Notes under the pieces: model-generated
Database searches by the model: none
Told to the model about the DNA's origin: nothing
Seen by the model: only the letters and a program-made list of their open reading frames with translations
From: Butyrivibrio sp.
Lineage (GTDB): Bacteria; Bacillota; Clostridia; Lachnospirales; Lachnospiraceae
DNA: 64,000 nucleotides
Assembly: GCA_023664865.1 (NCBI GenBank)
Contig: JAMPEU010000001.1
Coordinates: forward strand, 192,281-256,280
Direction: 5' to 3'
Made by a program: the position numbers and the translations under genes
Part shown: positions 1 through 64,000 of the stretch, piece after piece
Layout: the number at the start of each line of letters is the position of its first letter
Position numbering within the stretch: position 1 is the stretch's first letter

Positions 1-586
1 GGAACAGTTGTATCAACGATTTCTCATATGGCAGCGTATCCCGCATATCCATATCAAGCGGATTGAAAATCTCGGTAAATTGATTAGTATCCGTATAAAG
101 TCCATAGTAAAGCGCTGTTCCAAGAATACTGTCCTTAACCTTAACGCCTTCATCGCGCAGCATCTTCCAGATAAGAGTCGAACAACTTCCGAGGTCCGGA
201 TTGATTTCATTCATTTCAATATTCTGTATTTCTACTCTATGGTGGTCAATAACCGCCACATTCTCAGCGGGTATCCGGCTCACATTACCCGCGCCGTACT
301 GGCAGTCCACAGTGACAAGCAGGCCTTCAAGCTTATTATTGGGTGTCCCCTTTATCAGCCCATCCGTATGTTCTATATATTCCGCCGGTATCTGCAGATG
401 TTCCAGCATCAGGCACAGATTCGGCTTTTGCACTTTGTTTCTTCCCGAATAAATCAGCCTGACGTCTTTTCCCTGCTTACTGAAATATGTATACAGTGCA
501 AAGCCCGATGCAAGGGCGTCCGCGTCCGGGTTGTCATGACACTGGATTACAATTGGATTATATGGGTTTAAGTCTGATAATTTCAT
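1..586 (-). CDS. DHH-family phosphoesterase, C-terminus beyond the window
   Basis: The reading frame runs off the left edge, so only the first 195 codons are visible. It starts at ATG 586-584, preceded by a GAGGCG ribosome binding site. Near the N-terminus it has HDNPDADAL, the first metal-binding motif of DHH phosphoesterases, and further in VDCQYG and VIDHHR, the DHH motif itself. The family (RecJ-like exonucleases, NrnA nanoRNases, pyrophosphatases, c-di-AMP phosphodiesterases) uses Mn2+ bound by these Asp/His residues to cleave phosphodiesters. No membrane segment is visible. The C-terminal DHHA1 region is outside the window, so the substrate class cannot be assigned. It is divergent from the chemoreceptor gene across a 439 bp AT-rich spacer. 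The family call is firm; the exact enzyme is not. Confidence 0.85.
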   Translation of the reverse strand, partial: MKLSDLNPYNPIVIQCHDNPDADALASGFALYTYFSKQGKDVRLIYSGRNKVQKPNLCLMLEHLQIPAEYIEHTDGLIKGTPNNKLEGLLVTVDCQYGAGNVSRIPAENVAVIDHHRVEIQNIEMNEINPDLGSCSTLIWKMLRDEGVKVKDSILGTALYYGLYTDTNQFTEIFNPLDMDMRDTLPYEKSLIQLF

Positions 587-776
587 GGCAGGCGCCTCGT
601 TTCTTTAGCGGTTTTAAGTAAGTATACCAGTATTTTTCAAATTTGGCTAGAAAAATTATACAAATATTAATTTGTACACATTATACAGTAGTATTTACAC
701 AATTTTGCTACAATTTTACTAAATTCCGTTAAATATCGAAAATTTTACTAAAATTTAATATTTTCTTCTTAAATGA

Positions 777-804
777 TTGACTTTTTTAAAAAAGGTAGTA
801 TAAT
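777..804 (+). promoter_or_regulatory. sigma-A-type promoter of the chemoreceptor gene
   Basis: TTGACT at 777-782 and TATAAT at 799-804 are separated by 16 bp. The start site would fall near 811, giving a leader of about 215 nt before the chemoreceptor ATG. I could not recognise a known riboswitch in that leader. The rest of the 587-1025 gap is AT-rich, with no credible ORF. Confidence 0.6.
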
Positions 805-1025
805 CATTGGCATAAATCAAAATAGTGTACTCTGCTACTTTGAATGAATTACTTAGTTATGCCCTATTTATGAAATGAACGCTCCGTAATCTCTGCAAGA
901 TTCTACGAAATTTGTTCTAAGATATAAATGTATCGACATACAATAAGTAACCCTAACGACAGAATCCTCTATTTTGATTTTGTAAATATATGAATTATAT
1001 TTGTCAAAATGGAGGAGAATGAAAA

Positions 1026-2729
1026 ATGGACAAAAGGGAAAGCATTGAAAAGAGGTTGACATCCTCGATTTTTAAGGTATCCTTGATTACTGCCGCCGCT
1101 GCCCTCATAGGCGTGATAGCATTGATAGTCATATCACTCAGATATACTAATGCTTTACATAATTACGGCTTTGCACAGGGCGATATTGGAAAAGCAATGT
1201 TTGAATTTGCAGATATCCGCTCATCGCTTCGCGCGGCAATCGGTTATGACGACCAGGAAGCAATCGATACGGTAGTTAAACAGCATGACGAGAAGAGGAT
1301 TCTGTTTGACGAATACTTTGCAGAAATCGAAAATACCATCGTATCGGCGGATGGACGGACGACTTATGATGCGATTAAAGCCGAACTTGATGATTATTGG
1401 GAGTTAGACGCTAAGATTATGGAACTTGGCGCGACCACAGACCGCGCACTCTGCGTTCAGGCACAGGAGATGGCTCTAAATGAATTAACAGGCGCATATA
1501 ACAGCATATACAGCAAGCTGGAAAGCCTATTGAATGTAAAAGTCACTGAAGGAAACAGACTTGACAAGGTGCTTTCAACTATCGCTATCATTCTGGTAGT
1601 TGCAATTATTGCCGTCATAGGATTTTCATTATACTTATCCACACAAATTGGTAAAAAGATTGCCAGAAGGATTTCCAATCCTTTGGGAGCATTGGGCGAA
1701 CGCCTTAAAACATTTGCAGGCGGCGACCTTTCTTCACCATTCCCTCATGTTGAAACAGGCGACGAAGTTGAAGACATGGAGAATGATGCAAGCTATATGG
1801 CGACCAACCTCGATTCAATCATCTTTGATATTGAAGAAGTCCTTGGACAAATGGCTGCCGGCAATTATACGGTCAGGTCTAAAGTTCCCGATAAGTATAA
1901 CGGCGACTTCCAGAAATTATATACGTCCATGCGCGGATTAAGAGACCAGATGACAGAGACTTTATTATCCATAGGAGAGGCTTCCAATCAGGTTTCCGCA
2001 GGTTCTGACGAACTTGCCACCGCTGCACAGTGTCTTGCAGAAGGCGCAACAGACCAGGCACATTCAGTAGACGAACTGCATACGTCAATCTCTGAAATTA
2101 CGGAAGAAATGGAACAGAGCGCCAAAAGCGCAGACGAAGCCTACAACAAGGCTCAGGAATATGCCCTTGAGGCAGATGAAAGCCGTAAAGAAATGGATAC
2201 CATGCTTGCAGCAATGCAGAGAATCAACGATGCTTCCACCAAGATTGGCGATATCATTACAGAAATTGAATCCATCGCTGCACAAACTAACCTTTTGTCA
2301 TTAAACGCATCTATAGAAGCAGCACGCGCAGGCGAGGCGGGACGCGGTTTCGCAGTTGTAGCCTCACAGATAAGGGAACTTGCCGACCAGAGCGCGAAGG
2401 CGGCTGTTGATACAAGAGAGCTGATTGAGGCTTCAATTCGTGAAGTTTCCGTAGGCAACAGTGTAGCAGACCATGCCTCAGCCTCGATTGAGTCAGTCGT
2501 TGCAGGAATCAAGCAGATAGCTGAATTCTCCAAAGAATTAAAAGTCATGATGGAGAAACAGGCGGATGAAATGCGTCAGGCTGAAATCGGAGTCAATCAG
2601 ATTTCCGGAGTCGTACAGAGCAACGCTGCTACCGCACAGGAGGCATCTGCAACCAGTCAGGAATTGTCCGCTCAGGCAACCATGCTTGATGAACTTGTAG
2701 GACAGTTTGAACTGAAAAAGGGTGCTTAA
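1026..2729 (+). CDS. Methyl-accepting chemotaxis protein
   Basis: This is a transmembrane chemoreceptor that senses ligands outside the cell and controls CheA. The layout is classical. A membrane helix lies at about 16-38, followed by an extracytoplasmic helical region of about 145 residues that resembles a four-helix-bundle sensor. A second membrane helix (about 182-205) is followed by a HAMP-like linker and a long cytoplasmic coiled coil. The signalling hairpin tip lies around 411-440 and contains [20 protein letters not shown], the highly conserved CheA/CheW contact. No C-terminal CheR-tethering pentapeptide is visible; the protein ends FELKKGA. The start has GGAGGAG about 8 nt upstream. 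It is a single-gene unit with its own promoter and terminator. The ligand cannot be predicted. With the flagellin at the right end it supports a motile organism. Confidence 0.96.
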
Positions 2730-2746
2730 AAGCAAGAATACATAAC

Positions 2747-2790
2747 AATAAAAATGGCGTCGGCATTAACTTGTCGGCGCCATTTTTATT
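2747..2790 (+). terminator. Intrinsic terminator after the chemoreceptor gene
   Basis: A 13-bp stem starts with AATAAAAATGGCG at 2747 and closes with CGCCATTTTTATT ending at 2790. The T-rich 3' side makes it a good intrinsic terminator. Palindromic element A begins at the very next base. Confidence 0.85.
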
Positions 2791-2978
2791 GTAACAGTCC
2801 AGCCATCAGACAGCATGGACTCATATGTTTCCCTGAACAACCCTTGTAAAACGCCGGTACTTAGTGAAAAAGCTGCGTTTTAGCTTTTGAACTTAGTACC
2901 GCTGCGATTTTACACGGAGCGAAAGCGTGTTGCGAAGGGAACATATGAGTCCATGCTGTCTGATGGCTGGACTGTTAC
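2791..2978 (+). repeat. Dispersed palindromic element, copy A
   Basis: This is a 188-bp element with terminal inverted arms of about 42 bp (2791-2833 and 2937-2978) that pair with one single-base bulge. Inside is a second, imperfect stem (TGTAAAACGCCGGTACTTAG against CTTAGTACCGCTGCG and ATTTTACA) and an AT-rich inner hairpin. The core recurs at 26286, 26605, 32718 and 45373. The element lies between the convergent chemoreceptor and asnB genes, 3 bp from the asnB stop codon. The orientation named plus is that in which GGAGCGARAGCGTG follows the inner stem. Confidence 0.85.
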
Positions 2979-2980
2979 AC

Positions 2981-4822
2981 TTATACCGACAATGAAAACC
3001 GCTCGCAGAGCATAGTAACCGTCATTACTATTAAGAGATAATCAATCTCATATGCCCCCATAAGCTTAAAGTCGCTCTGGCTATAAACTTTTTTCATCTC
3101 GTTGACATAATCCACATCAAATATTCCGTATTTCTTAATCATCGAGTCTTCCAAGAACTCTCCGCCGCCCGAAGCCTTTACCATTGCCGACATGCCCGGA
3201 GCCTGAAAAGGAAACTTCTTACGCTTAAGAATTTCATTCGGCACGATTCCTTCCCCCGCCTTTTTCAATATATACTTCTCATTCGTCCCGTTTAACTTAT
3301 ACTTATCGGGTATCGCAGCGACAAACGCAAGCAGTTCCGCGTCCAGAAACGGATGCCGCCCCTCTACGGAATGTGACAGAAACATGCGGTCTCCGTGTTC
3401 TCCGAGAAGATGGTCAGACAGACGCAGCTTATAGTCGATATATGACCTTCTCTTCTGCGTGCTTAAGCCTTTAACATGCTCTACGTTTATAGGGCTCTTA
3501 GCCCATGCGGAAAATTTATCTATTTCCCCGCGGACATTGCTGCTGTATATTTTAGTATGGATTTTTCTGATTTCAGGGTGGTTTCTTTCATATCTGAAAT
3601 AAGGATCGCCCCACAGACGCTCGTTGACCTCACACTCCTCGGCTGTCATTTTTCCCTTTTGCATATTTCTGAATAAGTCTACCATATATCCTGCATAACC
3701 GCAGAAAAATTCATCTGAACCCTGCCCTGTAAGCACAGCCTTTGCCGGAGACTCCTTTACAAGCCCTGAAAGCAGATATGCCGCCACATCATAGCTTTCT
3801 TTTACCGCCGATTCGGCGTGGTAAATCACATTTCCTAAGTTTTCCCAGATTTCAGCCTCCGCTACCTTCGTGCTATAGTGCGTAGAGTTCACATAGTCGC
3901 GGATTATCTTCTGAAAACGGCTCTCGTCAAGCTCTCCCGCACCAATCTCCGCTGAAAAGGAATAATAGCTGTTTAATAGAAACTTTCCGATATAACACGC
4001 CACCACAGAACTGTCAAGCCCTCCTGAAATATAGAAACCAATCGGCACATCCGCGACAAGCCGTCTGGATATGGCAGTTTTCAACATCTCGCGAAGCCGC
4101 TCGACATAGTATGACTCTCCTTTGTCTTCCTCTTCTTCGGCGCTGTATAATAAATCCCAATATTCTATATCTTCAATTTCCTTATCCGGCATAATCTTCA
4201 ACATATGCCCGCATCTGAGCGAATATATGCCGTCAAAAAAAGTATTCGGCGATACGACTCCCGGATAATTCATAAGCTGGTCCACAGCTTTCATATTCAG
4301 CCTTCTCTCCACTCCCGGATACTCTAAAATAGCCTTGATTTCAGAGGCAAATATAACCCTTCCGTCCGATATCGTGTAAAATAGCGGCGAAATGCCTATC
4401 TGATCCCTCACAAGCAGAAGTTCCCCCGCCTTTTCATCATATAAGGCAATGGCGAACTGCCCATTCAATCGTTTGGCAAAGTCAAGCCCACATTCCTCAT
4501 ACAGATGCAGAATCACTTCCACATCCGTCTTAGTACGGAATACATGCCCCTTGGACATAAGCTCGTCCCTTAGTTCCTTGAAATTATATATTTCACCGTT
4601 GCATATCATGGATACGGTCTTATCTTCATTCTGAATCGGCTGCATTCCGCCGTCCAAATCAATAAAGCTGAGCCTGTTAAAACCAAGCCCTATGCCCTCA
4701 AGCACAAACGTCCTGCTGCCGTCCGGACCACGATGCCTGATTGCATTTAGCATATTCTCCAGAACTTCTTTTTCAATCCTCTTTTTATTCTTAAGATTAT
4801 AAATTCCGCAAATTCCGCACAT
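2981..4822 (-). CDS. asnB: Asparagine synthase (glutamine-hydrolysing) family amidotransferase
   Basis: At 613 aa it has the two AsnB domains. The N-terminal class II glutamine amidotransferase begins MCGICGIYN, so after Met removal Cys2 is the nucleophile that hydrolyses glutamine. The C-terminal ATP-pyrophosphatase synthetase domain has the PPi loop SGGLDSS at about 264-270. The standard reaction converts aspartate, glutamine and ATP to asparagine. Relatives in surface-polysaccharide loci amidate other carboxylates. Here it is the last gene of a dlt-like operon: its ATG lies 2 nt after the stop of the upstream SGNH gene, so translation is probably coupled. That makes a role in modifying an exported polymer, or feeding its precursor, at least as plausible as general asparagine supply. 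Fold and chemistry are certain; the acceptor is open. Confidence 0.9.
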   Translation of the reverse strand: MCGICGIYNLKNKKRIEKEVLENMLNAIRHRGPDGSRTFVLEGIGLGFNRLSFIDLDGGMQPIQNEDKTVSMICNGEIYNFKELRDELMSKGHVFRTKTDVEVILHLYEECGLDFAKRLNGQFAIALYDEKAGELLLVRDQIGISPLFYTISDGRVIFASEIKAILEYPGVERRLNMKAVDQLMNYPGVVSPNTFFDGIYSLRCGHMLKIMPDKEIEDIEYWDLLYSAEEEEDKGESYYVERLREMLKTAISRRLVADVPIGFYISGGLDSSVVACYIGKFLLNSYYSFSAEIGAGELDESRFQKIIRDYVNSTHYSTKVAEAEIWENLGNVIYHAESAVKESYDVAAYLLSGLVKESPAKAVLTGQGSDEFFCGYAGYMVDLFRNMQKGKMTAEECEVNERLWGDPYFRYERNHPEIRKIHTKIYSSNVRGEIDKFSAWAKSPINVEHVKGLSTQKRRSYIDYKLRLSDHLLGEHGDRMFLSHSVEGRHPFLDAELLAFVAAIPDKYKLNGTNEKYILKKAGEGIVPNEILKRKKFPFQAPGMSAMVKASGGGEFLEDSMIKKYGIFDVDYVNEMKKVYSQSDFKLMGAYEIDYLLIVMTVTMLCERFSLSV

Positions 4823-4824
4823 GG

Positions 4825-5877
4825 CTAATCCTGCTCCTCTCCCATCTGCCTTTGTATCTCCGCCTCATACGCGGCAATCTTCTCTTCCCATATCTTCTGC
4901 AGCCCTTCTTCACCCCTGCGGTCTTCAAGCCCCACTTCGTCTACAAGGAACTGCCCCAGATATGTTGAAAGTTTCTCCGCCCCCGACAGATTCATATGCA
5001 GTCCGGCATCATAAGTATCCGTACTGTAATCAATTCCGATTTCATCTATAAGCTCCAGAAAATTAATATATGTCAAATCATTCTCAGCAGCATAGTCTTC
5101 CACCTGGACTTCCCATTCGTCATACCAATAAGGATAAAGGCTCGGCGCTTTGATTAGGATGAGCGTTATTCCTTTTTCCTTACACAGCTTGGTCATCATA
5201 TCCAGATATTTCCACGCATTCTCGCCGAAACTGTAATCGCCCAGAATCCTGCCTTCAGGAACATTTTCGGCAGGCTTTACGTCCACGCGCATATAATAGC
5301 CGTTATGCGACACTTTTCTTGAGTTGAACATATACTGTACATCCGTCTTAGAAAGCTCGCTCCATCTGGTATGATACCTTAGTATCGGGAACACATAATC
5401 CAGAAATTGTTCATCAGGCTTCATTGAAGCCATAATCGCCTTGACTTTAGACGGCGACCATTTCATTCCTTCAAGCGACATGCGGTTATACGCCTCGCTC
5501 TGCGACTTATCAAATTGGAGCGACTGCACGTTAAAAACCACCACTTCCGGCGTCTCATAGCGCAGCGTATCTTCCAACAGATAATAAGACTGCCAGATAT
5601 ACTGTTCCGCGCTGCCCCTGATATAGCTGTTGATACCGTAATCTTCCCATAATTTTACCGGTGAAAAATTCTCATAGACCTCACAGTCACCGATAAATAT
5701 AACGTCAAAATCCTTTACTTCTTCATAATATTCGGCGATAAACGCGCCTTCCACAATGCCGTCCACATACTTAGGCACAAGCAGCCTTTGCAAAAGAAAA
5801 AGGCTGGCAATCACAATAAATGCTGAAATTAATGCCCTTATTACTTTCCGTTTAGGCGGAATATGTTTCGTATCCAT
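4825..5877 (-). CDS. DltD/SGNH-like membrane-anchored protein with Cys at the nucleophile position
   Basis: It has about 350 aa and one N-terminal membrane segment (about 17-35), so the rest is predicted to lie outside the membrane. The start was set at the second ATG (5877) because GAGGG sits 7 nt before it but only 1 nt before the ATG at 5883. The hydrolase-like core has IFIGDCEVYENFSP at about 60-73, where SGNH/DltD-type proteins normally carry a Gly-Asp/Ser-Ser nucleophile block. Here the nucleophile position is Cys (about 64). The partner Asp-x-x-His is present as DAGLHMN (about 290-296). The position between an MBOAT acyltransferase and asnB, in the DltD slot of a dlt-like operon, suggests transfer of an acyl or aminoacyl group to an extracellular polymer. 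The C-terminal tail is charged and probably helical. The Cys variant could be a real catalytic change or loss of activity. Confidence 0.75.
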   Translation of the reverse strand: MDTKHIPPKRKVIRALISAFIVIASLFLLQRLLVPKYVDGIVEGAFIAEYYEEVKDFDVIFIGDCEVYENFSPVKLWEDYGINSYIRGSAEQYIWQSYYLLEDTLRYETPEVVVFNVQSLQFDKSQSEAYNRMSLEGMKWSPSKVKAIMASMKPDEQFLDYVFPILRYHTRWSELSKTDVQYMFNSRKVSHNGYYMRVDVKPAENVPEGRILGDYSFGENAWKYLDMMTKLCKEKGITLILIKAPSLYPYWYDEWEVQVEDYAAENDLTYINFLELIDEIGIDYSTDTYDAGLHMNLSGAEKLSTYLGQFLVDEVGLEDRRGEEGLQKIWEEKIAAYEAEIQRQMGEEQD

Positions 5878-5921
5878 TCTCATGCCCTCTTTAATTTCTT
5901 GCTGTAACAGTTCAACTTTTT

Positions 5922-7529
5922 CTAAAAACGATTATATATAAACTGGCTGGCATCGTAGCCAGTGCCGTATGCGCCCATCAGCAGGATTACCAGAAACAGT
6001 CCATACCAGATGATAAAGCGTATTGGATAAGGTTTTGCGACTATTTTCTCCCTGACGCTGCCGTCACGCTGCCATAGGCTCACGCCAAGCATCACCAGCG
6101 CCCCTATCGCAACAATTATATAGTCAAGTGATGTAAGTCCGATATTTTTCATATCTAATGCAAACGGCATCTTCCAGTTTGAAATGTTAAACATGGACGC
6201 AATCGCTTTAAACGTAAGCGCCAGCGTGGGATAGCAGTCGAATATATTTAAAACGCATACTAACAGGAAGGTGCGCGCTATTTGAAAAATCTTATATGCT
6301 GCCTTCCCGCCCACGTTTACGCGGTTATGGAAACGTGCATATAAGGGCTCCAATTCCTCGGAAACCATCAAAACTGCCCAGTTTCCAAGCCCCCACACAA
6401 TAAAATTCCAGCTCGCGCCATGCCAGATTCCGGTCGCAAACCAGACTACAAACGACGAAACATATACGGGAAGGCGCCTGCCAGACTTTTCCCCGAAATG
6501 CTTACGCGAAAATTTCGTAAATTTCTGCATAGCCTTGCTTGACGAAACCGGATAGAAGACATAATCCCTGAACCAGTCACACATCGATATATGCCATCTG
6601 CGCCAGTATTCCTTAAGCGATTTGGAAAAGTAAGGGCGGTTGAAGTTTTCCTTCACGGTAATGCCCATAGTCTCGGCGATGCCAATCGTAATATCTATGC
6701 CGCCGGTAAAATCCGCATAAAGTTCCAGCGTATATAAAATCATGCCTACAAACACATATATGCCCTGGTAAGCAAGTTCGCCGCTTGCAGTGTATGTGCC
6801 AATTATAGTGTTTACGCCGATTAACACCCTGTCCGCTATAACCATCTTCTTAAAATAGCCCCATAGCATACGTTGAAGCCCATAGCAGACCGTCTTGGAA
6901 TCAAAGGCGTGTTCTCCATACAGACTCGCCCCTAGATCGCCATAGCGGCTGATTGGTCCCTGTATCAACTGCGGAAAGAAAGAAACAAACAAGGCAAATT
7001 TAAACGGGTTGCCCTGCGCTTTAACAGTTCCCCGATATACATCGATTAAGTATCCCATAGCTTGAAATGTATAGAAAGAAATACCCATAGGCAAGGCAAG
7101 CGTCATAAATGAAAGCTGCTTTGTATTGCCGAAAGCATTAAGAATACCATTTACATTAGAAATAAAAAAATTAGTGTACTTTACTACTGCGAGGATGCCT
7201 ATGTTGAGAATTATACACGCGCACAGCCATCTAAGACGCACCTTTTTACAGCCGTCTTTGTACGCGCGTTTCTCATCTTTTGACATCCCTTCCTTATGTT
7301 CCTTAAGATAATCGCTCTGTCTTAGGGCGTTCTGCTCTATCTTTAGCGCAGCGAAATAAGTAGTAAGCGTCGTAACCAAAATATAGATTAAGTATTCCGC
7401 TCCTGCTATAAAATAGAAAATATAACTCGCCGCAAGCAAAAGCTGCCACTGATATTTCTTAGGAATAAGATAATACGCCAGAAACAAAAGCGCTGCAAAT
7501 CCTAAAAATTCATAAGATGTAAAGAACAT
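5922..7529 (-). CDS. MBOAT-family O-acyltransferase (DltB/AlgI-like)
   Basis: This is a polytopic membrane protein of 535 aa with about ten or more hydrophobic helices. The MBOAT signature GIWHGASWNFIVWGL places the catalytic His near residue 369. Family members move acyl or aminoacyl groups from a cytoplasmic thioester carrier across the membrane onto polysaccharides or teichoic acids. ATG 7529 was preferred to TTG 7535 because GAGGAG lies 6 nt before it. Directly upstream is a free-standing acyl carrier protein gene and beyond it an adenylation enzyme, the same set of partners as DltA-DltC-DltB. Length and motifs also fit AlgI or PatA-type polysaccharide acetylases, but those do not come with an ACP and an AMP-forming ligase, so the dlt-like reading is favoured. 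Confidence 0.9.
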   Translation of the reverse strand: MFFTSYEFLGFAALLFLAYYLIPKKYQWQLLLAASYIFYFIAGAEYLIYILVTTLTTYFAALKIEQNALRQSDYLKEHKEGMSKDEKRAYKDGCKKVRLRWLCACIILNIGILAVVKYTNFFISNVNGILNAFGNTKQLSFMTLALPMGISFYTFQAMGYLIDVYRGTVKAQGNPFKFALFVSFFPQLIQGPISRYGDLGASLYGEHAFDSKTVCYGLQRMLWGYFKKMVIADRVLIGVNTIIGTYTASGELAYQGIYVFVGMILYTLELYADFTGGIDITIGIAETMGITVKENFNRPYFSKSLKEYWRRWHISMCDWFRDYVFYPVSSSKAMQKFTKFSRKHFGEKSGRRLPVYVSSFVVWFATGIWHGASWNFIVWGLGNWAVLMVSEELEPLYARFHNRVNVGGKAAYKIFQIARTFLLVCVLNIFDCYPTLALTFKAIASMFNISNWKMPFALDMKNIGLTSLDYIIVAIGALVMLGVSLWQRDGSVREKIVAKPYPIRFIIWYGLFLVILLMGAYGTGYDASQFIYNRF

Positions 7530-7541
7530 AAGCAACTCCTC

Positions 7542-7769
7542 TTATTCGTCTTCCAGCCTCTCAATCAGCTCATATATCGCCTGCGCCGAATTAAAATTCT
7601 CAGGTATTATATCTTTTGCCGTTATGTTTACGTCAAACTTATCGTTTATCTCTGTTATAAGACTCACGATATCAAAAGAATCCAGAATCATGTCGTCAAT
7701 CAGATTTTCCTCTGTCTCAAAATCAACATCGGGGTGTAAATCGCTCAAAATCATTAATAGTTCGTCCAT
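7542..7769 (-). CDS. Acyl/peptidyl carrier protein (DltC-like)
   Basis: At 75 aa it is acidic and has the length of DltC or a free-standing carrier domain. The phosphopantetheine attachment site is Ser31 in MILDSFDIVSL, matching the D-S-(L/F)-D consensus; holo-ACP synthase would act in trans. It starts at ATG with AAAGGAG 6-7 nt upstream. It lies between the adenylation enzyme, which should load it, and the MBOAT protein, which should accept its cargo. Fatty-acid synthesis ACP is unlikely because no fab genes are nearby. Confidence 0.9.
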   Translation of the reverse strand: MDELLMILSDLHPDVDFETEENLIDDMILDSFDIVSLITEINDKFDVNITAKDIIPENFNSAQAIYELIERLEDE

Positions 7770-7787
7770 CGTAATTCTCCTTTGCTT

Positions 7788-9305
7788 TTAATTTTCACTT
7801 AAATATGTCTTTTTTAAAGTAACCCTGTCTATTTTTCCGTTTGCCGTAAACGGAAGTTCTTCGACCTTAATAGTTCTGTTCGGCAGCATATAGCGGGGAA
7901 GTTTCAATTTTAATTCCACAGTCAGCTCCTTCTCCGAGCGTTCTCCGACAAAGTATAAAACTATCTTGGATTTCTTTTCATCATAAATACATGCCGTCAT
8001 GCGCACGCCCTTAACCATCGCGGCATTGACCTCTATTTCGCCTAATTCGATGCGGTGTCCCATATGCTTAATCTGGTAGTCCTTGCGGGAAACAAAAACC
8101 AGCTCTCCATTTTCGTTCATACGCCCAATATCCCCGGTCTTATAGATAAGCTCCGGATACGCGGCATTTAACGGATTTTGAACAAAAGCTTCGCTGGTGC
8201 GCGCCGCGTCGTTATAATAGCCCAACGTCAGGGAAGTTCCACGTATACATATCTCCCCTTCTTCTTTATCCGCCGCAGGCTGCCCATCTTCTTTCAACAG
8301 CAAAATCTCGCGGTTGGGGAAAGGCTGTCCTATCGGAACCGCCTCATCGTCTGCAAGTTCGCGCTCCACCTTATAATAGCAGCACATCCCCGTGCCTTCA
8401 GTCGGTCCGTAGAGATTGGTGAACGCCGCGTCTGGCAGGACGTTTCGCCATATCTTAAGCTGCTTTATGGGGAATACCTCGCTGCCAAAGGCAACCGTAT
8501 GCAGATATTCAGGCTTGACGGTCGAAAAGGTATCAAACGCGCTTACTAATGTGAGCGCGGATACCACCCAGCAAATAGTATTTATCTTATATGTATTCAA
8601 ATATTCCATAAGGGCGATAGGCCTTGAAAAAAGATTTCTCGGAATAAGGTAAGTGGTCGCCCCGAACTTAAGCGTCGGATACAGCTCTTTTAAACAGGCG
8701 TCAAAGTAGAGCGGCGCCTGATTGCCGAATACCGTATCTTCGTTAAATTCAAGCACTTCCGAAAGTTGCTCGATATAATCTATAACCGACCTATGGCATG
8801 CCGCCACACCTTTGGGAATCCCGGTCGAACCGGAAGTAAAAACAATATAAATCGGATCTGTATCAATCGCCTTACGGTAAATTGTCTCAAGCGCGGCATC
8901 ATCAATTTCCGTCTTAACCATTTCATCATAAGAAATAGCCGCACCGCCTTTTAAATCAAAGTTTCCGGCAATCTCCACAGTATCTTTATCGCAGATTACA
9001 AGCGGTGAACACACATTGTCTAATATCAGCTGAATCCTGCCTGAGGGCATCTCTTCGTCAATCGGCACATAGAAATTGCCGCCTGTAACCACCCCGAAAA
9101 AAGCCGCGACTTCCTGCGGGGATTTACGCATGAAAACCACGATGGGCTTTTTATATATCCCTTTATTATGAAGAAAACTGCCGATACTGCGACTTAAATC
9201 GTACACTTCCTTAAAGCTTAAGGACTGATTGCCGTCGGAAAAAGCCGTCTTATCAGGCTTTTCTTTCACTATATTGTTCAGGTATTTTAAGACGTTATTA
9301 TACAT
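7788..9305 (-). CDS. AMP-forming amino-acid adenylation enzyme (DltA-like)
   Basis: At 505 aa it has the size of DltA (D-alanine-carrier ligase). ATG 9305 was chosen over 9317 because the GAGGATTACC ribosome site sits just before it. ANL-superfamily core motifs occur in order: TSGSTGIPKGV (ATP loop), NLYGPTEGTG, GEICIRG, YKTGDIGR, SRKDYQIKHMGHRIELGEIE (hinge) and TANGKIDR with the catalytic Lys. It should activate a small carboxylic acid, probably an amino acid, and load the downstream carrier protein. Bacillus DltA has FCGE around the pocket cysteine linked to D-alanine selection (Cys269 in the B. cereus structures, from memory); the aligned segment here reads FGSE. The substrate may therefore not be D-alanine. 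First gene of the ligase-ACP-MBOAT-SGNH-asnB operon, with a lipoprotein gene 50 bp upstream. Confidence 0.88.
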   Translation of the reverse strand: MYNNVLKYLNNIVKEKPDKTAFSDGNQSLSFKEVYDLSRSIGSFLHNKGIYKKPIVVFMRKSPQEVAAFFGVVTGGNFYVPIDEEMPSGRIQLILDNVCSPLVICDKDTVEIAGNFDLKGGAAISYDEMVKTEIDDAALETIYRKAIDTDPIYIVFTSGSTGIPKGVAACHRSVIDYIEQLSEVLEFNEDTVFGNQAPLYFDACLKELYPTLKFGATTYLIPRNLFSRPIALMEYLNTYKINTICWVVSALTLVSAFDTFSTVKPEYLHTVAFGSEVFPIKQLKIWRNVLPDAAFTNLYGPTEGTGMCCYYKVERELADDEAVPIGQPFPNREILLLKEDGQPAADKEEGEICIRGTSLTLGYYNDAARTSEAFVQNPLNAAYPELIYKTGDIGRMNENGELVFVSRKDYQIKHMGHRIELGEIEVNAAMVKGVRMTACIYDEKKSKIVLYFVGERSEKELTVELKLKLPRYMLPNRTIKVEELPFTANGKIDRVTLKKTYLSEN

Positions 9306-9355
9306 GGTAATCCTCATTCTTGCCCAGCCTATGCAAACGGCTGCCTAAAAGCAGA

Positions 9356-9994
9356 TTAGTTTCCTGCCCCTGCTACATTTTCTTCCAATACGGTAGACCT
9401 GTATTCAATGGATACGATTTCATCTTCCTGCAGAATAAAGCAGAGTTTCATGCCGTCCTTAGCATAGACTGTCATTCCGCCGCTTTCCTCTCCGTCTCCA
9501 TACGCCTGCTGCATCTTCTCACGGGAATCGCCTATGCAGACGCCCTCCGCCGTAGATACGGAATCGTCTTTTATAATAAGCGAAGATACGTAGTCCGCAT
9601 CGTTCGTGGGATAGGTATCAAGTTCAAAGCCGTTATAGGTATACATCTTATCCAAACCTTCAAAGGCACAGCTTGCCGCCTCAAAATATGAAACCGGCTC
9701 GCCAAGCGCATCTATAATAGACGCTGCCTCTGCGTCTATTATAACAGATACGCCGTTATAGCTAAACACATATCCTTTTTCCGCCGCCTGCGCCTGCGTG
9801 CTTTCGGTCTGAGTGTCTTCTTTTACATCAGCCGAACCTGTATCAGACACGGATGTATTTGTTTCTTGTGTCTGCGCATTGTCTGACTCAATCGTCTGCA
9901 CATCGCCTTCAATTACTCTCTCTCCGCCGTTGCTCCCGCAGCCTGATAATAAAAGTAATGATGCCGTCATTATTATTGCTGTTGTTTTTTTCAT
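9356..9994 (-). CDS. Predicted lipoprotein of unknown function
   Basis: It has 212 aa and a lipoprotein signal peptide: KK, then a hydrophobic stretch, then LLSGC with lipidated Cys19. A Ser/Thr/Gln/Asp-rich linker (about 25-75) leads to a C-terminal domain of about 130 aa with two similar halves (GVSVIIDAEAASIIDALGEP and GVCIGDSREKMQQAYGDG). That layout recalls duplicated BLIP/SmpA-like small alpha-beta folds, which bind proteins. I do not recognise the family. RBS GGAGGAG lies 6 nt upstream. It precedes the dlt-like operon by 50 bp with no terminator in between, so it may be transcribed with it and act as a surface accessory factor; that is inference from position only. Confidence 0.8.
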   Translation of the reverse strand: MKKTTAIIMTASLLLLSGCGSNGGERVIEGDVQTIESDNAQTQETNTSVSDTGSADVKEDTQTESTQAQAAEKGYVFSYNGVSVIIDAEAASIIDALGEPVSYFEAASCAFEGLDKMYTYNGFELDTYPTNDADYVSSLIIKDDSVSTAEGVCIGDSREKMQQAYGDGEESGGMTVYAKDGMKLCFILQEDEIVSIEYRSTVLEENVAGAGN

Positions 9995-10040
9995 TTTACT
10001 CCTCCGTTCGTTTAGTATTAAAGTTATACTACTGTCACAA

Positions 10041-10121
10041 GTTTATCCTAAATGAATAAAAACGGAGCTCCATGCCTAAGAAGCGGTAAGTCGCTCCTTA
10101 TTTTATTCATTTAGCCTAAAC
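10041..10121. repeat. Long intergenic hairpin, unrelated to elements A-E
   Basis: CTAAATGAATAAAA (10048-10061) pairs perfectly with TTTTATTCATTTAG (10101-10114). An inner GGAGC/GCTCC stem and outer GTTT/AAAC pairs extend the structure. It lies in the 139-bp gap between the transglutaminase-like gene and the lipoprotein gene, both on the minus strand, and could stop or stabilise the upstream transcript. Its sequence does not match the A-E core. Confidence 0.7.
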
Positions 10122-10133
10122 TCTGGTTATCGA

Positions 10134-12308
10134 TTAATTAACCACGGGATATAGAGAGTGGTCGTAATTGTGAGATTTATTGTGTTTCTCGGAATATTCC
10201 ATCATCTGCGCGTCGTTCCACATAAATATAACAGGATGGTCTTTTCTCGGCGTAGTATCAAAGTGATACCAGCCGTCACCGACGTCTACAAGGTTCCAAT
10301 AATGCAGCGTCGCAGCGGGAATCTTTTCAATATCCATATTTACAATGCCTGCCCTTGTCAAAAGCACCTTCGACGTACAGGCATACACATAACAATCGCC
10401 TTTACCGTATGCTAAGCCCTCATAAGCTCCTCTTATCCAGTCGTCTTTCGCAGAGTCGTTGATATAACCGACATGCTTGGTTACATAGTCAAAAATCGCC
10501 CTCGCCTGCTCAAGCTGCGTCATTTCGGGCGTAATGATTTTTGCAAGTACCGCATCCGCCAAAGCATATACCTCATTTATATCATATACTCTCGGCGCCA
10601 CGGTAAGATTAACAATCACTTCCGATGTATTGCCCGCAATATCCGTAGCTATATAAGTCACTGGGTAGATGCCTTCCGTATTAAGGTCTACCTGCGATGT
10701 ATCCACAGTCATAAGCAGACCGTCAGGACAGTTATCGGTGACGGTGACATCTTTTCTATAAGAAACACTATCGCCTATAAATATTTGCAAATCTACCGCC
10801 CCTTCGATAACCGGAGCTTCCGTATCCGCTACAAGCGTGAGTTCTACCTGCTTTACTACATCATTATTTCCTTCATCGGTATATACTATTTCCAAGTCCT
10901 GAGTGCCTATACGCGATAAATCCGGTTCAGCCGCAAATGCTGCAGATACCTGCGTAACATCATTTATTGAAACGGTAAAATCGTCTGCGCTTACAGGCAC
11001 CAGCGCATAACCCTCAATGTTCTGCACTTCCACCTCAGGCGCCGTCGTATCTATAACATGCAGCATGGATTTATAAGTCTGCCCGTCCGCATTTATTGAC
11101 ACCTCATGGTCTCCCACTTTCGTATAATCAAAATCCTCTATCGGAGTTGCAAATGAAGCGTCTCCCGCCGCAATAATAAAGCTTTCAATCGCAGGAGCTG
11201 TACTTCCCGCCTCTACCTCCACATCTGCAAGCACAGGAGAAATAAACAGTTCCACATCATATACCGCCTGATTGTTCCCCTTATCGGTCAGCGTTATCCT
11301 GACAGGCTGGCTCCCTGCCTTTGAAAAATCAGGTATTTCCACATATGCAGCTTTGGTCTGCGTGGCGTCTGACACATCTGTCACAAACATGTCCGCCTCG
11401 CATTTTTCTCCCAATTCCAACGCCACATTTACAGGAGTCGCCTGCGGCGCAATCGTATCTTCTATAATAAGCCTACACCAATGCACAAACAAGCCGCTTT
11501 TTACTTTTATCTTATACTCACCCGGCTCCGATATATCAAACGGCTGGCTGTCTGCAGTAAAAAACGCGTTTTTATCAGAGTTCCTCATAAAGTCGGACGC
11601 TGAAACCCCGACTCCCGCCTCAACCCTGCACACTCCATAGGCAAGACTGCTTATATAATAAATGCTCCCCGCTATAAATGCAACGATAAGCGTCAGAAAT
11701 GACATTGTTGTCATTACAATTCTTCTGCGTCTTCTCCGCCTGCGCCTGTCTGCTTCCTCTTCAGTTTCATCGTAATCTTCATCTGTACTGTCTTCTGTTT
11801 CGCCGCCATCTTCTATGGCTTCGTCTGCTTTATCTCTATTATACGCGCTATCGTCAAATTCATCATAATCATCATCAAGGTAGTCTATGATTTCGTCAGC
11901 GCCATCCTCGGTATTATCATCATAATACTCTGTGTCTTCAACTTCTTCTTCATCATCAAGATATCCGCTATCCTCAGCATCTTCATCATCAAGGTAATCT
12001 GTGTCTCCAGAATCTTCTTCATCAAGATATCCGCTGTCCTCAACGTCTTCTTCATCAAGATATCCCGTATTCTCAGCGTCTTCTTCGTCAAGATATCCCG
12101 TATTCTCAACGTCTTCTTCGTCAAGATATCCCATATCCTCAACGTCTTCGCCGTCGAGATATACGCTGTCTTCAATATCTTCTTTAACCTCATGATATCC
12201 ACTGCCTTTGATATCTTTTTTGGCTTCATGGTGTCCGCCATTCTCAACATCTTTTTTATTGTTAAGATATTCGGCGCTTTTTCTTTTTTTCTTTTTTTTA
12301 GAACCCAT
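10134..12308 (-). CDS. Membrane-anchored transglutaminase-like protein with acidic repeats and Ig-like domains
   Basis: It has 724 aa. The cytoplasmic N-terminus is extremely acidic. Residues about 48-120 are a run of imperfect ten-residue repeats of the type GYLDEEDVEN, followed by further D/E/Y-rich sequence. Nine consecutive arginines (about 188-196) precede one membrane helix (about 198-220), giving an N-in, C-out topology. The outside part holds several Ig-like repeats, the last resembling the DUF5011/HYR type (DNCPDGL, AGNTSEVIVNLTV). A C-terminal transglutaminase-like domain has the triad Cys in GKGDCYVYACT (about 637), His in ATLHYWNLV (about 668) and Asp in HFDTTP (about 682). Such domains act as proteases or transferases at the cell surface; the substrate is unknown. 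Start by ATG with GGAGAG 10 nt upstream. Confidence 0.85.
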   Translation of the reverse strand: MGSKKKKKRKSAEYLNNKKDVENGGHHEAKKDIKGSGYHEVKEDIEDSVYLDGEDVEDMGYLDEEDVENTGYLDEEDAENTGYLDEEDVEDSGYLDEEDSGDTDYLDDEDAEDSGYLDDEEEVEDTEYYDDNTEDGADEIIDYLDDDYDEFDDSAYNRDKADEAIEDGGETEDSTDEDYDETEEEADRRRRRRRRRIVMTTMSFLTLIVAFIAGSIYYISSLAYGVCRVEAGVGVSASDFMRNSDKNAFFTADSQPFDISEPGEYKIKVKSGLFVHWCRLIIEDTIAPQATPVNVALELGEKCEADMFVTDVSDATQTKAAYVEIPDFSKAGSQPVRITLTDKGNNQAVYDVELFISPVLADVEVEAGSTAPAIESFIIAAGDASFATPIEDFDYTKVGDHEVSINADGQTYKSMLHVIDTTAPEVEVQNIEGYALVPVSADDFTVSINDVTQVSAAFAAEPDLSRIGTQDLEIVYTDEGNNDVVKQVELTLVADTEAPVIEGAVDLQIFIGDSVSYRKDVTVTDNCPDGLLMTVDTSQVDLNTEGIYPVTYIATDIAGNTSEVIVNLTVAPRVYDINEVYALADAVLAKIITPEMTQLEQARAIFDYVTKHVGYINDSAKDDWIRGAYEGLAYGKGDCYVYACTSKVLLTRAGIVNMDIEKIPAATLHYWNLVDVGDGWYHFDTTPRKDHPVIFMWNDAQMMEYSEKHNKSHNYDHSLYPVVN

Positions 12309-12361
12309 ACAGAATACTCTCCAATGATTCTATACAATATCTGCTTTTGATAACCCTATGT

Positions 12362-12390
12362 ACTTTAATACAAATAGCGGAATTTGTCAA
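12362..12390 (-). promoter_or_regulatory. Probable promoter of the transglutaminase-like gene
   Basis: On the minus strand TTGACA (12390-12385) and TAAAGT (12367-12362) are 17 bp apart. The start of the gene lies about 50 bp downstream. Confidence 0.5.
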
Positions 12391-12402
12391 TATGCTCTTC
12401 AT

Positions 12403-13128
12403 TTAGCGGCATTTTTGTGTAATAAGGGTATCATATTCTCTCCGCACACGGCTGCAGCGCTGCACTGCCCTTCTTGCCAGCGCTTCCATTACGTCAAGAT
12501 AAGTTCCATTAAGAACATTGTCCCGCTTAATCAATGACAGTTCGGTACAGGCAAGCAAAACCGCCTCAGCCCCCTGCTTAGCAAGAGCAGCGGATATCTG
12601 ATAAAAGCGTGCCATATCTACGCTTTTTCCTGCCTTTATCTCGTCATAGATGATACTCATAACCTTCTTTTGGTTCTCTATATCCGGCAGTATGACTTCA
12701 ATTCCGCGCTTTTCAAGAGTGCTTTGAAATAATCCGCTCTTTATGGTGCCGTCCGTCGCCATTATGCCTACTTTGCTTACCTTTTCCTCTTCAAGACACA
12801 GCACGGTCTCTTCTATTGCATTTATAATAGGAAGTCCGATTTCTTTTTCTAATTCCTCATGAAAATAGTGCGCGGTTATGCACGGAATTGCTATTATGTC
12901 CGCTCCAATCTCCTTAAGTTTCTTGCCGCAGTAAACCATCTGCGGAACAGGATTTTCTTTGCTTTCCCCTATTATATATCCGGTTCTGTCAGGTATGGAA
13001 GGCATACTGTATACAAGAGTATCCATGTGCTCTTGGTCGGTCTTTGCATCGCTCATCTGCACAAGCAGCTGCATAAAATACGCCGTCGCCATAGGTCCAA
13101 GCCCGCCTATTATACCGAGTTTATTCAT
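12403..13128 (-). CDS. Aspartate/glutamate racemase family protein
   Basis: The protein has 241 aa, starting at ATG 13128 (MNKLGIIGGLGPMAT). The longer frame from 13227 is rejected because a strong promoter (13168-13196) lies between the two starts and GGAAGG precedes 13128. It has both catalytic cysteines of the cofactor-independent Asp/Glu/hydantoin racemase fold: IPCITAH near the middle and LACTELS near the end. It interconverts L- and D-aspartate, or a related amino acid. D-amino acids feed cell-wall or polymer synthesis, and the dlt-like operon lies 3 kb downstream on the same strand, but the transglutaminase-like and lipoprotein genes intervene. The name racD or aspartate racemase is likely; glutamate racemase MurI is less likely because its motifs differ. 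Confidence 0.88.
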   Translation of the reverse strand: MNKLGIIGGLGPMATAYFMQLLVQMSDAKTDQEHMDTLVYSMPSIPDRTGYIIGESKENPVPQMVYCGKKLKEIGADIIAIPCITAHYFHEELEKEIGLPIINAIEETVLCLEEEKVSKVGIMATDGTIKSGLFQSTLEKRGIEVILPDIENQKKVMSIIYDEIKAGKSVDMARFYQISAALAKQGAEAVLLACTELSLIKRDNVLNGTYLDVMEALARRAVQRCSRVRREYDTLITQKCR

Positions 13129-13167
13129 ATTAAGCCTTCCCTTCCTTATTATATATGACTTCAACCC

Positions 13168-13196
13168 ATTATAAATTTTTTGGACGCAAGTGTCAA
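13168..13196 (-). promoter_or_regulatory. Strong sigma-A promoter of the racemase gene
   Basis: On the minus strand TTGACA (13196-13191) and a perfect TATAAT (13173-13168) are separated by 17 bp. Its place downstream of the alternative ATG at 13227 fixes the racemase start at 13128. Confidence 0.8.
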
Positions 13197-13278
13197 TTAC
13201 CATTAATCGGCAGGCATAAACCTTCAACTTTTACATTAATTTAAAAATTGGGATTTTAGCAGAAAAATGCCCAAACCA

Positions 13279-13307
13279 TTGACATACGGCTAAATTAATT
13301 GTATCAT
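13279..13307 (+). promoter_or_regulatory. Promoter of the T-box leader
   Basis: TTGACA (13279-13284) and TATCAT (13302-13307) have a 17-bp spacer. The transcript would begin about 15-20 nt before stem I of the T-box. It is divergent from the racemase promoter. Confidence 0.75.
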
Positions 13308-13328
13308 ACACAATATATTAATATCAAA

Positions 13329-13613
13329 GGCTGTGAAGAGAAGAGTAAGTAGTTAGATATGTTACAGAGAACCTGATTAGGTGAGAGCAGGCGCAGAAGG
13401 AACTACTGAACATGGTCTCGGAGCCGCGCACCGAAGCTTTTATGCCAAGGCTGCGACGGGTGCACCCGTTATAGTGACAGACTATCGATGAATCATTTCT
13501 CGTCCGTAGTTGATAAGGCTTATATTGTGAGATATAAGTGAATTTAGGGTGGTAACACGAAGCAGACGCTCTCGCCCCTGAAAAAGAAATTTTTCAGAGA
13601 GGAGGGCTTTTTT
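13329..13613 (+). ncRNA. T-box riboswitch, methionine specifier
   Basis: This is a tRNA-sensing leader. Stem I closes with GGCT (13329) against AGCC (13422-13425) and extends through AGTAGTT pairing with AACTACT. Its specifier loop reads GAACATGG, with ATG at 13412-13414 in the specifier position, pointing to uncharged tRNA-Met as ligand. The conserved T-box sequence is AGGGTGGTAACACG (13546-13559). It is followed by a terminator hairpin (CTGAAAAA/TTTTTCAG core) and a T run ending at 13613. When uncharged tRNA-Met binds, the antiterminator should form and allow readthrough. The regulated gene should be metG, and exactly a metG remnant follows. Confidence 0.9.
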
Positions 13614-13946
13614 AAAGATGCGCTTAATGAGATTTTTGAGTTTGTAAGAAATGCAAACAAGTTTTTTGATACCCAGCAGCCCTGGGTTACACGGAATACG
13701 GATAAAACTGCCTGTGATAATACGCTTTATCAATGTGTCCAGATGATAGCCAATCTGGCGGTACTGCTCTTTCCTTTTTTACCTTTTTCTTAGGAAAAGG
13801 TTTTAAAATGGCTGCATATATGTAATAATTGGGAAAGGCAGCATGTTGCAGGCGGTTATCTGCTGCCGAAGGTTGAAATATTATTTCAGCGAATTGACAA
13901 AAAAGTAATTGAAATCGAAACCGAAAAATTGAAGGCTATTTTATGA
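13614..13946 (+). pseudogene. metG: Methionyl-tRNA synthetase remnant (anticodon-binding domain only)
   Basis: Starting at the base after the T-box terminator T run, the frame reads KDALNEIFEFVRNANKFFD, then QQPWVTRN, then LYQCVQMIANLAVLLFPFLP. This matches the anticodon-binding region of MetRS, roughly the last fifth of the enzyme. An in-frame TAG at 13791-13793 falls where MetRS normally has Ser in PFSSEK, and one C-to-A change would create it. The frame continues as EKVLKWL and LLPKVEILFQRIDKKVIE to TGA 13944-13946. The whole catalytic domain, the start codon and the ribosome site are missing. A deletion appears to have joined the T-box leader to the gene's 3' end, followed by decay. A functional metG must exist elsewhere. 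Identification rests on motif recognition by eye. Confidence 0.85.
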
Positions 13947-14033
13947 AACAACTGTTATTTATTACTGATTAGGGGTGGTTATACCGCCCCTTTATCTTTG
14001 CCCACAATGGGTTTGAGTGTGTTGGTGAGTATG

Positions 14034-14405
14034 TCAAAAAGCCTTGTTAATCAAATTCTGCTGAAACTCTTCTACTAATGCCATTACTGATATGTACGCA
14101 TCTTGATATGCATCTTTAAAATCCACAATACAATCTGAAAGTTCCCCCGCATTTATAACAGTCTGCTTATGAGTACGGATATAAGATGTTGCTTTCAAAT
14201 GAAGTTTGGGATAATCCACAACCTGCATTTCAAAATCATAATGCTTATCTAAATGCTCTTTCCTAGTTACTCTGGAAACCGGAAGAACAATATAATCATT
14301 ACTGTCTGCTTGCCCAATAATTAATACAGGTCGCTTTTTAAATGCTGCTTTATGCAACTTGTTGTCATAATACTTGAAAACAGCCCAATATGCTTTCCCA
14401 ATCAT
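14034..14405 (-). CDS. PemK/MazF-like toxin
   Basis: It has 123 aa. The N-terminal half has the MazF/PemK pattern: an SH3-like barrel start, then KKRPVLIIGQADSNDYIVLPVSRVT, then KATSYIRTHKQTVI. MazF-type toxins are ribosome-dependent or free mRNA endonucleases that stall growth when the antitoxin is lost. The ATG overlaps the end of the upstream Panacea gene by 4 bp, the usual arrangement of toxin-antitoxin pairs. The C-terminal helix (DAYISVMALVEEFQQN) is longer than in minimal MazF. Nuclease activity is inferred from the family and context. Confidence 0.72.
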   Translation of the reverse strand: MIGKAYWAVFKYYDNKLHKAAFKKRPVLIIGQADSNDYIVLPVSRVTRKEHLDKHYDFEMQVVDYPKLHLKATSYIRTHKQTVINAGELSDCIVDFKDAYQDAYISVMALVEEFQQNLINKAF

Positions 14406-14896
14406 TGAGCATCCCCCATATCATCAAATTCATCATAATACATATCATAAACCGCATCATATGGTCTGATTTTTTCTGCATCCTTCTTAATGTCATCTAT
14501 CAGCAATGGTCTGTTGCCATTTTCTCCTTCCTTAAGGTCTTTTCTGGAATTCTGCCAGGAAATCTCATTATGGGAAAGCTGACTCAATTTCCATGATGCC
14601 AAAACACCATACTGAAGCAGCACATTCTTTACAATATAAGCACTCCCTGTAGACAGTTTTCTTTTATCCGCATAATCCATTCCATCAAGTGTATAGCACC
14701 TGCGTATTTCCGTTGATACTGGTCCATATTTCCATCCTTCAAAGCTTTCCTCAAACATAGGTTCATTTAAGATGGCAAGACTTTCCCTTTGCACAAAATA
14801 AAGCAGCTTATGCAATTTCATTTCATCAATGACCTCTCCCGACTGCTTCTTATACTCATCATAAATATATTGAGCTACATCAACAATTCTTTCCAT
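14402..14896 (-). CDS. Panacea-domain (DUF4065) antitoxin-like protein
   Basis: It has 164 aa. The Panacea/DUF4065 signature is clear: VAQYIYDEYKKQSGEVIDEM, then KLHKLLYFVQRESLAI, then FEGWKYGPVSTEIRR. Proteins with this domain neutralise varied toxins encoded in the same operon (PanAT systems), and phage and SocA-like relatives exist. It precedes and overlaps a PemK/MazF-like gene by 4 bp, so the pair is read as a two-gene toxin-antitoxin module. The ribosome site is GGAGG 9 nt before ATG. The AT-rich upstream region carries tandem AAGTTTA repeats (about 14953-14965) that could be an autoregulatory site. Confidence 0.8.
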   Translation of the reverse strand: MERIVDVAQYIYDEYKKQSGEVIDEMKLHKLLYFVQRESLAILNEPMFEESFEGWKYGPVSTEIRRCYTLDGMDYADKRKLSTGSAYIVKNVLLQYGVLASWKLSQLSHNEISWQNSRKDLKEGENGNRPLLIDDIKKDAEKIRPYDAVYDMYYDEFDDMGDAQ

Positions 14897-15096
14897 TCAG
14901 ACCGCCTCCGACGCATACACAACCATTAATAAATTAACAACCCTTAAACTTTAAACTTTCATTTAAACATATTATATTCAATATTTCACAAGAAATCAAC
15001 CAGTGCTTTTCTTCATGATTTTAATTAAGAATATATATAAGAATATTGTCAAGAAAAAGTTATAGATAAATTCCCTTCAAAAGACCACATGACCGC

Positions 15097-15125
15097 TTGA
15101 AAAAGAATGACTTTTCTTTTATAAT
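15097..15125 (+). promoter_or_regulatory. Promoter of the DHH gene
   Basis: TTGAAA (15097-15102) and TATAAT (15120-15125) with a 17-bp spacer, about 30 bp upstream of the ATG. Confidence 0.7.
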
Positions 15126-15158
15126 AAAATATATATTATTAGTAAAGGAGACTTCGTT

Positions 15159-16079
15159 ATGAGATTAGTTACCCGTTCCGATTTTGACGGACTGGCATGC
15201 GGCGCCTTATTAAAAGAAATCGGTCTTATAGACAGTTGGAAATTTGCACACCCTAAGGATTTACAGGACGGTCTTGTAGAGATTACCGAGAATGACGTAC
15301 TTGCCAATGTTCCTTTTGTAGAAGGCTGTGGTCTGTGGTTCGACCATCATTCCAGTGAACACGAGCGCAATCAGTTAGCAGGGAAATATAAAGGCGAAAG
15401 CCGCATTACCCCTTCATGCGCCCGCATTATTTATGAATACTACGGCGGAGAAGAACGCTTCTCCCATTTTGACGACATGATGGTAGCTGTGGACAAGGTT
15501 GACTCGGGTAATCTGACCATAGACGAGATTCAGAACCCCGAAGGCTGGATTCTGGTAGGTTTTCTGATGGACCCCAGGACAGGTCTCGGAAGATGGAGAA
15601 ATTTCACTATCTCCAACTATCAGTTAATGGAAAAACTTATGGAGTGCTGCAGAACCATGAATACCGACGAAATTCTCGCACTGCCTGACGTTCAGGAACG
15701 TATCGCCGTATATCGTGAGCAGGACGCTAAGTTTAAGGAAATGGTGCGCGCTCATACCCGTGTGGAAAAAGACGTAATAATCTCCGATTTGCGCGGCGTA
15801 GATCCAATCTATTCCGGCAACAGATTTTTAATCTACAGCATGTATCCCGAACAGAATATCTCTGTCTGGATAGTAAACGGCAAGGGCGGTCTCGGCTGTT
15901 CTGCGGCTGTCGGCTACAGCGTATTAAACAGAACCTCCAACGTCAATGTCGGAAGCCTTATGCTCAAATACGGCGGCGGCGGTCACAAAGCTGTCGGCAC
16001 CTGCCAGTTCAGCGACGAGGATATGGACACCAAACTTCCGCAACTTATAGACGAGATTGTGAATTATAAGGCAGAGTAG
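15159..16079 (+). CDS. DHH/DHHA1-family phosphoesterase
   Basis: It has 306 aa. Motif RSDFDGLACGALL sits at the N-terminus, WFDHHSSEHER is the DHH motif (about 62-72), and the C-terminal DHHA1 substrate-binding domain ends with KYGGGGHKAVGTCQF. Length and architecture suit nanoRNase/pAp phosphatase or exopolyphosphatase-like enzymes that act on short phosphodiesters in the cytoplasm. The start has AAAGGAG 8 nt upstream. It is a second DHH protein besides the partial one at the left edge and appears to be transcribed alone. The substrate cannot be told from sequence. Confidence 0.88.
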   Translation: MRLVTRSDFDGLACGALLKEIGLIDSWKFAHPKDLQDGLVEITENDVLANVPFVEGCGLWFDHHSSEHERNQLAGKYKGESRITPSCARIIYEYYGGEERFSHFDDMMVAVDKVDSGNLTIDEIQNPEGWILVGFLMDPRTGLGRWRNFTISNYQLMEKLMECCRTMNTDEILALPDVQERIAVYREQDAKFKEMVRAHTRVEKDVIISDLRGVDPIYSGNRFLIYSMYPEQNISVWIVNGKGGLGCSAAVGYSVLNRTSNVNVGSLMLKYGGGGHKAVGTCQFSDEDMDTKLPQLIDEIVNYKAE

Positions 16080-16153
16080 ACATACATATGCAAGAGTATA
16101 TAGGGTATCTAGCCAAAAGGCTTGATATATAGAAATTCAAGGAGGATTATTGC

Positions 16154-16192
16154 ATGAAGAAAACAAGTAAATCAAAGGTGATTGCAGCATAA
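16154..16192 (+). CDS. Putative 12-residue leader peptide
   Basis: A perfect AAGGAGG site 7 nt upstream of ATG opens a short frame encoding MKKTSKSKVIAA before TAA. It lies 71 nt before the RNHCP gene, and a 10-bp hairpin begins 3 nt after its stop. Ribosome position on this ORF could therefore affect the hairpin. Its initiation region (GGAGGATTATTGCATGAA) closely resembles that of the RNHCP gene itself (GGAGGATAATTCCATGAA), so a partial duplication is an alternative explanation. Confidence 0.5.
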   Translation: MKKTSKSKVIAA

Positions 16193-16194
16193 CC

Positions 16195-16226
16195 GGGAGG
16201 TTTGCTAACAATCTGACAAACCTCCC
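16195..16226 (+). promoter_or_regulatory. Possible attenuator hairpin before the RNHCP gene
   Basis: GGGAGGTTTG (16195-16204) pairs with CAAACCTCCC (16217-16226) around a 12-nt loop. No strong T run follows, so it may act at translation or by limited pausing, not as a classical terminator. Confidence 0.55.
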
Positions 16227-16263
16227 AAAAGGTTTATGATTTTACTTTTAGGAGGATAATTCC

Positions 16264-16677
16264 ATGAATAGGGAAAATAAGAAAAAATCACTTGATAAGG
16301 GTTATTATAAAACGCATCCATGTAATGAAGTATTTGTATGTAAAGTTTGTGGCAGAACAGTTGTTCCAAACAATGCAGGAAGTACACACAGAAATCACTG
16401 TCCCTACTGTTTGTCCAGCCAACATCTGGACAATGAACCGGGAGACCGTATTGCTGATTGTGGCGGCATCATGGAGTCTATTGCAGTATGGGTTAGAAAA
16501 AACGGAGAATGGGCAATCATTCACCGTTGTAAAATTTGTGGGGCATTGAGTTCTAACCGTATTGCAGCGGACGATAATCCCATGAAACTAATGTCTCTTG
16601 CCATGAAACCAGTGTCTTCACCACCCTTTCCATTAGAGCGGATTGAAGAAATGACGAAACTGATGGGCGGAGAATAA
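16264..16677 (+). CDS. RNHCP-domain zinc-ribbon protein
   Basis: It has 137 aa and two or three CxxC zinc-binding knuckles: FVCKVCGRTV, RNHCPYCLSS and HRCKICGALSSNRIAADDNP. The RNHCP motif that names the Pfam family is directly visible as HRNHCPYC, preceded by AGSTHRNHC. The family is small and poorly understood; similar proteins occur in Firmicutes and actinomycetes. RNA or ribosome association would suit a basic zinc-ribbon protein but is inference. The start ATG has AGGAGG 8 nt upstream. The upstream 12-codon ORF and hairpin suggest regulation by translation of a leader, as in inducible antibiotic-response genes. Confidence 0.85.
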   Translation: MNRENKKKSLDKGYYKTHPCNEVFVCKVCGRTVVPNNAGSTHRNHCPYCLSSQHLDNEPGDRIADCGGIMESIAVWVRKNGEWAIIHRCKICGALSSNRIAADDNPMKLMSLAMKPVSSPPFPLERIEEMTKLMGGE

Positions 16678-16716
16678 CCATTACCACAATCATAACTGAA
16701 TAAGTAACACAGCGTC

Positions 16717-16752
16717 AGAGCGTATAGAAATCAAATCTATACGCTCTATTTT
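16717..16752. terminator. Terminator between the RNHCP gene and addA
   Basis: AGAGCGTATAGA (16717-16728) and TCTATACGCTCT (16736-16747) form a 12-bp perfect stem followed by ATTTTT on the plus strand. The two flanking genes converge here; the T run favours plus-strand termination. Confidence 0.85.
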
Positions 16753-16808
16753 TATGTAAAGGAGAGATTTTGCATTCTGCACCTCTCTTCCTATTACTAT
16801 TTACTACT

Positions 16809-19800
16809 CTATTCCACCATAATCTCCTTCCCCAGTGCAAACGAATATATAATCTTCCGAATATCCATTTTTATGTCAACCTGTTCTCCGCCCAAAAGCT
16901 GCCCCAAAGCCTCTGCATAATAATCAAGCTGTGTATGATAACGCTTTATAAGTTCCTCTTCCGTCTTTACGACGTCGGTCTTATAGTCAAGCACCACGAA
17001 CTTTCCGTCCTCTTCAAAGAAAACATCTATTATTCCCTGAATAAGCACTGTTTCTTCCGGTGGAAACGCATCATTTAAGCGATTTGCCGGAAGTCCCAAT
17101 ACAAAAGGCTGCTCCTTATAAAGCTTTCCTTTTACATCGGCATGCGCCATTCGTCCTGCCGCGCTACTCTGCGTAAATTTCAATATCTTCTGCGGCGAGA
17201 TAACGTCACGATACGACTGCGGCATTTTTCCATCGTCAATCATTTTCTTAAGCTGTACATCAACCAGCTCTTTTCGCGCTTCTTCGCTGTCTGCGCCAAG
17301 CAATGATTTAAAGTCAAAAAGCTCCATCGCCTTATGATATGCGCTGCCTCGCTCTGTCCCGCTGACTGTATCCTCCTGCTTGATAAATTTCGGCAGATAT
17401 GGGACAATCGTCTCTTCATCAAACATAGGGAACGAAAAGTCGATTTCTTCCTTCATTCCCGCCTTCTTCAGCTCCGATACCGTAGTCTTGGCATATAAGT
17501 CCTTAAGGCACTCATAGGGATATTGGTATGAAAACCGCTCTTCCATCGTCTTCATAAGCGTCACATCAAGCTCGCCCGCTTTATATGCCATACTGCTTAA
17601 AACAAGCTTCCTTCTGTTCTCTTCCCTCTCTATCGTCTCCTTTATCTCGTCTCCGGCTATATCCTCGTATTTTAAGACAGATACCTGTATCCCCATTTCT
17701 TCTTTATAAAATTCTGCGGTGTCAGCAGGCTGCTGTCCATATTCCTCCCAGACTTTATCAAAACATTTATTCCTTGCCGCTGAATAAAGCAGGATATCCA
17801 TAAAACTGTCCGCCTGAAGCAGCATATCATAAGGAAGCTTTCTATTTTTACAGCCTTTTATAAGTGAGAGCGAGGCAGCTTTCTTCTCCATATTCTTTAT
17901 GGTTCCAATCAGAATAAGCTTCTCCTTAGCCCTTGTCATTGCCACATACAATATTCTTAGTTCCTCGGCAAGATTATCCTGCCTGATTTTAGACGCAATA
18001 TAGTTTCTTCTCAGGTTACGGCTCATGACGCGCCGTCCGGCGTCAATATAGTCTACGCCGATTCCTTCCTCCACGTCCATAACCAAATGAGCGTTTGCAT
18101 CCCTGTTATTAAAGCTTTTCGAGAGTCCGGCGACAAAGCATATGGGAAACTCCAAGCCCTTACTCTTGTGGATACTCATAATTCGCACCACATCTGCATT
18201 CTCGTCCTGTAAATTGGCTTCGCCGTAGTCCACATCATACTTTTCCAGCTGTTCTATATATCTTAAGAAATGATACAGGCCGTAATAACTCGTTTTCTCA
18301 TAATCGACGGCTTTTACAATCAACATCTCCACATTTCCGCGCCGCCTGCTGCCGCCGGGTTTCGCCGCCACATATGACAGATATGAATAATCCCTGATAA
18401 TCTCCTGAAGAAGTTCATGCACGGGCATATATACTGCCATGTCTCTGTACATGCCTATTTTGCTTATAAAAAGTTTAATTTTCTCCCGCAGCGCATTATC
18501 ACTTCCCACACTTGCATATTCCGCCACTGCATCATACAGATGTCTTTTACCCTGTAACTCCGGCTCTTCATCATGCACTTTATTCTCTGACTCTGCCCTC
18601 TCATCGTGCGTATGCTCTTTATCTTGTAGCTCTGCCTTCTCATCGCGCGTATGCCTTCTATCTCGTGACTCCGCCTTAATAAGTGCAATCTCTTCTTCCG
18701 TAAAGCCGCCGAAAACAGAGTGTAACACCCCATACAGCGGAATATCCTGAATCGGATTGTCCAATATCCTTAAAAAATGCAGAAGTTCCCGGATTTCCGT
18801 AGACGCAAAATATCCGGTCTTAGACGTAACATGCGCCGGTATTCCTTCCTCTTCAAGAATACGCTTAAACTCTTCATCCCAGCCCGTAGTAGTGCGGAGC
18901 AGGATAACTATATCCCTATATGACGCTTTTCGCAAAAGTCCGGTCTCCTCATCTGTCACCTGAAAAGACGCTACAAGCCGTTTAATCCGTGAAGCAATGG
19001 CATATGCCTCTTCTTCCCTATCCTCAGCATTATAAAGCACAAGCTCCGTATCATTGTCATGAGCGGCTGCCGCAGCCGGATACGACGCGCCCATAAAGAG
19101 CGCCGCCTTTTCGTCATAGTCTATCCCGCCCAGTTCCTTTATCATAACCTGTGAAAAAACCGCATTTGCGCTTGTAAGCACTTCTTCCCTGCTCCTAAAA
19201 TTCTTATGTAAGTCTATCCTCATGGACTCGCTGCCTTCCAGTCCATAGGCATTATATTTTTCCATAAAAATCTCAGGTCTGGCAAGGCGGAACTTATATA
19301 TGCTCTGCTTGACGTCCCCAACCATAAAACGATTATAATTCCTATCCGCTTCCCCCGAAATAACGGACAGCAGATACTCCTGCACCAAATTACTGTCCTG
19401 ATACTCGTCAATAAGGATTTCTGCGAAATGTTCCCGATATTCTAGGGCGGGCGCATTAGGCACAATGCTTCCGTCTTCACTTTTGCGCAGCAAAATCGCA
19501 AGCGCAAAATGCTCTATATCGTCAAAATCCAATATGTTCTTGTCACGCTTTGCCTGATCAAACTCTTCCTTAAAAATAAGCGTCAAATCCGCCAGCGCGC
19601 AAACGGCGGTAGAGCAGGCTGCAGCCTGTCTGGATATTTCTGCCTGTGGAAGCGAAAAATAGTCCTTCTGTATCGACTGCAGCAGCTCTTTTATCTCTGT
19701 GCGGGCATTCTTTACAATCTCACGCTTTACTGCCGACACGGTCTCGTCCTTTTTCGAAGAAAGTCTGTCAAAAGTTAAGCCGGCAAATCTCTCATAACGC

Positions 19801-20642
19801 CTCTCATAGTCGGAAGCGTCAATCAGCCCTTCTATTTTTTCTTTTTCCCTATCCAGCAATTCTCCGTACATATGCGGTCCGTCCGGCTCTTCACATATAG
19901 CTATGCACATATTTATGCGCTCTAAGGCTCCTTTAAGCAAAAGCCCTGTATTATTCATCAAACGCTCAACCCATTTTTCAGACTCAAAGCAGCCTGGTTT
20001 TCTTTCTCCAAACCATTCTTCTGCACCAGAGTAATCCGCTTTTCTTTCTTCCAGCCATTCCTCAGGAAAAGGATTGCTCATGGCAAAATCATACAATTTC
20101 AAAACCGCCTCTTCCACAGCCTTATCCCGGCTGCCGGTGCTGAAATATTCCATGCAGTTTAAGAAATTCTCATCCCCATCGCTGTATTGCCGCTCTAACA
20201 CATCCGCAAGCACATCAGCCTTAAGCAGCCTTAACTCTCCCTCATCCGCAATCCTGAAACCCGGATCCAGACCGATTGTATGAAAATAATTACGGATAAC
20301 AAAAAGGCAGAAACTGTCTATCGTCGTAATCTGCGCATTATGCAGCAATGTCATTTGCCGCTGCAGATGCTCGTTCTCAGGCTCCGAGATAAGTTTAAGC
20401 CCTATCACATTCCTTATCCTTTCACGCATCTGCGCTGCCGCCGCATTGGTAAAAGTCACCACAAGCAGACGGTCGATATCCACAGGGTTATCGCCGTCGC
20501 TTATCATTTTCACAATACGCTCTACCAATACAGCCGTCTTGCCTGAGCCTGCTGCCGCAGATACCAAAAGACTGCATCCATGCGTATCAATCACTTTCTG
20601 TTGTTCTTTAGTATATATAACGCCCACTTTGCCACTCTCCAT
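16809..20642 (-). CDS. addA: ATP-dependent helicase/nuclease subunit A
   Basis: AddA is the helicase-nuclease motor of the AddAB complex, which processes double-strand DNA ends for RecA loading at Chi-like sites. It has 1277 aa. UvrD-type motifs include SAAAGSGKTAVLVERI (Walker A, about 28-43), LIDEYQDSN (Walker B), VGDVKQSIYKFRLA and IMSIHKSKGLEF. The C-terminal RecB-like nuclease has FVVLDYKTDVV. At about 640-690 a hydrophilic block with degenerate internal repeats (DERAESE, DEKAELQDKEHTH) interrupts the helicase region and is unusual. Start: ATG 20642 has only a weak site; a GTG at 20627 with GGAGAG 7 nt upstream may be the true start. It follows addB by 34 bp. Confidence 0.96.
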   Translation of the reverse strand: MESGKVGVIYTKEQQKVIDTHGCSLLVSAAAGSGKTAVLVERIVKMISDGDNPVDIDRLLVVTFTNAAAAQMRERIRNVIGLKLISEPENEHLQRQMTLLHNAQITTIDSFCLFVIRNYFHTIGLDPGFRIADEGELRLLKADVLADVLERQYSDGDENFLNCMEYFSTGSRDKAVEEAVLKLYDFAMSNPFPEEWLEERKADYSGAEEWFGERKPGCFESEKWVERLMNNTGLLLKGALERINMCIAICEEPDGPHMYGELLDREKEKIEGLIDASDYERRYERFAGLTFDRLSSKKDETVSAVKREIVKNARTEIKELLQSIQKDYFSLPQAEISRQAAACSTAVCALADLTLIFKEEFDQAKRDKNILDFDDIEHFALAILLRKSEDGSIVPNAPALEYREHFAEILIDEYQDSNLVQEYLLSVISGEADRNYNRFMVGDVKQSIYKFRLARPEIFMEKYNAYGLEGSESMRIDLHKNFRSREEVLTSANAVFSQVMIKELGGIDYDEKAALFMGASYPAAAAAHDNDTELVLYNAEDREEEAYAIASRIKRLVASFQVTDEETGLLRKASYRDIVILLRTTTGWDEEFKRILEEEGIPAHVTSKTGYFASTEIRELLHFLRILDNPIQDIPLYGVLHSVFGGFTEEEIALIKAESRDRRHTRDEKAELQDKEHTHDERAESENKVHDEEPELQGKRHLYDAVAEYASVGSDNALREKIKLFISKIGMYRDMAVYMPVHELLQEIIRDYSYLSYVAAKPGGSRRRGNVEMLIVKAVDYEKTSYYGLYHFLRYIEQLEKYDVDYGEANLQDENADVVRIMSIHKSKGLEFPICFVAGLSKSFNNRDANAHLVMDVEEGIGVDYIDAGRRVMSRNLRRNYIASKIRQDNLAEELRILYVAMTRAKEKLILIGTIKNMEKKAASLSLIKGCKNRKLPYDMLLQADSFMDILLYSAARNKCFDKVWEEYGQQPADTAEFYKEEMGIQVSVLKYEDIAGDEIKETIEREENRRKLVLSSMAYKAGELDVTLMKTMEERFSYQYPYECLKDLYAKTTVSELKKAGMKEEIDFSFPMFDEETIVPYLPKFIKQEDTVSGTERGSAYHKAMELFDFKSLLGADSEEARKELVDVQLKKMIDDGKMPQSYRDVISPQKILKFTQSSAAGRMAHADVKGKLYKEQPFVLGLPANRLNDAFPPEETVLIQGIIDVFFEEDGKFVVLDYKTDVVKTEEELIKRYHTQLDYYAEALGQLLGGEQVDIKMDIRKIIYSFALGKEIMVE

Positions 20643-20676
20643 CGTCCGCTATTGCTATTGTTACTGCCGTGTCTGC

Positions 20677-23600
20677 TTAGTCCCTTGCTATTATCTGTCG
20701 CATCTGTTCAATCACTTCATCATGCGTCATTTTTTCAAGTTCGCGCTTATCATATCCCGCAATCTCCGCATCATAACCGCATACGCTCTTATATTCGCAA
20801 TATGTGCATGCACTGTTTCCGTTATGTTCGCATGGGGCTACGGCTATATCGCCATGTATGATGCCGTTTCCCAGTTCCTTGATTTTATGGTTTACATAAT
20901 CCGAAACAATCTTCATATCCTCTTCGCTGATAACTCCTGAATTAGCAGAAAAAGTTCCGTCCTTTTTCCGCTCTATCGGTAAAATATCCGACTTAGTTGT
21001 AAATTCACGGTCTAAGAGGTTGACTGCTCTCTCATTACTGCTCACCATCCCCGTCATTTTAAGTTCCTGAAGCAGTTTAAGATTAAGCTGTTCGGGCGTC
21101 AGCCCCTGTCCGTCGTCTACCATGGGATCCGCTATATGATAGTACAGCATCGCCGCAGGAACCACGTTTTTATCGGGATATTTCTTCTTTTCCAGTTCAA
21201 CCGCCGCATTCATATAGACTACCAGCTGCAGCTGCAAGCCATAGTATAACGCCGCCAAATCGAATCTGCGGCTGCCTGACTTATAATCTATGACCTTGAC
21301 ATATACGGTATCATTTTCTTCGCATGTATCAATCCTGTCAATTCTTCCGCGCAGTTTCATTTTCTCCTGCCCGCTTAAGGCAATATTCACGGAATCAAGC
21401 TCATCCAGCGTCTGGAACGACATTTCAAAATGCTCCGGCAGAAACGCTCCCTTCTTAAGCTGCGCCTGCAAAGTATTTACGGTCCTTAAAAGAATCCGCC
21501 TTATACGCTGCAAAAGATATTTATTTCGGGCGCTGCTGTACAGAATCGTCTCACCATATCCGACCGCATAAGCCTCAATCGCCTCATCCAGTATCTTTTC
21601 CCCTATTTCATCAGGAAAATCTAACCATGTATAGCCATACTCTGACAATTTATCCGCAAAAAGTTCCAGTACGCCGTGGAATACATTTCCCATATCCACA
21701 TCTTCAAAGCTGTACTCTTCCCTTTCCTTTAATGACAAGCCATACTGCAGAAAATGCGCATAAGCACAGGAGGCATATTTCTCCAGACGGCTGACGCTGT
21801 TATACAATATGCTGCCATACAAAAGACCGGTTATCTGTCTTGAGAGCGGACTGTCCTTATAACAATAGAACGCCGTATCTATCAGTTTATCTATCCGCTC
21901 CTTATAAGCGGAATTAAAATAATAGCTGTTATAGAATGTGAAAAGTTTCTTTTCACCACTTTCATCAAGCCTGCCCGCCGCATACTCCCTAAGCATATCC
22001 GTCAAAAAGCTGATGCCGTCTTCGCCGTTTATCAACTGTTCTTCCATGGGAAGCAGCTCCGGATTTCGCTTCACAAGCTGCGGATACAGTTTCTTAACCG
22101 TATCTATCAGATATGCCGGACGCTTGCTCTTACCGTCGTTCCCCACCCTTGCATATGATAAATACAGCATGTCTGAAGGCTTAGTCATATTCAGATACAG
22201 ATACAACCGCTGGATATACATCTGCTGCCTCGGCGTCGGCGCAAGCTCCCAGCCCGACTCCTGCAGAAATTCCCTGTCGATATCCGAAATAATGCCGCCC
22301 CCGCCTGTTCCTTTGGGAATATTATCATCATTTATCCCCATAAAAAACAGGATTTTAACCTGTTTTAAACGCGTCCTCTCTATATCTCCGATTACGATTC
22401 TGTCCACATTCTGCGGAATCGTCCCTACCGTAATCTCGGCAAAACCCGCGTCCAATATCTGCGCAAATTCCTGAAAACTCATCTCTTCGCCACTAAGAAG
22501 CCCCTCTATCTGATCCAACAAATCGATTACCAATCCGTAAATCTGCGCATATTCCTTAGCCCTAACCAAATTTCCTTGTGCCTTAAAGCCCTCTTCAAAA
22601 TTCTTAAGCTTAAGCTGTAACTCATTTTTTACCAGAAAATCATACAAGGCATACACCAGCTCCCCAGCCGTCTTAAATGTCCCGATTAACGGCTCAAGCT
22701 GCTGCATAATTTTCTCCCGCAGAGCATTATATAATTCAAGAGACGCAACGCCTTCTTCCCCGCCGCTCTCTTTATATACAAAAAGGCTGCTCCACTTGTT
22801 CCTGCCACGGATGCCGAACCTTCTTACATAATTCTCCAGCCTGTCAATATCCTCCCTCTTAAATCCGCACAATCCCGTCCTTAGATAATGGAATACCGAC
22901 TCTCTGCCGAAATCCTTAAGCACAATCTGCAGCGCGCTCCGTATGTATTCGGTAAAAGGATTGAACAATATCCCTCTGGTCTGATCCATATAGATGGGAA
23001 TGTCGAACTTGGCAAACTCTTCCTCTATATCATTGGCATAATCCGCCATATTCCCGCTTACCACTGCGATATCACGGTAATGCAGCGCAGGCCCCCCCGC
23101 AAGCAGCCTTCTTATCTCTATACAGACCTGACGCACTTCCTCTTTCGGGGTGGACGCTTCAATCAGGTGAATGTTTTCAGGCTCTCCATCATAAGCTTCT
23201 ATCGGATACCTGAAAAGATGCTTCTCCAAATGCGCAAGTTCCGGATTTTCCGCAAACCTGGGGATTCTTCCCTGAATTCTGTCCTGACATATTACCGCCG
23301 GTACCATCTCGCAGCCACATTCAGCCCCCAGTTTCCTTAAATCCGCCACTGTCTTCTTACTCAAATGGAAAAGCTTCTGCTCGCCGTCTAATTGATAGGG
23401 GTTCTCTGCAATATCTATCGTAATGCTGACAATCACCTTATCTGCAAGGCGCATAAGCTCTTGGATTACGCGGTTCTGAATCGGCGTAAATCCGGTAAAA
23501 CCATCAAAGGCAATAACACAGTTCCTTATAATTTCAGACTTAGGCAGGGCTGCCTTAAGCTTATCCAGAGTTTCTTCCGTAGTAATAAACTTCTCCTGTA

Positions 23601-24108
23601 TATATGATAAAAAACTGCCATACAGAACTTGCAAATCATTCAGCTTATAATAAAGCGCCCCTCTTTTCTGCGCGCTTTTCGCTATATCTCCAAGTTCCTT
23701 AATCCCTATGCCATACTGCATAAATTCCGAAATGGCGGACTTTACCTCATGGACATAACCTATCTTATTCATATGTTTCCCGATTACAGACAGCTTTTCC
23801 TGCTCGCTTTGCGCAATCTTGCGCAAAATCAGGCTCTTTCCGGTATCATCAAGCACAGGCAGCTGCTCGTATCCTACTTCTTCAAGTATCCTATGCGTAA
23901 GCCGCCCAAAACTTAGGACATCAATATTCATAATGCCCTTTTTCGGATGCTCTAAAACCAAGTCCATCTGCGTCTGCATCGTAAACTGGTCCGGAACAAT
24001 CAGCAGAAAATTACGTTTCGGCTCGCGAATCGACTCTTCTATTATATATTCATGAAGTTTTTTGCTCTTTCCGGCGCCTGAACCACCGAAATAAAACTGA
24101 AGCGACAC
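20677..24108 (-). CDS. addB: ATP-dependent helicase/deoxyribonuclease subunit B
   Basis: AddB is the partner of AddA. It has 1143 aa, starts with GTG at 24108 (AGGAGAG 8 nt upstream) and carries the Walker A GGSGAGKSKKL at about 9-19. The second nuclease of the complex lies at the C-terminus: KVIDYKSGSRRFDL. The iron-sulfur cluster cysteines that hold this domain together are visible: one in YASCAYAHFLQYG and three in CTYCEYKSVCGYD. Helicase motifs are degenerate, as is usual in AddB, which recognises Chi. The order rpn-addB-addA on the minus strand, with 27- and 34-bp gaps, suggests one transcript. A run of seven C bases (23092-23098) lies inside the coding sequence. Confidence 0.96.
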   Translation of the reverse strand: MSLQFYFGGSGAGKSKKLHEYIIEESIREPKRNFLLIVPDQFTMQTQMDLVLEHPKKGIMNIDVLSFGRLTHRILEEVGYEQLPVLDDTGKSLILRKIAQSEQEKLSVIGKHMNKIGYVHEVKSAISEFMQYGIGIKELGDIAKSAQKRGALYYKLNDLQVLYGSFLSYIQEKFITTEETLDKLKAALPKSEIIRNCVIAFDGFTGFTPIQNRVIQELMRLADKVIVSITIDIAENPYQLDGEQKLFHLSKKTVADLRKLGAECGCEMVPAVICQDRIQGRIPRFAENPELAHLEKHLFRYPIEAYDGEPENIHLIEASTPKEEVRQVCIEIRRLLAGGPALHYRDIAVVSGNMADYANDIEEEFAKFDIPIYMDQTRGILFNPFTEYIRSALQIVLKDFGRESVFHYLRTGLCGFKREDIDRLENYVRRFGIRGRNKWSSLFVYKESGGEEGVASLELYNALREKIMQQLEPLIGTFKTAGELVYALYDFLVKNELQLKLKNFEEGFKAQGNLVRAKEYAQIYGLVIDLLDQIEGLLSGEEMSFQEFAQILDAGFAEITVGTIPQNVDRIVIGDIERTRLKQVKILFFMGINDDNIPKGTGGGGIISDIDREFLQESGWELAPTPRQQMYIQRLYLYLNMTKPSDMLYLSYARVGNDGKSKRPAYLIDTVKKLYPQLVKRNPELLPMEEQLINGEDGISFLTDMLREYAAGRLDESGEKKLFTFYNSYYFNSAYKERIDKLIDTAFYCYKDSPLSRQITGLLYGSILYNSVSRLEKYASCAYAHFLQYGLSLKEREEYSFEDVDMGNVFHGVLELFADKLSEYGYTWLDFPDEIGEKILDEAIEAYAVGYGETILYSSARNKYLLQRIRRILLRTVNTLQAQLKKGAFLPEHFEMSFQTLDELDSVNIALSGQEKMKLRGRIDRIDTCEENDTVYVKVIDYKSGSRRFDLAALYYGLQLQLVVYMNAAVELEKKKYPDKNVVPAAMLYYHIADPMVDDGQGLTPEQLNLKLLQELKMTGMVSSNERAVNLLDREFTTKSDILPIERKKDGTFSANSGVISEEDMKIVSDYVNHKIKELGNGIIHGDIAVAPCEHNGNSACTYCEYKSVCGYDAEIAGYDKRELEKMTHDEVIEQMRQIIARD

Positions 24109-24135
24109 TTGTGCGGCTCTCCTTTACTTAAAATG

Positions 24136-24984
24136 TTATATTTCTAATACCATACATTCATCAAGTATACTCTCTACATCATAATCAGGGGCATATTTAT
24201 TCGCTATGTCACAGATATATTGAACCGTGTCTAAACGTTCTTCTAATTCCTCTGCTATGATTTCAGGTGTTTTACCCTTTGCCAGCTTTTGGCAGACTTG
24301 TTCTATCTCTCTTTCAACTCTGCCTTCCTTCTTACTGACACACCTCATTACTTCAAAATTCATATACTCACGCCTCCATTTCTTATGCTGCCTTACCGCA
24401 AACACTTCCTTATCAAGCTCTTCCGTGAAGACATCCTGCGGTTTCTGACTGTCAAAATATTTTAGCAGACTGACAAGTTCCTTGTCAGCGTCGTCCATTT
24501 TTCCCTTTGTGTTTAAAAAGATTTTCTCCGTCCCGTCATTAAGACGAATTGTGGTATCTTCGAGACAAATGTTCCCAAAATGATATATATGCCTTCCTTT
24601 TCCGAACAAATCAAAGGTACAGATAAAGATTATGTAATTTTTACCCAGCTGCTTATATTCTGCGCCCTTTTCAATCATATTAATGTCGATCACCGCCTGG
24701 TAATAACGACTTCTTAACGGAAGCTCTCCAGTGTCCCTCGTCTGCATCTCCACTGCGTAAACGGTATTCACATCATCATCGGCATATACGTCAATGCGCA
24801 CGCCTTTTGCCATATAGTCTGGCGCAACCGACTGCTGTTCGTCTATAAACACTATTTCACGGATTTTCATATCCAGAATGATTTCCAACAGTTTCTTGCA
24901 GTGTTTCGGGTTGCGCATTACTTTCCCGAACATAAAATCGTCAACAATAGTAAGTTCCTCGTACTTTTTTCTTTTTTTCTCCAT
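24136..24984 (-). CDS. Rpn-family PD-(D/E)XK nuclease
   Basis: It has 282 aa. ATG 24984 is preferred to 25056 because GGAGGG lies 5 nt before it. The protein starts MEKKRKKYEELTIVDDFMFG and has the PD-(D/E)XK pattern of the Rpn/transposase-31-like group: Asp in KGVRIDVYADDD, then YAVEMQTRD with the Glu-x-Gln catalytic end. A C-terminal helical tail contains EIIAEELEERLDTV. Rpn proteins in E. coli are Ca2+/Mg2+-stimulated DNA endonucleases that raise RecA-independent recombination, and some act as phage-defence toxins. The location, 27 bp upstream of addB, is notable: the gene would be transcribed with the main end-resection complex. A hairpin can sequester its ribosome site. Confidence 0.88.
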   Translation of the reverse strand: MEKKRKKYEELTIVDDFMFGKVMRNPKHCKKLLEIILDMKIREIVFIDEQQSVAPDYMAKGVRIDVYADDDVNTVYAVEMQTRDTGELPLRSRYYQAVIDINMIEKGAEYKQLGKNYIIFICTFDLFGKGRHIYHFGNICLEDTTIRLNDGTEKIFLNTKGKMDDADKELVSLLKYFDSQKPQDVFTEELDKEVFAVRQHKKWRREYMNFEVMRCVSKKEGRVEREIEQVCQKLAKGKTPEIIAEELEERLDTVQYICDIANKYAPDYDVESILDECMVLEI

Positions 24985-24990
24985 AGTTCC

Positions 24991-25010
24991 CTCCTGTGTT
25001 TTTGCAGGAG
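24991..25010 (-). promoter_or_regulatory. Hairpin overlapping the rpn ribosome binding site
   Basis: On the minus strand CTCCTG (25010-25005) pairs with CAGGAG (24996-24991), and the second arm is the core of the GGAGGG ribosome site of the rpn gene. Folding would reduce translation initiation. Confidence 0.5.
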
Positions 25011-25130
25011 TTCGCTGTGAAAACCCCCCGCTTCTATTATTTTGTGCTATTAGCATGGGATTTTCGAAAGAGAATCCATCATGAATGCAGGCGGTTTAAC
25101 CGCTGCATATAGAAAATAACTGATAAACGT

Positions 25131-25160
25131 AGTATAGCACATTTATGCTCATTAATGCAA
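25131..25160 (-). promoter_or_regulatory. Promoter of rpn-addB-addA
   Basis: On the minus strand TTGCAT (25160-25155) and TATACT (25136-25131) have an 18-bp spacer. The leader to the rpn ATG is about 140 nt and has small hairpins (GCAGCGGTTAAACCGCCTGC). The 355-bp gap 24985-25339 holds this and the divergent cysK promoter and no further gene. Confidence 0.65.
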
Positions 25161-25212
25161 TACTAAATTTATATTATAACAAACTATGTTGAAAAAAATT
25201 TTAAATTTCCTA

Positions 25213-25241
25213 TTGACATCTTACTCTTATCGTAGTATATT
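25213..25241 (+). promoter_or_regulatory. Promoter of cysK
   Basis: TTGACA (25213-25218) and TATATT (25236-25241) with a 17-bp spacer, about 90 bp before the cysK ATG. Confidence 0.75.
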
Positions 25242-25339
25242 TCATATAAATCCTATTGATTAAGTAGTATTTAAAATTAATTCAGCCGGCTGCAATACAG
25301 CAGTCTTGCGAAACTAAAAGAACAGGGAGGAATTTTATT

Positions 25340-26278
25340 ATGGCAAACATTAAACACAGCGCAGTAGAACTTATCGGCAACACTCCTCTATTGGAAGTTG
25401 CAAACTATGAAAAAGCAAATCAGGTCAATGACTCAACAATCTTAGTTAAGCTTGAATATTTCAATCCGGCAGGCTCGGTAAAAGACCGTATCGCACTCAG
25501 CATGATTGAAGACGCCGAGAAGAAAGGGGCGCTTAAACCGGGGGCTACGATTATTGAGCCGACTTCCGGCAATACTGGCATCGGACTTGCGGCAATAGCT
25601 GCGGCTAAAGGCTATAAAGCGGTTCTGACTCTTCCTGAGACGATGAGTGTAGAAAGAAGAAAACTGCTTCAGGCATATGGTGCAGAGCTTGTTCTGACAG
25701 AAGGCAGCAAGGGCATGAAAGGTGCGATTGCGAAAGCCGAAGAACTTCAAGCTGCAACCCCCGGCTCTATTATTTTAGGGCAGTTCGTGAATCCCGCTAA
25801 TCCTGCTATACATAAGGCAACGACGGGACCGGAAATCTGGAATGATACCGACGGTAAAGTAGATATCTTCGTCGCAGGCGTAGGCACGGGCGGAACTGTC
25901 ACAGGAGTAGGAAGTTATTTAAAAGAGAAAAATCCGAATGTAAAAGTCGTGGCGGTAGAGCCTGAAAGCAGCCCCGTTTTATCAGGCGGCGCTGCCGGAG
26001 CGCATAAAATCCAAGGCATCGGCGCAGGCTTCGTGCCGGAAGTTCTGGATACGGAAATTTATGACGAAATCATTCAAGTATCCAATGAGGACGCTTTTGC
26101 CGTTGGAAGAGAAATTGCGCTTAATGAAGGCGTATTGGTAGGAATCTCTTCCGGCGCAGCGCTCTTTGCAGCGACAGAGCTTGCTAAACGTCCCGAAAAT
26201 AAAGGAAAGACGATTGTTGCGCTGTTACCCGATTCAGGAGACAGATATTTATCTACGCCGTTGTTTTCTGCTGAATAA
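25340..26278 (+). CDS. cysK: Cysteine synthase (O-acetylserine sulfhydrylase)
   Basis: It has 312 aa and is a PLP enzyme that makes cysteine from O-acetylserine and sulfide. Visible signatures are [16 protein letters not shown] with the PLP-binding Lys (about 46), [12 protein letters not shown] for the substrate loop, [11 protein letters not shown] for the PLP phosphate, and VGISSGAAL. Length and motif spelling are typical of CysK; CysM or cystathionine beta-synthase would differ in the loop and length. The start has GGGAGGA about 8 nt upstream. Expressed from its own promoter. Palindromic element B starts 8 bp after the stop and may serve as its 3' end. Confidence 0.96.
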
Positions 26279-26285
26279 TTTTTAG

Positions 26286-26464
26286 CAGTTCAGCCGGCAG
26301 GCACATAGGCATATATGTTTCCCCGAGTGGTACGCTCTCGCTCCTTGGAAAATCGTAACGGTACTAAGTTCAAAAGCTGCTTCGCATCTTTTTCACTAAG
26401 TGCCGACGTTTTCCAAGGACCACTCAGGGAAACATATATGCCTATGTGCCTGTCGGCTGAATTG
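26286..26464 (-). repeat. Dispersed palindromic element, copy B
   Basis: A 179-bp element in reverse orientation. Arms of about 38 bp pair nearly perfectly (CAGTTCAGCCGGCAGG at 26286 against CCTGTCGGCTGAATTG ending at 26464); both arm mismatches are G-T wobbles. The inner stem differs from copy A (CCTTGGAAAACG against CGATTTTCCAAGG) but still pairs. It begins 8 bp after the cysK stop. Confidence 0.85.
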
Positions 26465-26604
26465 TTATGTGGATTTTATTATATAAGAGATTTATACAAT
26501 TAATTCATGGAAGTGTTATAGTATATTCCAGAGATACATGCTATCATTCAAGTAGAAAATGAACATAATGAGATAATTGTAAAATTCATTATTTCACAGC
26601 ATGA

Positions 26605-26742
26605 GTTGTACAATATATACAAAACATAAGCAGGGCGCTCTGCCGCCGTCGGCACTTGGCGAGGTCTTTTCGAGCCTAGTACCGCTACTGGCGGCAATGC
26701 AGCGAAAGTGTGCCCTACGTTGTTTTGTATATATTGTACAAC
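26605..26742 (+). repeat. Dispersed palindromic element, copy C
   Basis: A 138-bp element whose 21-bp terminal arms (26605-26625, 26722-26742) are perfect but share no sequence with the arms of A, B, D or E. The inner stem is TGCCGCC against GGCGGCA instead of the AT-rich stem of other copies. The centre GAGGTCTTTTCGAGCCTAGT and the AGCGAAAGTGTGCC tail identify it as the same family. It lies 36 bp before the carbohydrate-enzyme gene, so it may be in that mRNA leader. The gap 26279-26778 otherwise holds copy B and about 140 bp of AT-rich sequence without an ORF. Confidence 0.8.
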
Positions 26743-26778
26743 GTAGCTTATTAAACAATATCCGAAGGGAGATTTCTT

Positions 26779-28518
26779 ATGGAAAAGATGAAAAACAAAA
26801 GTATTGCCGAGCGCATGAACAAGATGAGCTACAATAATTTCAACGTCAGCGTATATTGTCCGGTCGGCAATGTCAACCAGATTACCGATTTTGAAGAGTT
26901 TGAGGAAAAGTTCAAGCTTTTGTCCGAGAATGTCAAAATAGGCAGGGTTTATCTCGAGTGTTACCGCGGTATGGAGTGGTGCAGTAAGGAGCATCTTATT
27001 AAGGTAAAAGAATATTTTGAAAGCAAAGGCATTGCAGCTTCCGGCGGAATTACTACCTGCGACAGCAGCAATAACAACGGCTTTGTATCGCTTTGCTATT
27101 CTACTGCGAAGGGACAGGATATCTTGAAAAAAGCGGTTGCCTTAAACGCAGAGGTGTTTGATGAATTTATTTTCGACGATTTCTATTTCCTCAACTGCCG
27201 CTGCGCAGAGTGTATAAAGAATAAAGGCGACAGGAGCTGGTCGCAGTTCAGGCTCGAGCAAAAGAAATGGATTACCGAAGAACTGGTAATGAAAACCGCT
27301 AAGGAAATCAATCCCGATATCAACGTAATTGTAAAATACCCGCAGTGGTATGAAGATTATAACGAAACCGGGTACGATCTTGTAATGGAGCCGGCATTGT
27401 TTGATTCCATCTATACGGGAACCGAGACCAGAAATCCTTCCTACTGCCAGCAGCATCTTCCCAAGTATTTAAGCTATTTTGTCATGAGATATCTGGAAAG
27501 CGCCGCTCCCGGCAGAAACCTCGGCGGCTGGTTCGATCCGTTTGAATGTACCTATAACCTTACCTCATACCTTGAGCAGGGATACTTAACTCTGTTTGCC
27601 AAAGCAAAAGAAGTGACCTTGTTCTGTCTGGGCGCACTGATTAATGCTCCCGATTTCCGCCTATTTTCTCCGGCTGTCGGTGAGATGTTTAACGAGATAG
27701 ACGCTTATCTGGGCGAGTTAGGCAATCCTATAGGAGCTGCCGCATACAGGCCTGAATATGCAAGAGGAGAAAATAACCTGCACAACTATCTGGGAATGTG
27801 CGGCATTCCCCTTGAACCATATATCAGCTATCCTGAAGACGAAAAAGTTATCTTCCTTACCGAAGGCGCGGCGGAAGATGCGGATATTACGGCAAAAATG
27901 AAAAAGAGCCTTTTAAACGGCGCAGATGTAATAGTTACAAGCGGCTTTGTAAGAAAACTTGGCGAGGCGTTTAAGGATTTCGTCAATGTATCCTATTCCG
28001 CAAGAAAAGCTTTAGTCAGCGAATATGCAGACACTAAAGACAACGGTTTGACCGTCAGCGGTAAATATTACGGAGATACCAAGATTTTAATCCCACAGCT
28101 TGACTACTGCACCAACGATATCTGGGAGCTTGCCGCCGCATACGGAACCGACAATAATTTCCCGATTGTATTAAGATGCAGCTACGGAAGCGGTCAGCTC
28201 TCAATTATCACTATCCCCGATAATATGGGCGACATATACCACTACCCTGCTCAGGTGCTTAATGTAATCCGCAGCCTGTTTACAAAGGAAATGCCCGCTA
28301 TGATAGAAGGTTCTTCCAAAGTACAGATTTTTGTCTATGACAACAACAAAATCATTGTACGCTCAGACCTTGACTATTATGAGAGCGTAACAATTAAGCT
28401 TGATGATAGCATAACAACCGTAACGGAATTGATAAGCGGAAGGAACATTCCCGTTACAAACCATAGAATCACCCTACAGATGTCCCCTGCGGTAAATTAT
28501 GTACTTTCATTGCAGTAA
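26779..28518 (+). CDS. Predicted TIM-barrel carbohydrate-active enzyme, family unassigned
   Basis: It has 579 aa and no signal peptide or membrane segment, so it should be cytoplasmic. The N-terminal 330 residues look like an alpha/beta barrel (VGRVYLECYRG-like strand, then GIAASGGITT, then FDEFIFDDFYFLNCRCAECI, then VIVKYPQWYEDY). The DDFYF acidic pair at the end of a strand could be catalytic, and the close cysteines of NCRCAEC could bind metal or form a structural cluster. The C-terminal part has a glutamine-amidotransferase-like or beta-galactosidase-trimerisation-like region, then a beta-sandwich end, as in GH42-like enzymes. It converges on a sugar ABC transporter operon, suggesting hydrolysis of an imported oligosaccharide. 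I cannot name the family. RBS AAGGGAG lies about 7 nt upstream. Confidence 0.7.
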   Translation: MEKMKNKSIAERMNKMSYNNFNVSVYCPVGNVNQITDFEEFEEKFKLLSENVKIGRVYLECYRGMEWCSKEHLIKVKEYFESKGIAASGGITTCDSSNNNGFVSLCYSTAKGQDILKKAVALNAEVFDEFIFDDFYFLNCRCAECIKNKGDRSWSQFRLEQKKWITEELVMKTAKEINPDINVIVKYPQWYEDYNETGYDLVMEPALFDSIYTGTETRNPSYCQQHLPKYLSYFVMRYLESAAPGRNLGGWFDPFECTYNLTSYLEQGYLTLFAKAKEVTLFCLGALINAPDFRLFSPAVGEMFNEIDAYLGELGNPIGAAAYRPEYARGENNLHNYLGMCGIPLEPYISYPEDEKVIFLTEGAAEDADITAKMKKSLLNGADVIVTSGFVRKLGEAFKDFVNVSYSARKALVSEYADTKDNGLTVSGKYYGDTKILIPQLDYCTNDIWELAAAYGTDNNFPIVLRCSYGSGQLSIITIPDNMGDIYHYPAQVLNVIRSLFTKEMPAMIEGSSKVQIFVYDNNKIIVRSDLDYYESVTIKLDDSITTVTELISGRNIPVTNHRITLQMSPAVNYVLSLQ

Positions 28519-28521
28519 TAT

Positions 28522-28553
28522 CAAAAAAAGACTCCGGAAAACTCCGGAGTCTT
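28522..28553 (-). terminator. Terminator of the sugar ABC transporter operon
   Basis: AAGACTCCGG (28528-28537) and CCGGAGTCTT (28544-28553) form a 10-bp stem. On the minus strand it is followed by seven T residues, so it terminates the solute-binding protein transcript. It may also act on the convergent plus-strand gene. Confidence 0.88.
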
Positions 28554-28567
28554 AATTGTATCAAATA

Positions 28568-30157
28568 TTAGTTACCTGATTTCCAAGCTTCATACTGTGA
28601 AGAGAACTCAGCTAAAACTTCCTGATATCCTGCTTCGTCAAGAGCTGCCTGATAAGCTTCGATTGCGCCCGGAACATCTGCCTCTGAGTAACCACCGTTC
28701 TCAAGAGGGAATCCGTACTCATCAAATACCTTCTGGCAAGCTGTGTACTGAGCTTCTACAGGAGACTTATCAAAACGGAATCCTGCTGCGCTTGATGTCT
28801 GTGCTCCACCGTTGAAGTCTTTGTACAAGTCGCCGAAACCATCAGGCTGATTGTACATAGGAGTAACGATTGTAGCAGATGCTGACTCCCACATAGAGTG
28901 GTTGTACTTATCGCTCGCATAATCTTCTGTACTCTGAAGAATGTGACCATTCTCATCATATCCGAAATCTTCGCCTTCAATACCGAATGTATACATATCA
29001 GCAAGTTTGCTGTCGGTGTAAAGAAGTCCCATGAAATCGATACAAGCCTGTGCCTGCTCAGGTGTGCTGTTTGCTGTTACGCAGTAGCATGAACCAAGAG
29101 CTGATGTTGAATGAGCCCATCTGCCTGTGTAAGACTGTAATACAACTTCCTGTCCATAACGGCTTTCTGCTTCATCATTAACCGGAAGATCTGTCCACCA
29201 TGTGATTGCCCAATCATGTGACTGAGTTGTGGTATCGCCTGTTACCTTAGTAACATCATCTTCAGAAATGTAACCTGCATCTGCCCACTTACCCATCAAT
29301 GTACAGAACTCTAAGTATTCATCTGTAAGAACAACATCTACAACTGTATCTGTGTCTCTGTCAACTGCAACCCAGTTAGATGTAGCATCTGCTGTGAAGA
29401 AATCAAAGCTGTCGATGTACCATCTGTAGAACATAGCTGTCTTCTGTGTAAGGTAAGGATATTTAAGTCCTTCTGCCTTAGCATCAGCAAGCATCGGCTC
29501 AAGGTCAGCAAGTTTCTTTACGTTAGAGAAATCCCAACCATACTTGTCAGCAATTTCCTTACGAGCTATGATATCATAACCTTCTACATTGTCTTTGTAT
29601 ACAGGAATGTAGTAGTTTCTGCCGTTGTACTTGGTAGCTTCCCACTGTCCTTCATCCATTGACGCATAAAGAGGTGTTCCCGGAAGTAAATCGGTAATAT
29701 CATAAACAGCGTTTGCAGGAACAAGGTCATTTGTTCCGATGGTGCTTTCCCATGAAGCTGTCCACAACAGGTTAATCTCGTTGGCAGCCAGTGCCATGTT
29801 AGCCTTATCCGTGTACTCTCCAGAACCGATATCAGTAAGTACGATCTGAACGTTAATCTTGTCTTTGATGTACTCGTTGATGGCATCCTGTACTTTCTGA
29901 ACCTGTGCGGAATCAGGAGTTGCAAGATTGAATGTGTTTCTTGTTACGTTGATAGTTACATAATCACCTGATGCAGCGTCCCCCCCCGTTGAACCGGTAT
30001 CCGCAGAAGAACCGGAATCTGACGGTGTGGTTGTCTGTGTGTCATTGCCTGTAGACGATGACTGGCCGCCGTCTCCGCTGTCGTTGCCGCAGCCAACAAG
30101 TAATGTTGCTGTCATAGCGCCAGCTAAAACCAAAGCCAAAAGTTTTTTGATTTTCAT
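28568..30157 (-). CDS. Extracellular sugar-binding lipoprotein of an Lpl-type ABC importer
   Basis: It has 529 aa. The lipoprotein signal peptide ends LLVGC with lipidated Cys23, followed by a Ser/Gly/Thr/Asp-rich linker (25-65) and a large two-lobed solute-binding domain of the LplA/YtcQ size class (over 480 aa, larger than maltose-type binding proteins). It captures an oligosaccharide outside the membrane and delivers it to the two permeases encoded just upstream. No ATPase gene is present, as is usual for this family, which shares an MsmX-like ATPase encoded elsewhere. A run of eight G residues (coding strand, 29987-29980) lies in the linker. Last gene of a three-gene operon; RBS GGGAGG. 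Confidence 0.93.
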   Translation of the reverse strand: MKIKKLLALVLAGAMTATLLVGCGNDSGDGGQSSSTGNDTQTTTPSDSGSSADTGSTGGDAASGDYVTINVTRNTFNLATPDSAQVQKVQDAINEYIKDKINVQIVLTDIGSGEYTDKANMALAANEINLLWTASWESTIGTNDLVPANAVYDITDLLPGTPLYASMDEGQWEATKYNGRNYYIPVYKDNVEGYDIIARKEIADKYGWDFSNVKKLADLEPMLADAKAEGLKYPYLTQKTAMFYRWYIDSFDFFTADATSNWVAVDRDTDTVVDVVLTDEYLEFCTLMGKWADAGYISEDDVTKVTGDTTTQSHDWAITWWTDLPVNDEAESRYGQEVVLQSYTGRWAHSTSALGSCYCVTANSTPEQAQACIDFMGLLYTDSKLADMYTFGIEGEDFGYDENGHILQSTEDYASDKYNHSMWESASATIVTPMYNQPDGFGDLYKDFNGGAQTSSAAGFRFDKSPVEAQYTACQKVFDEYGFPLENGGYSEADVPGAIEAYQAALDEAGYQEVLAEFSSQYEAWKSGN

Positions 30158-30229
30158 TGCTAAAAATCCTCCCTTTTATTTCTATTTATTTCTAATCCTC
30201 CGCACTATTGCATTGGATTGAAACCTAAA

Positions 30230-31162
30230 TTAACCCTTTACGGAACCTACCGTAAGACCTTTTACAAAGTATTTCTGGAAGAACGGATATACTACCATAA
30301 TAGGAGCTATAACTACAACAACGGTTGCCATTGTTGCCGAATACTGCGGTATATTTCCGCCCATCGCCGCTCTTGCCGCTGCCGGAACATTCGAGTTGTT
30401 AAGCAAAAACTCTATACTCTTCTGGATATTAACGAGCAAAAGCTGTAACGGTTTCTTGGCATCGGACGTAATATAGAGCATCGCATTCTGCCAGTCATTC
30501 CAATAAGCCGTAGCCATCATGAATCCTACTGCTGCCAGCGAAGGCTTGAGCAGCGGAAGCGTAATCTGGAAAAAGGTACGATACTCACCCGCTCCGTCGA
30601 TTTTAGCAGCTTCCATAAGCTCTCCCGGAATACTGTTCGCAATATAGGTTCTTAATATTATTACATTCATGGTCGAAACGCACAAGGGCAGAATCAATAA
30701 CCATAAGCTGTCTTTCAAATGATAATAAGTTGTAAATATAATATATCCTGATAAAGTACCGCCATTGAAAAGCATCGGTATCAGCAGATATATTGATAAA
30801 AACTTGGATAAACGGAAATCCGGCCTGCTGATGGAATATGCGAACATACTCATAAGCAGTAAGCCTAACAAAGTTCCGAATACCGTGATAAAAATCGTTA
30901 CCCCATACGATGTCAAAAGCTGCTTGCCGTATTTTAACACGGACTCCATACCGCTTAACGACCACTTTTCAGGTATAAAAGCGAAACCGTTCTTATTAAT
31001 CGACTGCTCATCGGTAAATGCGGCAACAAATACAAGGATAACCGGCAATGCGCAGAATAATGTATACAGCAGAAGGAAAAAGCCGAGTATATATTGTCCT
31101 ATTCCTTTTTTCTCCGTTTTAGACATTGCCAAATCGGCTGAATTACCTTTTCTCTTACTCAT
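30230..31162 (-). CDS. Sugar ABC transporter permease (LplC/YtcP-like)
   Basis: It has 310 aa and six predicted membrane helices. The cytoplasmic coupling motif of binding-protein-dependent permeases is visible as ELMEAAKIDGAGEYRTFFQITLPLLKP (EAA loop, about 195-220). The C-terminal KGLTVGSVKG is typical of the LplC/YtcP branch. It pairs with the permease encoded 21 bp upstream to form the channel. RBS GGGGGAGGAG is very strong. Confidence 0.94.
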   Translation of the reverse strand: MSKRKGNSADLAMSKTEKKGIGQYILGFFLLLYTLFCALPVILVFVAAFTDEQSINKNGFAFIPEKWSLSGMESVLKYGKQLLTSYGVTIFITVFGTLLGLLLMSMFAYSISRPDFRLSKFLSIYLLIPMLFNGGTLSGYIIFTTYYHLKDSLWLLILPLCVSTMNVIILRTYIANSIPGELMEAAKIDGAGEYRTFFQITLPLLKPSLAAVGFMMATAYWNDWQNAMLYITSDAKKPLQLLLVNIQKSIEFLLNNSNVPAAARAAMGGNIPQYSATMATVVVVIAPIMVVYPFFQKYFVKGLTVGSVKG

Positions 31163-31183
31163 ATCTCAATCTCCTCCCCCTTA

Positions 31184-32089
31184 TTAGAATAACGAATCTT
31201 CCGGTGAAATCTTGCGTACCATGCCGTTAGCAAACAACATTAGCAGCAAGCCCACAACGGACTGGAAAAGACTGGTTGCGGCAACAAAGCCAAAGTTTGA
31301 ACTCTTCAAAATCGCATTCAGCACATAAGAGTCAATAACCTGTGTCGTCCCATACAGCTGTCCGTTATTTCTTGTTACCTGATAGAAGAGACCTGTATCG
31401 GAACGCATAACCGAACCAACGGAAAGAAGCAGCATAACCGTAATCATCGGAAGCAGCGACGGCAAAGTAATGTGCCAAATCTGTTTCCATTTATTAGCTC
31501 CGTCAATCTGAGCCGCTTCATAAAGCTCCGTATCAATACCAGCAAGAACTGACATATACAAAACCGAACCATAACCTACACTGTTCCAAATCTTAACTAT
31601 GGTCAAAATTGCCGGCCACAATGAAGCGGTTGAATAAAATCTCGTACTCATTCCGAAAGTATGATTCAGAATACCTGTATCGGTACTAATGAATGCGTAT
31701 ACGATAAACTGTACTGCCGCATATGAAATAAATACCGGAACAATCATGATGGTCTGCATCGTCTTAGCCACTTTTTTAAAGAGGAACTGGTCGATTGCAA
31801 TCGCAAGCACCACGTTTAAAAATGTTCCTAAGCCTGTGAAAATTATGTAATACATAAGAGTGTTCCTAGTCATGGTAATGAACGTACTCTTTGAGGCTAT
31901 CAGGAACTTGAAGTTATCAATTCCGTTCCACGGACTTGCCCAAATACCTTTCGAGTAATCAAAGTTTTTGAACGCCATTACCAGACCTGCCATTGGAACG
32001 TACATGATAAAGAACAAAATCAAAAATACCGGCAAAGCCATTATTACATGCGCTCGGTGCTTCCATGTGTTTTGAAGAAAACCTTTCAT
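31184..32089 (-). CDS. Sugar ABC transporter permease (LplB/YteP-like)
   Basis: It has 301 aa and six predicted helices, with an N-terminal region containing YVPMAGLVMAFKNFDY, characteristic of the LplB/YteP branch. The EAA loop is ELYEAAQIDGANKWKQIWHITLPSL. First gene of the operon (LplB-like, LplC-like, binding protein). A sigma-A-type promoter is about 50 bp upstream. Substrates in this branch are often plant or host oligosaccharides; the substrate here is not predictable. Confidence 0.94.
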   Translation of the reverse strand: MKGFLQNTWKHRAHVIMALPVFLILFFIMYVPMAGLVMAFKNFDYSKGIWASPWNGIDNFKFLIASKSTFITMTRNTLMYYIIFTGLGTFLNVVLAIAIDQFLFKKVAKTMQTIMIVPVFISYAAVQFIVYAFISTDTGILNHTFGMSTRFYSTASLWPAILTIVKIWNSVGYGSVLYMSVLAGIDTELYEAAQIDGANKWKQIWHITLPSLLPMITVMLLLSVGSVMRSDTGLFYQVTRNNGQLYGTTQVIDSYVLNAILKSSNFGFVAATSLFQSVVGLLLMLFANGMVRKISPEDSLF

Positions 32090-32137
32090 TGCATCTACCC
32101 CCTATTAACTTAATCGTTTTCGCAATTCGTTATATAT

Positions 32138-32166
32138 ATGATATAGCATTTTTGGATATTTTGCAA
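32138..32166 (-). promoter_or_regulatory. Promoter of the sugar ABC operon
   Basis: On the minus strand TTGCAA (32166-32161) and TATCAT (32143-32138) are 17 bp apart, in an AT-rich region. No separate operator palindrome was obvious. Confidence 0.6.
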
Positions 32167-32230
32167 TACTTATTTAGATTTTTTTGTGCATTTTTAGCAA
32201 AACTGCATTAACCGCACCGATAATACATCG

Positions 32231-32656
32231 TCAATCTGCCAAGTTTTCCCTTATTTTTTCAATCATTTCTTCATATTCCGCTTCACTCAAATACTTCTTA
32301 TCAGGATTCATCTGGAACGTTCCGCCCCATTCATCCCCATCTTTATATTTAGGAACCAGGTGCATATGCAGATGGCAGCCGGTATCGCCATATGCGCCAT
32401 AATTGAGCTTATCAGGCTTAAACGCCGCATGAATAGCCTTAGCCGCCTTTGTCACATCTGCCATAAAGCGGTTTCGCTCTTCTTCGCTTATATCCACAAT
32501 CTCACTGACATGATCCTTATAAGCCACTATACATCGCCCCATCTTGCTCTGCTCCTTAAACAAAATCAACTGACTCACATCCAAATCACAAATCTTAATT
32601 CCGAACTTACCTAACAGCTCGCCACCTTGACAGTATCCGCAATTATTATCTTTCAT
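32231..32656 (-). CDS. HIT-family nucleotide-binding protein
   Basis: It has 141 aa. The histidine triad is HLHMHLVPK near the C-terminus, and CGYCQGG near the N-terminus is a likely zinc knuckle. HIT proteins hydrolyse or transfer nucleoside phosphoramidates and dinucleoside polyphosphates through the middle His. The C-terminal addition TFQMNPDKKYLSEAEYEEMIEKI is common in Clostridia members. It lies between the ABC operon and palindromic element D; the ribosome site is moderate. Confidence 0.92.
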   Translation of the reverse strand: MKDNNCGYCQGGELLGKFGIKICDLDVSQLILFKEQSKMGRCIVAYKDHVSEIVDISEEERNRFMADVTKAAKAIHAAFKPDKLNYGAYGDTGCHLHMHLVPKYKDGDEWGGTFQMNPDKKYLSEAEYEEMIEKIRENLAD

Positions 32657-32717
32657 ATTAAATAACCCTTTACCTTTCTCGATATGCTAATTTTTTATTA
32701 CTATTCACAATATTTAG

Positions 32718-32856
32718 GCGACATGGACTCATATGTTTCCTCTTGAGGTCCTTGTAAAACGCCGGTACTTAGCGAGGTATTTTCGAGCTTAGTACCGCTG
32801 CGATTTTACACGGAGCGAGAGCGTGCCTCAAGTGGCAGCATATGAGTTCATGTCGC
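32718..32856 (+). repeat. Dispersed palindromic element, copy D
   Basis: A 139-bp element. Arms GCGACATGGACTCATATG (32718-32735) and CATATGAGTTCATGTCGC (32839-32856) pair over 18 bp with one G-T wobble. Next inside come CTTGAGG/CCTCAAG, then the TGTAAAA/TTTTACA stem and the CGGTACTTAGCGAGG core. It is very close to copy E on the opposite strand, but with compensated changes in the arms (CTTGAGG here, CTTGTGG in E). It lies 33 bp after the glgP stop and about 60 bp before the HIT gene. Confidence 0.88.
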
Positions 32857-32889
32857 ATTCAGCCATATATTGACTATGAACAGTAACAA

Positions 32890-35199
32890 TTATTTCAACT
32901 TCCAAATATCCCTGTTATACTCCTCTATCGTCCTGTCGGAAGAGAAGAATCCCGCCTTCGCGATATTGACTAACATCATCCTTCTCCATTTATCCTGATC
33001 CTCATAATCGGCAAACATCTTATCCTTAGTCTTAATATAATCCTCTAAATCAAGAAGCGTCATAAACCAGTCCTTATTCAGCAGTTCCTTATAAAGCCTT
33101 TCCAAATTCTTCTTATGTCCCACTTTAAGCGCTTCCTTGCTGACGATAAAATCAACTGCCGCCTTGATGTCGGGATTATTCTTATAATAATCTTTGGATA
33201 CATAGTCCGCCTTTTTATAATGCTTGATGACCTGCTCGGATTTTTCCCCGAAAATATATATGTTATCGTCGCCTACAAGTTCATGAATCTCCACGTTTGC
33301 ACCGTCTGAAGTACCCAGCGTTACGGCGCCGTTTAACATAAATTTCATATTTCCGGTTCCCGACGCTTCCTTTGAGGCGAGTGAAATCTGTTCGGAGATG
33401 TCACATGCGGGAATCATTTTCTCCGCGTAGGATACGTTATAATTCTCTACCATAAGAACGGTCATATACGGGCTTACGTCAGGATCGTTATTGATAATCT
33501 CCTGCAGTACCAAAAGCAGATGGATGATATCCTGCGCAATGATATAAGCCGGCGCGGCTTTAGCCCCGAAAATAAAGGTCATAGGTCTTACAGGCTTCTT
33601 GCCCGCCTTTGTTTCCAGATATTTATGGATAATATACAGCGCGTTCATCTGCTGACGCTTATATTCATGCAGCCTCTTAGACTGAATGTCAAAGACAGAG
33701 TCAGGGTTTAAGGCAACTCCTTCCACTTCCTTCACATAAGCCGCTAAGTCCTTCTTGCGGTTCATCTTAATCTCTGCGATTCTGTTAAGCACTCTCTCAT
33801 CGTCCTTATATTCCAGCAGTTTTTCGAGTTTTGCCGCATCTGACTTATAGCCGTCGCCGATTGTTTCTGACAGGAACGCCGCTAACTCATGATTGCAGGA
33901 CAAAAGCCATCTTCTGAAAGTGATGCCGTTAGTCTTGTTATTGAATTTCTCAGGATAAATCTTATAAAAAGCGTTAAGTTCGGTATTCTTAAGGATTTCC
34001 GTATGGATTGCCGCTACGCCGTTTACCGAAAATCCGTAATGGATATCGATATGCGCCATATGCACCCTCTTCTCCTTATCGATAATCCTTACCTTCGGAC
34101 TCTTATATTTGGCCGCCGCCCTCTTATCAAGCTCCTTAATAATCGGAACCAACTGCGGAACTACCTTCTCAAGGTATGCCAAAGGCCATTTTTCCAGCGC
34201 TTCCGCTAAAATCGTATGGTTTGTATAAGCACAGGTCTTGCTGACTACCTCGATAGCCTCGTCCATCGTGAACGCCTTCTCATTCACCAGAATCCTAATT
34301 AACTCGGGGATTATCATGGTCGGGTGCGTGTCGTTAATCTGGATTACGGCATGCTCGTACATGGTGCGCAGATCGTACTTCTTTTCCTTCATTTCCTTTA
34401 AAATAAGCTGCGCGGCGTTGCTTACCATAAAATACTGTTGGTATATGCGAAGGAGCAGTCCCGCCTCATCTGAATCATCAGGATAAAGGAAGAGCGTAAG
34501 GTTTTTCTCTATATTCTCCTTATCAAAGTCAATGCCCTTCTTCACAATCTTCTCATCTACCGACTCAATATCGAAGAGACGCAATTTATTGACGCCATTG
34601 TCATATCCTATTACGTCGATATCATAGAGTCTGGAATTAACTTTGCGGTCGCCAAACTGTACCTCAAACGTAACATCTGTTTTGTTAAGCCATGACTTAT
34701 CCTCAATCCAGTCATTCGGCTCCGCTTTTTGCAGCTTATCCTTAAATATCTGCTTGAAAAGCCCGAAATGATAATTAAGCCCGATTCCTTCCCCCGGCAG
34801 CCCCAGCGTGGCAATAGAATCCAAGAAACACGCGGCAAGGCGCCCCAGACCGCCGTTTCCTAAAGACGGTTCAGGCTCGACTTCTTCGATTGCACTTAAG
34901 CTTTTGCCGTTCTTTTTCAAAATCTCATCCAGCTTGTCATATATGCCCAGATTGATTAAATTGTTGGACAACAGTTTACCAATCAGAAATTCCGCGGAAA
35001 TATAATATATCTTCTTCTCTCCTTCAATCGGCTCGGAAACTGCCATTAACCGCTTGGATAAAAGAAGAAGACTGTAGTACAATTCCTCATTACTGCACTC
35101 GGCAACGCTCTTTCCGCAGGCACATTTTGCCTGTTCTTCCAATTCCTTCTCCAAGTTCATCACAAGTACGTCCCTTTTTAGATTACTTGCCTGTGTCAT
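32890..35199 (-). CDS. glgP: Glycogen/maltodextrin phosphorylase
   Basis: It has 769 aa, slightly shorter than the usual 800-850. This is a PLP-dependent GT35 enzyme that releases glucose-1-phosphate from alpha-1,4-glucans. The PLP-lysine block is [20 protein letters not shown], and [21 protein letters not shown] is the N-terminal active-site signature. RBS AGGAGG is just upstream. Only 29 bp separate it from the histidine kinase-DegV gene upstream, with no hairpin between, so it may be the distal gene of the signalling operon. No other glycogen genes are in the window. Confidence 0.96.
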
Positions 35200-35228
35200 A
35201 AAAATACCTCCTTAAAATAAAGTTAATA

Positions 35229-37937
35229 TCACGCATCGCTTCCTAAAAGCGTCTCGTCCTTTGCATTTATATAATAAGCAAAACCAAAAGTTCTTATACC
35301 CGCATTACATGCAAGCGAGACAGAACTCCTGCGCATATACACCTTTTCAAACGGAATACATTTAAGCGTTTCACGGCGTATCTGCTCCTGCTCATCCACG
35401 CTGCAGCATACATGTGAGATATAAATAACATCTGTATTTATTCGTTTTTTATACAAAAGATGCCAGCGTATAAACCGTCTCCACGCGTTGTCAAGCCTTC
35501 CCGCCCTTATTCCTGACATAACCATGCCGCTCTGGCTCATTTTAAAAGCAGGATGAAAACTGAACAGCTCACACACTTTTGCCACTGCCTTATTAGCGAA
35601 GCCATGCTGCGCAAAAATCATGGCAGACGGCATAATATAGCGCGATTCCACACGTTTTTTCATACTTTCCACATTAGCGCAGATTTTCTCTGCTGAAAAG
35701 CCTTCCATGGCAAGTTTAGCCGCATACAAAACTATCAACGCCTGACCGCATGATATTTGACCGGAATCAATCACATGCACATGGTCGAAACACTTTGAGG
35801 CTGCCAATGAGGTTTCATAGCTTTTACCCATGTTTTTCGCCATAGATATATGAATAACACGCTCCCCATGCGTCAGAGCCTCTGCGAAAAACTCCTCATA
35901 TTCTTCAACTGTCGCAACATTTGCCTCCGCCTTACTTGCCGAATCAGTCATATACTGGTTAAGGTTATCGGACGATATCTCCAATACATCGACAAAACGC
36001 CCGTTATCTGTCTGAATATACAGATACATCATTCCTATGTCATACTTTTCCAAAAGCTGCTCGGATAAATCGCTGACGCAGTCAGTAGTAATATATACCT
36101 TTCTAAGCTTATGGTGATTAGTCTTTTGCACATTTTCTTCATCCTGAACATCCTGCTGTACATCACGGTATTCAACTATATCGTTAGGAATAAATTTAAG
36201 GACCGCCTTCTCAAGCGCCATTCCCTGAATAGGCTTTTCAAGATATCCGTCAAAGCCTTCGTCCAAAAGCCTTTGCTCCGCCTCTGCGGCAGAATTGGCT
36301 GACAAAGCGATAACCGCGCTGTCACGGCATAGGCCGTTTTCCTGTTTTCTCAATAATTTTAATGTCTCGCTACCGTCCATTTCGGGCATCAAATAATCCA
36401 TCAAAATTACATGATAATACCTTCTTCTTGTTTTTTCAAGACATTCTGTACCGCTCTTCGCCACATCGACCTTCACCTTTGTCGCCGATAGCAGTTTGCT
36501 TTCTACCATTGAATTCATCGGGTTATCATCGACAATCAGCACCCTCGCCTCGGGAGCGGTAAAGCTCTGCCTGTATCTGTCAGCGTTTCCCTTGCCAAGT
36601 GAAAGGAACTTCACGCTGCCTATAGGCGCCGCATCAACTATATCCTGCGAAAGCACCACGGTAAACGTAGAACCTTTAGTATAAATGCTGTCCACGGTAA
36701 TCTCGCCGCCCATTAAATCAACAAGTTGTTTCGTAATGGCAAGCCCAAGGCCGCTGCCTTCCACCTTCCGGTTCTTATTCACATCCACTCTGCGGAATAC
36801 GTCGAAAATATGCTCCAGATTTTCTTTTCTGATGCCGATTCCGGTATCTGCTACGGATATCCTTAAGCTTATGGTTTCGCCCTTTACCGATTCCTCACGC
36901 ACGGAAAGCGTCACCGAACCTGTTTCGGTATATTTCGCGGCATTGGTCAGAATATTCAGAATCACCTGGCTTACCCTCTTCATGTCTCCGTACATTACAG
37001 AGGGAAGGCTTTCGTCAATATCCACGATAAAATCCAGTTTCTTTTCCTTAAGGCGCACTTGAATCATATCAATCAGGCTGCCGAATAAATCAACGGTATT
37101 ATACTGCTGCGGATTAATCTCCATTTTCTTCATTTCCACCTGAGAAAGGTCCAGTACGTCATTCACCAGATTTAACAACATTCTGCTTGCGCTCTGGATA
37201 TTCCGCGCATACTCTCTGGTTTCGTCCTCGCTACTTTCACGCAGAATCATCTCGTTTAACCCGATTATCGTATTGATGGGAGTGCGGATTTCGTGGCTCA
37301 TGCTCGCAAAAAAGCTGTTTTTCTCCTTACTTGCTTTTTCAAGCTCTTCCTGCTGCTCGCGCGCGATATTTCTCTCGATTTCAAACAGCTTCATCTGCAT
37401 CTTAAGTATAGCGCCTCCGGCAAGCCCTACCACAAATACCGAAAAAATAGAATCCATATATGCTGCGGCTTTTGACGCCATAGGCTCGATAAGTTCAGGG
37501 TAATAATAACCGCATGAATATGTCGCCACGTCCACCACTATCGATAATATAAGAAAGAACATCAGCTTTTTGCCCGAAAACATAAGGAAGACATAGAATA
37601 TCCCCAGTGCAAACCAGAGCGTGGCTCCGCCTTCAAGACCGCCGCTTAAGAAAAACATCGTCGGAAATACCATCAAAATAACAAGGAAGCCCACAATAAT
37701 AGCGGCAATGTCAATCCTGCGGTACTTAAAGGTAATCAGAATCTCTCCCACCATAACCGCAAGCAGTATAATGAGCGGCACGATTATGATGTTCACATCC
37801 ATCAGCAGAATACACTCCAATATCCCCAGCACGGCAAGCCCGCTGCCAATCAGGATAATCATTCTGAAAATGCGCTCCCTGATTTCATAATCCCTTCTAT
37901 ATATTATCTCTGTTAATTTTTTATACAGATTCTTCAT
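35229..37937 (-). CDS. Hybrid histidine kinase-receiver-DegV fusion
   Basis: It has 902 aa and a rare architecture. Residues 25-180 hold five to six membrane helices with little outside sequence. A short coiled coil leads to a HisKA domain with MSHEIRTP (phospho-His about 215). The HATPase has NAAKYTETG, VADTGIGI and GSGLGLAI. A receiver domain (about 465-582) has VDDNPMN and phospho-Asp 514 in ILMDYLMPEMDG. The last 290 residues (about 613-902) match a complete DegV domain: KVYITTDCVSDLSEQLLEKY at its start, VIHISMAKNMGKSYE, VHVIDSGQISCGQAL and GIRTFGFAYY at the end. DegV/FakB proteins bind fatty acids. The TSQPS lipid-contact motif is not conserved here, so the ligand is uncertain. RBS AAAGGGG. 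Follows a second hybrid kinase by 10 bp. Confidence 0.88.
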   Translation of the reverse strand: MKNLYKKLTEIIYRRDYEIRERIFRMIILIGSGLAVLGILECILLMDVNIIIVPLIILLAVMVGEILITFKYRRIDIAAIIVGFLVILMVFPTMFFLSGGLEGGATLWFALGIFYVFLMFSGKKLMFFLILSIVVDVATYSCGYYYPELIEPMASKAAAYMDSIFSVFVVGLAGGAILKMQMKLFEIERNIAREQQEELEKASKEKNSFFASMSHEIRTPINTIIGLNEMILRESSEDETREYARNIQSASRMLLNLVNDVLDLSQVEMKKMEINPQQYNTVDLFGSLIDMIQVRLKEKKLDFIVDIDESLPSVMYGDMKRVSQVILNILTNAAKYTETGSVTLSVREESVKGETISLRISVADTGIGIRKENLEHIFDVFRRVDVNKNRKVEGSGLGLAITKQLVDLMGGEITVDSIYTKGSTFTVVLSQDIVDAAPIGSVKFLSLGKGNADRYRQSFTAPEARVLIVDDNPMNSMVESKLLSATKVKVDVAKSGTECLEKTRRRYYHVILMDYLMPEMDGSETLKLLRKQENGLCRDSAVIALSANSAAEAEQRLLDEGFDGYLEKPIQGMALEKAVLKFIPNDIVEYRDVQQDVQDEENVQKTNHHKLRKVYITTDCVSDLSEQLLEKYDIGMMYLYIQTDNGRFVDVLEISSDNLNQYMTDSASKAEANVATVEEYEEFFAEALTHGERVIHISMAKNMGKSYETSLAASKCFDHVHVIDSGQISCGQALIVLYAAKLAMEGFSAEKICANVESMKKRVESRYIMPSAMIFAQHGFANKAVAKVCELFSFHPAFKMSQSGMVMSGIRAGRLDNAWRRFIRWHLLYKKRINTDVIYISHVCCSVDEQEQIRRETLKCIPFEKVYMRRSSVSLACNAGIRTFGFAYYINAKDETLLGSDA

Positions 37938-37947
37938 AAATTCCCCT

Positions 37948-40716
37948 TTACTTCCCGTTTCTCAGACTGTCTCTGATGTTAGCCACTGTTTCCAACGCCG
38001 ACATATAGTCAGACATTTCCACTTTTTTCTTTACAGGTTCAAGTCTCTGCGTAAGTCCTTCCCCATGGTATTGGTATTTCTGCATTTCTGACAGCAGTGT
38101 CAGCATCTTTTCACCATCCAGTGCATACACTGCGTCTTCAAACTCCGTTAAAAGTGTGTCGAACTTTTCTTCTGCAAGTTCTTCTGTGGGAGCGTTTGAG
38201 CCTGAGTTTTCTTCGATTGCTTTATTATCTGGCTTTTCCTCTTCAAACTCCTCCACTGGCTCGCTTAAGCTTTCCGTGGCAAGAAACTGCTCTACTTCTT
38301 TTATCACACGGCGGTATTCTATCAGCAGACCGTCGTGGTTAGCCTTGATAAAGCCGATATCGTCGCGCTTTCCGGCATGTTCTAAATCCTTTGCCTTAGC
38401 GGAAAGAACATCGGCGCCGATATTTTTCATGCCGCTTTTTATCGCATGCACCCTGATGGTATAATCTTTCCAGTTTCCGTCGGCAAAAAGCGTATTAAGC
38501 TGTTCTATCTCTTCCTCCGCGCCCTCGCAGCACACGTTTAAAACATTCAGATACAACTCTTTTCCGCCGCAATACAGCAATCCCTTCTCTACGTTCAAAT
38601 CTCCAACTGCAAACTCTTCGCTGTTCTTTTCCGAAACCTCTTCCTTAGTCTGGTATATCAGTTTCTTCTCCGGCAGATTGCGTTTCAGCACCCTTTCCAA
38701 TACGGAAGTCTCAATCGGCTTCTCCACAAAATCATTGAATCCCGCCTCCAGAAACATCTCACGGTTTCCCGGCGCGGCGTTTGCCGTCAGCACGACAATC
38801 GGCACTCTTTGGTAATAATGTCCTACTTTCTCGCGGATACGGTGCAGAGCCTCTATGCCGTCCATCACAGGCATCATATGATCCATGAACACAAGGTCGT
38901 ATGTCATGTCCTCAATCATATCCAACGCTTCCATTCCGCTCGTCGCATATGTAACCTTAATTCCATACTCCTTAAGCAGACCTTCCGCCACGCGGATATT
39001 TAGCATATTATCGTCCACTATCAGGACATGCGCTTCCGGCGCGATAAACCTGCCCTGACGCACCCACTGCTTGCCGCCTTCAGCCCCTGCGCTCCCATTC
39101 AGCACTGAAACCACAGGCAGTATGTAGAAAGGCTTGTAGAGTTTGATGATATTAGGATTGGTTATATATTTTTCCCTGGGACGATCGATTACAATTATCA
39201 CTTTGCCATGCTTTGAGATTTCATCAAAGTACGGCTCGTCCTCCTGATATTCTTCTAAGCTTATAAAAATATGCGTAAACGGCTCAAGGCTTTCCCTGCG
39301 CTTAAGCTCTGCTAAATTACGGCACGCATGGCACCTGACTTGAAGGCGTTTCACCATATTGACAATAAGCGTGGTATATTCGTCCCTTATAGACATCATG
39401 TCAAACTGCTCCATATCGAAATATGTAGCTATATTCAAATCTTCCCTGTGTTCTACCTGTACAATCGGCTTATCATCAAGCACTTTCTGCGGCACTACGA
39501 AGGAAAAATTGCTTCCCCTGTCTGGACGGCTCTTAACGGTAATGGTCCCGCCCATGTGGTGAATAAGTTCTTTTGAAATCGCCAATCCTAAACCTACGCC
39601 ACCGCTTTGCCTGTTCCTCCTTGTATCCACTTGTGTAAAGCTTTCAAACAGTTTCTCAAGGTTCGCCGCCTCTATGCCAATTCCGGTATCTTTAACCGAT
39701 ACACAGAGATTCACACCATAATTTTCTTTTCTGACGCTGACTGTAATGATAACGCCGCCCTCGCTGGTAAATTTGATGGCGTTATCCACCAGATTCATGA
39801 TTACCCTTCGTATCTTCTTCTCGTCGCCATACAAGACGCTGGGAATATCCGCAGCGCAGTCCACGATTAATTCAATCTGTTTCTCGCCCCTGCGCGCCAT
39901 CGCCATATTTATAATGTCGTTAATTGTGGAAGTGATATTATAAGCTTCTTCCTCAAGATTCATTTTTCCCTGCTGCAGTTGGGAAAAGTCAAGAATATCG
40001 CTGACCAGCGACATAAGATTGTGTCCCGCATCCCTGATGTCAAAAAGCTCCTCGCGTACTTTCTCCGTATCCTGCTCTCTCAGAGCCATATCGCTCATTC
40101 CGCAGATGGTATTGACAGGCGTCCGTATCTCATGGCTTATATTCGCCAGAAAGTCGTTTTTGCTCTGTTCTGCGTCCATAAGCGCCTCGACAACCTGATA
40201 CATCTGCCTGCTTGCCTCATTACGGTTCTTAAGCCAGACATACAGCACAATCTCCATACAGAAAATATTTCCAAGCTGATTCCACACATGCGCAATCGTC
40301 TCGGACGGCAGCTTGCTTAAGTTATCCGTAATGACGGCATGATAGAAAAGCACAAAAAACAGTGAACCTAACGTAATCCAGAGAAATTCCGGTTTCCCAT
40401 ATAACGCCACTAAAAGCAGCATAATCATGAACATAGGAAAAATTGCAGATACATCATCAACCGCCACGGCGTAAATAATAAGCATCGCCTGTATCATTAT
40501 ACAGGTAATCGCCGCCCTGACATTGATATTCCTGTATTTGCTTATCAATACGGAAAGAGTGACAAAATAAGCCGTCAAAAAGAACCCTATCAGCCATGCC
40601 TTCCCTTCCATGCCTGCGGCGGAAAAGCACAGCCTGACAGTATATACTCCATATATGGTATTGATGAATATCTCCATATTCCGTTGAGTTTTCTTATTTT
40701 TATTGAGAAATTCCAC
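37948..40716 (-). CDS. Hybrid histidine kinase with receiver and HPt domains
   Basis: It has 922 aa and starts at GTG 40716 with GGGGGAG 7 nt upstream. Six short membrane helices fill residues 20-155. HisKA has ISHEIRTP (phospho-His about 195), and the HATPase has NLVDNAIKFT, VKDTGIGI and GVGLGLAIS. A region at about 435-545 resembles a degenerate receiver. A full receiver follows with LIVDDNMLN and phospho-Asp about 610 in VFMDHMMPVMDG. The C-terminal HPt domain has VHAIKSGMKNIGA (phospho-His about 754) and then an acidic tail. This allows a complete His-Asp-His relay inside one protein, which could feed the receiver protein encoded 12 bp upstream or the DegV fusion downstream. The sensory input is probably membrane-associated. 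Confidence 0.93.
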   Translation of the reverse strand: MEFLNKNKKTQRNMEIFINTIYGVYTVRLCFSAAGMEGKAWLIGFFLTAYFVTLSVLISKYRNINVRAAITCIMIQAMLIIYAVAVDDVSAIFPMFMIMLLLVALYGKPEFLWITLGSLFFVLFYHAVITDNLSKLPSETIAHVWNQLGNIFCMEIVLYVWLKNRNEASRQMYQVVEALMDAEQSKNDFLANISHEIRTPVNTICGMSDMALREQDTEKVREELFDIRDAGHNLMSLVSDILDFSQLQQGKMNLEEEAYNITSTINDIINMAMARRGEKQIELIVDCAADIPSVLYGDEKKIRRVIMNLVDNAIKFTSEGGVIITVSVRKENYGVNLCVSVKDTGIGIEAANLEKLFESFTQVDTRRNRQSGGVGLGLAISKELIHHMGGTITVKSRPDRGSNFSFVVPQKVLDDKPIVQVEHREDLNIATYFDMEQFDMMSIRDEYTTLIVNMVKRLQVRCHACRNLAELKRRESLEPFTHIFISLEEYQEDEPYFDEISKHGKVIIVIDRPREKYITNPNIIKLYKPFYILPVVSVLNGSAGAEGGKQWVRQGRFIAPEAHVLIVDDNMLNIRVAEGLLKEYGIKVTYATSGMEALDMIEDMTYDLVFMDHMMPVMDGIEALHRIREKVGHYYQRVPIVVLTANAAPGNREMFLEAGFNDFVEKPIETSVLERVLKRNLPEKKLIYQTKEEVSEKNSEEFAVGDLNVEKGLLYCGGKELYLNVLNVCCEGAEEEIEQLNTLFADGNWKDYTIRVHAIKSGMKNIGADVLSAKAKDLEHAGKRDDIGFIKANHDGLLIEYRRVIKEVEQFLATESLSEPVEEFEEEKPDNKAIEENSGSNAPTEELAEEKFDTLLTEFEDAVYALDGEKMLTLLSEMQKYQYHGEGLTQRLEPVKKKVEMSDYMSALETVANIRDSLRNGK

Positions 40717-40728
40717 AGCGTTCTCCCC

Positions 40729-41802
40729 CTAATGCAACTGCCTGTATATCTTTCTTAGGATTTTAAAAATATCTGCATTGAACTTCTTGTCCACATCCGC
40801 CTCCATCATGGATAAGGCTTCCTCAATATGATACGGATCTCTGTATACGCGGTTCTCTGTCATCGCGCAGTAAGCGCTCACCACGGAAATAATCTGTGCG
40901 GACAAGGGAATTTCCTTACCTTTTAAACCGCACGGATAGCCGCTGCCATCCCAATTTTCATGATGATAATGCGCAATATCTATCGACATCTGCAAGAAAT
41001 CATTATAATCCCCGGTATCCCGTATATCTTCCAGAATCCTTGCCCCGATAGTGGTGTGCGTCCTTATTACTTCCAGTTCTTCAGTGGAAAGCGGCTCTTT
41101 TTTCTGCAAAAGGTCAGTAGGTATCGCCACGTTGCCTAGGTCGCATATAGGCGCCGCCAGTTCTATCGTATCTATGTATGAATCAGATATCTGGCTTCCA
41201 TACTCTTCAGATAACTGCATCGCTTCCGCCAATACCCGGCAGTTATAGCTCAGCCTTTCCATATGGTCTTTATCATAACATGCGTTTTCTCTCGCCACGC
41301 GGATAAGCGCATATAGCACATTCTTCTTCTCCATCTCAAGCTGGTGGAGCTGCTCTTCCACCGAAACCTGAAGCCGCCTGTTCATTTCCATCATTTCAGT
41401 GCTTGTTTCATAAAGTTTCAAATGCAGCTTAAGCCTTGCCTTTACCACCTGCGGTATAAACGGTTTGGTAATATAATCTCCGCCCCCAAGGTCAAGACCT
41501 TTCACAACGTCTGACGGATCGTCAAAGGCGGAGATGAATATTATCTGAATATCCCTGGTTGCCGGATTTTCTTTCAATATCTTACAGAACTCATATCCGT
41601 CCATTTCCGGCATCGCTATGTCCAGAATAATCAACTGCGGACTAAGCTTGTTGACGATTTTAAGCGCCTGTACGCCGTTCTCCGCCAATATCGGCTGGTA
41701 TCCCATCTCCTGAATTATATCCCTTAATACAAATCTGTTTGATGCGACATCATCTACAATAAGAATCTTTATCTTTTCGTCTATACTAACACCTTCTTCC
41801 AA
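40729..41802 (-). CDS. Response regulator with degenerate HD-GYP domain
   Basis: It has 357 aa. The receiver domain (10-125) has LIVDDVASN and phospho-Asp about 61 in LDIAMPEMDGYEF. A short coiled coil leads to an HD-GYP-like domain (about 170-350) retaining HHENWDGSGYP and PLSAQIISV. The metal-binding HD dyad is CD in PICDLGNVAIP (about 219), and the later Asp pair normally in VADVYDAL reads VVSAYCAM. Phosphodiesterase activity on c-di-GMP is therefore doubtful; it may bind nucleotide or act as an adaptor. The start is TTG 41802, lying in the T run of the pfkA terminator with no clear ribosome site; a start a few codons later is possible. First gene of the kinase cluster. Confidence 0.82.
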   Translation of the reverse strand: MEEGVSIDEKIKILIVDDVASNRFVLRDIIQEMGYQPILAENGVQALKIVNKLSPQLIILDIAMPEMDGYEFCKILKENPATRDIQIIFISAFDDPSDVVKGLDLGGGDYITKPFIPQVVKARLKLHLKLYETSTEMMEMNRRLQVSVEEQLHQLEMEKKNVLYALIRVARENACYDKDHMERLSYNCRVLAEAMQLSEEYGSQISDSYIDTIELAAPICDLGNVAIPTDLLQKKEPLSTEELEVIRTHTTIGARILEDIRDTGDYNDFLQMSIDIAHYHHENWDGSGYPCGLKGKEIPLSAQIISVVSAYCAMTENRVYRDPYHIEEALSMMEADVDKKFNADIFKILRKIYRQLH

Positions 41803-41838
41803 AAAAGGCTGAACCTTGACTGATTCAGCCTTTTTCTT
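41801..41838 (-). terminator. pfkA terminator overlapping the start of the regulator gene
   Basis: On the minus strand AAAAAGGCTGAA and TTCAGCCTTTTTT form a 12-bp stem with a T run that ends exactly at the TTG start of the next gene (41802). Readthrough is the only obvious source of transcript for the signalling genes, since no good promoter was seen between. Confidence 0.85.
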
Positions 41839-41902
41839 AATTTTATTTAGTCAAATGCCTTAAACAAGCCTCTTTGCCTACTACACATTATTCTTGCGCA
41901 GA

Positions 41903-43132
41903 TTAAGCCTTGCGTACCAAATGGCGAGGCAGCCCGTTTACAAATAACGGCTGTAATTCACCCATAATAAGCGGTCTTGCATACTTCTCATAACCGTCGT
42001 TAAGGTTCTTGCCGTCCGCTGTTATCCACTCATCGGGAACTTTTCTTTCAACATTGGCAATCGCATGAATATCATATGCGCTTGTCCCGCACTGGTAAGG
42101 AGCGTCGCCGTTTCTGTCAAGAGTAATCATCATGCCCGTCTTGCCTTCTTCAGCTGCATTTACAGCATCAAAACCAACCTGGAACGCTTCGTTGATATCG
42201 GTTAAGGAAGCCAGATGCGTAGCTGCACGCTGCAAGGTCGAAAATTCAATAGCGCGAGTCTTAAGGCCTGTCTCTGCCGCAATCTTATTGGCAAGCATAG
42301 CCGCTGTACCTGACATCTGCTTGTGTCCGAAGGCGTCAACCGCTACTTCTTTACCAAGCTCGCATACATAACGTCCGTCCGCAATATGCACGCCTTCTGA
42401 TACGGCGATAACTACGGAAGACTTCTCGTTGGCAAGCTTCTTAACATCTTCCATGAACTTGTCCATGTCGAATACTTTCTCGGGTAAATAAATAGCGTCA
42501 GGACCGCTGCAGTCATCGCCCTTAGAAAGCGCTGCCGCTGCAGTAAGCCAGCCTGCGTTACGTCCCATAATCTCTACGATGCAGATGGTAGGCTTCTGTG
42601 CGCCAAAAGACTCGTTGTCGCGGATAATCTCTTTCATGCTGGTCGCAATATACTTAGCAGCAGAACCATACCCGGGGCAGTGGTCGGTAATCGGAAGATC
42701 GTTATCAATCGTCTTGGGAACTCCCATGAACCTCTGCGGTTTGTTATGAGCCGCCGCATAATCGGATAACATCTTCACCGTATCCATAGAGTCGTTGCCG
42801 CCCGCATAGAACAGGCACTCGATATCGTGTTTCTCCATAATCTCAAAAATTTTCTCATATACGTCCTCATGCCCTTCAATCTTAGGCATTTTGAAACGGC
42901 ATGAACCCAAGAACGCCGAAGGAGTCCTTTTCAGTAATTCGATTCCCGTCTCGTCGTCAAGGTATTCTCCAAGGTCAATCATCTTGTCCTGCAAAAATCC
43001 CTCAATACCGTGAACCATACCATAAATCTTTTTTACTCCCAGTTTCTTAGCTGCGGCATATACGCCCGCTACGGAAGAATTAATAACGGCAGTAGGACCG
43101 CCGGACTGACCAACAACAATATTTCCCTTCAT
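41903..43132 (-). CDS. pfkA: 6-phosphofructokinase, predicted PPi-dependent
   Basis: It has 409 aa. GQSGGPTAVIN at the N-terminus and YAGGNDSMDT bind the phosphoryl donor. The catalytic block is VPKTIDNDLP: Lys in place of Gly in PKTID, and Asn-Asp in place of Asp-Gly in the GGDG motif, are the known markers that favour pyrophosphate over ATP. The enzyme interconverts fructose 6-phosphate and fructose 1,6-bisphosphate. It is longer than ATP-PfkA (about 320), as expected for PPi types. It has its own strong promoter, and the terminator overlaps the next gene. PPi use is inference from residues. Confidence 0.92.
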   Translation of the reverse strand: MKGNIVVGQSGGPTAVINSSVAGVYAAAKKLGVKKIYGMVHGIEGFLQDKMIDLGEYLDDETGIELLKRTPSAFLGSCRFKMPKIEGHEDVYEKIFEIMEKHDIECLFYAGGNDSMDTVKMLSDYAAAHNKPQRFMGVPKTIDNDLPITDHCPGYGSAAKYIATSMKEIIRDNESFGAQKPTICIVEIMGRNAGWLTAAAALSKGDDCSGPDAIYLPEKVFDMDKFMEDVKKLANEKSSVVIAVSEGVHIADGRYVCELGKEVAVDAFGHKQMSGTAAMLANKIAAETGLKTRAIEFSTLQRAATHLASLTDINEAFQVGFDAVNAAEEGKTGMMITLDRNGDAPYQCGTSAYDIHAIANVERKVPDEWITADGKNLNDGYEKYARPLIMGELQPLFVNGLPRHLVRKA

Positions 43133-43176
43133 TGCAAAAATCTCCTTTAATATCTTAATTTTTAATTTCTCATGAA

Positions 43177-43205
43177 ATTATACCAAAAAAATCCATATGT
43201 GGCAA
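43177..43205 (-). promoter_or_regulatory. Promoter of pfkA
   Basis: On the minus strand TTGCCA (43205-43200) and perfect TATAAT (43182-43177) are 17 bp apart. Confidence 0.8.
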
Positions 43206-43220
43206 GCGCGAAAAGGGGAA

Positions 43221-44108
43221 CTATGCCAAACATATTATTCTTGCATATTTATTTTCCGAATCTTCAACAATCTTGATTTTTCCTGTTTGAATAAGGTAAT
43301 CTATCCTTTTTGCATACCACCAGTCTCCTACTCCAAGAGGGCTATTGCCAAGTATATCGCCAATCAGCCTTGCTTCTTTTATCGGCTTTGGGGAAATTCT
43401 TTTCCAGATTAGGAAATCATAAAAGTCCTGCGCCACTCCGATAAGCTTTCCATTGACAAACGCGCGCAACGGGCTGTTATCCTCCTGCAAACTGCTCCAT
43501 AACATAGCATACATTCTGATTTCTTCCTCTGATAATTTATTTTCACAATTTAAAAATCCGGCAAATTCTTCTGCGGCAACCTCGCCCCAGTTTTTACATG
43601 AAACAATGACATTATCGGGGCGAACTCTGTATTCGGGCAGTTTTACAACGCTTATTTCATTCTGATGTCCTTGAAGGCTTACGCATAAATGATAAAATCC
43701 ACATCTTGAATATGGCGCGTCGCTATACCATATCCTAATCTTCTCCCCATCTGCTAAGTATTCTTTCAGTCGTTCCATTTCAGCGCAATAATGTCCACAC
43801 AACTGCATCAGCTCCGTATCCATCGTATCATCTTTTGTCCCTCGTTCTTGCGCATACATGGAATAAATCAGGTTCCTGCGGTACTCACTATTTACATCTT
43901 CCCTTATATCACCAATATCTAATAAAAAGCCAAGACAAATCACCTCGTCAGGCGTTCCTTCAATCCAGCCGCAGTTTTCCCTTTCCGGCGGTTTCTTTTT
44001 TCCGACTGTCCATATAGCTGTAGGACCATCAACTTTACTTATGATAACGGTGCTTTTGGCTGCCTTCATTGCGCCTGCTTCACTTTCTCCGAATAATACT
44101 TCTATCAT
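43221..44108 (-). CDS. DUF1835/DUF3658-domain protein
   Basis: It has 295 aa and appears cytoplasmic. The N-terminus (IEVLFGESEAGAMKAA) matches the start of DUF1835. The C-terminal portion with YAKRIDYLIQTGKIKIVED matches DUF3658. Two-domain proteins of this kind are common in Firmicutes and have no assigned activity that I know of. It is adjacent to the Na/Ca exchanger gene (26 bp) and on the same strand. The call is from memory of the family pattern. Confidence 0.75.
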   Translation of the reverse strand: MIEVLFGESEAGAMKAAKSTVIISKVDGPTAIWTVGKKKPPERENCGWIEGTPDEVICLGFLLDIGDIREDVNSEYRRNLIYSMYAQERGTKDDTMDTELMQLCGHYCAEMERLKEYLADGEKIRIWYSDAPYSRCGFYHLCVSLQGHQNEISVVKLPEYRVRPDNVIVSCKNWGEVAAEEFAGFLNCENKLSEEEIRMYAMLWSSLQEDNSPLRAFVNGKLIGVAQDFYDFLIWKRISPKPIKEARLIGDILGNSPLGVGDWWYAKRIDYLIQTGKIKIVEDSENKYARIICLA

Positions 44109-44134
44109 ACTTAATCCCTATACTCCTTTTTACC

Positions 44135-45085
44135 CTATCCCTGCAGCAGATATACAAAATATGCGCCGTAGCATACCAACATAATAATACCGCCGCTGCG
44201 ACTAAGCTTCTGTTTACGCAGTACGCACAGCCAGAGCAGAACGGCTGCCGCTATGCAGGCAATGCTGTCGATGAGGAAAGCGTTAGAATAAACAACAGGT
44301 GTTATTGTTGCAGTAATTCCTACTACAAAAAGAATGTTGAACAGGTTGCTTCCTACGATATTTCCAACCGCAATATCCGCCTTGCCCTTGATTGCCGCCG
44401 TAGCGGAGGTGACAAGCTCAGGAAGCGAAGTTCCGAATGCTACAATCGTAAGTCCGATAAGCCGCTCGCTCATACCGAATATCCTTGCAAGTTCAGTCGC
44501 CGCATCAACCGTAACGTCGCTGCCTATTACAATCATAACGCCGCCGATAAGAATCATTAAAAGAGTCTTTAATATACTGCTCTTTTTATCGTCTTCCTTT
44601 TTCTCTTCGACCGCTGCCTCTGCCTGCCCTTTCTTCGTCATGCGCAACAGATAAAGCATGTACAGCGCCATGCCGATTAACAGGATAAGACCTTCAAGCC
44701 TGCCTACCGTTCCATCAAAAAGCCCTAATGCCGGTAAAAGCAGCGATGCTGCAATTACAATGGGGATTTCATATTTAACAGTCGATTTCTGCACAAGCAG
44801 CGGCGAAATTGCCGCGGTAATGCCTAGGATTAAAAGCACGTTCATTATATTGCTGCCAAGTACATTGCCTATCGTAATCTCCGCGCTGCCTTTCAGGGCT
44901 GCAGAAGTGCTGACCGCTGCTTCCGGCAGGCTTGTACCCATCGCTACTATCGTAAGCCCGATAACAAGCTGCGGTATTCCGAACCTCTCGGCAAGACTGC
45001 TCGCGCCCTCCACAAACCAATCGGCTCCCTTTACCAGCATAACGAAGCCCACTACTAATAATAACAGTTGTAATGCTATGTTCAT
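44135..45085 (-). CDS. Calcium/sodium antiporter (CaCA family, YrbG-like)
   Basis: It has 316 aa and ten predicted helices in two inverted repeats. The two alpha-repeat signatures are AMGTSLPEAAVSTSAALKG with GNVLGSNIMN, and AFGTSLPELVTSATAAIKG with GNIVGSNLFN. These line the ion pathway in the NCX fold. It should export Ca2+ or a similar cation in exchange for Na+ or H+. RBS GGAAGGGAG. The upstream leader has a terminator-like hairpin and a GGGAGTAG motif, suggesting metal-responsive control. Confidence 0.93.
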   Translation of the reverse strand: MNIALQLLLLVVGFVMLVKGADWFVEGASSLAERFGIPQLVIGLTIVAMGTSLPEAAVSTSAALKGSAEITIGNVLGSNIMNVLLILGITAAISPLLVQKSTVKYEIPIVIAASLLLPALGLFDGTVGRLEGLILLIGMALYMLYLLRMTKKGQAEAAVEEKKEDDKKSSILKTLLMILIGGVMIVIGSDVTVDAATELARIFGMSERLIGLTIVAFGTSLPELVTSATAAIKGKADIAVGNIVGSNLFNILFVVGITATITPVVYSNAFLIDSIACIAAAVLLWLCVLRKQKLSRSGGIIMLVCYGAYFVYLLQG

Positions 45086-45120
45086 TTTTCTTCTCCCTTC
45101 CTACTTTGGTAAACTTATAT

Positions 45121-45300
45121 AAAAAATAAAGACCTTCGGCACTTTCGTGCTAAAAGTCTCGTACTTTCTTGTATTTCCTTGCATTAAATCAAGATTTAAC
45201 ATTTAATCATGTCTAAATATTGACTCTGGAAAATCGAAAGATGCGCAAACACGGTCTTCACCGGGGCATGTTGCTTACGCATAAATAACTACTCCCTCTT
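45121..45300 (-). promoter_or_regulatory. Structured leader of the antiporter gene, possible metal riboswitch
   Basis: On the minus strand the leader has GAGGGAGTAG (from about 45298), a long hairpin around CCGGTGAAGACCG, and finally a terminator-like hairpin (AGCAC GAAA GTGC with flanking pairs) followed by TATTTTTTA (ending about 45121). AAGACC in the early hairpin can pair with GGTCTT of the terminator, as in an antiterminator. GGGAGTAG next to a cation exchanger recalls the yybP-ykoY Mn2+/Ca2+ class, but I could not fit the full consensus. Confidence 0.4.
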
Positions 45301-45372
45301 AACTTGTCATTAGAGTATCATATGTGGCTGGCAGTGTCAATAACTTTTTAGGCAGACATATATATATTGAAT

Positions 45373-45523
45373 GCGACATGAACTCATATGTTTCCACTTG
45401 TGGCATGCTCTCGCTCCGTGTAAAATCGCAACGGTACTAAGCTCAAAAGCCAAAAATCAGCTTTTTCGCTAAGTACCGGCGTTTTACAAGGACCACAAGT
45501 AGAAACATATGAGTCCATGTCGC
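45373..45523 (-). repeat. Dispersed palindromic element, copy E
   Basis: A 151-bp element in reverse orientation. Arms GCGACATGAACTCATATG (45373-45390) and CATATGAGTCCATGTCGC (45506-45523) continue inward through TTTCCACTTGTGG and CCACAAGTAGAAA for about 31 bp. The inner stem and the CGGTACTAAGCTC core match A and D. It lies between the divergent antiporter and MATE genes. The 551-bp gap 45086-45636 holds the antiporter leader, this element and the MATE promoter region. Confidence 0.88.
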
Positions 45524-45636
45524 CCAAATACTATAATTAGCAGCCAAATAAGTAGATGATTAAATAATGTGTTTGTGATACAATTAATATATTATTACAA
45601 AATATACTAAATCAGGGGAGTTACATAAACAACGGC

Positions 45637-47022
45637 ATGAACGAAAACAGCAAAGCATTATCCAGGGAAGAACGCATGGCATCGTCTTCAATCATAAGCC
45701 TGATTGGCAGCATGGCGGTTCCTTCCATACTGGCGCAGCTTATTAATATTCTATACAGCATTATAGACCGCATTTACATTGGGCATATGAAAGACGTAGG
45801 CGCGGCGGCGCTGACCGGCGTAGGCGTAACTTTCTGCATTACCGTGTTTATTTCCGCTTTTTCCGCCTTTATAAGCAACGGCGCGGCTCCGCTTGCCGCT
45901 ATCTGGCTGGGAAAAAAGGACAAGGACCATGCGGAGAAAATCCTCGGCAACAGCGTTACCTTCCTTATTATATGTACGGTTATCCTTATGGCAGTCTTTT
46001 ATAAATTCCAAAGACCGATGCTCTATATGTTCGGCGCAAGCGACTCTACCATCGAATATGCCGTTTCTTATATCTCGATTTACTTAATCGGCACGATTTT
46101 TGTAGAACTCTCACTTGGGCTTAATGCCTTTATCATCTGCCAGAGCCAGTCCAAAATCGCCATGTTTTCCGTGTTGATTGGCGCGATTGCCAATATCATA
46201 CTGGATCCTATATTTATTTTTGCCTTCGGGCTTGGAGTCAGGGGTGCTGCAATAGCAACTGTTATTTCTCAGGTGCTCAGCGCAATATGGGTAGTGAGCT
46301 TTTTGATTGGTCCTAAGACTTCCATAAAAATTAAAAAAAGCTGCATGAAACTTGAAAAAGGCATCCTTTTCAGCATCTTTTCGCTCGGCATCTCGCCTTT
46401 TATCATGCGTGCCACAGAAAGCTTCATAAGCATTGTGCTTAACCACGGACTGCAAACCTACGGCGGCGATTTATATGTCGGCTCGCTTACGATAATGCAG
46501 AGCGTTATGCAGATATTCTCTGCGCCAATCGGCGGTTTCACACAGGGTATGGCGCCGATTATAAGTTACAACTATGGAGCCGGCAATTTTGACAGGGTGA
46601 AAAAAGTATACCGCTGCATGATAGGCATTTGTTTTATTTTCATGGCGATTTCAACTGTCTCCACTATTGTTGTTCCTGAATGGTATGCGTCGTTTTTTAC
46701 CGACGATGCACAGTTAATCACGCTTGTAGGTGAGATTATGCCTGTATTTATGTTCGGTATGCTGATTTTCGGACTGCAGAACGGAATCCAGCCGACATTC
46801 CTTGCCTTAGGTCAGGCTAAGATTTCACTCTTTATTGCGGTTTTCCGCAAGATTATCCTTTTGATACCGCTCGCTATCATCTTTCCGCACTTTTTCGGCG
46901 TTATGGGCGTATATTATTCAGAACCGGTTTCAGATATCCTGTCAGCCACCACGGCTACGATACTATTTGTCTGCAATATTAAAAAGATGCTGTCAAAAGA
47001 AGCATTGGAAAAGATACATTAA
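45637..47022 (+). CDS. MATE-family multidrug/cation efflux protein
   Basis: It has 461 aa and twelve predicted helices in two bundles. Motifs include SMAVPSILAQLINILYSIIDRIYIGH near the N-terminus and GFTQGMAPIISYNYGAG in the second half, as expected for MATE exporters of the NorM/DinF/MepA type that use Na+ or H+ gradients. RBS AGGGGAG is about 16 nt upstream, rather far. Single gene, converging on the lysozyme gene. Substrates are unknown. Confidence 0.93.
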   Translation: MNENSKALSREERMASSSIISLIGSMAVPSILAQLINILYSIIDRIYIGHMKDVGAAALTGVGVTFCITVFISAFSAFISNGAAPLAAIWLGKKDKDHAEKILGNSVTFLIICTVILMAVFYKFQRPMLYMFGASDSTIEYAVSYISIYLIGTIFVELSLGLNAFIICQSQSKIAMFSVLIGAIANIILDPIFIFAFGLGVRGAAIATVISQVLSAIWVVSFLIGPKTSIKIKKSCMKLEKGILFSIFSLGISPFIMRATESFISIVLNHGLQTYGGDLYVGSLTIMQSVMQIFSAPIGGFTQGMAPIISYNYGAGNFDRVKKVYRCMIGICFIFMAISTVSTIVVPEWYASFFTDDAQLITLVGEIMPVFMFGMLIFGLQNGIQPTFLALGQAKISLFIAVFRKIILLIPLAIIFPHFFGVMGVYYSEPVSDILSATTATILFVCNIKKMLSKEALEKIH

Positions 47023-47075
47023 AACGCAAGTGAAGATACATTATAATATGTATAAAAATTAAGAGTTTGAGAAAT

Positions 47076-47819
47076 TTATTGTATAATAAGCTTCTCAAGC
47101 TCTTCTTTGCTTCCGTTGAAAACATTCATATCGATATATTCTTCGTCGCCGTTATATCCATCCAGCTGCTCAGTATCCGTGTACTGCCACAGCGTCCATC
47201 TGTTTCCCATATCTACAAACGGCGGATAATACACATTGCGTATCCACAGAGGGTAGTCCTCGAACTCTTCTTTTATATACCTTTTGTATACTTTATAAGT
47301 CGTGTATATTATCGGCTTTGTTCCATATTCCTCTTCCAGGATAAGCAGCATTTTCCTGATATGTTCCACGGTCTGCTCCTTATCGGGCGGATTTTCATTT
47401 TTATCACCATAATACTCAATATCAATTACAGGCGTTATTTTGCCTTTTAAATCTCCTACCGTATTTATAAACAACTCCGCCTGCGTCTTGGCATCACTAT
47501 CGAAACTGAAAAAATGATATGCGCCAATCATTATATTCGTCTTCGACGCTTCCTGCCAGTTATCGCTGAAACATTCGTCCACATGGCTGCTGCCCTCAGT
47601 CGCCTTTATAAATGCAAAATTCACACCCTGACTTTCAATTTTCTCCCAGTCAATGTCACCCTGATAGTGGGATACATCAATACCGCGCACGGGATATGAC
47701 TTTACAATCAGTTTGTTTATATTAATATTCCTTGTCAGCACAAGCGTTATCACTATGGCGGCGCATATAACCAGCCCCGTGCAGATCCCGACAAGAATTT
47801 TTATATGAGTTTTATTCAT
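47076..47819 (-). CDS. GH25 lysozyme-like muramidase
   Basis: It has 247 aa. One N-terminal membrane helix (about 8-30) anchors or exports the protein. The catalytic domain starts at about 45 with RGIDVSHYQGDIDWEKI and has FIKATEGSS, GAYHFFSF and TPVIDIEYYG, the strand ends with the acidic residues of GH25. These enzymes cleave the beta-1,4 bond of N-acetylmuramic acid. No cell-wall-binding repeats follow, so it may work close to the producing cell in wall remodelling. RBS AGGAAA. Confidence 0.94.
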   Translation of the reverse strand: MNKTHIKILVGICTGLVICAAIVITLVLTRNININKLIVKSYPVRGIDVSHYQGDIDWEKIESQGVNFAFIKATEGSSHVDECFSDNWQEASKTNIMIGAYHFFSFDSDAKTQAELFINTVGDLKGKITPVIDIEYYGDKNENPPDKEQTVEHIRKMLLILEEEYGTKPIIYTTYKVYKRYIKEEFEDYPLWIRNVYYPPFVDMGNRWTLWQYTDTEQLDGYNGDEEYIDMNVFNGSKEELEKLIIQ

Positions 47820-48066
47820 TAAATTTTCCTGTTTTCTATTATTCAGCAGCTTATAAACTGCCGGTTAAACTGCTGCATTATTTTGCCTATTGTTTTGATT
47901 TTATCACAACACAGCCTTTTTTTCTACCGTCTTTTCCTTATATCCTTCACTATATTTCACTTTTTTCCTTTTGCTATTGCTTTTTTTCGCCATTTTATCT
48001 ATCATCTAATAGAGGTTTAAGATAATAAACCCATACATAATTCAGAATGAACAGGGGTGTAAATTT

Positions 48067-48927
48067 ATGTGGACAGCCAATAACTGGAAAGATTATGAAG
48101 TGATAGATACCTCTTCTGGAGAAAAACTGGAACGCTGGGGAAACTATATGCTGGTGAGGCCTGATCCGCAGGTCATATGGAATACGCCTAAGGAACACCC
48201 CGGCTGGAAAAGCAGGAACGGACATTATCATAGGAGTGCAAAGGGCGGCGGTGAATGGGAATTTTTCAACCTTCCCGATGAATGGAGCATCAAGTATAAT
48301 GATTTGACCTTTAACCTAAAGCCGTTCAGTTTCAAGCATACCGGGCTTTTTCCTGAACAGGCGGCAAACTGGGATTGGTTTTCTTCTATAATAAAGAACG
48401 CTGTAAGACCGGTTAAAGTGCTGAATCTGTTTGCTTATACCGGCGGCGCCACTCTCACAGCGGCAAAATCAGGAGCAAGCGTAACGCATGTGGACGCTTC
48501 AAAAGGCATGGTAACATGGGCAAAGGAAAACGCTGCCGTTTCAGGACTTGCCAATGCTCCAATCCGCTGGCTTGTCGATGACTGCGTGAAGTTCGTGGAA
48601 CGCGAAATCAGGCGCGGCAATGTTTATGATGCAATAATAATGGATCCCCCGTCATATGGCAGAGGACCAAAAGGCGAAATATGGAAAATAGAAGAGAGCA
48701 TCTTCCCTTTCCTCGAATTGACTTCCAAGGTTTTATCGGAAAACGCTCTCTTTTTCCTTATTAATTCATATACTACCGGATTGCAGCCCGCGGTACTGTC
48801 ATATATGCTTGAAACAGTAATAGTCCCCAAATTCGGCGGACAAGTGCAGGCTTCTGAAATAGGTCTGCCCGTCAGCTTAAGTGGATTAATTCTTCCCTGC
48901 GGCGCCTCAGGACGGTGGCAGCGTTAG
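48067..48927 (+). CDS. SAM-dependent rRNA methyltransferase-like protein (RlmI/RlmL-type)
   Basis: It has 286 aa. The class I fold shows LNLFAYTGGATLTAAKSGA (motif I), VDASKGMVTWAKEN (acidic end of strand 2) and IIMDPPSYGRGPKGEIW with the DPPSYG catalytic motif IV. These are features of RlmI/RlmK cytosine/guanine rRNA methyltransferases. The N-terminal PUA-like domain of RlmI is missing, so the exact target is not assigned. RBS GGGGTG is about 7 nt upstream. The 247-bp gap before it is T/C-rich, with no gene. Confidence 0.85.
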   Translation: MWTANNWKDYEVIDTSSGEKLERWGNYMLVRPDPQVIWNTPKEHPGWKSRNGHYHRSAKGGGEWEFFNLPDEWSIKYNDLTFNLKPFSFKHTGLFPEQAANWDWFSSIIKNAVRPVKVLNLFAYTGGATLTAAKSGASVTHVDASKGMVTWAKENAAVSGLANAPIRWLVDDCVKFVEREIRRGNVYDAIIMDPPSYGRGPKGEIWKIEESIFPFLELTSKVLSENALFFLINSYTTGLQPAVLSYMLETVIVPKFGGQVQASEIGLPVSLSGLILPCGASGRWQR

Positions 48928-48946
48928 CATGCCTGTTCTAAATCCC

Positions 48947-49507
48947 TTAATAATAACGATATACATCGCCAAATGCACTAATAATACTTCCACCAATAAA
49001 AATCGAAAAAATGATAGAAATAACAATAGATACTCCTGCAAATATTAATGCTGCTTTAAAGTAATTAGATTTACTCTTCTTAGTATTTGAACCGAACGCC
49101 CATACAAATATCATGACAATGTTGACACACGGAACCATCATTATAAGATAGGTTATTATCCACTCACCCAGCGTCACAGGCTCTTCCAAATCTGTCTGCT
49201 GGTAAGGCTGTTGATAGGGCTGCTGCTGATAACCGCCGTTGTTATATGGGTTCGGCTGATAGTTATTTGCTCCTGTGTACGTGTTCTGCTGGTAGCTATT
49301 TGCGTTTGTGTACTCATTCTGCTGGTAGTTATTCGCACCTGTGTACGTGTTCTGCTGGTAGCTATTTGCACTTGTGTATGTGCTCTGATTCTGGTCGTAA
49401 TCCCCGCCCTGCGTAGAAGAACTCTGATAATAACCGTTCTGGTTATTGTCAGGAGTAGGATTATCGCTCTGTTGGTTCTGGTTCTGATACATGTTGTTAC
49501 TGTCCAT
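48947..49507 (-). CDS. Small membrane protein with Gln/Asn/Tyr-rich repeats
   Basis: It has 186 aa. ATG 49507 is chosen because GGGAGG lies 6 nt upstream. The first 105 residues are low-complexity, built from repeats such as YQQNTYTGANN and YQQNEYTNANS, followed by YQQQPYQQPYQQ. Two membrane helices follow: WIITYLIMMVPCVNIVMIFVWAF and AALIFAGVSIVISIIFSIFIGG. The hydrophobic pair resembles small DUF4190-like or Pro/Gln-rich membrane proteins common in Firmicutes. The repeat DNA is directly tandem (about 49250-49385), so length variation between strains is likely. Function unknown. Confidence 0.82.
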   Translation of the reverse strand: MDSNNMYQNQNQQSDNPTPDNNQNGYYQSSSTQGGDYDQNQSTYTSANSYQQNTYTGANNYQQNEYTNANSYQQNTYTGANNYQPNPYNNGGYQQQPYQQPYQQTDLEEPVTLGEWIITYLIMMVPCVNIVMIFVWAFGSNTKKSKSNYFKAALIFAGVSIVISIIFSIFIGGSIISAFGDVYRYY

Positions 49508-49572
49508 TTTTTCCTCCCTCATGTGTTTATGGATTCACATCGTTTGTTTTATGCGCCGTATCTAGTAGACTC

Positions 49573-49678
49573 GCAAGCACGCGCTAACGCGCTCATTGTC
49601 CGATTTCATCGGACGCTTGCTCGTTAATGGCGCGGGAAAAACAAATGACGCTTTGCGTCGCTTGTTTTTCCTCTGCGC
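49573..49678. repeat. Cluster of nested hairpins between two membrane-protein genes
   Basis: GTCCGAT (49598-49604) pairs with ATCGGAC (49608-49614) inside GCAAGC/GCTTGC. Next to it, GGAAAAACAA (49635-49644) pairs with TTGTTTTTCC (49662-49671), topped by GACGC/GCGTC and closed by GCGC/GCGC. The second hairpin resembles a terminator for the DUF2752 gene (minus strand). Base composition is more GC-rich than the surroundings. Confidence 0.7.
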
Positions 49679-49686
49679 TCATTATA

Positions 49687-50154
49687 TCATAATACCCCTA
49701 AATCGTACAGTATTTGTTTATAATATGGAAAAATTCTCTCGAAGACGTTGCCCGTGCTATAGACATAGGGGACTCTGGAAGGGAAAAATTTATACATTCT
49801 CCACATGTACAAGACAAGCAGACAAACCACGGCAATCCCGATAAGCGGCATCAGCCATTTTGCTTTTCTCCCCAATATATACCTGTTAAAACAGAAATAT
49901 ATAAAAATACAGACAATCGGTATCCCCATCGGATTTATCTGTATGGACTGCCACACTCTGCCTGTCGCCAGATAAAAAAACGACCTGGTCAGCCCGCAGC
50001 CCGGGCAGGGAAATCCTGTCATTATTACCATCGGACAAAAGGCATGAAAAATCAGATTAACCAGAACTGTATACACAGCCAGAATTATAACTGCCGGACC
50101 ATAGTCCTTAATATCACATGTAACACGTGTTATTGTTTCTTTAATCCTAATCAT
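49687..50154 (-). CDS. DUF2752 membrane protein
   Basis: It has 155 aa and three to four membrane helices. The DUF2752 signature is clear: GFPCPGCGLTRSFFYLATGR, with two cysteines, followed by NPMGIP. The function is unknown. It shares a strand with TraX-like and VanZ-like genes and could belong to the same membrane-modification group. The ribosome site is weak. Confidence 0.9.
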   Translation of the reverse strand: MIRIKETITRVTCDIKDYGPAVIILAVYTVLVNLIFHAFCPMVIMTGFPCPGCGLTRSFFYLATGRVWQSIQINPMGIPIVCIFIYFCFNRYILGRKAKWLMPLIGIAVVCLLVLYMWRMYKFFPSRVPYVYSTGNVFERIFPYYKQILYDLGVL

Positions 50155-50266
50155 TTATTCTTTATCCATTCTTTATTCCATATATCTATTACGATACATT
50201 ACTATTCTCCGGGCTTTCCTGTCAGCTTGTAAATTTAAACGGCGTCAAAAGCATTTTACCGTTATA

Positions 50267-51055
50267 TCATGCTGCCATTATATGAAGCATCAACAGCTTT
50301 ATTCCATACAGCATCAGCAGATGAAGCGGATAAAACAGGTAGTAACATGCCTTAGGAAGCTGCTTCCCTTTCTGTCCGTTATAAAAATAAATCGGGACAA
50401 AAGCAAACAGACCGTACATTTCACTCATACCCGATTCCATAAATACGGCAAGCGGCAGCCCCCAACCCCAATATCTCACTACATAAAGCAGCACTATTCC
50501 TACATATATGGTAACAGAACCAACTAAGAATTGGCAAGCAAAGGATTCCCTGAATATGTAGAATACGACTATAAGCATAACTCCCATAAACATATAGTCG
50601 GTTTTAAGAAACGCTGCCGCCACACAACATAACGCCACACCCAAAAACTGTATTATCAAATGTCCGTGCAGCTTATCTATTATGCAAAGCGCCAGTACCC
50701 CTAAGAACAGCGTAAAGTAGACGTTCTGGTTATCCATTGCGAAAAATTTCCCTTCTTCAATCGCCAAATCGAAGGGGATTTCCGAAATAATTGCAAAAAT
50801 TCCCAGCCGCAGAAGATATTTCGCACGGCTGCGCGTATGACAAAAGCCTTCCGCCGCCATAAATGCAAACAGCACGAACGCCACCCTGCCTATAGCCCTT
50901 CCGGTATCGTATATAACGTCTAAACTTTCCGTATTAAATCCCTGACTCCGCTGCATGCTTACATAATATGAAAACACTACCGCAAAAAAATGGTCGATAA
51001 ACATGGAAATATATGCTATATGCTTTAAGAAAGCGGCGCTTAATTTATTTCTCAA
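50267..51055 (-). CDS. TraX-family membrane protein
   Basis: It has 262 aa, starts at TTG 51055 (AAGGAATG upstream) and has about eight membrane helices. The TraX pattern is seen in AAFLKHIAYISMFIDHFFAV, GRIAFVLFAFMAAEGF (with R between G and V) and the LFYPLHLLMLYGI end. TraX was named as the F-pilin N-acetylase but is common on Firmicute chromosomes, where it resembles integral-membrane acyltransferases. No conjugation genes are nearby. Confidence 0.9.
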   Translation of the reverse strand: MRNKLSAAFLKHIAYISMFIDHFFAVVFSYYVSMQRSQGFNTESLDVIYDTGRAIGRVAFVLFAFMAAEGFCHTRSRAKYLLRLGIFAIISEIPFDLAIEEGKFFAMDNQNVYFTLFLGVLALCIIDKLHGHLIIQFLGVALCCVAAAFLKTDYMFMGVMLIVVFYIFRESFACQFLVGSVTIYVGIVLLYVVRYWGWGLPLAVFMESGMSEMYGLFAFVPIYFYNGQKGKQLPKACYYLFYPLHLLMLYGIKLLMLHIMAA

Positions 51056-51100
51056 TTTCCAACATTCCTTTTATTTATCATAATTACTTTATAGTTAAAA

Positions 51101-51751
51101 TCATTTAAACACCAAATCCCACAATATCTCTGATATGAACGGACGCACCAAAAAAATAATAATAAATACGGTTATGAAAACAATTGGAAATTCCAGTTTA
51201 TTTTCTTCAGTTCTCTCCTGCGCTGTAAGCTCAGCTTCCGCTCTTTTTCGGTTAAAATGCAAAAATATAATCCAGATATAATATCCTAACACTGCTCCTA
51301 AAGTGTTAAAAATCAAGTCATCTATGTCAGTACATCTAAATGTAAATATCTGCAATGTTTCGATTAGTAATGACAGCCCAAATCCCAGCAAAGCCACATT
51401 TTTCAAGGAACGGCGTTCCTTCCACAGGGCGGGCACTAAAAAGCCGAACGGAATAAACAGCAGTATATTCAATAAAGTATTCACAATATATGCCGGCGGA
51501 TCATTTACTATATCAATAATAGGTATCAGATTAAAAGTTAAATCTACCCGTATACTAGTAATGGACGGAATCCCTACCACTACGAAAACCGCCGATAGAT
51601 AAAATCCAAAGACAATCAGCAATATCTCTCTGCCGATGCTTATCGGATAAAATAACGTATGTTGTGCAATTAACAAAACCGGTATCAGTATAATGGCTGT
51701 GGGAATTGTATCTATGGCAGCCATCAAAACCCTGTATAATATCTGTGACAT
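51101..51751 (-). CDS. VanZ-family membrane protein
   Basis: The protein has 216 aa from ATG 51751, which has GGAGG 7 nt upstream; ATG 51778 lacks a site. It has about five membrane helices. The VanZ core is NTLLNILLFIPFGFLVPALW followed by IETLQIFTFRCTDIDDLIFNTLGAVLGY. VanZ-like proteins confer low-level teicoplanin resistance in enterococci, but most chromosomal copies have unknown roles. The C-terminus adds a further helix. Confidence 0.9.
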   Translation of the reverse strand: MSQILYRVLMAAIDTIPTAIILIPVLLIAQHTLFYPISIGREILLIVFGFYLSAVFVVVGIPSITSIRVDLTFNLIPIIDIVNDPPAYIVNTLLNILLFIPFGFLVPALWKERRSLKNVALLGFGLSLLIETLQIFTFRCTDIDDLIFNTLGAVLGYYIWIIFLHFNRKRAEAELTAQERTEENKLEFPIVFITVFIIIFLVRPFISEILWDLVFK

Positions 51752-51918
51752 TTCATTTCCTCCGTTAGTCAATATCATATATCCTTAGATAACCGCTAAA
51801 TTATCATTTGCCGTCATGAATTTAGCAATTTCCTATTCTACATATTATAACGGAGAAAAATTAAGATTATTGTCAATTTTTATTAAATTTTGTTTAAAAT
51901 ATATATTTATATCGCATG

Positions 51919-52815
51919 TTATTTAATTTTTTCAAGGAATATGTCATTTACAGGCGTTGGTATGCCGTGCTTTTTACCCAATTCACAGATGGTTCCGGCA
52001 AACAGCGTTACCTCCGTCTTTCTGCCCGCTTTACTGTCCTGACGCATCGATGGCTCACCGTCGGGATTCAAGGTATCTATAATGGCAACCCAGTCATCCA
52101 GATCTTTTTCCGACAGCTTTACGCCCTCTGCATTTGCCACAAGGATTGTCTCGCGCATCGCTGCTTTCATCATTTCGCGCTCTTTCCCTTCCTGCTGCAC
52201 GCTTCTGTAAGTCCCTTCACACAGCGATACGGTCTGATTCACGCCAACATTGCACAAAAGTTTGCCCCACATGGCATGCCGCATATCGGCAGGACATGAA
52301 TAGGCAAAGCCTGTTTCTTCAAAAAAGTCTATAACGGCTCTAAGACACTCTTTTCTCCCGTTATTAAGAATACCTAACGCCAGCTCTCCCTTATTGGTAC
52401 AAGTCGCAGTATTACCCGCTTTCTGTGCATCCATCTTCTGTGCGATGCAATGCACCACCTTTTCGCCACCAAATCTCGCGCTTAAGTCGTCCTCACTGCG
52501 GATTCCGTTCAAAGCGGAAATCAAAACAGTATCTTCCCCTACCAGATGTGCGACTTCTTCCATAGCGGCATTTAAAGCCCCATATTTTACCGTAAATAAT
52601 ATGAGCTGCGATGCACGGCTTTCTTTAGCCGCGTCACAATAATTAAAGTCGCAGGCTGCGCAATTGAAAGTAAAGCCTTCCTTTCTATATCTCTCAATCC
52701 TGTCATAGTCGGCAAGCACACGCACACGTTCCTTTCCCAGCTTCTTAGTAAAGAAATCCGCATACATCACGCCAAGCGCACCCAAACCTACGATATCGAT
52801 ACTGTCAATCTTCAT
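51919..52815 (-). CDS. panE: 2-dehydropantoate 2-reductase (ApbA/PanE family)
   Basis: It has 298 aa. The N-terminal Rossmann fold is DIVGLGALGVMYADFF with GxGxxG. The C-terminal helical domain contains WGKLLCNVGVNQTVSLCEGT and PSMRQDSKAGRKTEV, the usual substrate-side motifs. It reduces ketopantoate with NADPH in pantothenate synthesis, although paralogues act on other 2-keto acids. It lies 15 bp after the GT-C-like gene, with no other pan genes nearby, so the pathway assignment is moderately safe. RBS GGGGG. Confidence 0.88.
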   Translation of the reverse strand: MKIDSIDIVGLGALGVMYADFFTKKLGKERVRVLADYDRIERYRKEGFTFNCAACDFNYCDAAKESRASQLILFTVKYGALNAAMEEVAHLVGEDTVLISALNGIRSEDDLSARFGGEKVVHCIAQKMDAQKAGNTATCTNKGELALGILNNGRKECLRAVIDFFEETGFAYSCPADMRHAMWGKLLCNVGVNQTVSLCEGTYRSVQQEGKEREMMKAAMRETILVANAEGVKLSEKDLDDWVAIIDTLNPDGEPSMRQDSKAGRKTEVTLFAGTICELGKKHGIPTPVNDIFLEKIK

Positions 52816-52830
52816 ATTAATCCCCCATTC

Positions 52831-54216
52831 CTACTTAGGAAATATCCCTGTATAAAGCTGCGGCACTATCACACTGACAAAAATCATTATAAAGCATAAA
52901 AGCCACAATGCGCCTGCCATAACTTCTACAATCCATCTCTTTTTACTTAAAATACCGCCAAGCTGGTTATAACCTTCCGCTGCATAAATCATAAGCGCCG
53001 GAAGCGCAGGCATAAAATAACGTCCCTGAGCCTGATAATCACTGGCATATGAATTGTATGCACTAAGAATTACAGGCGTTATGGTACATACTGCGCAGCA
53101 AATATACAGCAGCAGATTTTCTTTTTTCAATCTTTTTTTCAGGCAGCCATACATAAATCCAGCCGCGGCTGCAAGAATTATTATCCCATAGCACACATAA
53201 TACTTAGCCGATACCCAAATGTCAAGTGCGCCGAAGCAGGCAAAAAAACTTTTCACACTATAACTTATCCACTCGGTTTCTGTAAGCATGTTCCAAAGTG
53301 TCTTGCCTTGGTTCGCCCATGTAGGACGGTTAGAGGGTTTAAGTTCATCTATGGCATGGAGTTCTCCGCAAATTTTCTGCGCATTAATTCCTAAGAAATC
53401 TCCATCATAGATTATCGCATTTCTAATAAAAAACCAGCCTGTCAGCGCAAGTACCGTAAGCACGATAATCAAACCATGTTTTATGGCATATTTCCGTTTA
53501 TTTTCAATAGCGCCATCATGAGTATCATAGCCGATATTATCACCAACATTGCCCCTAGCGCCGTCATCGTGCATAACAGTTCCAAAATAGTACAATATAC
53601 TGCACAATATCCATGCATAAGCATTATAATAGGTCAATGCGCATAAGCTGATGGCAAACCCGAGAAAAAGACAGCTTTTAATATCCCAGCGCCGCTCTTT
53701 TCCATAAAGCCAGCCAAGCAGAATGAGCATTGACGTAAAAACAGCAAAAACATCATTATTAAGATACGCCGCCAGAAATACAAGCTGCGGCAAAGTTCCG
53801 ATAAACACGCCGTACAACAGGCGGCTCTCAAATTTAGGAAAGAGCTTTTTGCCAATAATAAACCCCAGCCCCACGCAGCCTGTCGTTGCCAGCACATTGA
53901 CAAAACGCGACGCAATAATAAGCGCTGTCATGCTGTCGTTAAAAACTGAGACTATCGCCATTATGCCTGCTGCCAGCGCAGACGGCAGATAGGGCGTAAA
54001 AGCATAAGAAAAGCCCCAGAGTTCGTTAATAATTTCCTCATCATACCCTGCCGGAAGTCTGTGATGCTCGAATATATACCGCGCGACATCATATCGCATC
54101 ACTTCATCGGGAGCCTTAATTATCGGCAGAAAGCACGATAAGCTGAAATATATTAAAAATACGGCAAGAAGCACAAACCATTGTACTGCGCACTGCCATT
54201 TTTTACTATCGTTCAT
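52831..54216 (-). CDS. Multi-spanning membrane protein, GT-C/DUF2142-like
   Basis: It has 461 aa and about eleven to twelve membrane helices. After the first helix, LPIIKAPDEVMRYDVARYI places an acidic pair in the first extracytoplasmic loop, as in GT-C-fold glycosyltransferases and DUF2142 proteins. A long loop (about 290-330) follows. Such proteins add sugars from lipid carriers outside the membrane. No aromatic-sugar cluster is nearby to name a product. RBS GAGGA. Confidence 0.7.
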   Translation of the reverse strand: MNDSKKWQCAVQWFVLLAVFLIYFSLSCFLPIIKAPDEVMRYDVARYIFEHHRLPAGYDEEIINELWGFSYAFTPYLPSALAAGIMAIVSVFNDSMTALIIASRFVNVLATTGCVGLGFIIGKKLFPKFESRLLYGVFIGTLPQLVFLAAYLNNDVFAVFTSMLILLGWLYGKERRWDIKSCLFLGFAISLCALTYYNAYAWILCSILYYFGTVMHDDGARGNVGDNIGYDTHDGAIENKRKYAIKHGLIIVLTVLALTGWFFIRNAIIYDGDFLGINAQKICGELHAIDELKPSNRPTWANQGKTLWNMLTETEWISYSVKSFFACFGALDIWVSAKYYVCYGIIILAAAAGFMYGCLKKRLKKENLLLYICCAVCTITPVILSAYNSYASDYQAQGRYFMPALPALMIYAAEGYNQLGGILSKKRWIVEVMAGALWLLCFIMIFVSVIVPQLYTGIFPK

Positions 54217-54288
54217 TATGTTCCTCGCTTATATATGATTTCAATAATCAGAGTTCATGCTTACCGAACTCGTTATTTCCATTATACA

Positions 54289-56091
54289 TCACATTTTCCA
54301 AAACATAAACAAATTCCAGTACAAGATATCCGTAATTGTAACCGCAATCATAACAAGTGTAATTATATTATATAATTTGCGTAATTTGCCGGACTGCATC
54401 TTACATAATGCGACTATTCCATATATGACCACAGCAACCATCACAATCATAAGCGGTATAAACGCAGCGTTCGCCCATGTATAAGATGCTGCCGACGCAT
54501 AGCTTGACGCGCCGATAGCCATTATCATGACTAACAAAGCTGCCGCTATTTGCAATAACGCCGCCAATGTACTCCATCTGCCAAGCGGTATTGCCGTATC
54601 CTTTTTCTTGATTATGTAAACTACTTTTTTAATCAGTTTAATTATTATACTAATGGCAGAAAATATCAACGCTGCAATCCATAAGAAAAACGATGCGCTT
54701 TCTAATATAAACCGTCCAAGCGACACACGCACATAGTCTCCGTATGGGCAGCATACCTTATCGATACCGCCGCTTGTTCCTACCGCCCAAATACCGTACA
54801 AATCCGCCGCGTCCGTATATGAAAGGCTCAAAACCTTAAATGGTCCTTTCCTGCATGTCCTTGCAGAGGTGTATATGCCGTCTGGTTCACCCTGATTGCC
54901 GTCAAAATAATCCTTTGCAGAATACTCTCCGAAAATCAGCTCCATCATATCATAATTATAGACTTCTTCGTTGGCTTGATTAGTCATAACGACTACGCCT
55001 ATATTATCCTGCAAATCAAGCAGCAGGTACGACGAACAGCCCGCAGTGTTTCCACCGTGCCCGACCGTCTGCACTCCATACGCCGGCATCCAGAAACCGT
55101 GGCAGTTGGACGGCACTCCGCTATCCCCCAGATATGCAGTAGGCGTAAAAAGAGTCTGCCATGTTTCACTTTTTTCAAAAAGCGGAGAATTTTCATCTAA
55201 GAGCGCTTTTCCGAATTTCTCGAAATCTTCCAGTGTTGACGTACACATACCCGCCGGATACAAAGATATGTAATAGAAACAGTCGGGAATCAAATCGCCG
55301 TCTATCGTATAACATTGTAGTTCGCTGCGCTTCCGCGCCACTAAGCTATTATCACTTAAGTCCGCCGAGAGCGCGCTATCTTCCATTCCAAGCGGTTCGA
55401 AAATATTCTGATGCACATAGTCGTCAAACTCAATCCCACTAATCCGCTCAACGATATATGCCGCCAGCGCCACTCCCCAATTAGAATAGGCGGTTACGGT
55501 TCCCGGTTCATAAATCTGCTCAGGCATATGCGCTTTAAGCGCATCTTCCAATGGAAGGAGCGCATCATGCTCCTTTAAAAATAAGTCTGCGTATACTTCC
55601 TGATATCCTGCATTGTGATTCATAAGATTTGTCATGGTTACGGGAGTATCATAGTTAAGATTTGTAAGAAACTCTTCCGGCAGATATTCCTTAATATCCG
55701 CATCTAAATCAATTTTTCCCTGTTCCCAAAGCTGCATTACACTTACCCAAGTCAATAACTTTGAAGTCGAACCCCATTCCATCACTGTGTCTTTATCAAC
55801 TTTAAGTCCGGCTTCTTTATCCGCATATCCGAAATAATTAGTATATACGGTTTCATACCCACTAAATACGCTAACTTCCATTCCTGCGGTAGTATCTTCA
55901 TGCTCCACTACATATTTCTCAATTTCCATTCCCAAATCGCTATACGCTATGCCTGACGGAAAACTCTCTTCCGCTGCATATACCCGTGTCATAGACAGAT
56001 TTGGCATAGCCAGCCCCTGCATTAATACAATCGCTGCCGCCAATACAGATAACAGAGCTTTTCTTGCCATTTTCGCATATTTTACCTTCAT
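54289..56091 (-). CDS. Beta-lactamase-family serine hydrolase with C-terminal membrane helices
   Basis: It has 600 aa. ATG 56091 was chosen because AAAGGAG is 8 nt upstream. A signal-peptide-like hydrophobic segment (about 8-35) precedes the class C beta-lactamase/DD-peptidase fold. SxxK is STSK in MEWGSTSKLLTW, the Tyr motif is YSNWG, and HGG occurs in VGHGGNTAG in place of KTG. Three or four membrane helices make up the last 150 residues. Family members act as esterases, D-aminopeptidases or penicillin-binding-like enzymes; antibiotic hydrolysis need not follow. The upstream region has repeated GTTTCAT half-sites that look like an operator. Confidence 0.88.
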   Translation of the reverse strand: MKVKYAKMARKALLSVLAAAIVLMQGLAMPNLSMTRVYAAEESFPSGIAYSDLGMEIEKYVVEHEDTTAGMEVSVFSGYETVYTNYFGYADKEAGLKVDKDTVMEWGSTSKLLTWVSVMQLWEQGKIDLDADIKEYLPEEFLTNLNYDTPVTMTNLMNHNAGYQEVYADLFLKEHDALLPLEDALKAHMPEQIYEPGTVTAYSNWGVALAAYIVERISGIEFDDYVHQNIFEPLGMEDSALSADLSDNSLVARKRSELQCYTIDGDLIPDCFYYISLYPAGMCTSTLEDFEKFGKALLDENSPLFEKSETWQTLFTPTAYLGDSGVPSNCHGFWMPAYGVQTVGHGGNTAGCSSYLLLDLQDNIGVVVMTNQANEEVYNYDMMELIFGEYSAKDYFDGNQGEPDGIYTSARTCRKGPFKVLSLSYTDAADLYGIWAVGTSGGIDKVCCPYGDYVRVSLGRFILESASFFLWIAALIFSAISIIIKLIKKVVYIIKKKDTAIPLGRWSTLAALLQIAAALLVMIMAIGASSYASAASYTWANAAFIPLMIVMVAVVIYGIVALCKMQSGKLRKLYNIITLVMIAVTITDILYWNLFMFWKM

Positions 56092-56102
56092 GTAATTTCT
56101 CC

Positions 56103-56166
56103 TTTCAATGAAACGTCCAGTTTCATATTGCATATCTTTATATATATGAACGGTGTTTCATTGAAA
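56103..56166. promoter_or_regulatory. Operator-like GTTTCAT repeats upstream of the serine hydrolase
   Basis: TTTCAATGAAAC (56103-56114) is repeated in inverted form as GTTTCATTGAAA (56155-56166). A further GTTTCAT at 56120-56126 forms a close palindrome ATGAAAC-N5-GTTTCAT. They flank an AT-rich stretch (TATATATA). The pattern suits a dimeric repressor of the TetR type. Confidence 0.55.
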
Positions 56167-56195
56167 TAATCTTCAAAATATTCTTTAAAATGTTC

Positions 56196-57542
56196 TTAGC
56201 TTTCCTTTTCCTTCTTCCATTTCCCCTGAAAATAACGCAGCATATTAAACGTACCCGCGGCAAACCATGTAAGCGCAGTGGCAAGCCAGACTCCCCAGAC
56301 GCCAATCATCGGAATCAGCGTAAGCGGCTTAGCGAAACAGATTCTTCCGAGCATTTCCACAATCCCGTTGGCAAAAGCAAACACGGCGTCGCCCGCTCCG
56401 TTCAAAAGCCCCCTCGTCACATAGATAGAGCCTAAGAATAAGTAAAACCAACTGGTAATTTTAAGCGCATGCGCGCCAAAAGCAATAACATCCTCTTCAC
56501 TGACAAAAAGCTTCATGATAAACTCTCCGCCAAACTGAAACAGCGGTATCATTACCAGCGAAAATACCGCCATAATCGTTAAACCTTTACGGTATCCCTG
56601 ACGAACCCTGTCAATCTTGCCCGCGCCGATATTCTGCCCCGTATATGTTGACATCGCCATGCCAAGCGAGTTATACGGCTGCTGCACTAACTGTTCGATT
56701 CTGCTGGTCGCCGTAAACGCCGCAACTACGACGGAGCCAAAAGTATTGACGACGCTCTGCAGCGCCACACATGAGATTGCAATCAGCGAAGTCTGAAACG
56801 CAAGCGGAACGCCCATTCTCGTACACTGCCAGATAATGTCCAAATCCGGCTTGCGCAGGTCTTTTTCAATTTTAAAAAACGGGTTTTTCCAAAATGCGAA
56901 TAAAAGGCTGCCCATTCCTGAAAGGAACTGAGATATAATAGTCGCTATTCCTGCGCCGGCTATCCCCCACTTAAATGTTTTTACAAATAAAAGGTCAAGA
57001 AAAATATTTAAAATACTTGACATTATCAGAAAATAAAGCGGCGTCTTAGAATCCCCTACTGCACGCAGAATCGCGGAAATACAGTTATATAACGCCACGG
57101 CTAAGACTCCCGCGCACATAATGCGCATATACATCACAGCATCGTCTAAAATATTGTCCGGAGTATGTAAGAGCATAAGCACAGGACGCGAAAGCAAAAC
57201 TCCCAGGCTGCCCATAATCGTACCGACCACAAGCATAATATATGCGGCATTGGCAATCGCCTTTTTTACATAATCATGGTTTCCCGCTCCAAAGTGCTGC
57301 GAAATAACTACGCCTGTTCCGTTGGACATTCCGCCGCACAAAGAAAAGAAGAGGAAATTAAGCGAGCTGGTAGCCCCTACCGCCGCCAGCGCGTCCGCCC
57401 CTACAACCTGCCCGACAATTATGGAATCCACCATATTGTAGAGCTGCTGAAAAATATTTCCTACTACCATAGGAAGCATGAAAGTGAGAAGCAGCCCTGT
57501 CGGATTTCCCACTGTCATGTCTTTTACATACGTTTTTTTCAT
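56196..57542 (-). CDS. MATE-family efflux protein (MepA/NorM-like)
   Basis: It has 448 aa and twelve helices. The start is MKKTYVKDMTVGNPTGLLLTFMLPMVVGNIFQQLYNMVDSIIVGQVVG, the typical N-terminus of the clostridial MATE group. VGATSSLNFLFFSLCGGMSNG and QPYNSLGMAMSTYTGQNIGAG match the two conserved blocks. It should extrude cationic compounds with Na+ or H+. It is only about 30% alike by eye to the MATE at 45637, so this is not a recent duplication. A palindrome at 57594 may regulate it. Confidence 0.94.
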   Translation of the reverse strand: MKKTYVKDMTVGNPTGLLLTFMLPMVVGNIFQQLYNMVDSIIVGQVVGADALAAVGATSSLNFLFFSLCGGMSNGTGVVISQHFGAGNHDYVKKAIANAAYIMLVVGTIMGSLGVLLSRPVLMLLHTPDNILDDAVMYMRIMCAGVLAVALYNCISAILRAVGDSKTPLYFLIMSSILNIFLDLLFVKTFKWGIAGAGIATIISQFLSGMGSLLFAFWKNPFFKIEKDLRKPDLDIIWQCTRMGVPLAFQTSLIAISCVALQSVVNTFGSVVVAAFTATSRIEQLVQQPYNSLGMAMSTYTGQNIGAGKIDRVRQGYRKGLTIMAVFSLVMIPLFQFGGEFIMKLFVSEEDVIAFGAHALKITSWFYLFLGSIYVTRGLLNGAGDAVFAFANGIVEMLGRICFAKPLTLIPMIGVWGVWLATALTWFAAGTFNMLRYFQGKWKKEKES

Positions 57543-57593
57543 AATATAATACGCCTCTTTTTACTTATAAACCTACGCTATGCGTAAATTTAC

Positions 57594-57603
57594 ATACTAG
57601 TAT
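57594..57603. promoter_or_regulatory. Palindrome upstream of the second MATE gene
   Basis: ATACTAGTAT is a perfect 10-bp palindrome flanked by ACAT and ATGT, 51 bp before the MATE start. It could be a binding site of a MarR- or PadR-like regulator, but no regulator gene is adjacent. Confidence 0.35.
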
Positions 57604-57677
57604 ATGTTTTTTATATCACACTAGCAAGAGAGTATCTATAATAAATCTTTTTAAATATTGTCAAATTCTCTTTTTCC

Positions 57678-60600
57678 TCAATTGTCCGCCTTATCGTGAA
57701 TTTCGCTGTGCAATTCCTGAAGCGGCTTAACCTTGCTGCCTTCATGGGTTCTTAAGTAATGGATTCCCTCGGCAGTTACCTTAGCTGCCGCGACCGTCGT
57801 GATATAAGGCGTTTTTGCCTTAATCGCCGCTTTTCTTAAGTAACTGTCGTCATGAATGCTGTCTTTTCCTATCGGAGAATTAATGATAAGGGCAAAATCG
57901 CCATTGGTAATCATATCTCCGACATTAGGCCTTCCTTCATAAAGTTTCTTCGCCTTCTTAGCCGGAATGCCCGCTGCGGTTATAAGGTTATAAGTCCCTT
58001 CCGTCGCCACGATTTCAAAGCCGTCTTTAGCAAGGCTGCCTGCGACTTCCACTACTTCGTCCTTATCCTTTTTATTTACGGAAATCAATACGGTTCCTTC
58101 AAGCGGCAGTTTTGACTGCACTGCCTCCTGCGCCTTGAAAAACGCCTCGCCGTAAGAGCGTGACAGTCCAAGCACTTCTCCTGTAGAACGCATTTCCGGT
58201 CCTAAGATAGGGTCTACTTCCGGGAACATATTGAAGGGGAACACCGCCTCCTTCACGCCATAATATGGAATGTCTTTTTCCTTTAAATCCGGAACAGGTG
58301 AAGGGCGGCCTGTAATCTCAGAAGTAATAATGTCCGTGGCAAGCGGTACCATACGGATATTGCATACTTTCGATACCAGCGGCACAGTTCTTGACGCCCT
58401 CGGATTAGCTTCCAGCACGAAAACCTTGCCGTTTTCAATCGCATACTGCATGTTCATGAGTCCTTTAACATGCATCTCTTCTGCGATTTTTCTCGTATAT
58501 TCTTTAATCGTCTCTACATTTTCCGGCTGGATATGCACGGATGGGATGATGCAGGCAGAGTCTCCCGAATGGATTCCGGCAAGCTCGATATGCTCCATAA
58601 CCGCGGGTACAAAAGCATGTGTACCGTCGCTGATTGCGTCCGCCTCACACTCTAGGGCATGGTTTAAGAAACGGTCAATCAGGATAGGGCGGTCAGGCGT
58701 CACGCCGACTGCGGCTTCCATGTATTCGGTCATGCTCTCATCATCATAAACCACTTCCATGCCCCTTCCGCCAAGCACATAAGAAGGGCGCACCATCACA
58801 GGATAGCCGATTTCTTTAGCTATGGAAAGCGCTTCTGCCACCGTGGTCGCCATACCAGACTCTGGCATCGGAATCCCCAGCTTGTCCATCATAGCGCGGA
58901 ATTGGTCTCTGTCCTCCGCTAAATCAATTACAGCAGGGGACGTACCCAAAATCTTAACTCCGTTCTTCTCCAATTCCGACGCTAAATTTAACGGCGTCTG
59001 CCCGCCAAACTGCGCAATCACGCCTAGCGGCTTTTCTTTTCTGTAAATGCTCAACACGTCTTCCAGCGTGAGCGGTTCAAAATATAATTTATCGGACGTA
59101 TCATAATCCGTAGAGACCGTCTCTGGATTGCAGTTGACGATAATGCTCTCAAAGCCAAGCTGCCGCAACGCTATCGCAGCATGGACGCAGCAATAGTCAA
59201 ACTCGATTCCCTGACCGATTCTGTTCGGACCCCCGCCCAAAATCATAATCTTCGGTTTGTCCTCATTTACAGGATTTTTATCTGGCGCATTATAGGTGGA
59301 ATAATAGTAGGCGCTGTCCTTAGTCCCGCTTACATGAACGCCTTCCCAAGCCTCTTCTACGCCTAACTCTATGCGGCGGTTACGGACAACATCTTCCGAA
59401 ATTTCCAGAAGCATGCTTAAATATTTATCTGAAAATCCGTCTTTCTTCGCCGTAATCAGCATTTCGTCCGGCATAAGTGCGCCTTTATATTTTAAAATTG
59501 CCTCTTCTTCTTCCACCAGTTCTTTCATCTGTTCAATGAAATATGCCTTAACTTTGGTGATTTCAAATATCTCGTCTACCGTCGCTCCCTTACGCAGCGC
59601 CTCATACATGAGAAAATGGCGTTCGCTGGACGGAGTTATCAGACGTTTCAACAGCTCTTCTTTGGATAAGGAATCAAAATCTTTGACATGCCCTAAGCCA
59701 TATCTGCCTGTCTCCAATGAGCGGATGGCTTTCTGAAAAGCTTCCTTGTAGGTCTTGCCGATGCTCATAACCTCGCCTACCGCACGCATCTGCGTCCCCA
59801 ACTTATCTTCCACGCCCTTAAACTTCTCAAAAGCCCAGCGTGCAAACTTGATGACCACATAGTCGCCGTCAGGCACATATTTATCCAAAGTCCCATATTT
59901 GCCGCAGGGGATATCTTTTAGAGTAAGTCCTGCCGCCAGCATGGACGATATCAGCGCAATCGGAAATCCGGTTGCCTTAGAAGCTAACGCCGATGAACGC
60001 GAGGTACGTGGATTAATCTCAATAACAATAACGCGGTCTGTCACAGGATCATGCGCAAACTGCACATTGGTTCCGCCGATAACCTGAACCGCTTCCACAA
60101 TCTTGTATGCCTGTTCCTGCAGCCTCTTCTGGCACTCCGCAGAAATCGTAAGCATAGGCGCTGAACAGAAAGAATCGCCCGTATGCACGCCAAGCGGATC
60201 TATATTCTCAATAAAGCAAACCGTAATAATGTTATTATCCGCATCACGTACTACCTCAAGTTCCAACTCTTCCCATCCCAAAACGGATTCCTCTACTAAA
60301 ACCTGTCCTACCAGACTTGCCTGAAGTCCTCTGGCACAGACCACCTGCAATTCTTCCCTATTATAGACAAGTCCGCCGCCTGCCCCGCCCATAGTGTAGG
60401 CAGGGCGCAGAACTACCGGATATCCGAGTTCCTCCGCAATGCCAAGCGCCTCGTCCACAGAATATGCGACTTCGCTGCGTGCCATCTCGATACCGAGTTT
60501 AGTCATGGTCTTTTTAAATTCAATGCGGTCTTCTCCTCTTTCAATAGCGTCTACCTGAACGCCGATAACCTTCACGTTATATTTATCCAAAATACCCGCT

Positions 60601-60911
60601 TTATTTAATTCTGCACATAAATTAAGCCCTGACTGTCCTCCCAAATTCGGAAGCAGTGCGTCGGGGCGTTCTTTTGCAATAATCTGTTCTAATCTTTCTA
60701 CGTTAAGGGGTTCAATATAGGTCACATCCGCTGTCTCCGGATCTGTCATGATGGTTGCGGGGTTAGAATTGACTAATACAATTTCATATCCTAATTTCCG
60801 CAGCGCTTTACACGCCTGAGTCCCCGAATAGTCAAATTCACACGCCTGACCTATAATAATCGGACCTGAACCTATAATTAGCACCTTATGAATATCTGTT
60901 CTACGCGGCAT
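57678..60911 (-). CDS. carB: Carbamoyl-phosphate synthase large subunit
   Basis: It has 1077 aa, the normal length. Two homologous synthetase halves with ATP-grasp domains are visible: GSGPIIIGQACEFDYSGTQA near the start and GGGPNRIGQGIEFDYCC in the second half. The C-terminal allosteric MGS-like domain has ATEGTYNLI. With CarA (not in the window) it makes carbamoyl phosphate from bicarbonate, glutamine-derived ammonia and ATP for arginine and pyrimidine synthesis. RBS AGGAGG. Expressed alone here, which is unusual since carA normally precedes carB; the carA must be elsewhere. Confidence 0.97.
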   Translation of the reverse strand: MPRRTDIHKVLIIGSGPIIIGQACEFDYSGTQACKALRKLGYEIVLVNSNPATIMTDPETADVTYIEPLNVERLEQIIAKERPDALLPNLGGQSGLNLCAELNKAGILDKYNVKVIGVQVDAIERGEDRIEFKKTMTKLGIEMARSEVAYSVDEALGIAEELGYPVVLRPAYTMGGAGGGLVYNREELQVVCARGLQASLVGQVLVEESVLGWEELELEVVRDADNNIITVCFIENIDPLGVHTGDSFCSAPMLTISAECQKRLQEQAYKIVEAVQVIGGTNVQFAHDPVTDRVIVIEINPRTSRSSALASKATGFPIALISSMLAAGLTLKDIPCGKYGTLDKYVPDGDYVVIKFARWAFEKFKGVEDKLGTQMRAVGEVMSIGKTYKEAFQKAIRSLETGRYGLGHVKDFDSLSKEELLKRLITPSSERHFLMYEALRKGATVDEIFEITKVKAYFIEQMKELVEEEEAILKYKGALMPDEMLITAKKDGFSDKYLSMLLEISEDVVRNRRIELGVEEAWEGVHVSGTKDSAYYYSTYNAPDKNPVNEDKPKIMILGGGPNRIGQGIEFDYCCVHAAIALRQLGFESIIVNCNPETVSTDYDTSDKLYFEPLTLEDVLSIYRKEKPLGVIAQFGGQTPLNLASELEKNGVKILGTSPAVIDLAEDRDQFRAMMDKLGIPMPESGMATTVAEALSIAKEIGYPVMVRPSYVLGGRGMEVVYDDESMTEYMEAAVGVTPDRPILIDRFLNHALECEADAISDGTHAFVPAVMEHIELAGIHSGDSACIIPSVHIQPENVETIKEYTRKIAEEMHVKGLMNMQYAIENGKVFVLEANPRASRTVPLVSKVCNIRMVPLATDIITSEITGRPSPVPDLKEKDIPYYGVKEAVFPFNMFPEVDPILGPEMRSTGEVLGLSRSYGEAFFKAQEAVQSKLPLEGTVLISVNKKDKDEVVEVAGSLAKDGFEIVATEGTYNLITAAGIPAKKAKKLYEGRPNVGDMITNGDFALIINSPIGKDSIHDDSYLRKAAIKAKTPYITTVAAAKVTAEGIHYLRTHEGSKVKPLQELHSEIHDKADN

Positions 60912-60945
60912 AAATGTCCTCCTGTATATTTTTCATCTTCATAAT

Positions 60946-60975
60946 ATTTTATCATTGGATATGCCGCGCTGTCAA
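60946..60975 (-). promoter_or_regulatory. Promoter of carB
   Basis: On the minus strand TTGACA (60975-60970) and TAAAAT (60951-60946) have an 18-bp spacer; the carB ATG is about 35 bp downstream. No PyrR-type attenuator was seen. Confidence 0.65.
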
Positions 60976-61003
60976 TTTGATTTGAAGTACCCTAATCCGT
61001 ACC

Positions 61004-61999
61004 CTAATCTGTCCAATACAAATTAATCTTTTCCTTAGCTTCATTTTCTTTCAAAGCATACTGCTGAATAAGCTGCTCACATGCTGCCGCTTTGGAAGCT
61101 CCAAGATTTCTGACAGTTTTTATCAACTTTTCTATGCCAGCTGCCATGCCAGCAGCTATGCCTTCCAACCTTCCAGTTTCTATACCCTCAGACCTTCCAG
61201 CTGCCATGCCAGCCTCATATCCCTCAAGTCTCATATCTTCAAACGCTTTGCACATATTGTACCTCTCCTCTCCATCTTCTATTCTTTTAAACTTCTCCGA
61301 TATCCTTACATTCGCTACAACTTCAAGCATATCTTTTGTTTCACTATCTATATTGCTGTATGCTTCTTTGTTCTCTTCCATGACTTTCTTAAGCATCTCC
61401 TTATCCTTTGAATACCTGACTGTTTCAAACACCTGCCGCAGTCCTGTACGGTATTCATTAAAAGTATCATGCTCCTGACAGTCGTACAGGTTCAGTTTGT
61501 AGTTTGTCACATACTCTTTAAATTCATCATCAATATCAAGAAGGTCATACAGGCATCTTGCTCCGTTCCACTTATACTTATCTCCGAAGTATACCACAAG
61601 CGTAATAATGGGCGCAAACTTCTCGTCCTTCTTTATTCCTGACAAATACTCGTCCTTGCTTTGTAAGTCTCCCGTTGCTGCATGTAACCTTTTCTTCTGC
61701 TTCCACTGTTTACGGTATCCAACGCTCTCCGAAAGCATGTTCCTTAACACCATCTGGTAATCAACATAGTTCTGGTTCTCCACCACAAGAATATGCAGTT
61801 TCCTGCCTTTCCATATACGCGCCTTGTCCACAACCGTCTTAATGTTTCTACTTCCCGTGCTTACAATCTGCGAGTCCTCCGGCTCCAGCTCTTCCGGATT
61901 TACAACCTGTGTTCCTTTGAATAATGCTCCGTTTATCTGGTCTGCAAACCTTGTATTGTCGTCCAGATAATCAAACTGATAATCGTCTTTTCTCCCCAT
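61004..61999 (-). CDS. Rpn-family PD-(D/E)XK nuclease-like protein
   Basis: It has 331 aa. The layout matches the Rpn/transposase-31 superfamily: MGRKDDYQFDYL start, RIWKGRKLHILVVENQNYVD with the catalytic Glu-x-Gln, QMVLRNM and FAPIITLVVYFGDKYKWNG. The C-terminal third has a short repeat region (GYEAGMAAGRSEGIETGRLEG), seen in many family members as EG-rich coiled sequence. Although often named transposase, no terminal inverted repeats or target duplications are visible. It is the second Rpn-like gene in the window and clearly divergent from the one next to addB. RBS GGGAGGA. Confidence 0.85.
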   Translation of the reverse strand: MGRKDDYQFDYLDDNTRFADQINGALFKGTQVVNPEELEPEDSQIVSTGSRNIKTVVDKARIWKGRKLHILVVENQNYVDYQMVLRNMLSESVGYRKQWKQKKRLHAATGDLQSKDEYLSGIKKDEKFAPIITLVVYFGDKYKWNGARCLYDLLDIDDEFKEYVTNYKLNLYDCQEHDTFNEYRTGLRQVFETVRYSKDKEMLKKVMEENKEAYSNIDSETKDMLEVVANVRISEKFKRIEDGEERYNMCKAFEDMRLEGYEAGMAAGRSEGIETGRLEGIAAGMAAGIEKLIKTVRNLGASKAAACEQLIQQYALKENEAKEKINLYWTD

Positions 62000-62099
62000 C
62001 AGTTATCCTCCCTTATTTTATTTGCCATATAAGGGATTCAGATTCCATGACGTGAAAAAAGATTTTCCAGAATTTAAGATTCCCAGATATGTTTTATTA

Positions 62100-62129
62100 A
62101 TCATAACATAGTTGTTGTAATTCTGTAAA
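62100..62129 (-). promoter_or_regulatory. Promoter of the second rpn-like gene
   Basis: On the minus strand TTTACA (62129-62124) and TATGAT (62105-62100) have an 18-bp spacer. The 368-bp gap 62000-62367 holds this promoter and the flagellin 3' hairpin; the rest is AT-rich without a credible gene. Confidence 0.55.
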
Positions 62130-62248
62130 GTAAATTTTTAAATTTATTTATCCCTAATTCTGACTTGAGCTTCTAAATTGAAATTTCAAGTTCTTTCTGA
62201 CTTTCTTGTACTTTCTGGCACGATAGAAAAAATTATTGACGGAGACAC

Positions 62249-62290
62249 CGGGAAACAGCCGTACTTCCCGAAGAAAGTACGGCTGTCCCG
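62249..62290 (-). terminator. Hairpin downstream of the flagellin gene
   Basis: ACAGCCGTACTT (62255-62266) pairs with AAGTACGGCTGT (62275-62286), extended by CGGG/CCCG. On the minus strand a T run follows only after about 17 nt, so it is a fair terminator or an mRNA-stabilising 3' structure. Confidence 0.7.
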
Positions 62291-62367
62291 TGGTAATTAC
62301 AACACTTTGCAAATTTATGATATATTCCGCTAACTTACTTAACCAGAGTGGGCTGCGGAATAGCTCA

Positions 62368-64000
62368 TTAACCGAGTAATGACAGTGCCAACTGGTTAGA
62401 CTGGTTAGCCTGTGCCAGCATTGATGTACCAGCCTGCTGTAAGATGTTGTTGTTAGCATATTTAACCATCTCAGTAGCAATGTCGGTATCACGGATTGCT
62501 GCTTCTGCGCTTGTGGTGTTCTCAACAACGTTGTTGAGGTTGTTGATTGTGTGCTCCAGTCTGTTCTGGATAGCTCCGAGTGCGGAACGCTGTTTGGAAA
62601 CCTTAGCAATCGCGTCTGCAACCGTATTTACAGCTTCGTCAGCATTAGATGAATCTTTTCCTGTTACGGATACGTTATCAATGCCGAGACTCTTTGCGCT
62701 CATGGACTCAATATCAACGTTAATCTTGTTCTCTTCGGTTGTGTCAGCGCCTACCTGAAGGCTGAAGTTGAGGACATCGGAAGCTGCAGATACGTCTGCT
62801 TTCTTAACAACGTTGATGGTTGCTTCAACGGAACCTGCTTTCAAGGCAAATCCTGTGGGTGCAGCTATTGTAGTAAATTCATTAGCCTGAGTAAGTGCAT
62901 TAATTGCTTTAGCGCCAGCCGTTGCTGCATCTACTGTCTGCGAAAGAGCCACATCATCTCCGCCTGCTTTTGACGCTAATGCGCTGACTGTCATGCTCAC
63001 TTCATAGTCGCTGCCCAGCAAATCCTGTAACTCTTGTAAAGATTTAAAAGAGTTCTTGTCTCCTGCTGTATTATTTGCATCAAATGTATAAGTCTTTCCG
63101 TCAACAGTGATAGAACTTCTGTCTGTAAACTTCTTAATAGTAGCGTCTACTGCATCGCCACTGCCTATCTTCAACGCATAGCCTTCTCTTTTGGCTGCTT
63201 TAGGTACAGGCGTTCCATCAAACTGAGTTTTAAAAGTTCCATCGTTTATTACGTTAAACTCAATATTTGTAACTGCATTTTTGGTATCGTCTGTCTTGTT
63301 GCCATTCAGCTTGGACTCAACAGTCAGTTTACCATCTTCTGCAGACGCCTTGAAAATTTTCTTAAGTTCATCGTCACTGCCGATTGCTTCAGCCAGATTT
63401 GCCGCCGTTGCTTTTTCATCAGAACCTACGATAAAGCTTACCTCGCGTGTCCTCTGTTTACCATCTGCATCCTTATAAGTAATCTTGGCAACATCTTCTG
63501 TGCCAGCCGCCAGATTAGTCAATGTAGGTGTAGCAAGGTCGTCTGCTTTAATCTTGCCTTCATAGATATTTCCGGTCGCCTTAACAAGCTGTCCTGCAGA
63601 TGTATCTCCGCCCTGAACGCTTACTTCTGACTTCACGCTGCCGCTTCCGCTCTTGCCTTCGCCTTTAAGCAGATAAGTCTCATTAAACTTGGTTGTCTCA
63701 GATACACGGTCAATCTCTGTAATGAGCTGGTCGATTTCGTCCTGGACAGACTGCCTGTCGGATTCTGACATTGTGCCGTTGCCTGCCTTAATAGCCAGTT
63801 CGTTCATTCTCTGCAACATATCATGAACTTCTGTCAAAGCGCCTTCTGCGGTCTGCACTGCACTGATGCCGTCCTGTGCGTTAGCCGCTGCCTGTGTAAG
63901 ACCTCTTGCCTGACGTCTCATTTTTTCACTGATTGCCAATCCTGCTGCGTCGTCTGCTGCACGGTTAATCTTATAACCTGATGACAATTTCTCTGTGGAC
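62368..64000 (-). CDS. fliC: Flagellin, N-terminus beyond the window
   Basis: The frame is open to the right edge; 543 codons are visible and perhaps 25-40 residues are missing at the start. The N-terminal D0/D1 helix region is seen as LSSGYKINRAADDAAGLAIS, then TEVHDMLQRMNELAIKAGNG. The C-terminal D1/D0 region is RSALGAIQNRLEHTINNLNN, ending QLALSLLG. Between them lies a long variable surface domain of about 300 residues rich in Thr/Lys/Asp. Flagellin forms the filament after export through the type III apparatus. The size is above the minimal 270-aa clostridial flagellins. No other flagellar gene is in the window. Confidence 0.97.
   Translation of the reverse strand, partial: STEKLSSGYKINRAADDAAGLAISEKMRRQARGLTQAAANAQDGISAVQTAEGALTEVHDMLQRMNELAIKAGNGTMSESDRQSVQDEIDQLITEIDRVSETTKFNETYLLKGEGKSGSGSVKSEVSVQGGDTSAGQLVKATGNIYEGKIKADDLATPTLTNLAAGTEDVAKITYKDADGKQRTREVSFIVGSDEKATAANLAEAIGSDDELKKIFKASAEDGKLTVESKLNGNKTDDTKNAVTNIEFNVINDGTFKTQFDGTPVPKAAKREGYALKIGSGDAVDATIKKFTDRSSITVDGKTYTFDANNTAGDKNSFKSLQELQDLLGSDYEVSMTVSALASKAGGDDVALSQTVDAATAGAKAINALTQANEFTTIAAPTGFALKAGSVEATINVVKKADVSAASDVLNFSLQVGADTTEENKINVDIESMSAKSLGIDNVSVTGKDSSNADEAVNTVADAIAKVSKQRSALGAIQNRLEHTINNLNNVVENTTSAEAAIRDTDIATEMVKYANNNILQQAGTSMLAQANQSNQLALSLLG

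Follow-up and report, generated by a model that had tools for sequence, protein, structure and literature searches.

Short repeats that fold or move have several precedents in bacteria. The sites known as attC and the hairpins of REP sequences are read as folded strands, and the bcr1 repeat of Bacillus cereus is interspersed, structured, and mobile. Bacterial MITEs are short, mostly intergenic, and present in high copy number, with terminal repeats and a target duplication of fixed length. REP, BIME, and REPIN sequences, which are mobilized by RAYTs, are extragenic palindromes that exceed 100 copies and form close pairs in opposite orientation, according to published accounts (PMC3116915, PMC2817692, PMC3733652). 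A REP is 20 to 40 bp long (PMC3733652). At the level of mutation, quasipalindrome correction, or template-switch mutation, changes both partners of a stem pair together and so passes through no G.U step (PMC8794818).

Here we compare these systems with a set of palindromes in a 64,000-nucleotide stretch of a Butyrivibrio genome ("the window"; the genome that contains it is called the source genome below). The palindromes share all of the MITE features listed above, the fixed-length duplication being seen in a sister genome, G016; unlike MITEs, they contain a long internal hairpin and a structured core that is conserved across a bacterial family, and their terminal repeats and arms vary among species. 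The REP-like features recur as well, but the palindromes in the window are 140 to 190 bp long, compared with the 20 to 40 bp reported for REPs (PMC3733652). By description, they resemble bcr1 in size as well as in the features named above. Quasipalindrome correction is a mutation process rather than an element, and here the pattern extends over an entire repeat family while a mismatch in the core is spared. No description of the palindrome family was found in the titles and abstract openings of the open literature searched. The covariance models of Rfam 15 likewise gave no family match, only five weak matches far under the gathering scores, so that the view taken in the preliminary description, that no named family fits, is upheld for Rfam.

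Five palindromes and their relatives in the Lachnospiraceae

A covariance model applied to the window returned five matches (E ≤ 1.1e-19), exactly the five palindromes that had been reported there (Table 1). It also returned three weak antisense shadows of copies D, E, and A (E = 0.0067 to 0.07). Each of the five is predicted to fold as a single long hairpin, and the two copies scored against 200 shuffles each gave stability z scores of -9.85 (D) and -7.94 (C). The tail motif GGAGCGARAGCGTG has six matches in the window at up to two mismatches, versus 0.67 expected: one per copy and one elsewhere, at 13565. Within the core, CGGTACTTAG and CTTAGTACCG are complementary apart from one T.T mismatch, which is retained in 259 of 265 pooled copies.

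Table 1. Palindrome copies in the window; taking A, C, and D as plus, B and E are minus-strand copies.
Copy	Position	Strand	Core	Sequence features	Site
A	2790..2979	+	2835-2937	outer arms start GTAACAGTCCAGCC	between convergent MCP and asparagine synthase genes
B	26286..26464	-	26323-26425		3' of PALP (PLP-dependent enzyme) gene
C	26605..26742	+	26630-26720	TTGTACAATATATACAAAA arms, AGCAGG inner stem	5' of ORF without Pfam match; divergent partner is copy B
D	32697..32887	+	32743-32833	outer repeats TTACTATTCACAAT / TTACTGTTCATAGT	between phosphorylase and HIT genes
E	45373..45523	-	45396-45498		between divergent Na/Ca exchanger and MATE genes

Besides this T.T mismatch, two details of the preliminary description needed revision. 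Copy D, a real copy, had been placed at 32718-32856, which omitted its outer repeats. Copy C had been singled out as unlike the others; its arms do differ, but its inner stem is of the kind with which 19 of the 98 sequences in a wider alignment start, more than with any other, and for this reason it is copies A, B, D, and E that look like the derived type.

What had been described as five copies belongs to a larger repeat family. At least 150 places in the source genome match the covariance model, all at E ≤ 2.1e-11, and among 295 genomes sampled from across the order, 30 have matches, every one in the window's own bacterial family (Lachnospiraceae, judged from the named matches). Loose patterns missed some copies (1 of 10 stretches in G031, 2 of 10 in G080, 4 of 8 in G252, and the sole stretch in G059), and a few rows of the loose-pattern set that includes these genomes look mis-anchored; a separate pattern scan missed all five stretches in G307. 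Spread by phage or plasmid was rejected: an exact pattern had 0 matches in IMG/VR, the plasmid search gave two weak records, both from Lachnospira eligens, and the phage search gave one weak record over 41 bases.

Ends, empty sites, and candidate mobilizing enzymes

From the outside in, the element consists of an outer terminal repeat, an unpaired spacer, complementary arms, and the asymmetric core. In G016 the ends are 24-bp terminal inverted repeats, with CACGGAAATCAATTTTCAGTCAGC at both ends, and 11 terminal-repeat pairs are flanked by 9-bp target duplications (flank identity 0.66 versus 0.33 for the null, z = 6.1); all other lengths from 3 to 12 gave z ≤ 2.1. The 9-bp signal is strong in G016 only: the same test on 26 candidate pairs in the source genome gave z = 3.3 at k = 8, 2.9 at k = 9, and 3.7 at k = 4. 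The terminal repeat of that genome, TTACTRTTCAYARY, has 27 matches versus 1 for a control pattern, and 22 of the 27 lie at most 105 bases from a model match, among the matches listed. Copy D has a candidate 8-bp target duplication, AATTTTTT/AATTATTT, identical at 7 of 8 positions. Relatives have empty orthologous sites at the copy D locus, where the intergenic distance of 233 bases in the source genome shrinks to 23 in G010 and 47 in G007, and by eye these sites contain no arm sequence. Empty sites, with gaps of 9 to 59 bp, are also seen in 10 of 18 genomes at a locus of genus g14. Collapsed and shortened (truncated) copies also occur.

The terminal repeats and 9-bp duplications of G016 and the empty sites fit one of the two identities first proposed, a non-autonomous mobile element. 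On balance, we take the palindromes for members of a non-autonomous, MITE-like DNA element that occurs across the Lachnospiraceae, with arms that are kept matched. Such an element would be moved in trans by a DDE-type transposase, a mode of movement suggested by the terminal repeats and 9-bp duplications of one sister genome, G016.

In contrast to MITEs, no parent element was found in G016 or the source genome, both fragmented drafts that may yet hold one: among the lone terminal repeats that were read, a part of the total, there was no transposase with matching ends, and the repeats in question are truncated, collapsed, or at contig ends. Six neighboring ORFs were rejected as an autonomous parent with the same ends, being FtsX/MacB, 6-O-methylguanine methyltransferase, radical SAM, VTC, YcxB, and TraX. 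When 754 nearby ORFs were clustered and judged by eye, without a family scan, the clusters held at most 14 loci each and looked like common families, with no obvious recurrent mobility gene. Unlike in the REP/RAYT system, the Y1 transposase (PF01797) is absent from the source genome, as it is from six other carriers (the seven being G000, G160, G016, G004, G046, G059, and G307). It is present in the element-bearing genomes G010, G031, G080, G252, G295, G298, and G304, yet also in 8 of the 11 genomes that were treated as lacking the element, and a RAYT/Y1 partner was therefore rejected.

Matched arms and a structured core

That the arms differ between copies while complementarity is kept, as had been noted for the window, was borne out in 66 copies of the source genome, where arms agree at 20.70 of 22 positions within a copy versus 16.47 of 22 across copies. 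These 66 copies have 187 both-sided arm changes, 167 of which keep the pair, versus 75.6 expected with independent arms, and 109 one-sided changes; 54 of the latter fall at one position, and since the consensus bases of the two arms differ there, many of the 54 are in fact paired. In G016, arms are perfect in 6 of 10 copies that lack one or both terminal repeats (agreement of 18.4 within and 14.7 across copies, of 19) and in 1 of 14 copies with both terminal repeats (17.5 within, 16.4 across, of 19). One gap in G314 holds a core-less palindrome, with larger relatives in G315 and G339.

Overall, mismatches in the arms are not biased toward either strand. Of the 265 pooled copies, 258 were counted (the other seven had too low an arm score); among their mismatches, 277 are of the G.T type and 311 of the A.C type (P = 0.17), a count that sets aside 11 mismatches at one source-genome position (9 G.T-type, 1 A.C-type); isolated mismatches number 82 and 67, respectively (P = 0.25). 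G016 alone leans to the A.C type, 68 versus 45 (P = 0.04). The core stems, in turn, swap Watson-Crick pairs with few G.U pairs. Together, these two properties favor templated correction at the DNA level over a cis-regulatory RNA. Selection or templated repair had both been proposed to act on pairing, and templated repair is the better fit, whereas few G.U pairs and the lack of strand bias speak against selection on RNA pairing. Most likely, the hairpin would let replication copy one arm from the other, by quasipalindrome correction through template switching, and such copying would be why the arms remain matched despite sequence drift. Constant correction, on the other hand, would not explain the arms at five orthologous loci of genus g14 (counted without the mis-anchored pair L298/L308), which have 33 one-sided versus 7 both-sided changes.

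The core is an asymmetric hairpin. Its parts are a junction that carries a GNRA mini-hairpin, the variable stem P2, an internal loop, the stem P3, in which the T.T mismatch is kept, and an apical hairpin, where GA often stands opposite GA. At the five orthologous loci it has 0, 0, 1, 3, and 19 differences over 75 to 76 positions and is less diverged than either flank at four of them, so that passive decay fails to account for it. Given this low divergence, the GNRA loop, the T.T mismatch, and two G.U-rich pairs, the core may function as RNA or in a folded, single-stranded form. In the DNA-element reading that we favor, a core mismatch spared from correction would mean that some factor still recognizes the folded core.

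Alternatives and implications

We also considered whether the form in which the element moves or acts is a folded DNA single strand, with an enzyme reading the core hairpin via its mismatch and mini-hairpin in the manner of attC and REP hairpins, a possibility that we regard as doubtful. Under such reading, conservation would apply to pairing and to the unpaired bases alone and leave the stem sequence free, in line with the retained T.T mismatch and loop bases, the freely varying stems, and the predominance of Watson-Crick over G.U pairs. Of 20 close copy pairs (gap ≤ 500), 19 share a single divergent arrangement, as counted by eye among the matches listed, although a loose motif scan at gaps of ≤ 300, too permissive and with many matches that look false, found 29 of 60 pairs divergent. 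The apical hairpin is also present in another repeat family, made of tandem hairpins with a period of exactly 44 bp and located between genes. The absence of Y1 transposase from seven carriers and the terminal repeats with 9-bp duplications in G016, which indicate a DDE enzyme, count against a folded-strand mechanism, as does the failure to recognize a linked recombinase among the clustered nearby ORFs. As a tentative extension, and an unlikely one in our estimation, the apical hairpin ACTTRG-YGA-GGTNNTTTC-GAR-CYTAGT would be a module common to the palindromes and the 44-bp tandem hairpins and read as folded single-stranded DNA or RNA by a family-specific factor; the palindromes would then form a new class of mobile elements, dependent on a folded core, indifferent to stem sequence, and with arms that are rewritten to agree with each other.

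It is less probable still that the palindromes encode a structured noncoding RNA, made from many loci, whose fold is conserved by binding a host protein. The GNRA loop is seen in each of its eight variants (GNRA is in part imposed by the search pattern), and core covariation is strong, with both-sided change in 28 of 28 pairs and a score of 0.656 versus 0.167 when shuffled. The low divergence of the core relative to its flanks would also fit an RNA, as would the tandem-hairpin family, which lies mostly in sense with its neighbors (15 of 19 scored upstream frames and 16 of 21 downstream). Over the whole core, G.U outnumbers A.C by 75 to 22 (P = 6e-8), but two positions account for 49 of the 75, and by subtraction the remainder stands at 26 versus 22. 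Moreover, G.U makes up 3.0 to 4.2% of core-stem cells in five samples, versus 20.1% in SRP RNA of the same bacterial family (30 of 30 sequences). The unbiased arms and the absence of an Rfam match weigh on the same side. So does genomic context: relative to neighboring genes, 170 copies are oriented ++ 55, -- 62, +- 27, and -+ 26 times, showing no bias, and they adjoin 171 3' and 169 5' gene ends, as judged from naive ORF calls that place 22 of the 170 inside a called ORF. A subset of 32 source-genome copies leans to 3' ends, 40 versus 24 (P = 0.06). Because orientation is unbiased over the 170 copies, a cis-regulatory RNA is not supported, and riboswitch and terminator were rejected as candidates. 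Finally, insertion of the core into preexisting palindromes (terminators or REP-like repeats), with arms that are target DNA, would suit the different arms of all nine copies read in G031 and the core-less palindrome of G314 and its larger relatives, but is very improbable given that copies at different loci share arms in both the source genome and G016 and that the empty copy D sites lack arm sequence by eye.

Covariation is commonly read as a strong sign of functional RNA. In this family, which has many copies per genome, covariation is strong but G.U pairs are few compared with a real RNA of the same bacteria, and the arms lack an overall strand bias, as template switching predicts; the family is therefore a natural test set for RNA selection versus DNA template switching. 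It also provides a handle for seeking the mobilizing enzyme, and the Lachnospiraceae gain an annotatable family of interspersed repeats that has no Rfam entry and may perhaps serve in strain typing.

Anatomy and spread of the element

The element is a family-wide, MITE-like palindrome with a conserved folded core. All five palindromes of the preliminary description (copies A to E) are present at their reported positions, and each folds into one long hairpin, whose parts are tabulated below. With 52 cores as input, a covariance model matched exactly these five copies in the window (E ≤ 1.1e-19); its other matches there were three weak antisense shadows. In the Rfam scan of the window, none of the five matched a known family at its gathering score; around copy D, allowing E-values up to 10 gave five weak matches, all far below gathering scores. 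Rfam also placed a T-box leader at 13324-13582, where 93.6 bits barely exceeds the gathering score of 93.

Parts of the element
Part	Feature	Basis
1	Variable outer arms, then inner stem P1	Folding
2	Junction with a two-base-pair GNRA mini-hairpin (GGAGCGARAGCGTG)	Folding
3	Variable stem P2, then an asymmetric loop	Folding
4	Stem P3, ten positions, CGGTACTTAG/CTTAGTACCG, with one T.T mismatch	Folding
5	Apical hairpin whose length varies; opposed GA/GA is frequent	Folding

In the genome holding the window (the own genome), a model search found the element in at least 150 places, every one at E ≤ 2.1e-11; the number is a lower bound because 150 places were scored out of 932 first-look candidates. 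DNA similarity to copy D was detected in 16 of 31 genomes, all from the window's genus. An order-wide model search, with stricter filters and few candidates scored in each genome, was positive in 30 of 295 genomes, all within the window's own family, Lachnospiraceae, for which 18 more genomes were listed without the element. A class-wide sample was positive in 11 of 391, again only in this family. A pattern scan of named genomes gave at least 80 matches; of the 80 listed, 58 (our own count) carried Lachnospiraceae names, 40 by family name and the rest by genus or species name, where we take the Butyrivibrio, Blautia, Acetatifactor and [Clostridium] symbiosum rows to belong to the family; 3 were labelled Mogibacterium and 19 had broader names. 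Mogibacterium belongs to another order, Peptostreptococcales, and the MAGs so labelled (L143, L168, L182) reflect either mislabelled bins or spread past Lachnospiraceae. The element also lies on the 0.63-Mb plasmid of a cultured species, Lachnospira eligens ATCC 27750 (L395:1401-1580; NC_012780.1 near 358,160), with no listed gene beneath it. No element turned up in IMG/VR when it was scanned with an exact pattern.

Of 20 cases of copies less than 500 bases apart, tallied by eye among listed model matches, 19 were arranged divergently (-,+); a looser motif scan gave 29 of 60, a less clear pattern. Searched alone, the apical hairpin was found in 8 of 11 chosen genomes, and the control in none. 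Among the matches listed for genomes of g14, another genus, 14 hairpin pairs had a spacing of exactly 44 bases. These are part of a second element family, two hairpins with the same apical module, lying between genes and, as judged by a naive test, mostly in sense. We read it at L396-L408, L410 and L413, from genomes G315, G152, G342, G080, G314 and G339 (e.g., L399:335-405, minus-strand numbering), between genes that include pheS, rplB and tRNA genes (names read by eye); on L399, Rfam matched only the adjacent T-box. Separately, a gap between two flavoprotein-like genes holds the element in G080 and G031 and a larger palindrome in L344, L348 and L349 (G315, G314 and G339, respectively), with two extra apical modules in L349 and no core in L348.

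Probable mobility

The preliminary description proposed a non-autonomous mobile element or a structured RNA, and empty sites and terminal structure favor the former. Copy D occupies a 233-base gap between the genes for a phosphorylase and a HIT protein; in G010, whose phosphorylase is 94% identical, this gap measures 23 bases, and in G007 it measures 47, both without the element. In the sister genome G016, a 24-base terminal repeat marks both ends of a unit of ~223-225 bp that occurs repeatedly; 21 bases of this terminal repeat gave 62 matches with at most 2 mismatches (control pattern, 0). Across the 11 terminal-repeat pairs read, flanking 9-mers agreed at 0.66 versus 0.33 for shuffled pairs (z 6.1), and at other lengths from 3 to 12 z never exceeded 2.1. 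The outer motif TTACTRTTCAYARY gave 27 matches in the own genome versus 1 for the control, and target duplications there are weak (z 3.3 at k=8, 2.9 at k=9, 3.7 at k=4). Truncated and collapsed copies exist; at L257:1907-1980 and L258:2463-2502, both in the own genome, the outer repeats lie end to end with the hairpin largely or fully gone, as if the palindrome had collapsed.

Terminal repeats of G016 and the own genome led to no transposase bearing the element's ends, the presence of Y1 transposases does not track the element, and no mobility gene stood out as recurrent in the vicinity of copies. The end structure in one genome, G016, suggests that a DDE enzyme acting in trans may move the element. 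In L056, L216 and L254, elements lie near the same kind of flavoprotein-like gene (core at a median of 71 bases), which could be chance.

Probable correction of the arms

In a set of 66 copies from the own genome, arm agreement is 20.70 of 22 positions within a copy versus 16.47 between copies, bearing out the earlier observation that arms vary while complementarity is kept. Both-sided changes numbered 187 (167 keeping the pair) versus 75.6 expected under independence; one-sided changes numbered 109, 54 of them at a single position where the arm consensus bases are unlike. One copy, L024, has an identical extra base in both arms, and in G031 (genus g14) arms differ in all 9 copies read. In G016, the 14 copies with both terminal repeats have mostly mismatched arms (1 perfect; agreement 17.5 of 19 within versus 16.4 across copies), and the 10 that miss one or both of these repeats carry arms that are divergent yet matched (6 perfect; 18.4 versus 14.7 of 19). 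Arms corrected in place over a copy's lifetime would explain this pattern better than arms renewed with every jump.

Pairing had been ascribed to selection or templated repair. Selection on one strand as RNA would be expected to let G.U pairs stand but not A.C. In 258 of 265 pooled copies, with one own-genome position set aside, arm mismatches were 277 G.T-type versus 311 A.C-type (p 0.17), and G016 alone tilts to A.C-type (68 versus 45, p 0.04). Core pairing shows strong covariation (score 0.656 versus 0.167 shuffled and ≤0.102 slid), with a both-sided change at 28 of 28 pairs. Over 76 non-redundant core rows, G.U exceeds A.C (75 versus 22, p 6e-8), which alone speaks for RNA; two positions account for 49 of these G.U cells, and by subtraction the rest stand at 26 versus 22. 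Under a single pipeline, G.U cells reach 20.1% in SRP RNA (30 genomes of the same family) versus 3.0-4.2% in element cores (five samples of 30). Template switching can replace one Watson-Crick pair by another on both sides at once, with no G.U intermediate (PMC8794818). Orientation relative to genes showed no bias over 170 copies (naive ORF calls). With few G.U pairs and no orientation bias, a structured RNA is less favored, and correction of the arms at the DNA level is most likely.

Apparent constraint on the core

Simple arm correction should remove the T.T mismatch of P3, yet 259 of 265 copies keep it. Five orthologous loci were compared between G031 and G080: their cores differ at 0, 0, 1, 3 and 19 of 75-76 positions and are less diverged than either flank at 4 of 5, and arm changes are one-sided in 33 cases and both-sided in 7 (one mis-anchored pair left out). 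The core therefore appears constrained at these loci and the arms not. Of all the results, this one weighs most against an element that is purely passive, and some factor may yet read the folded core.
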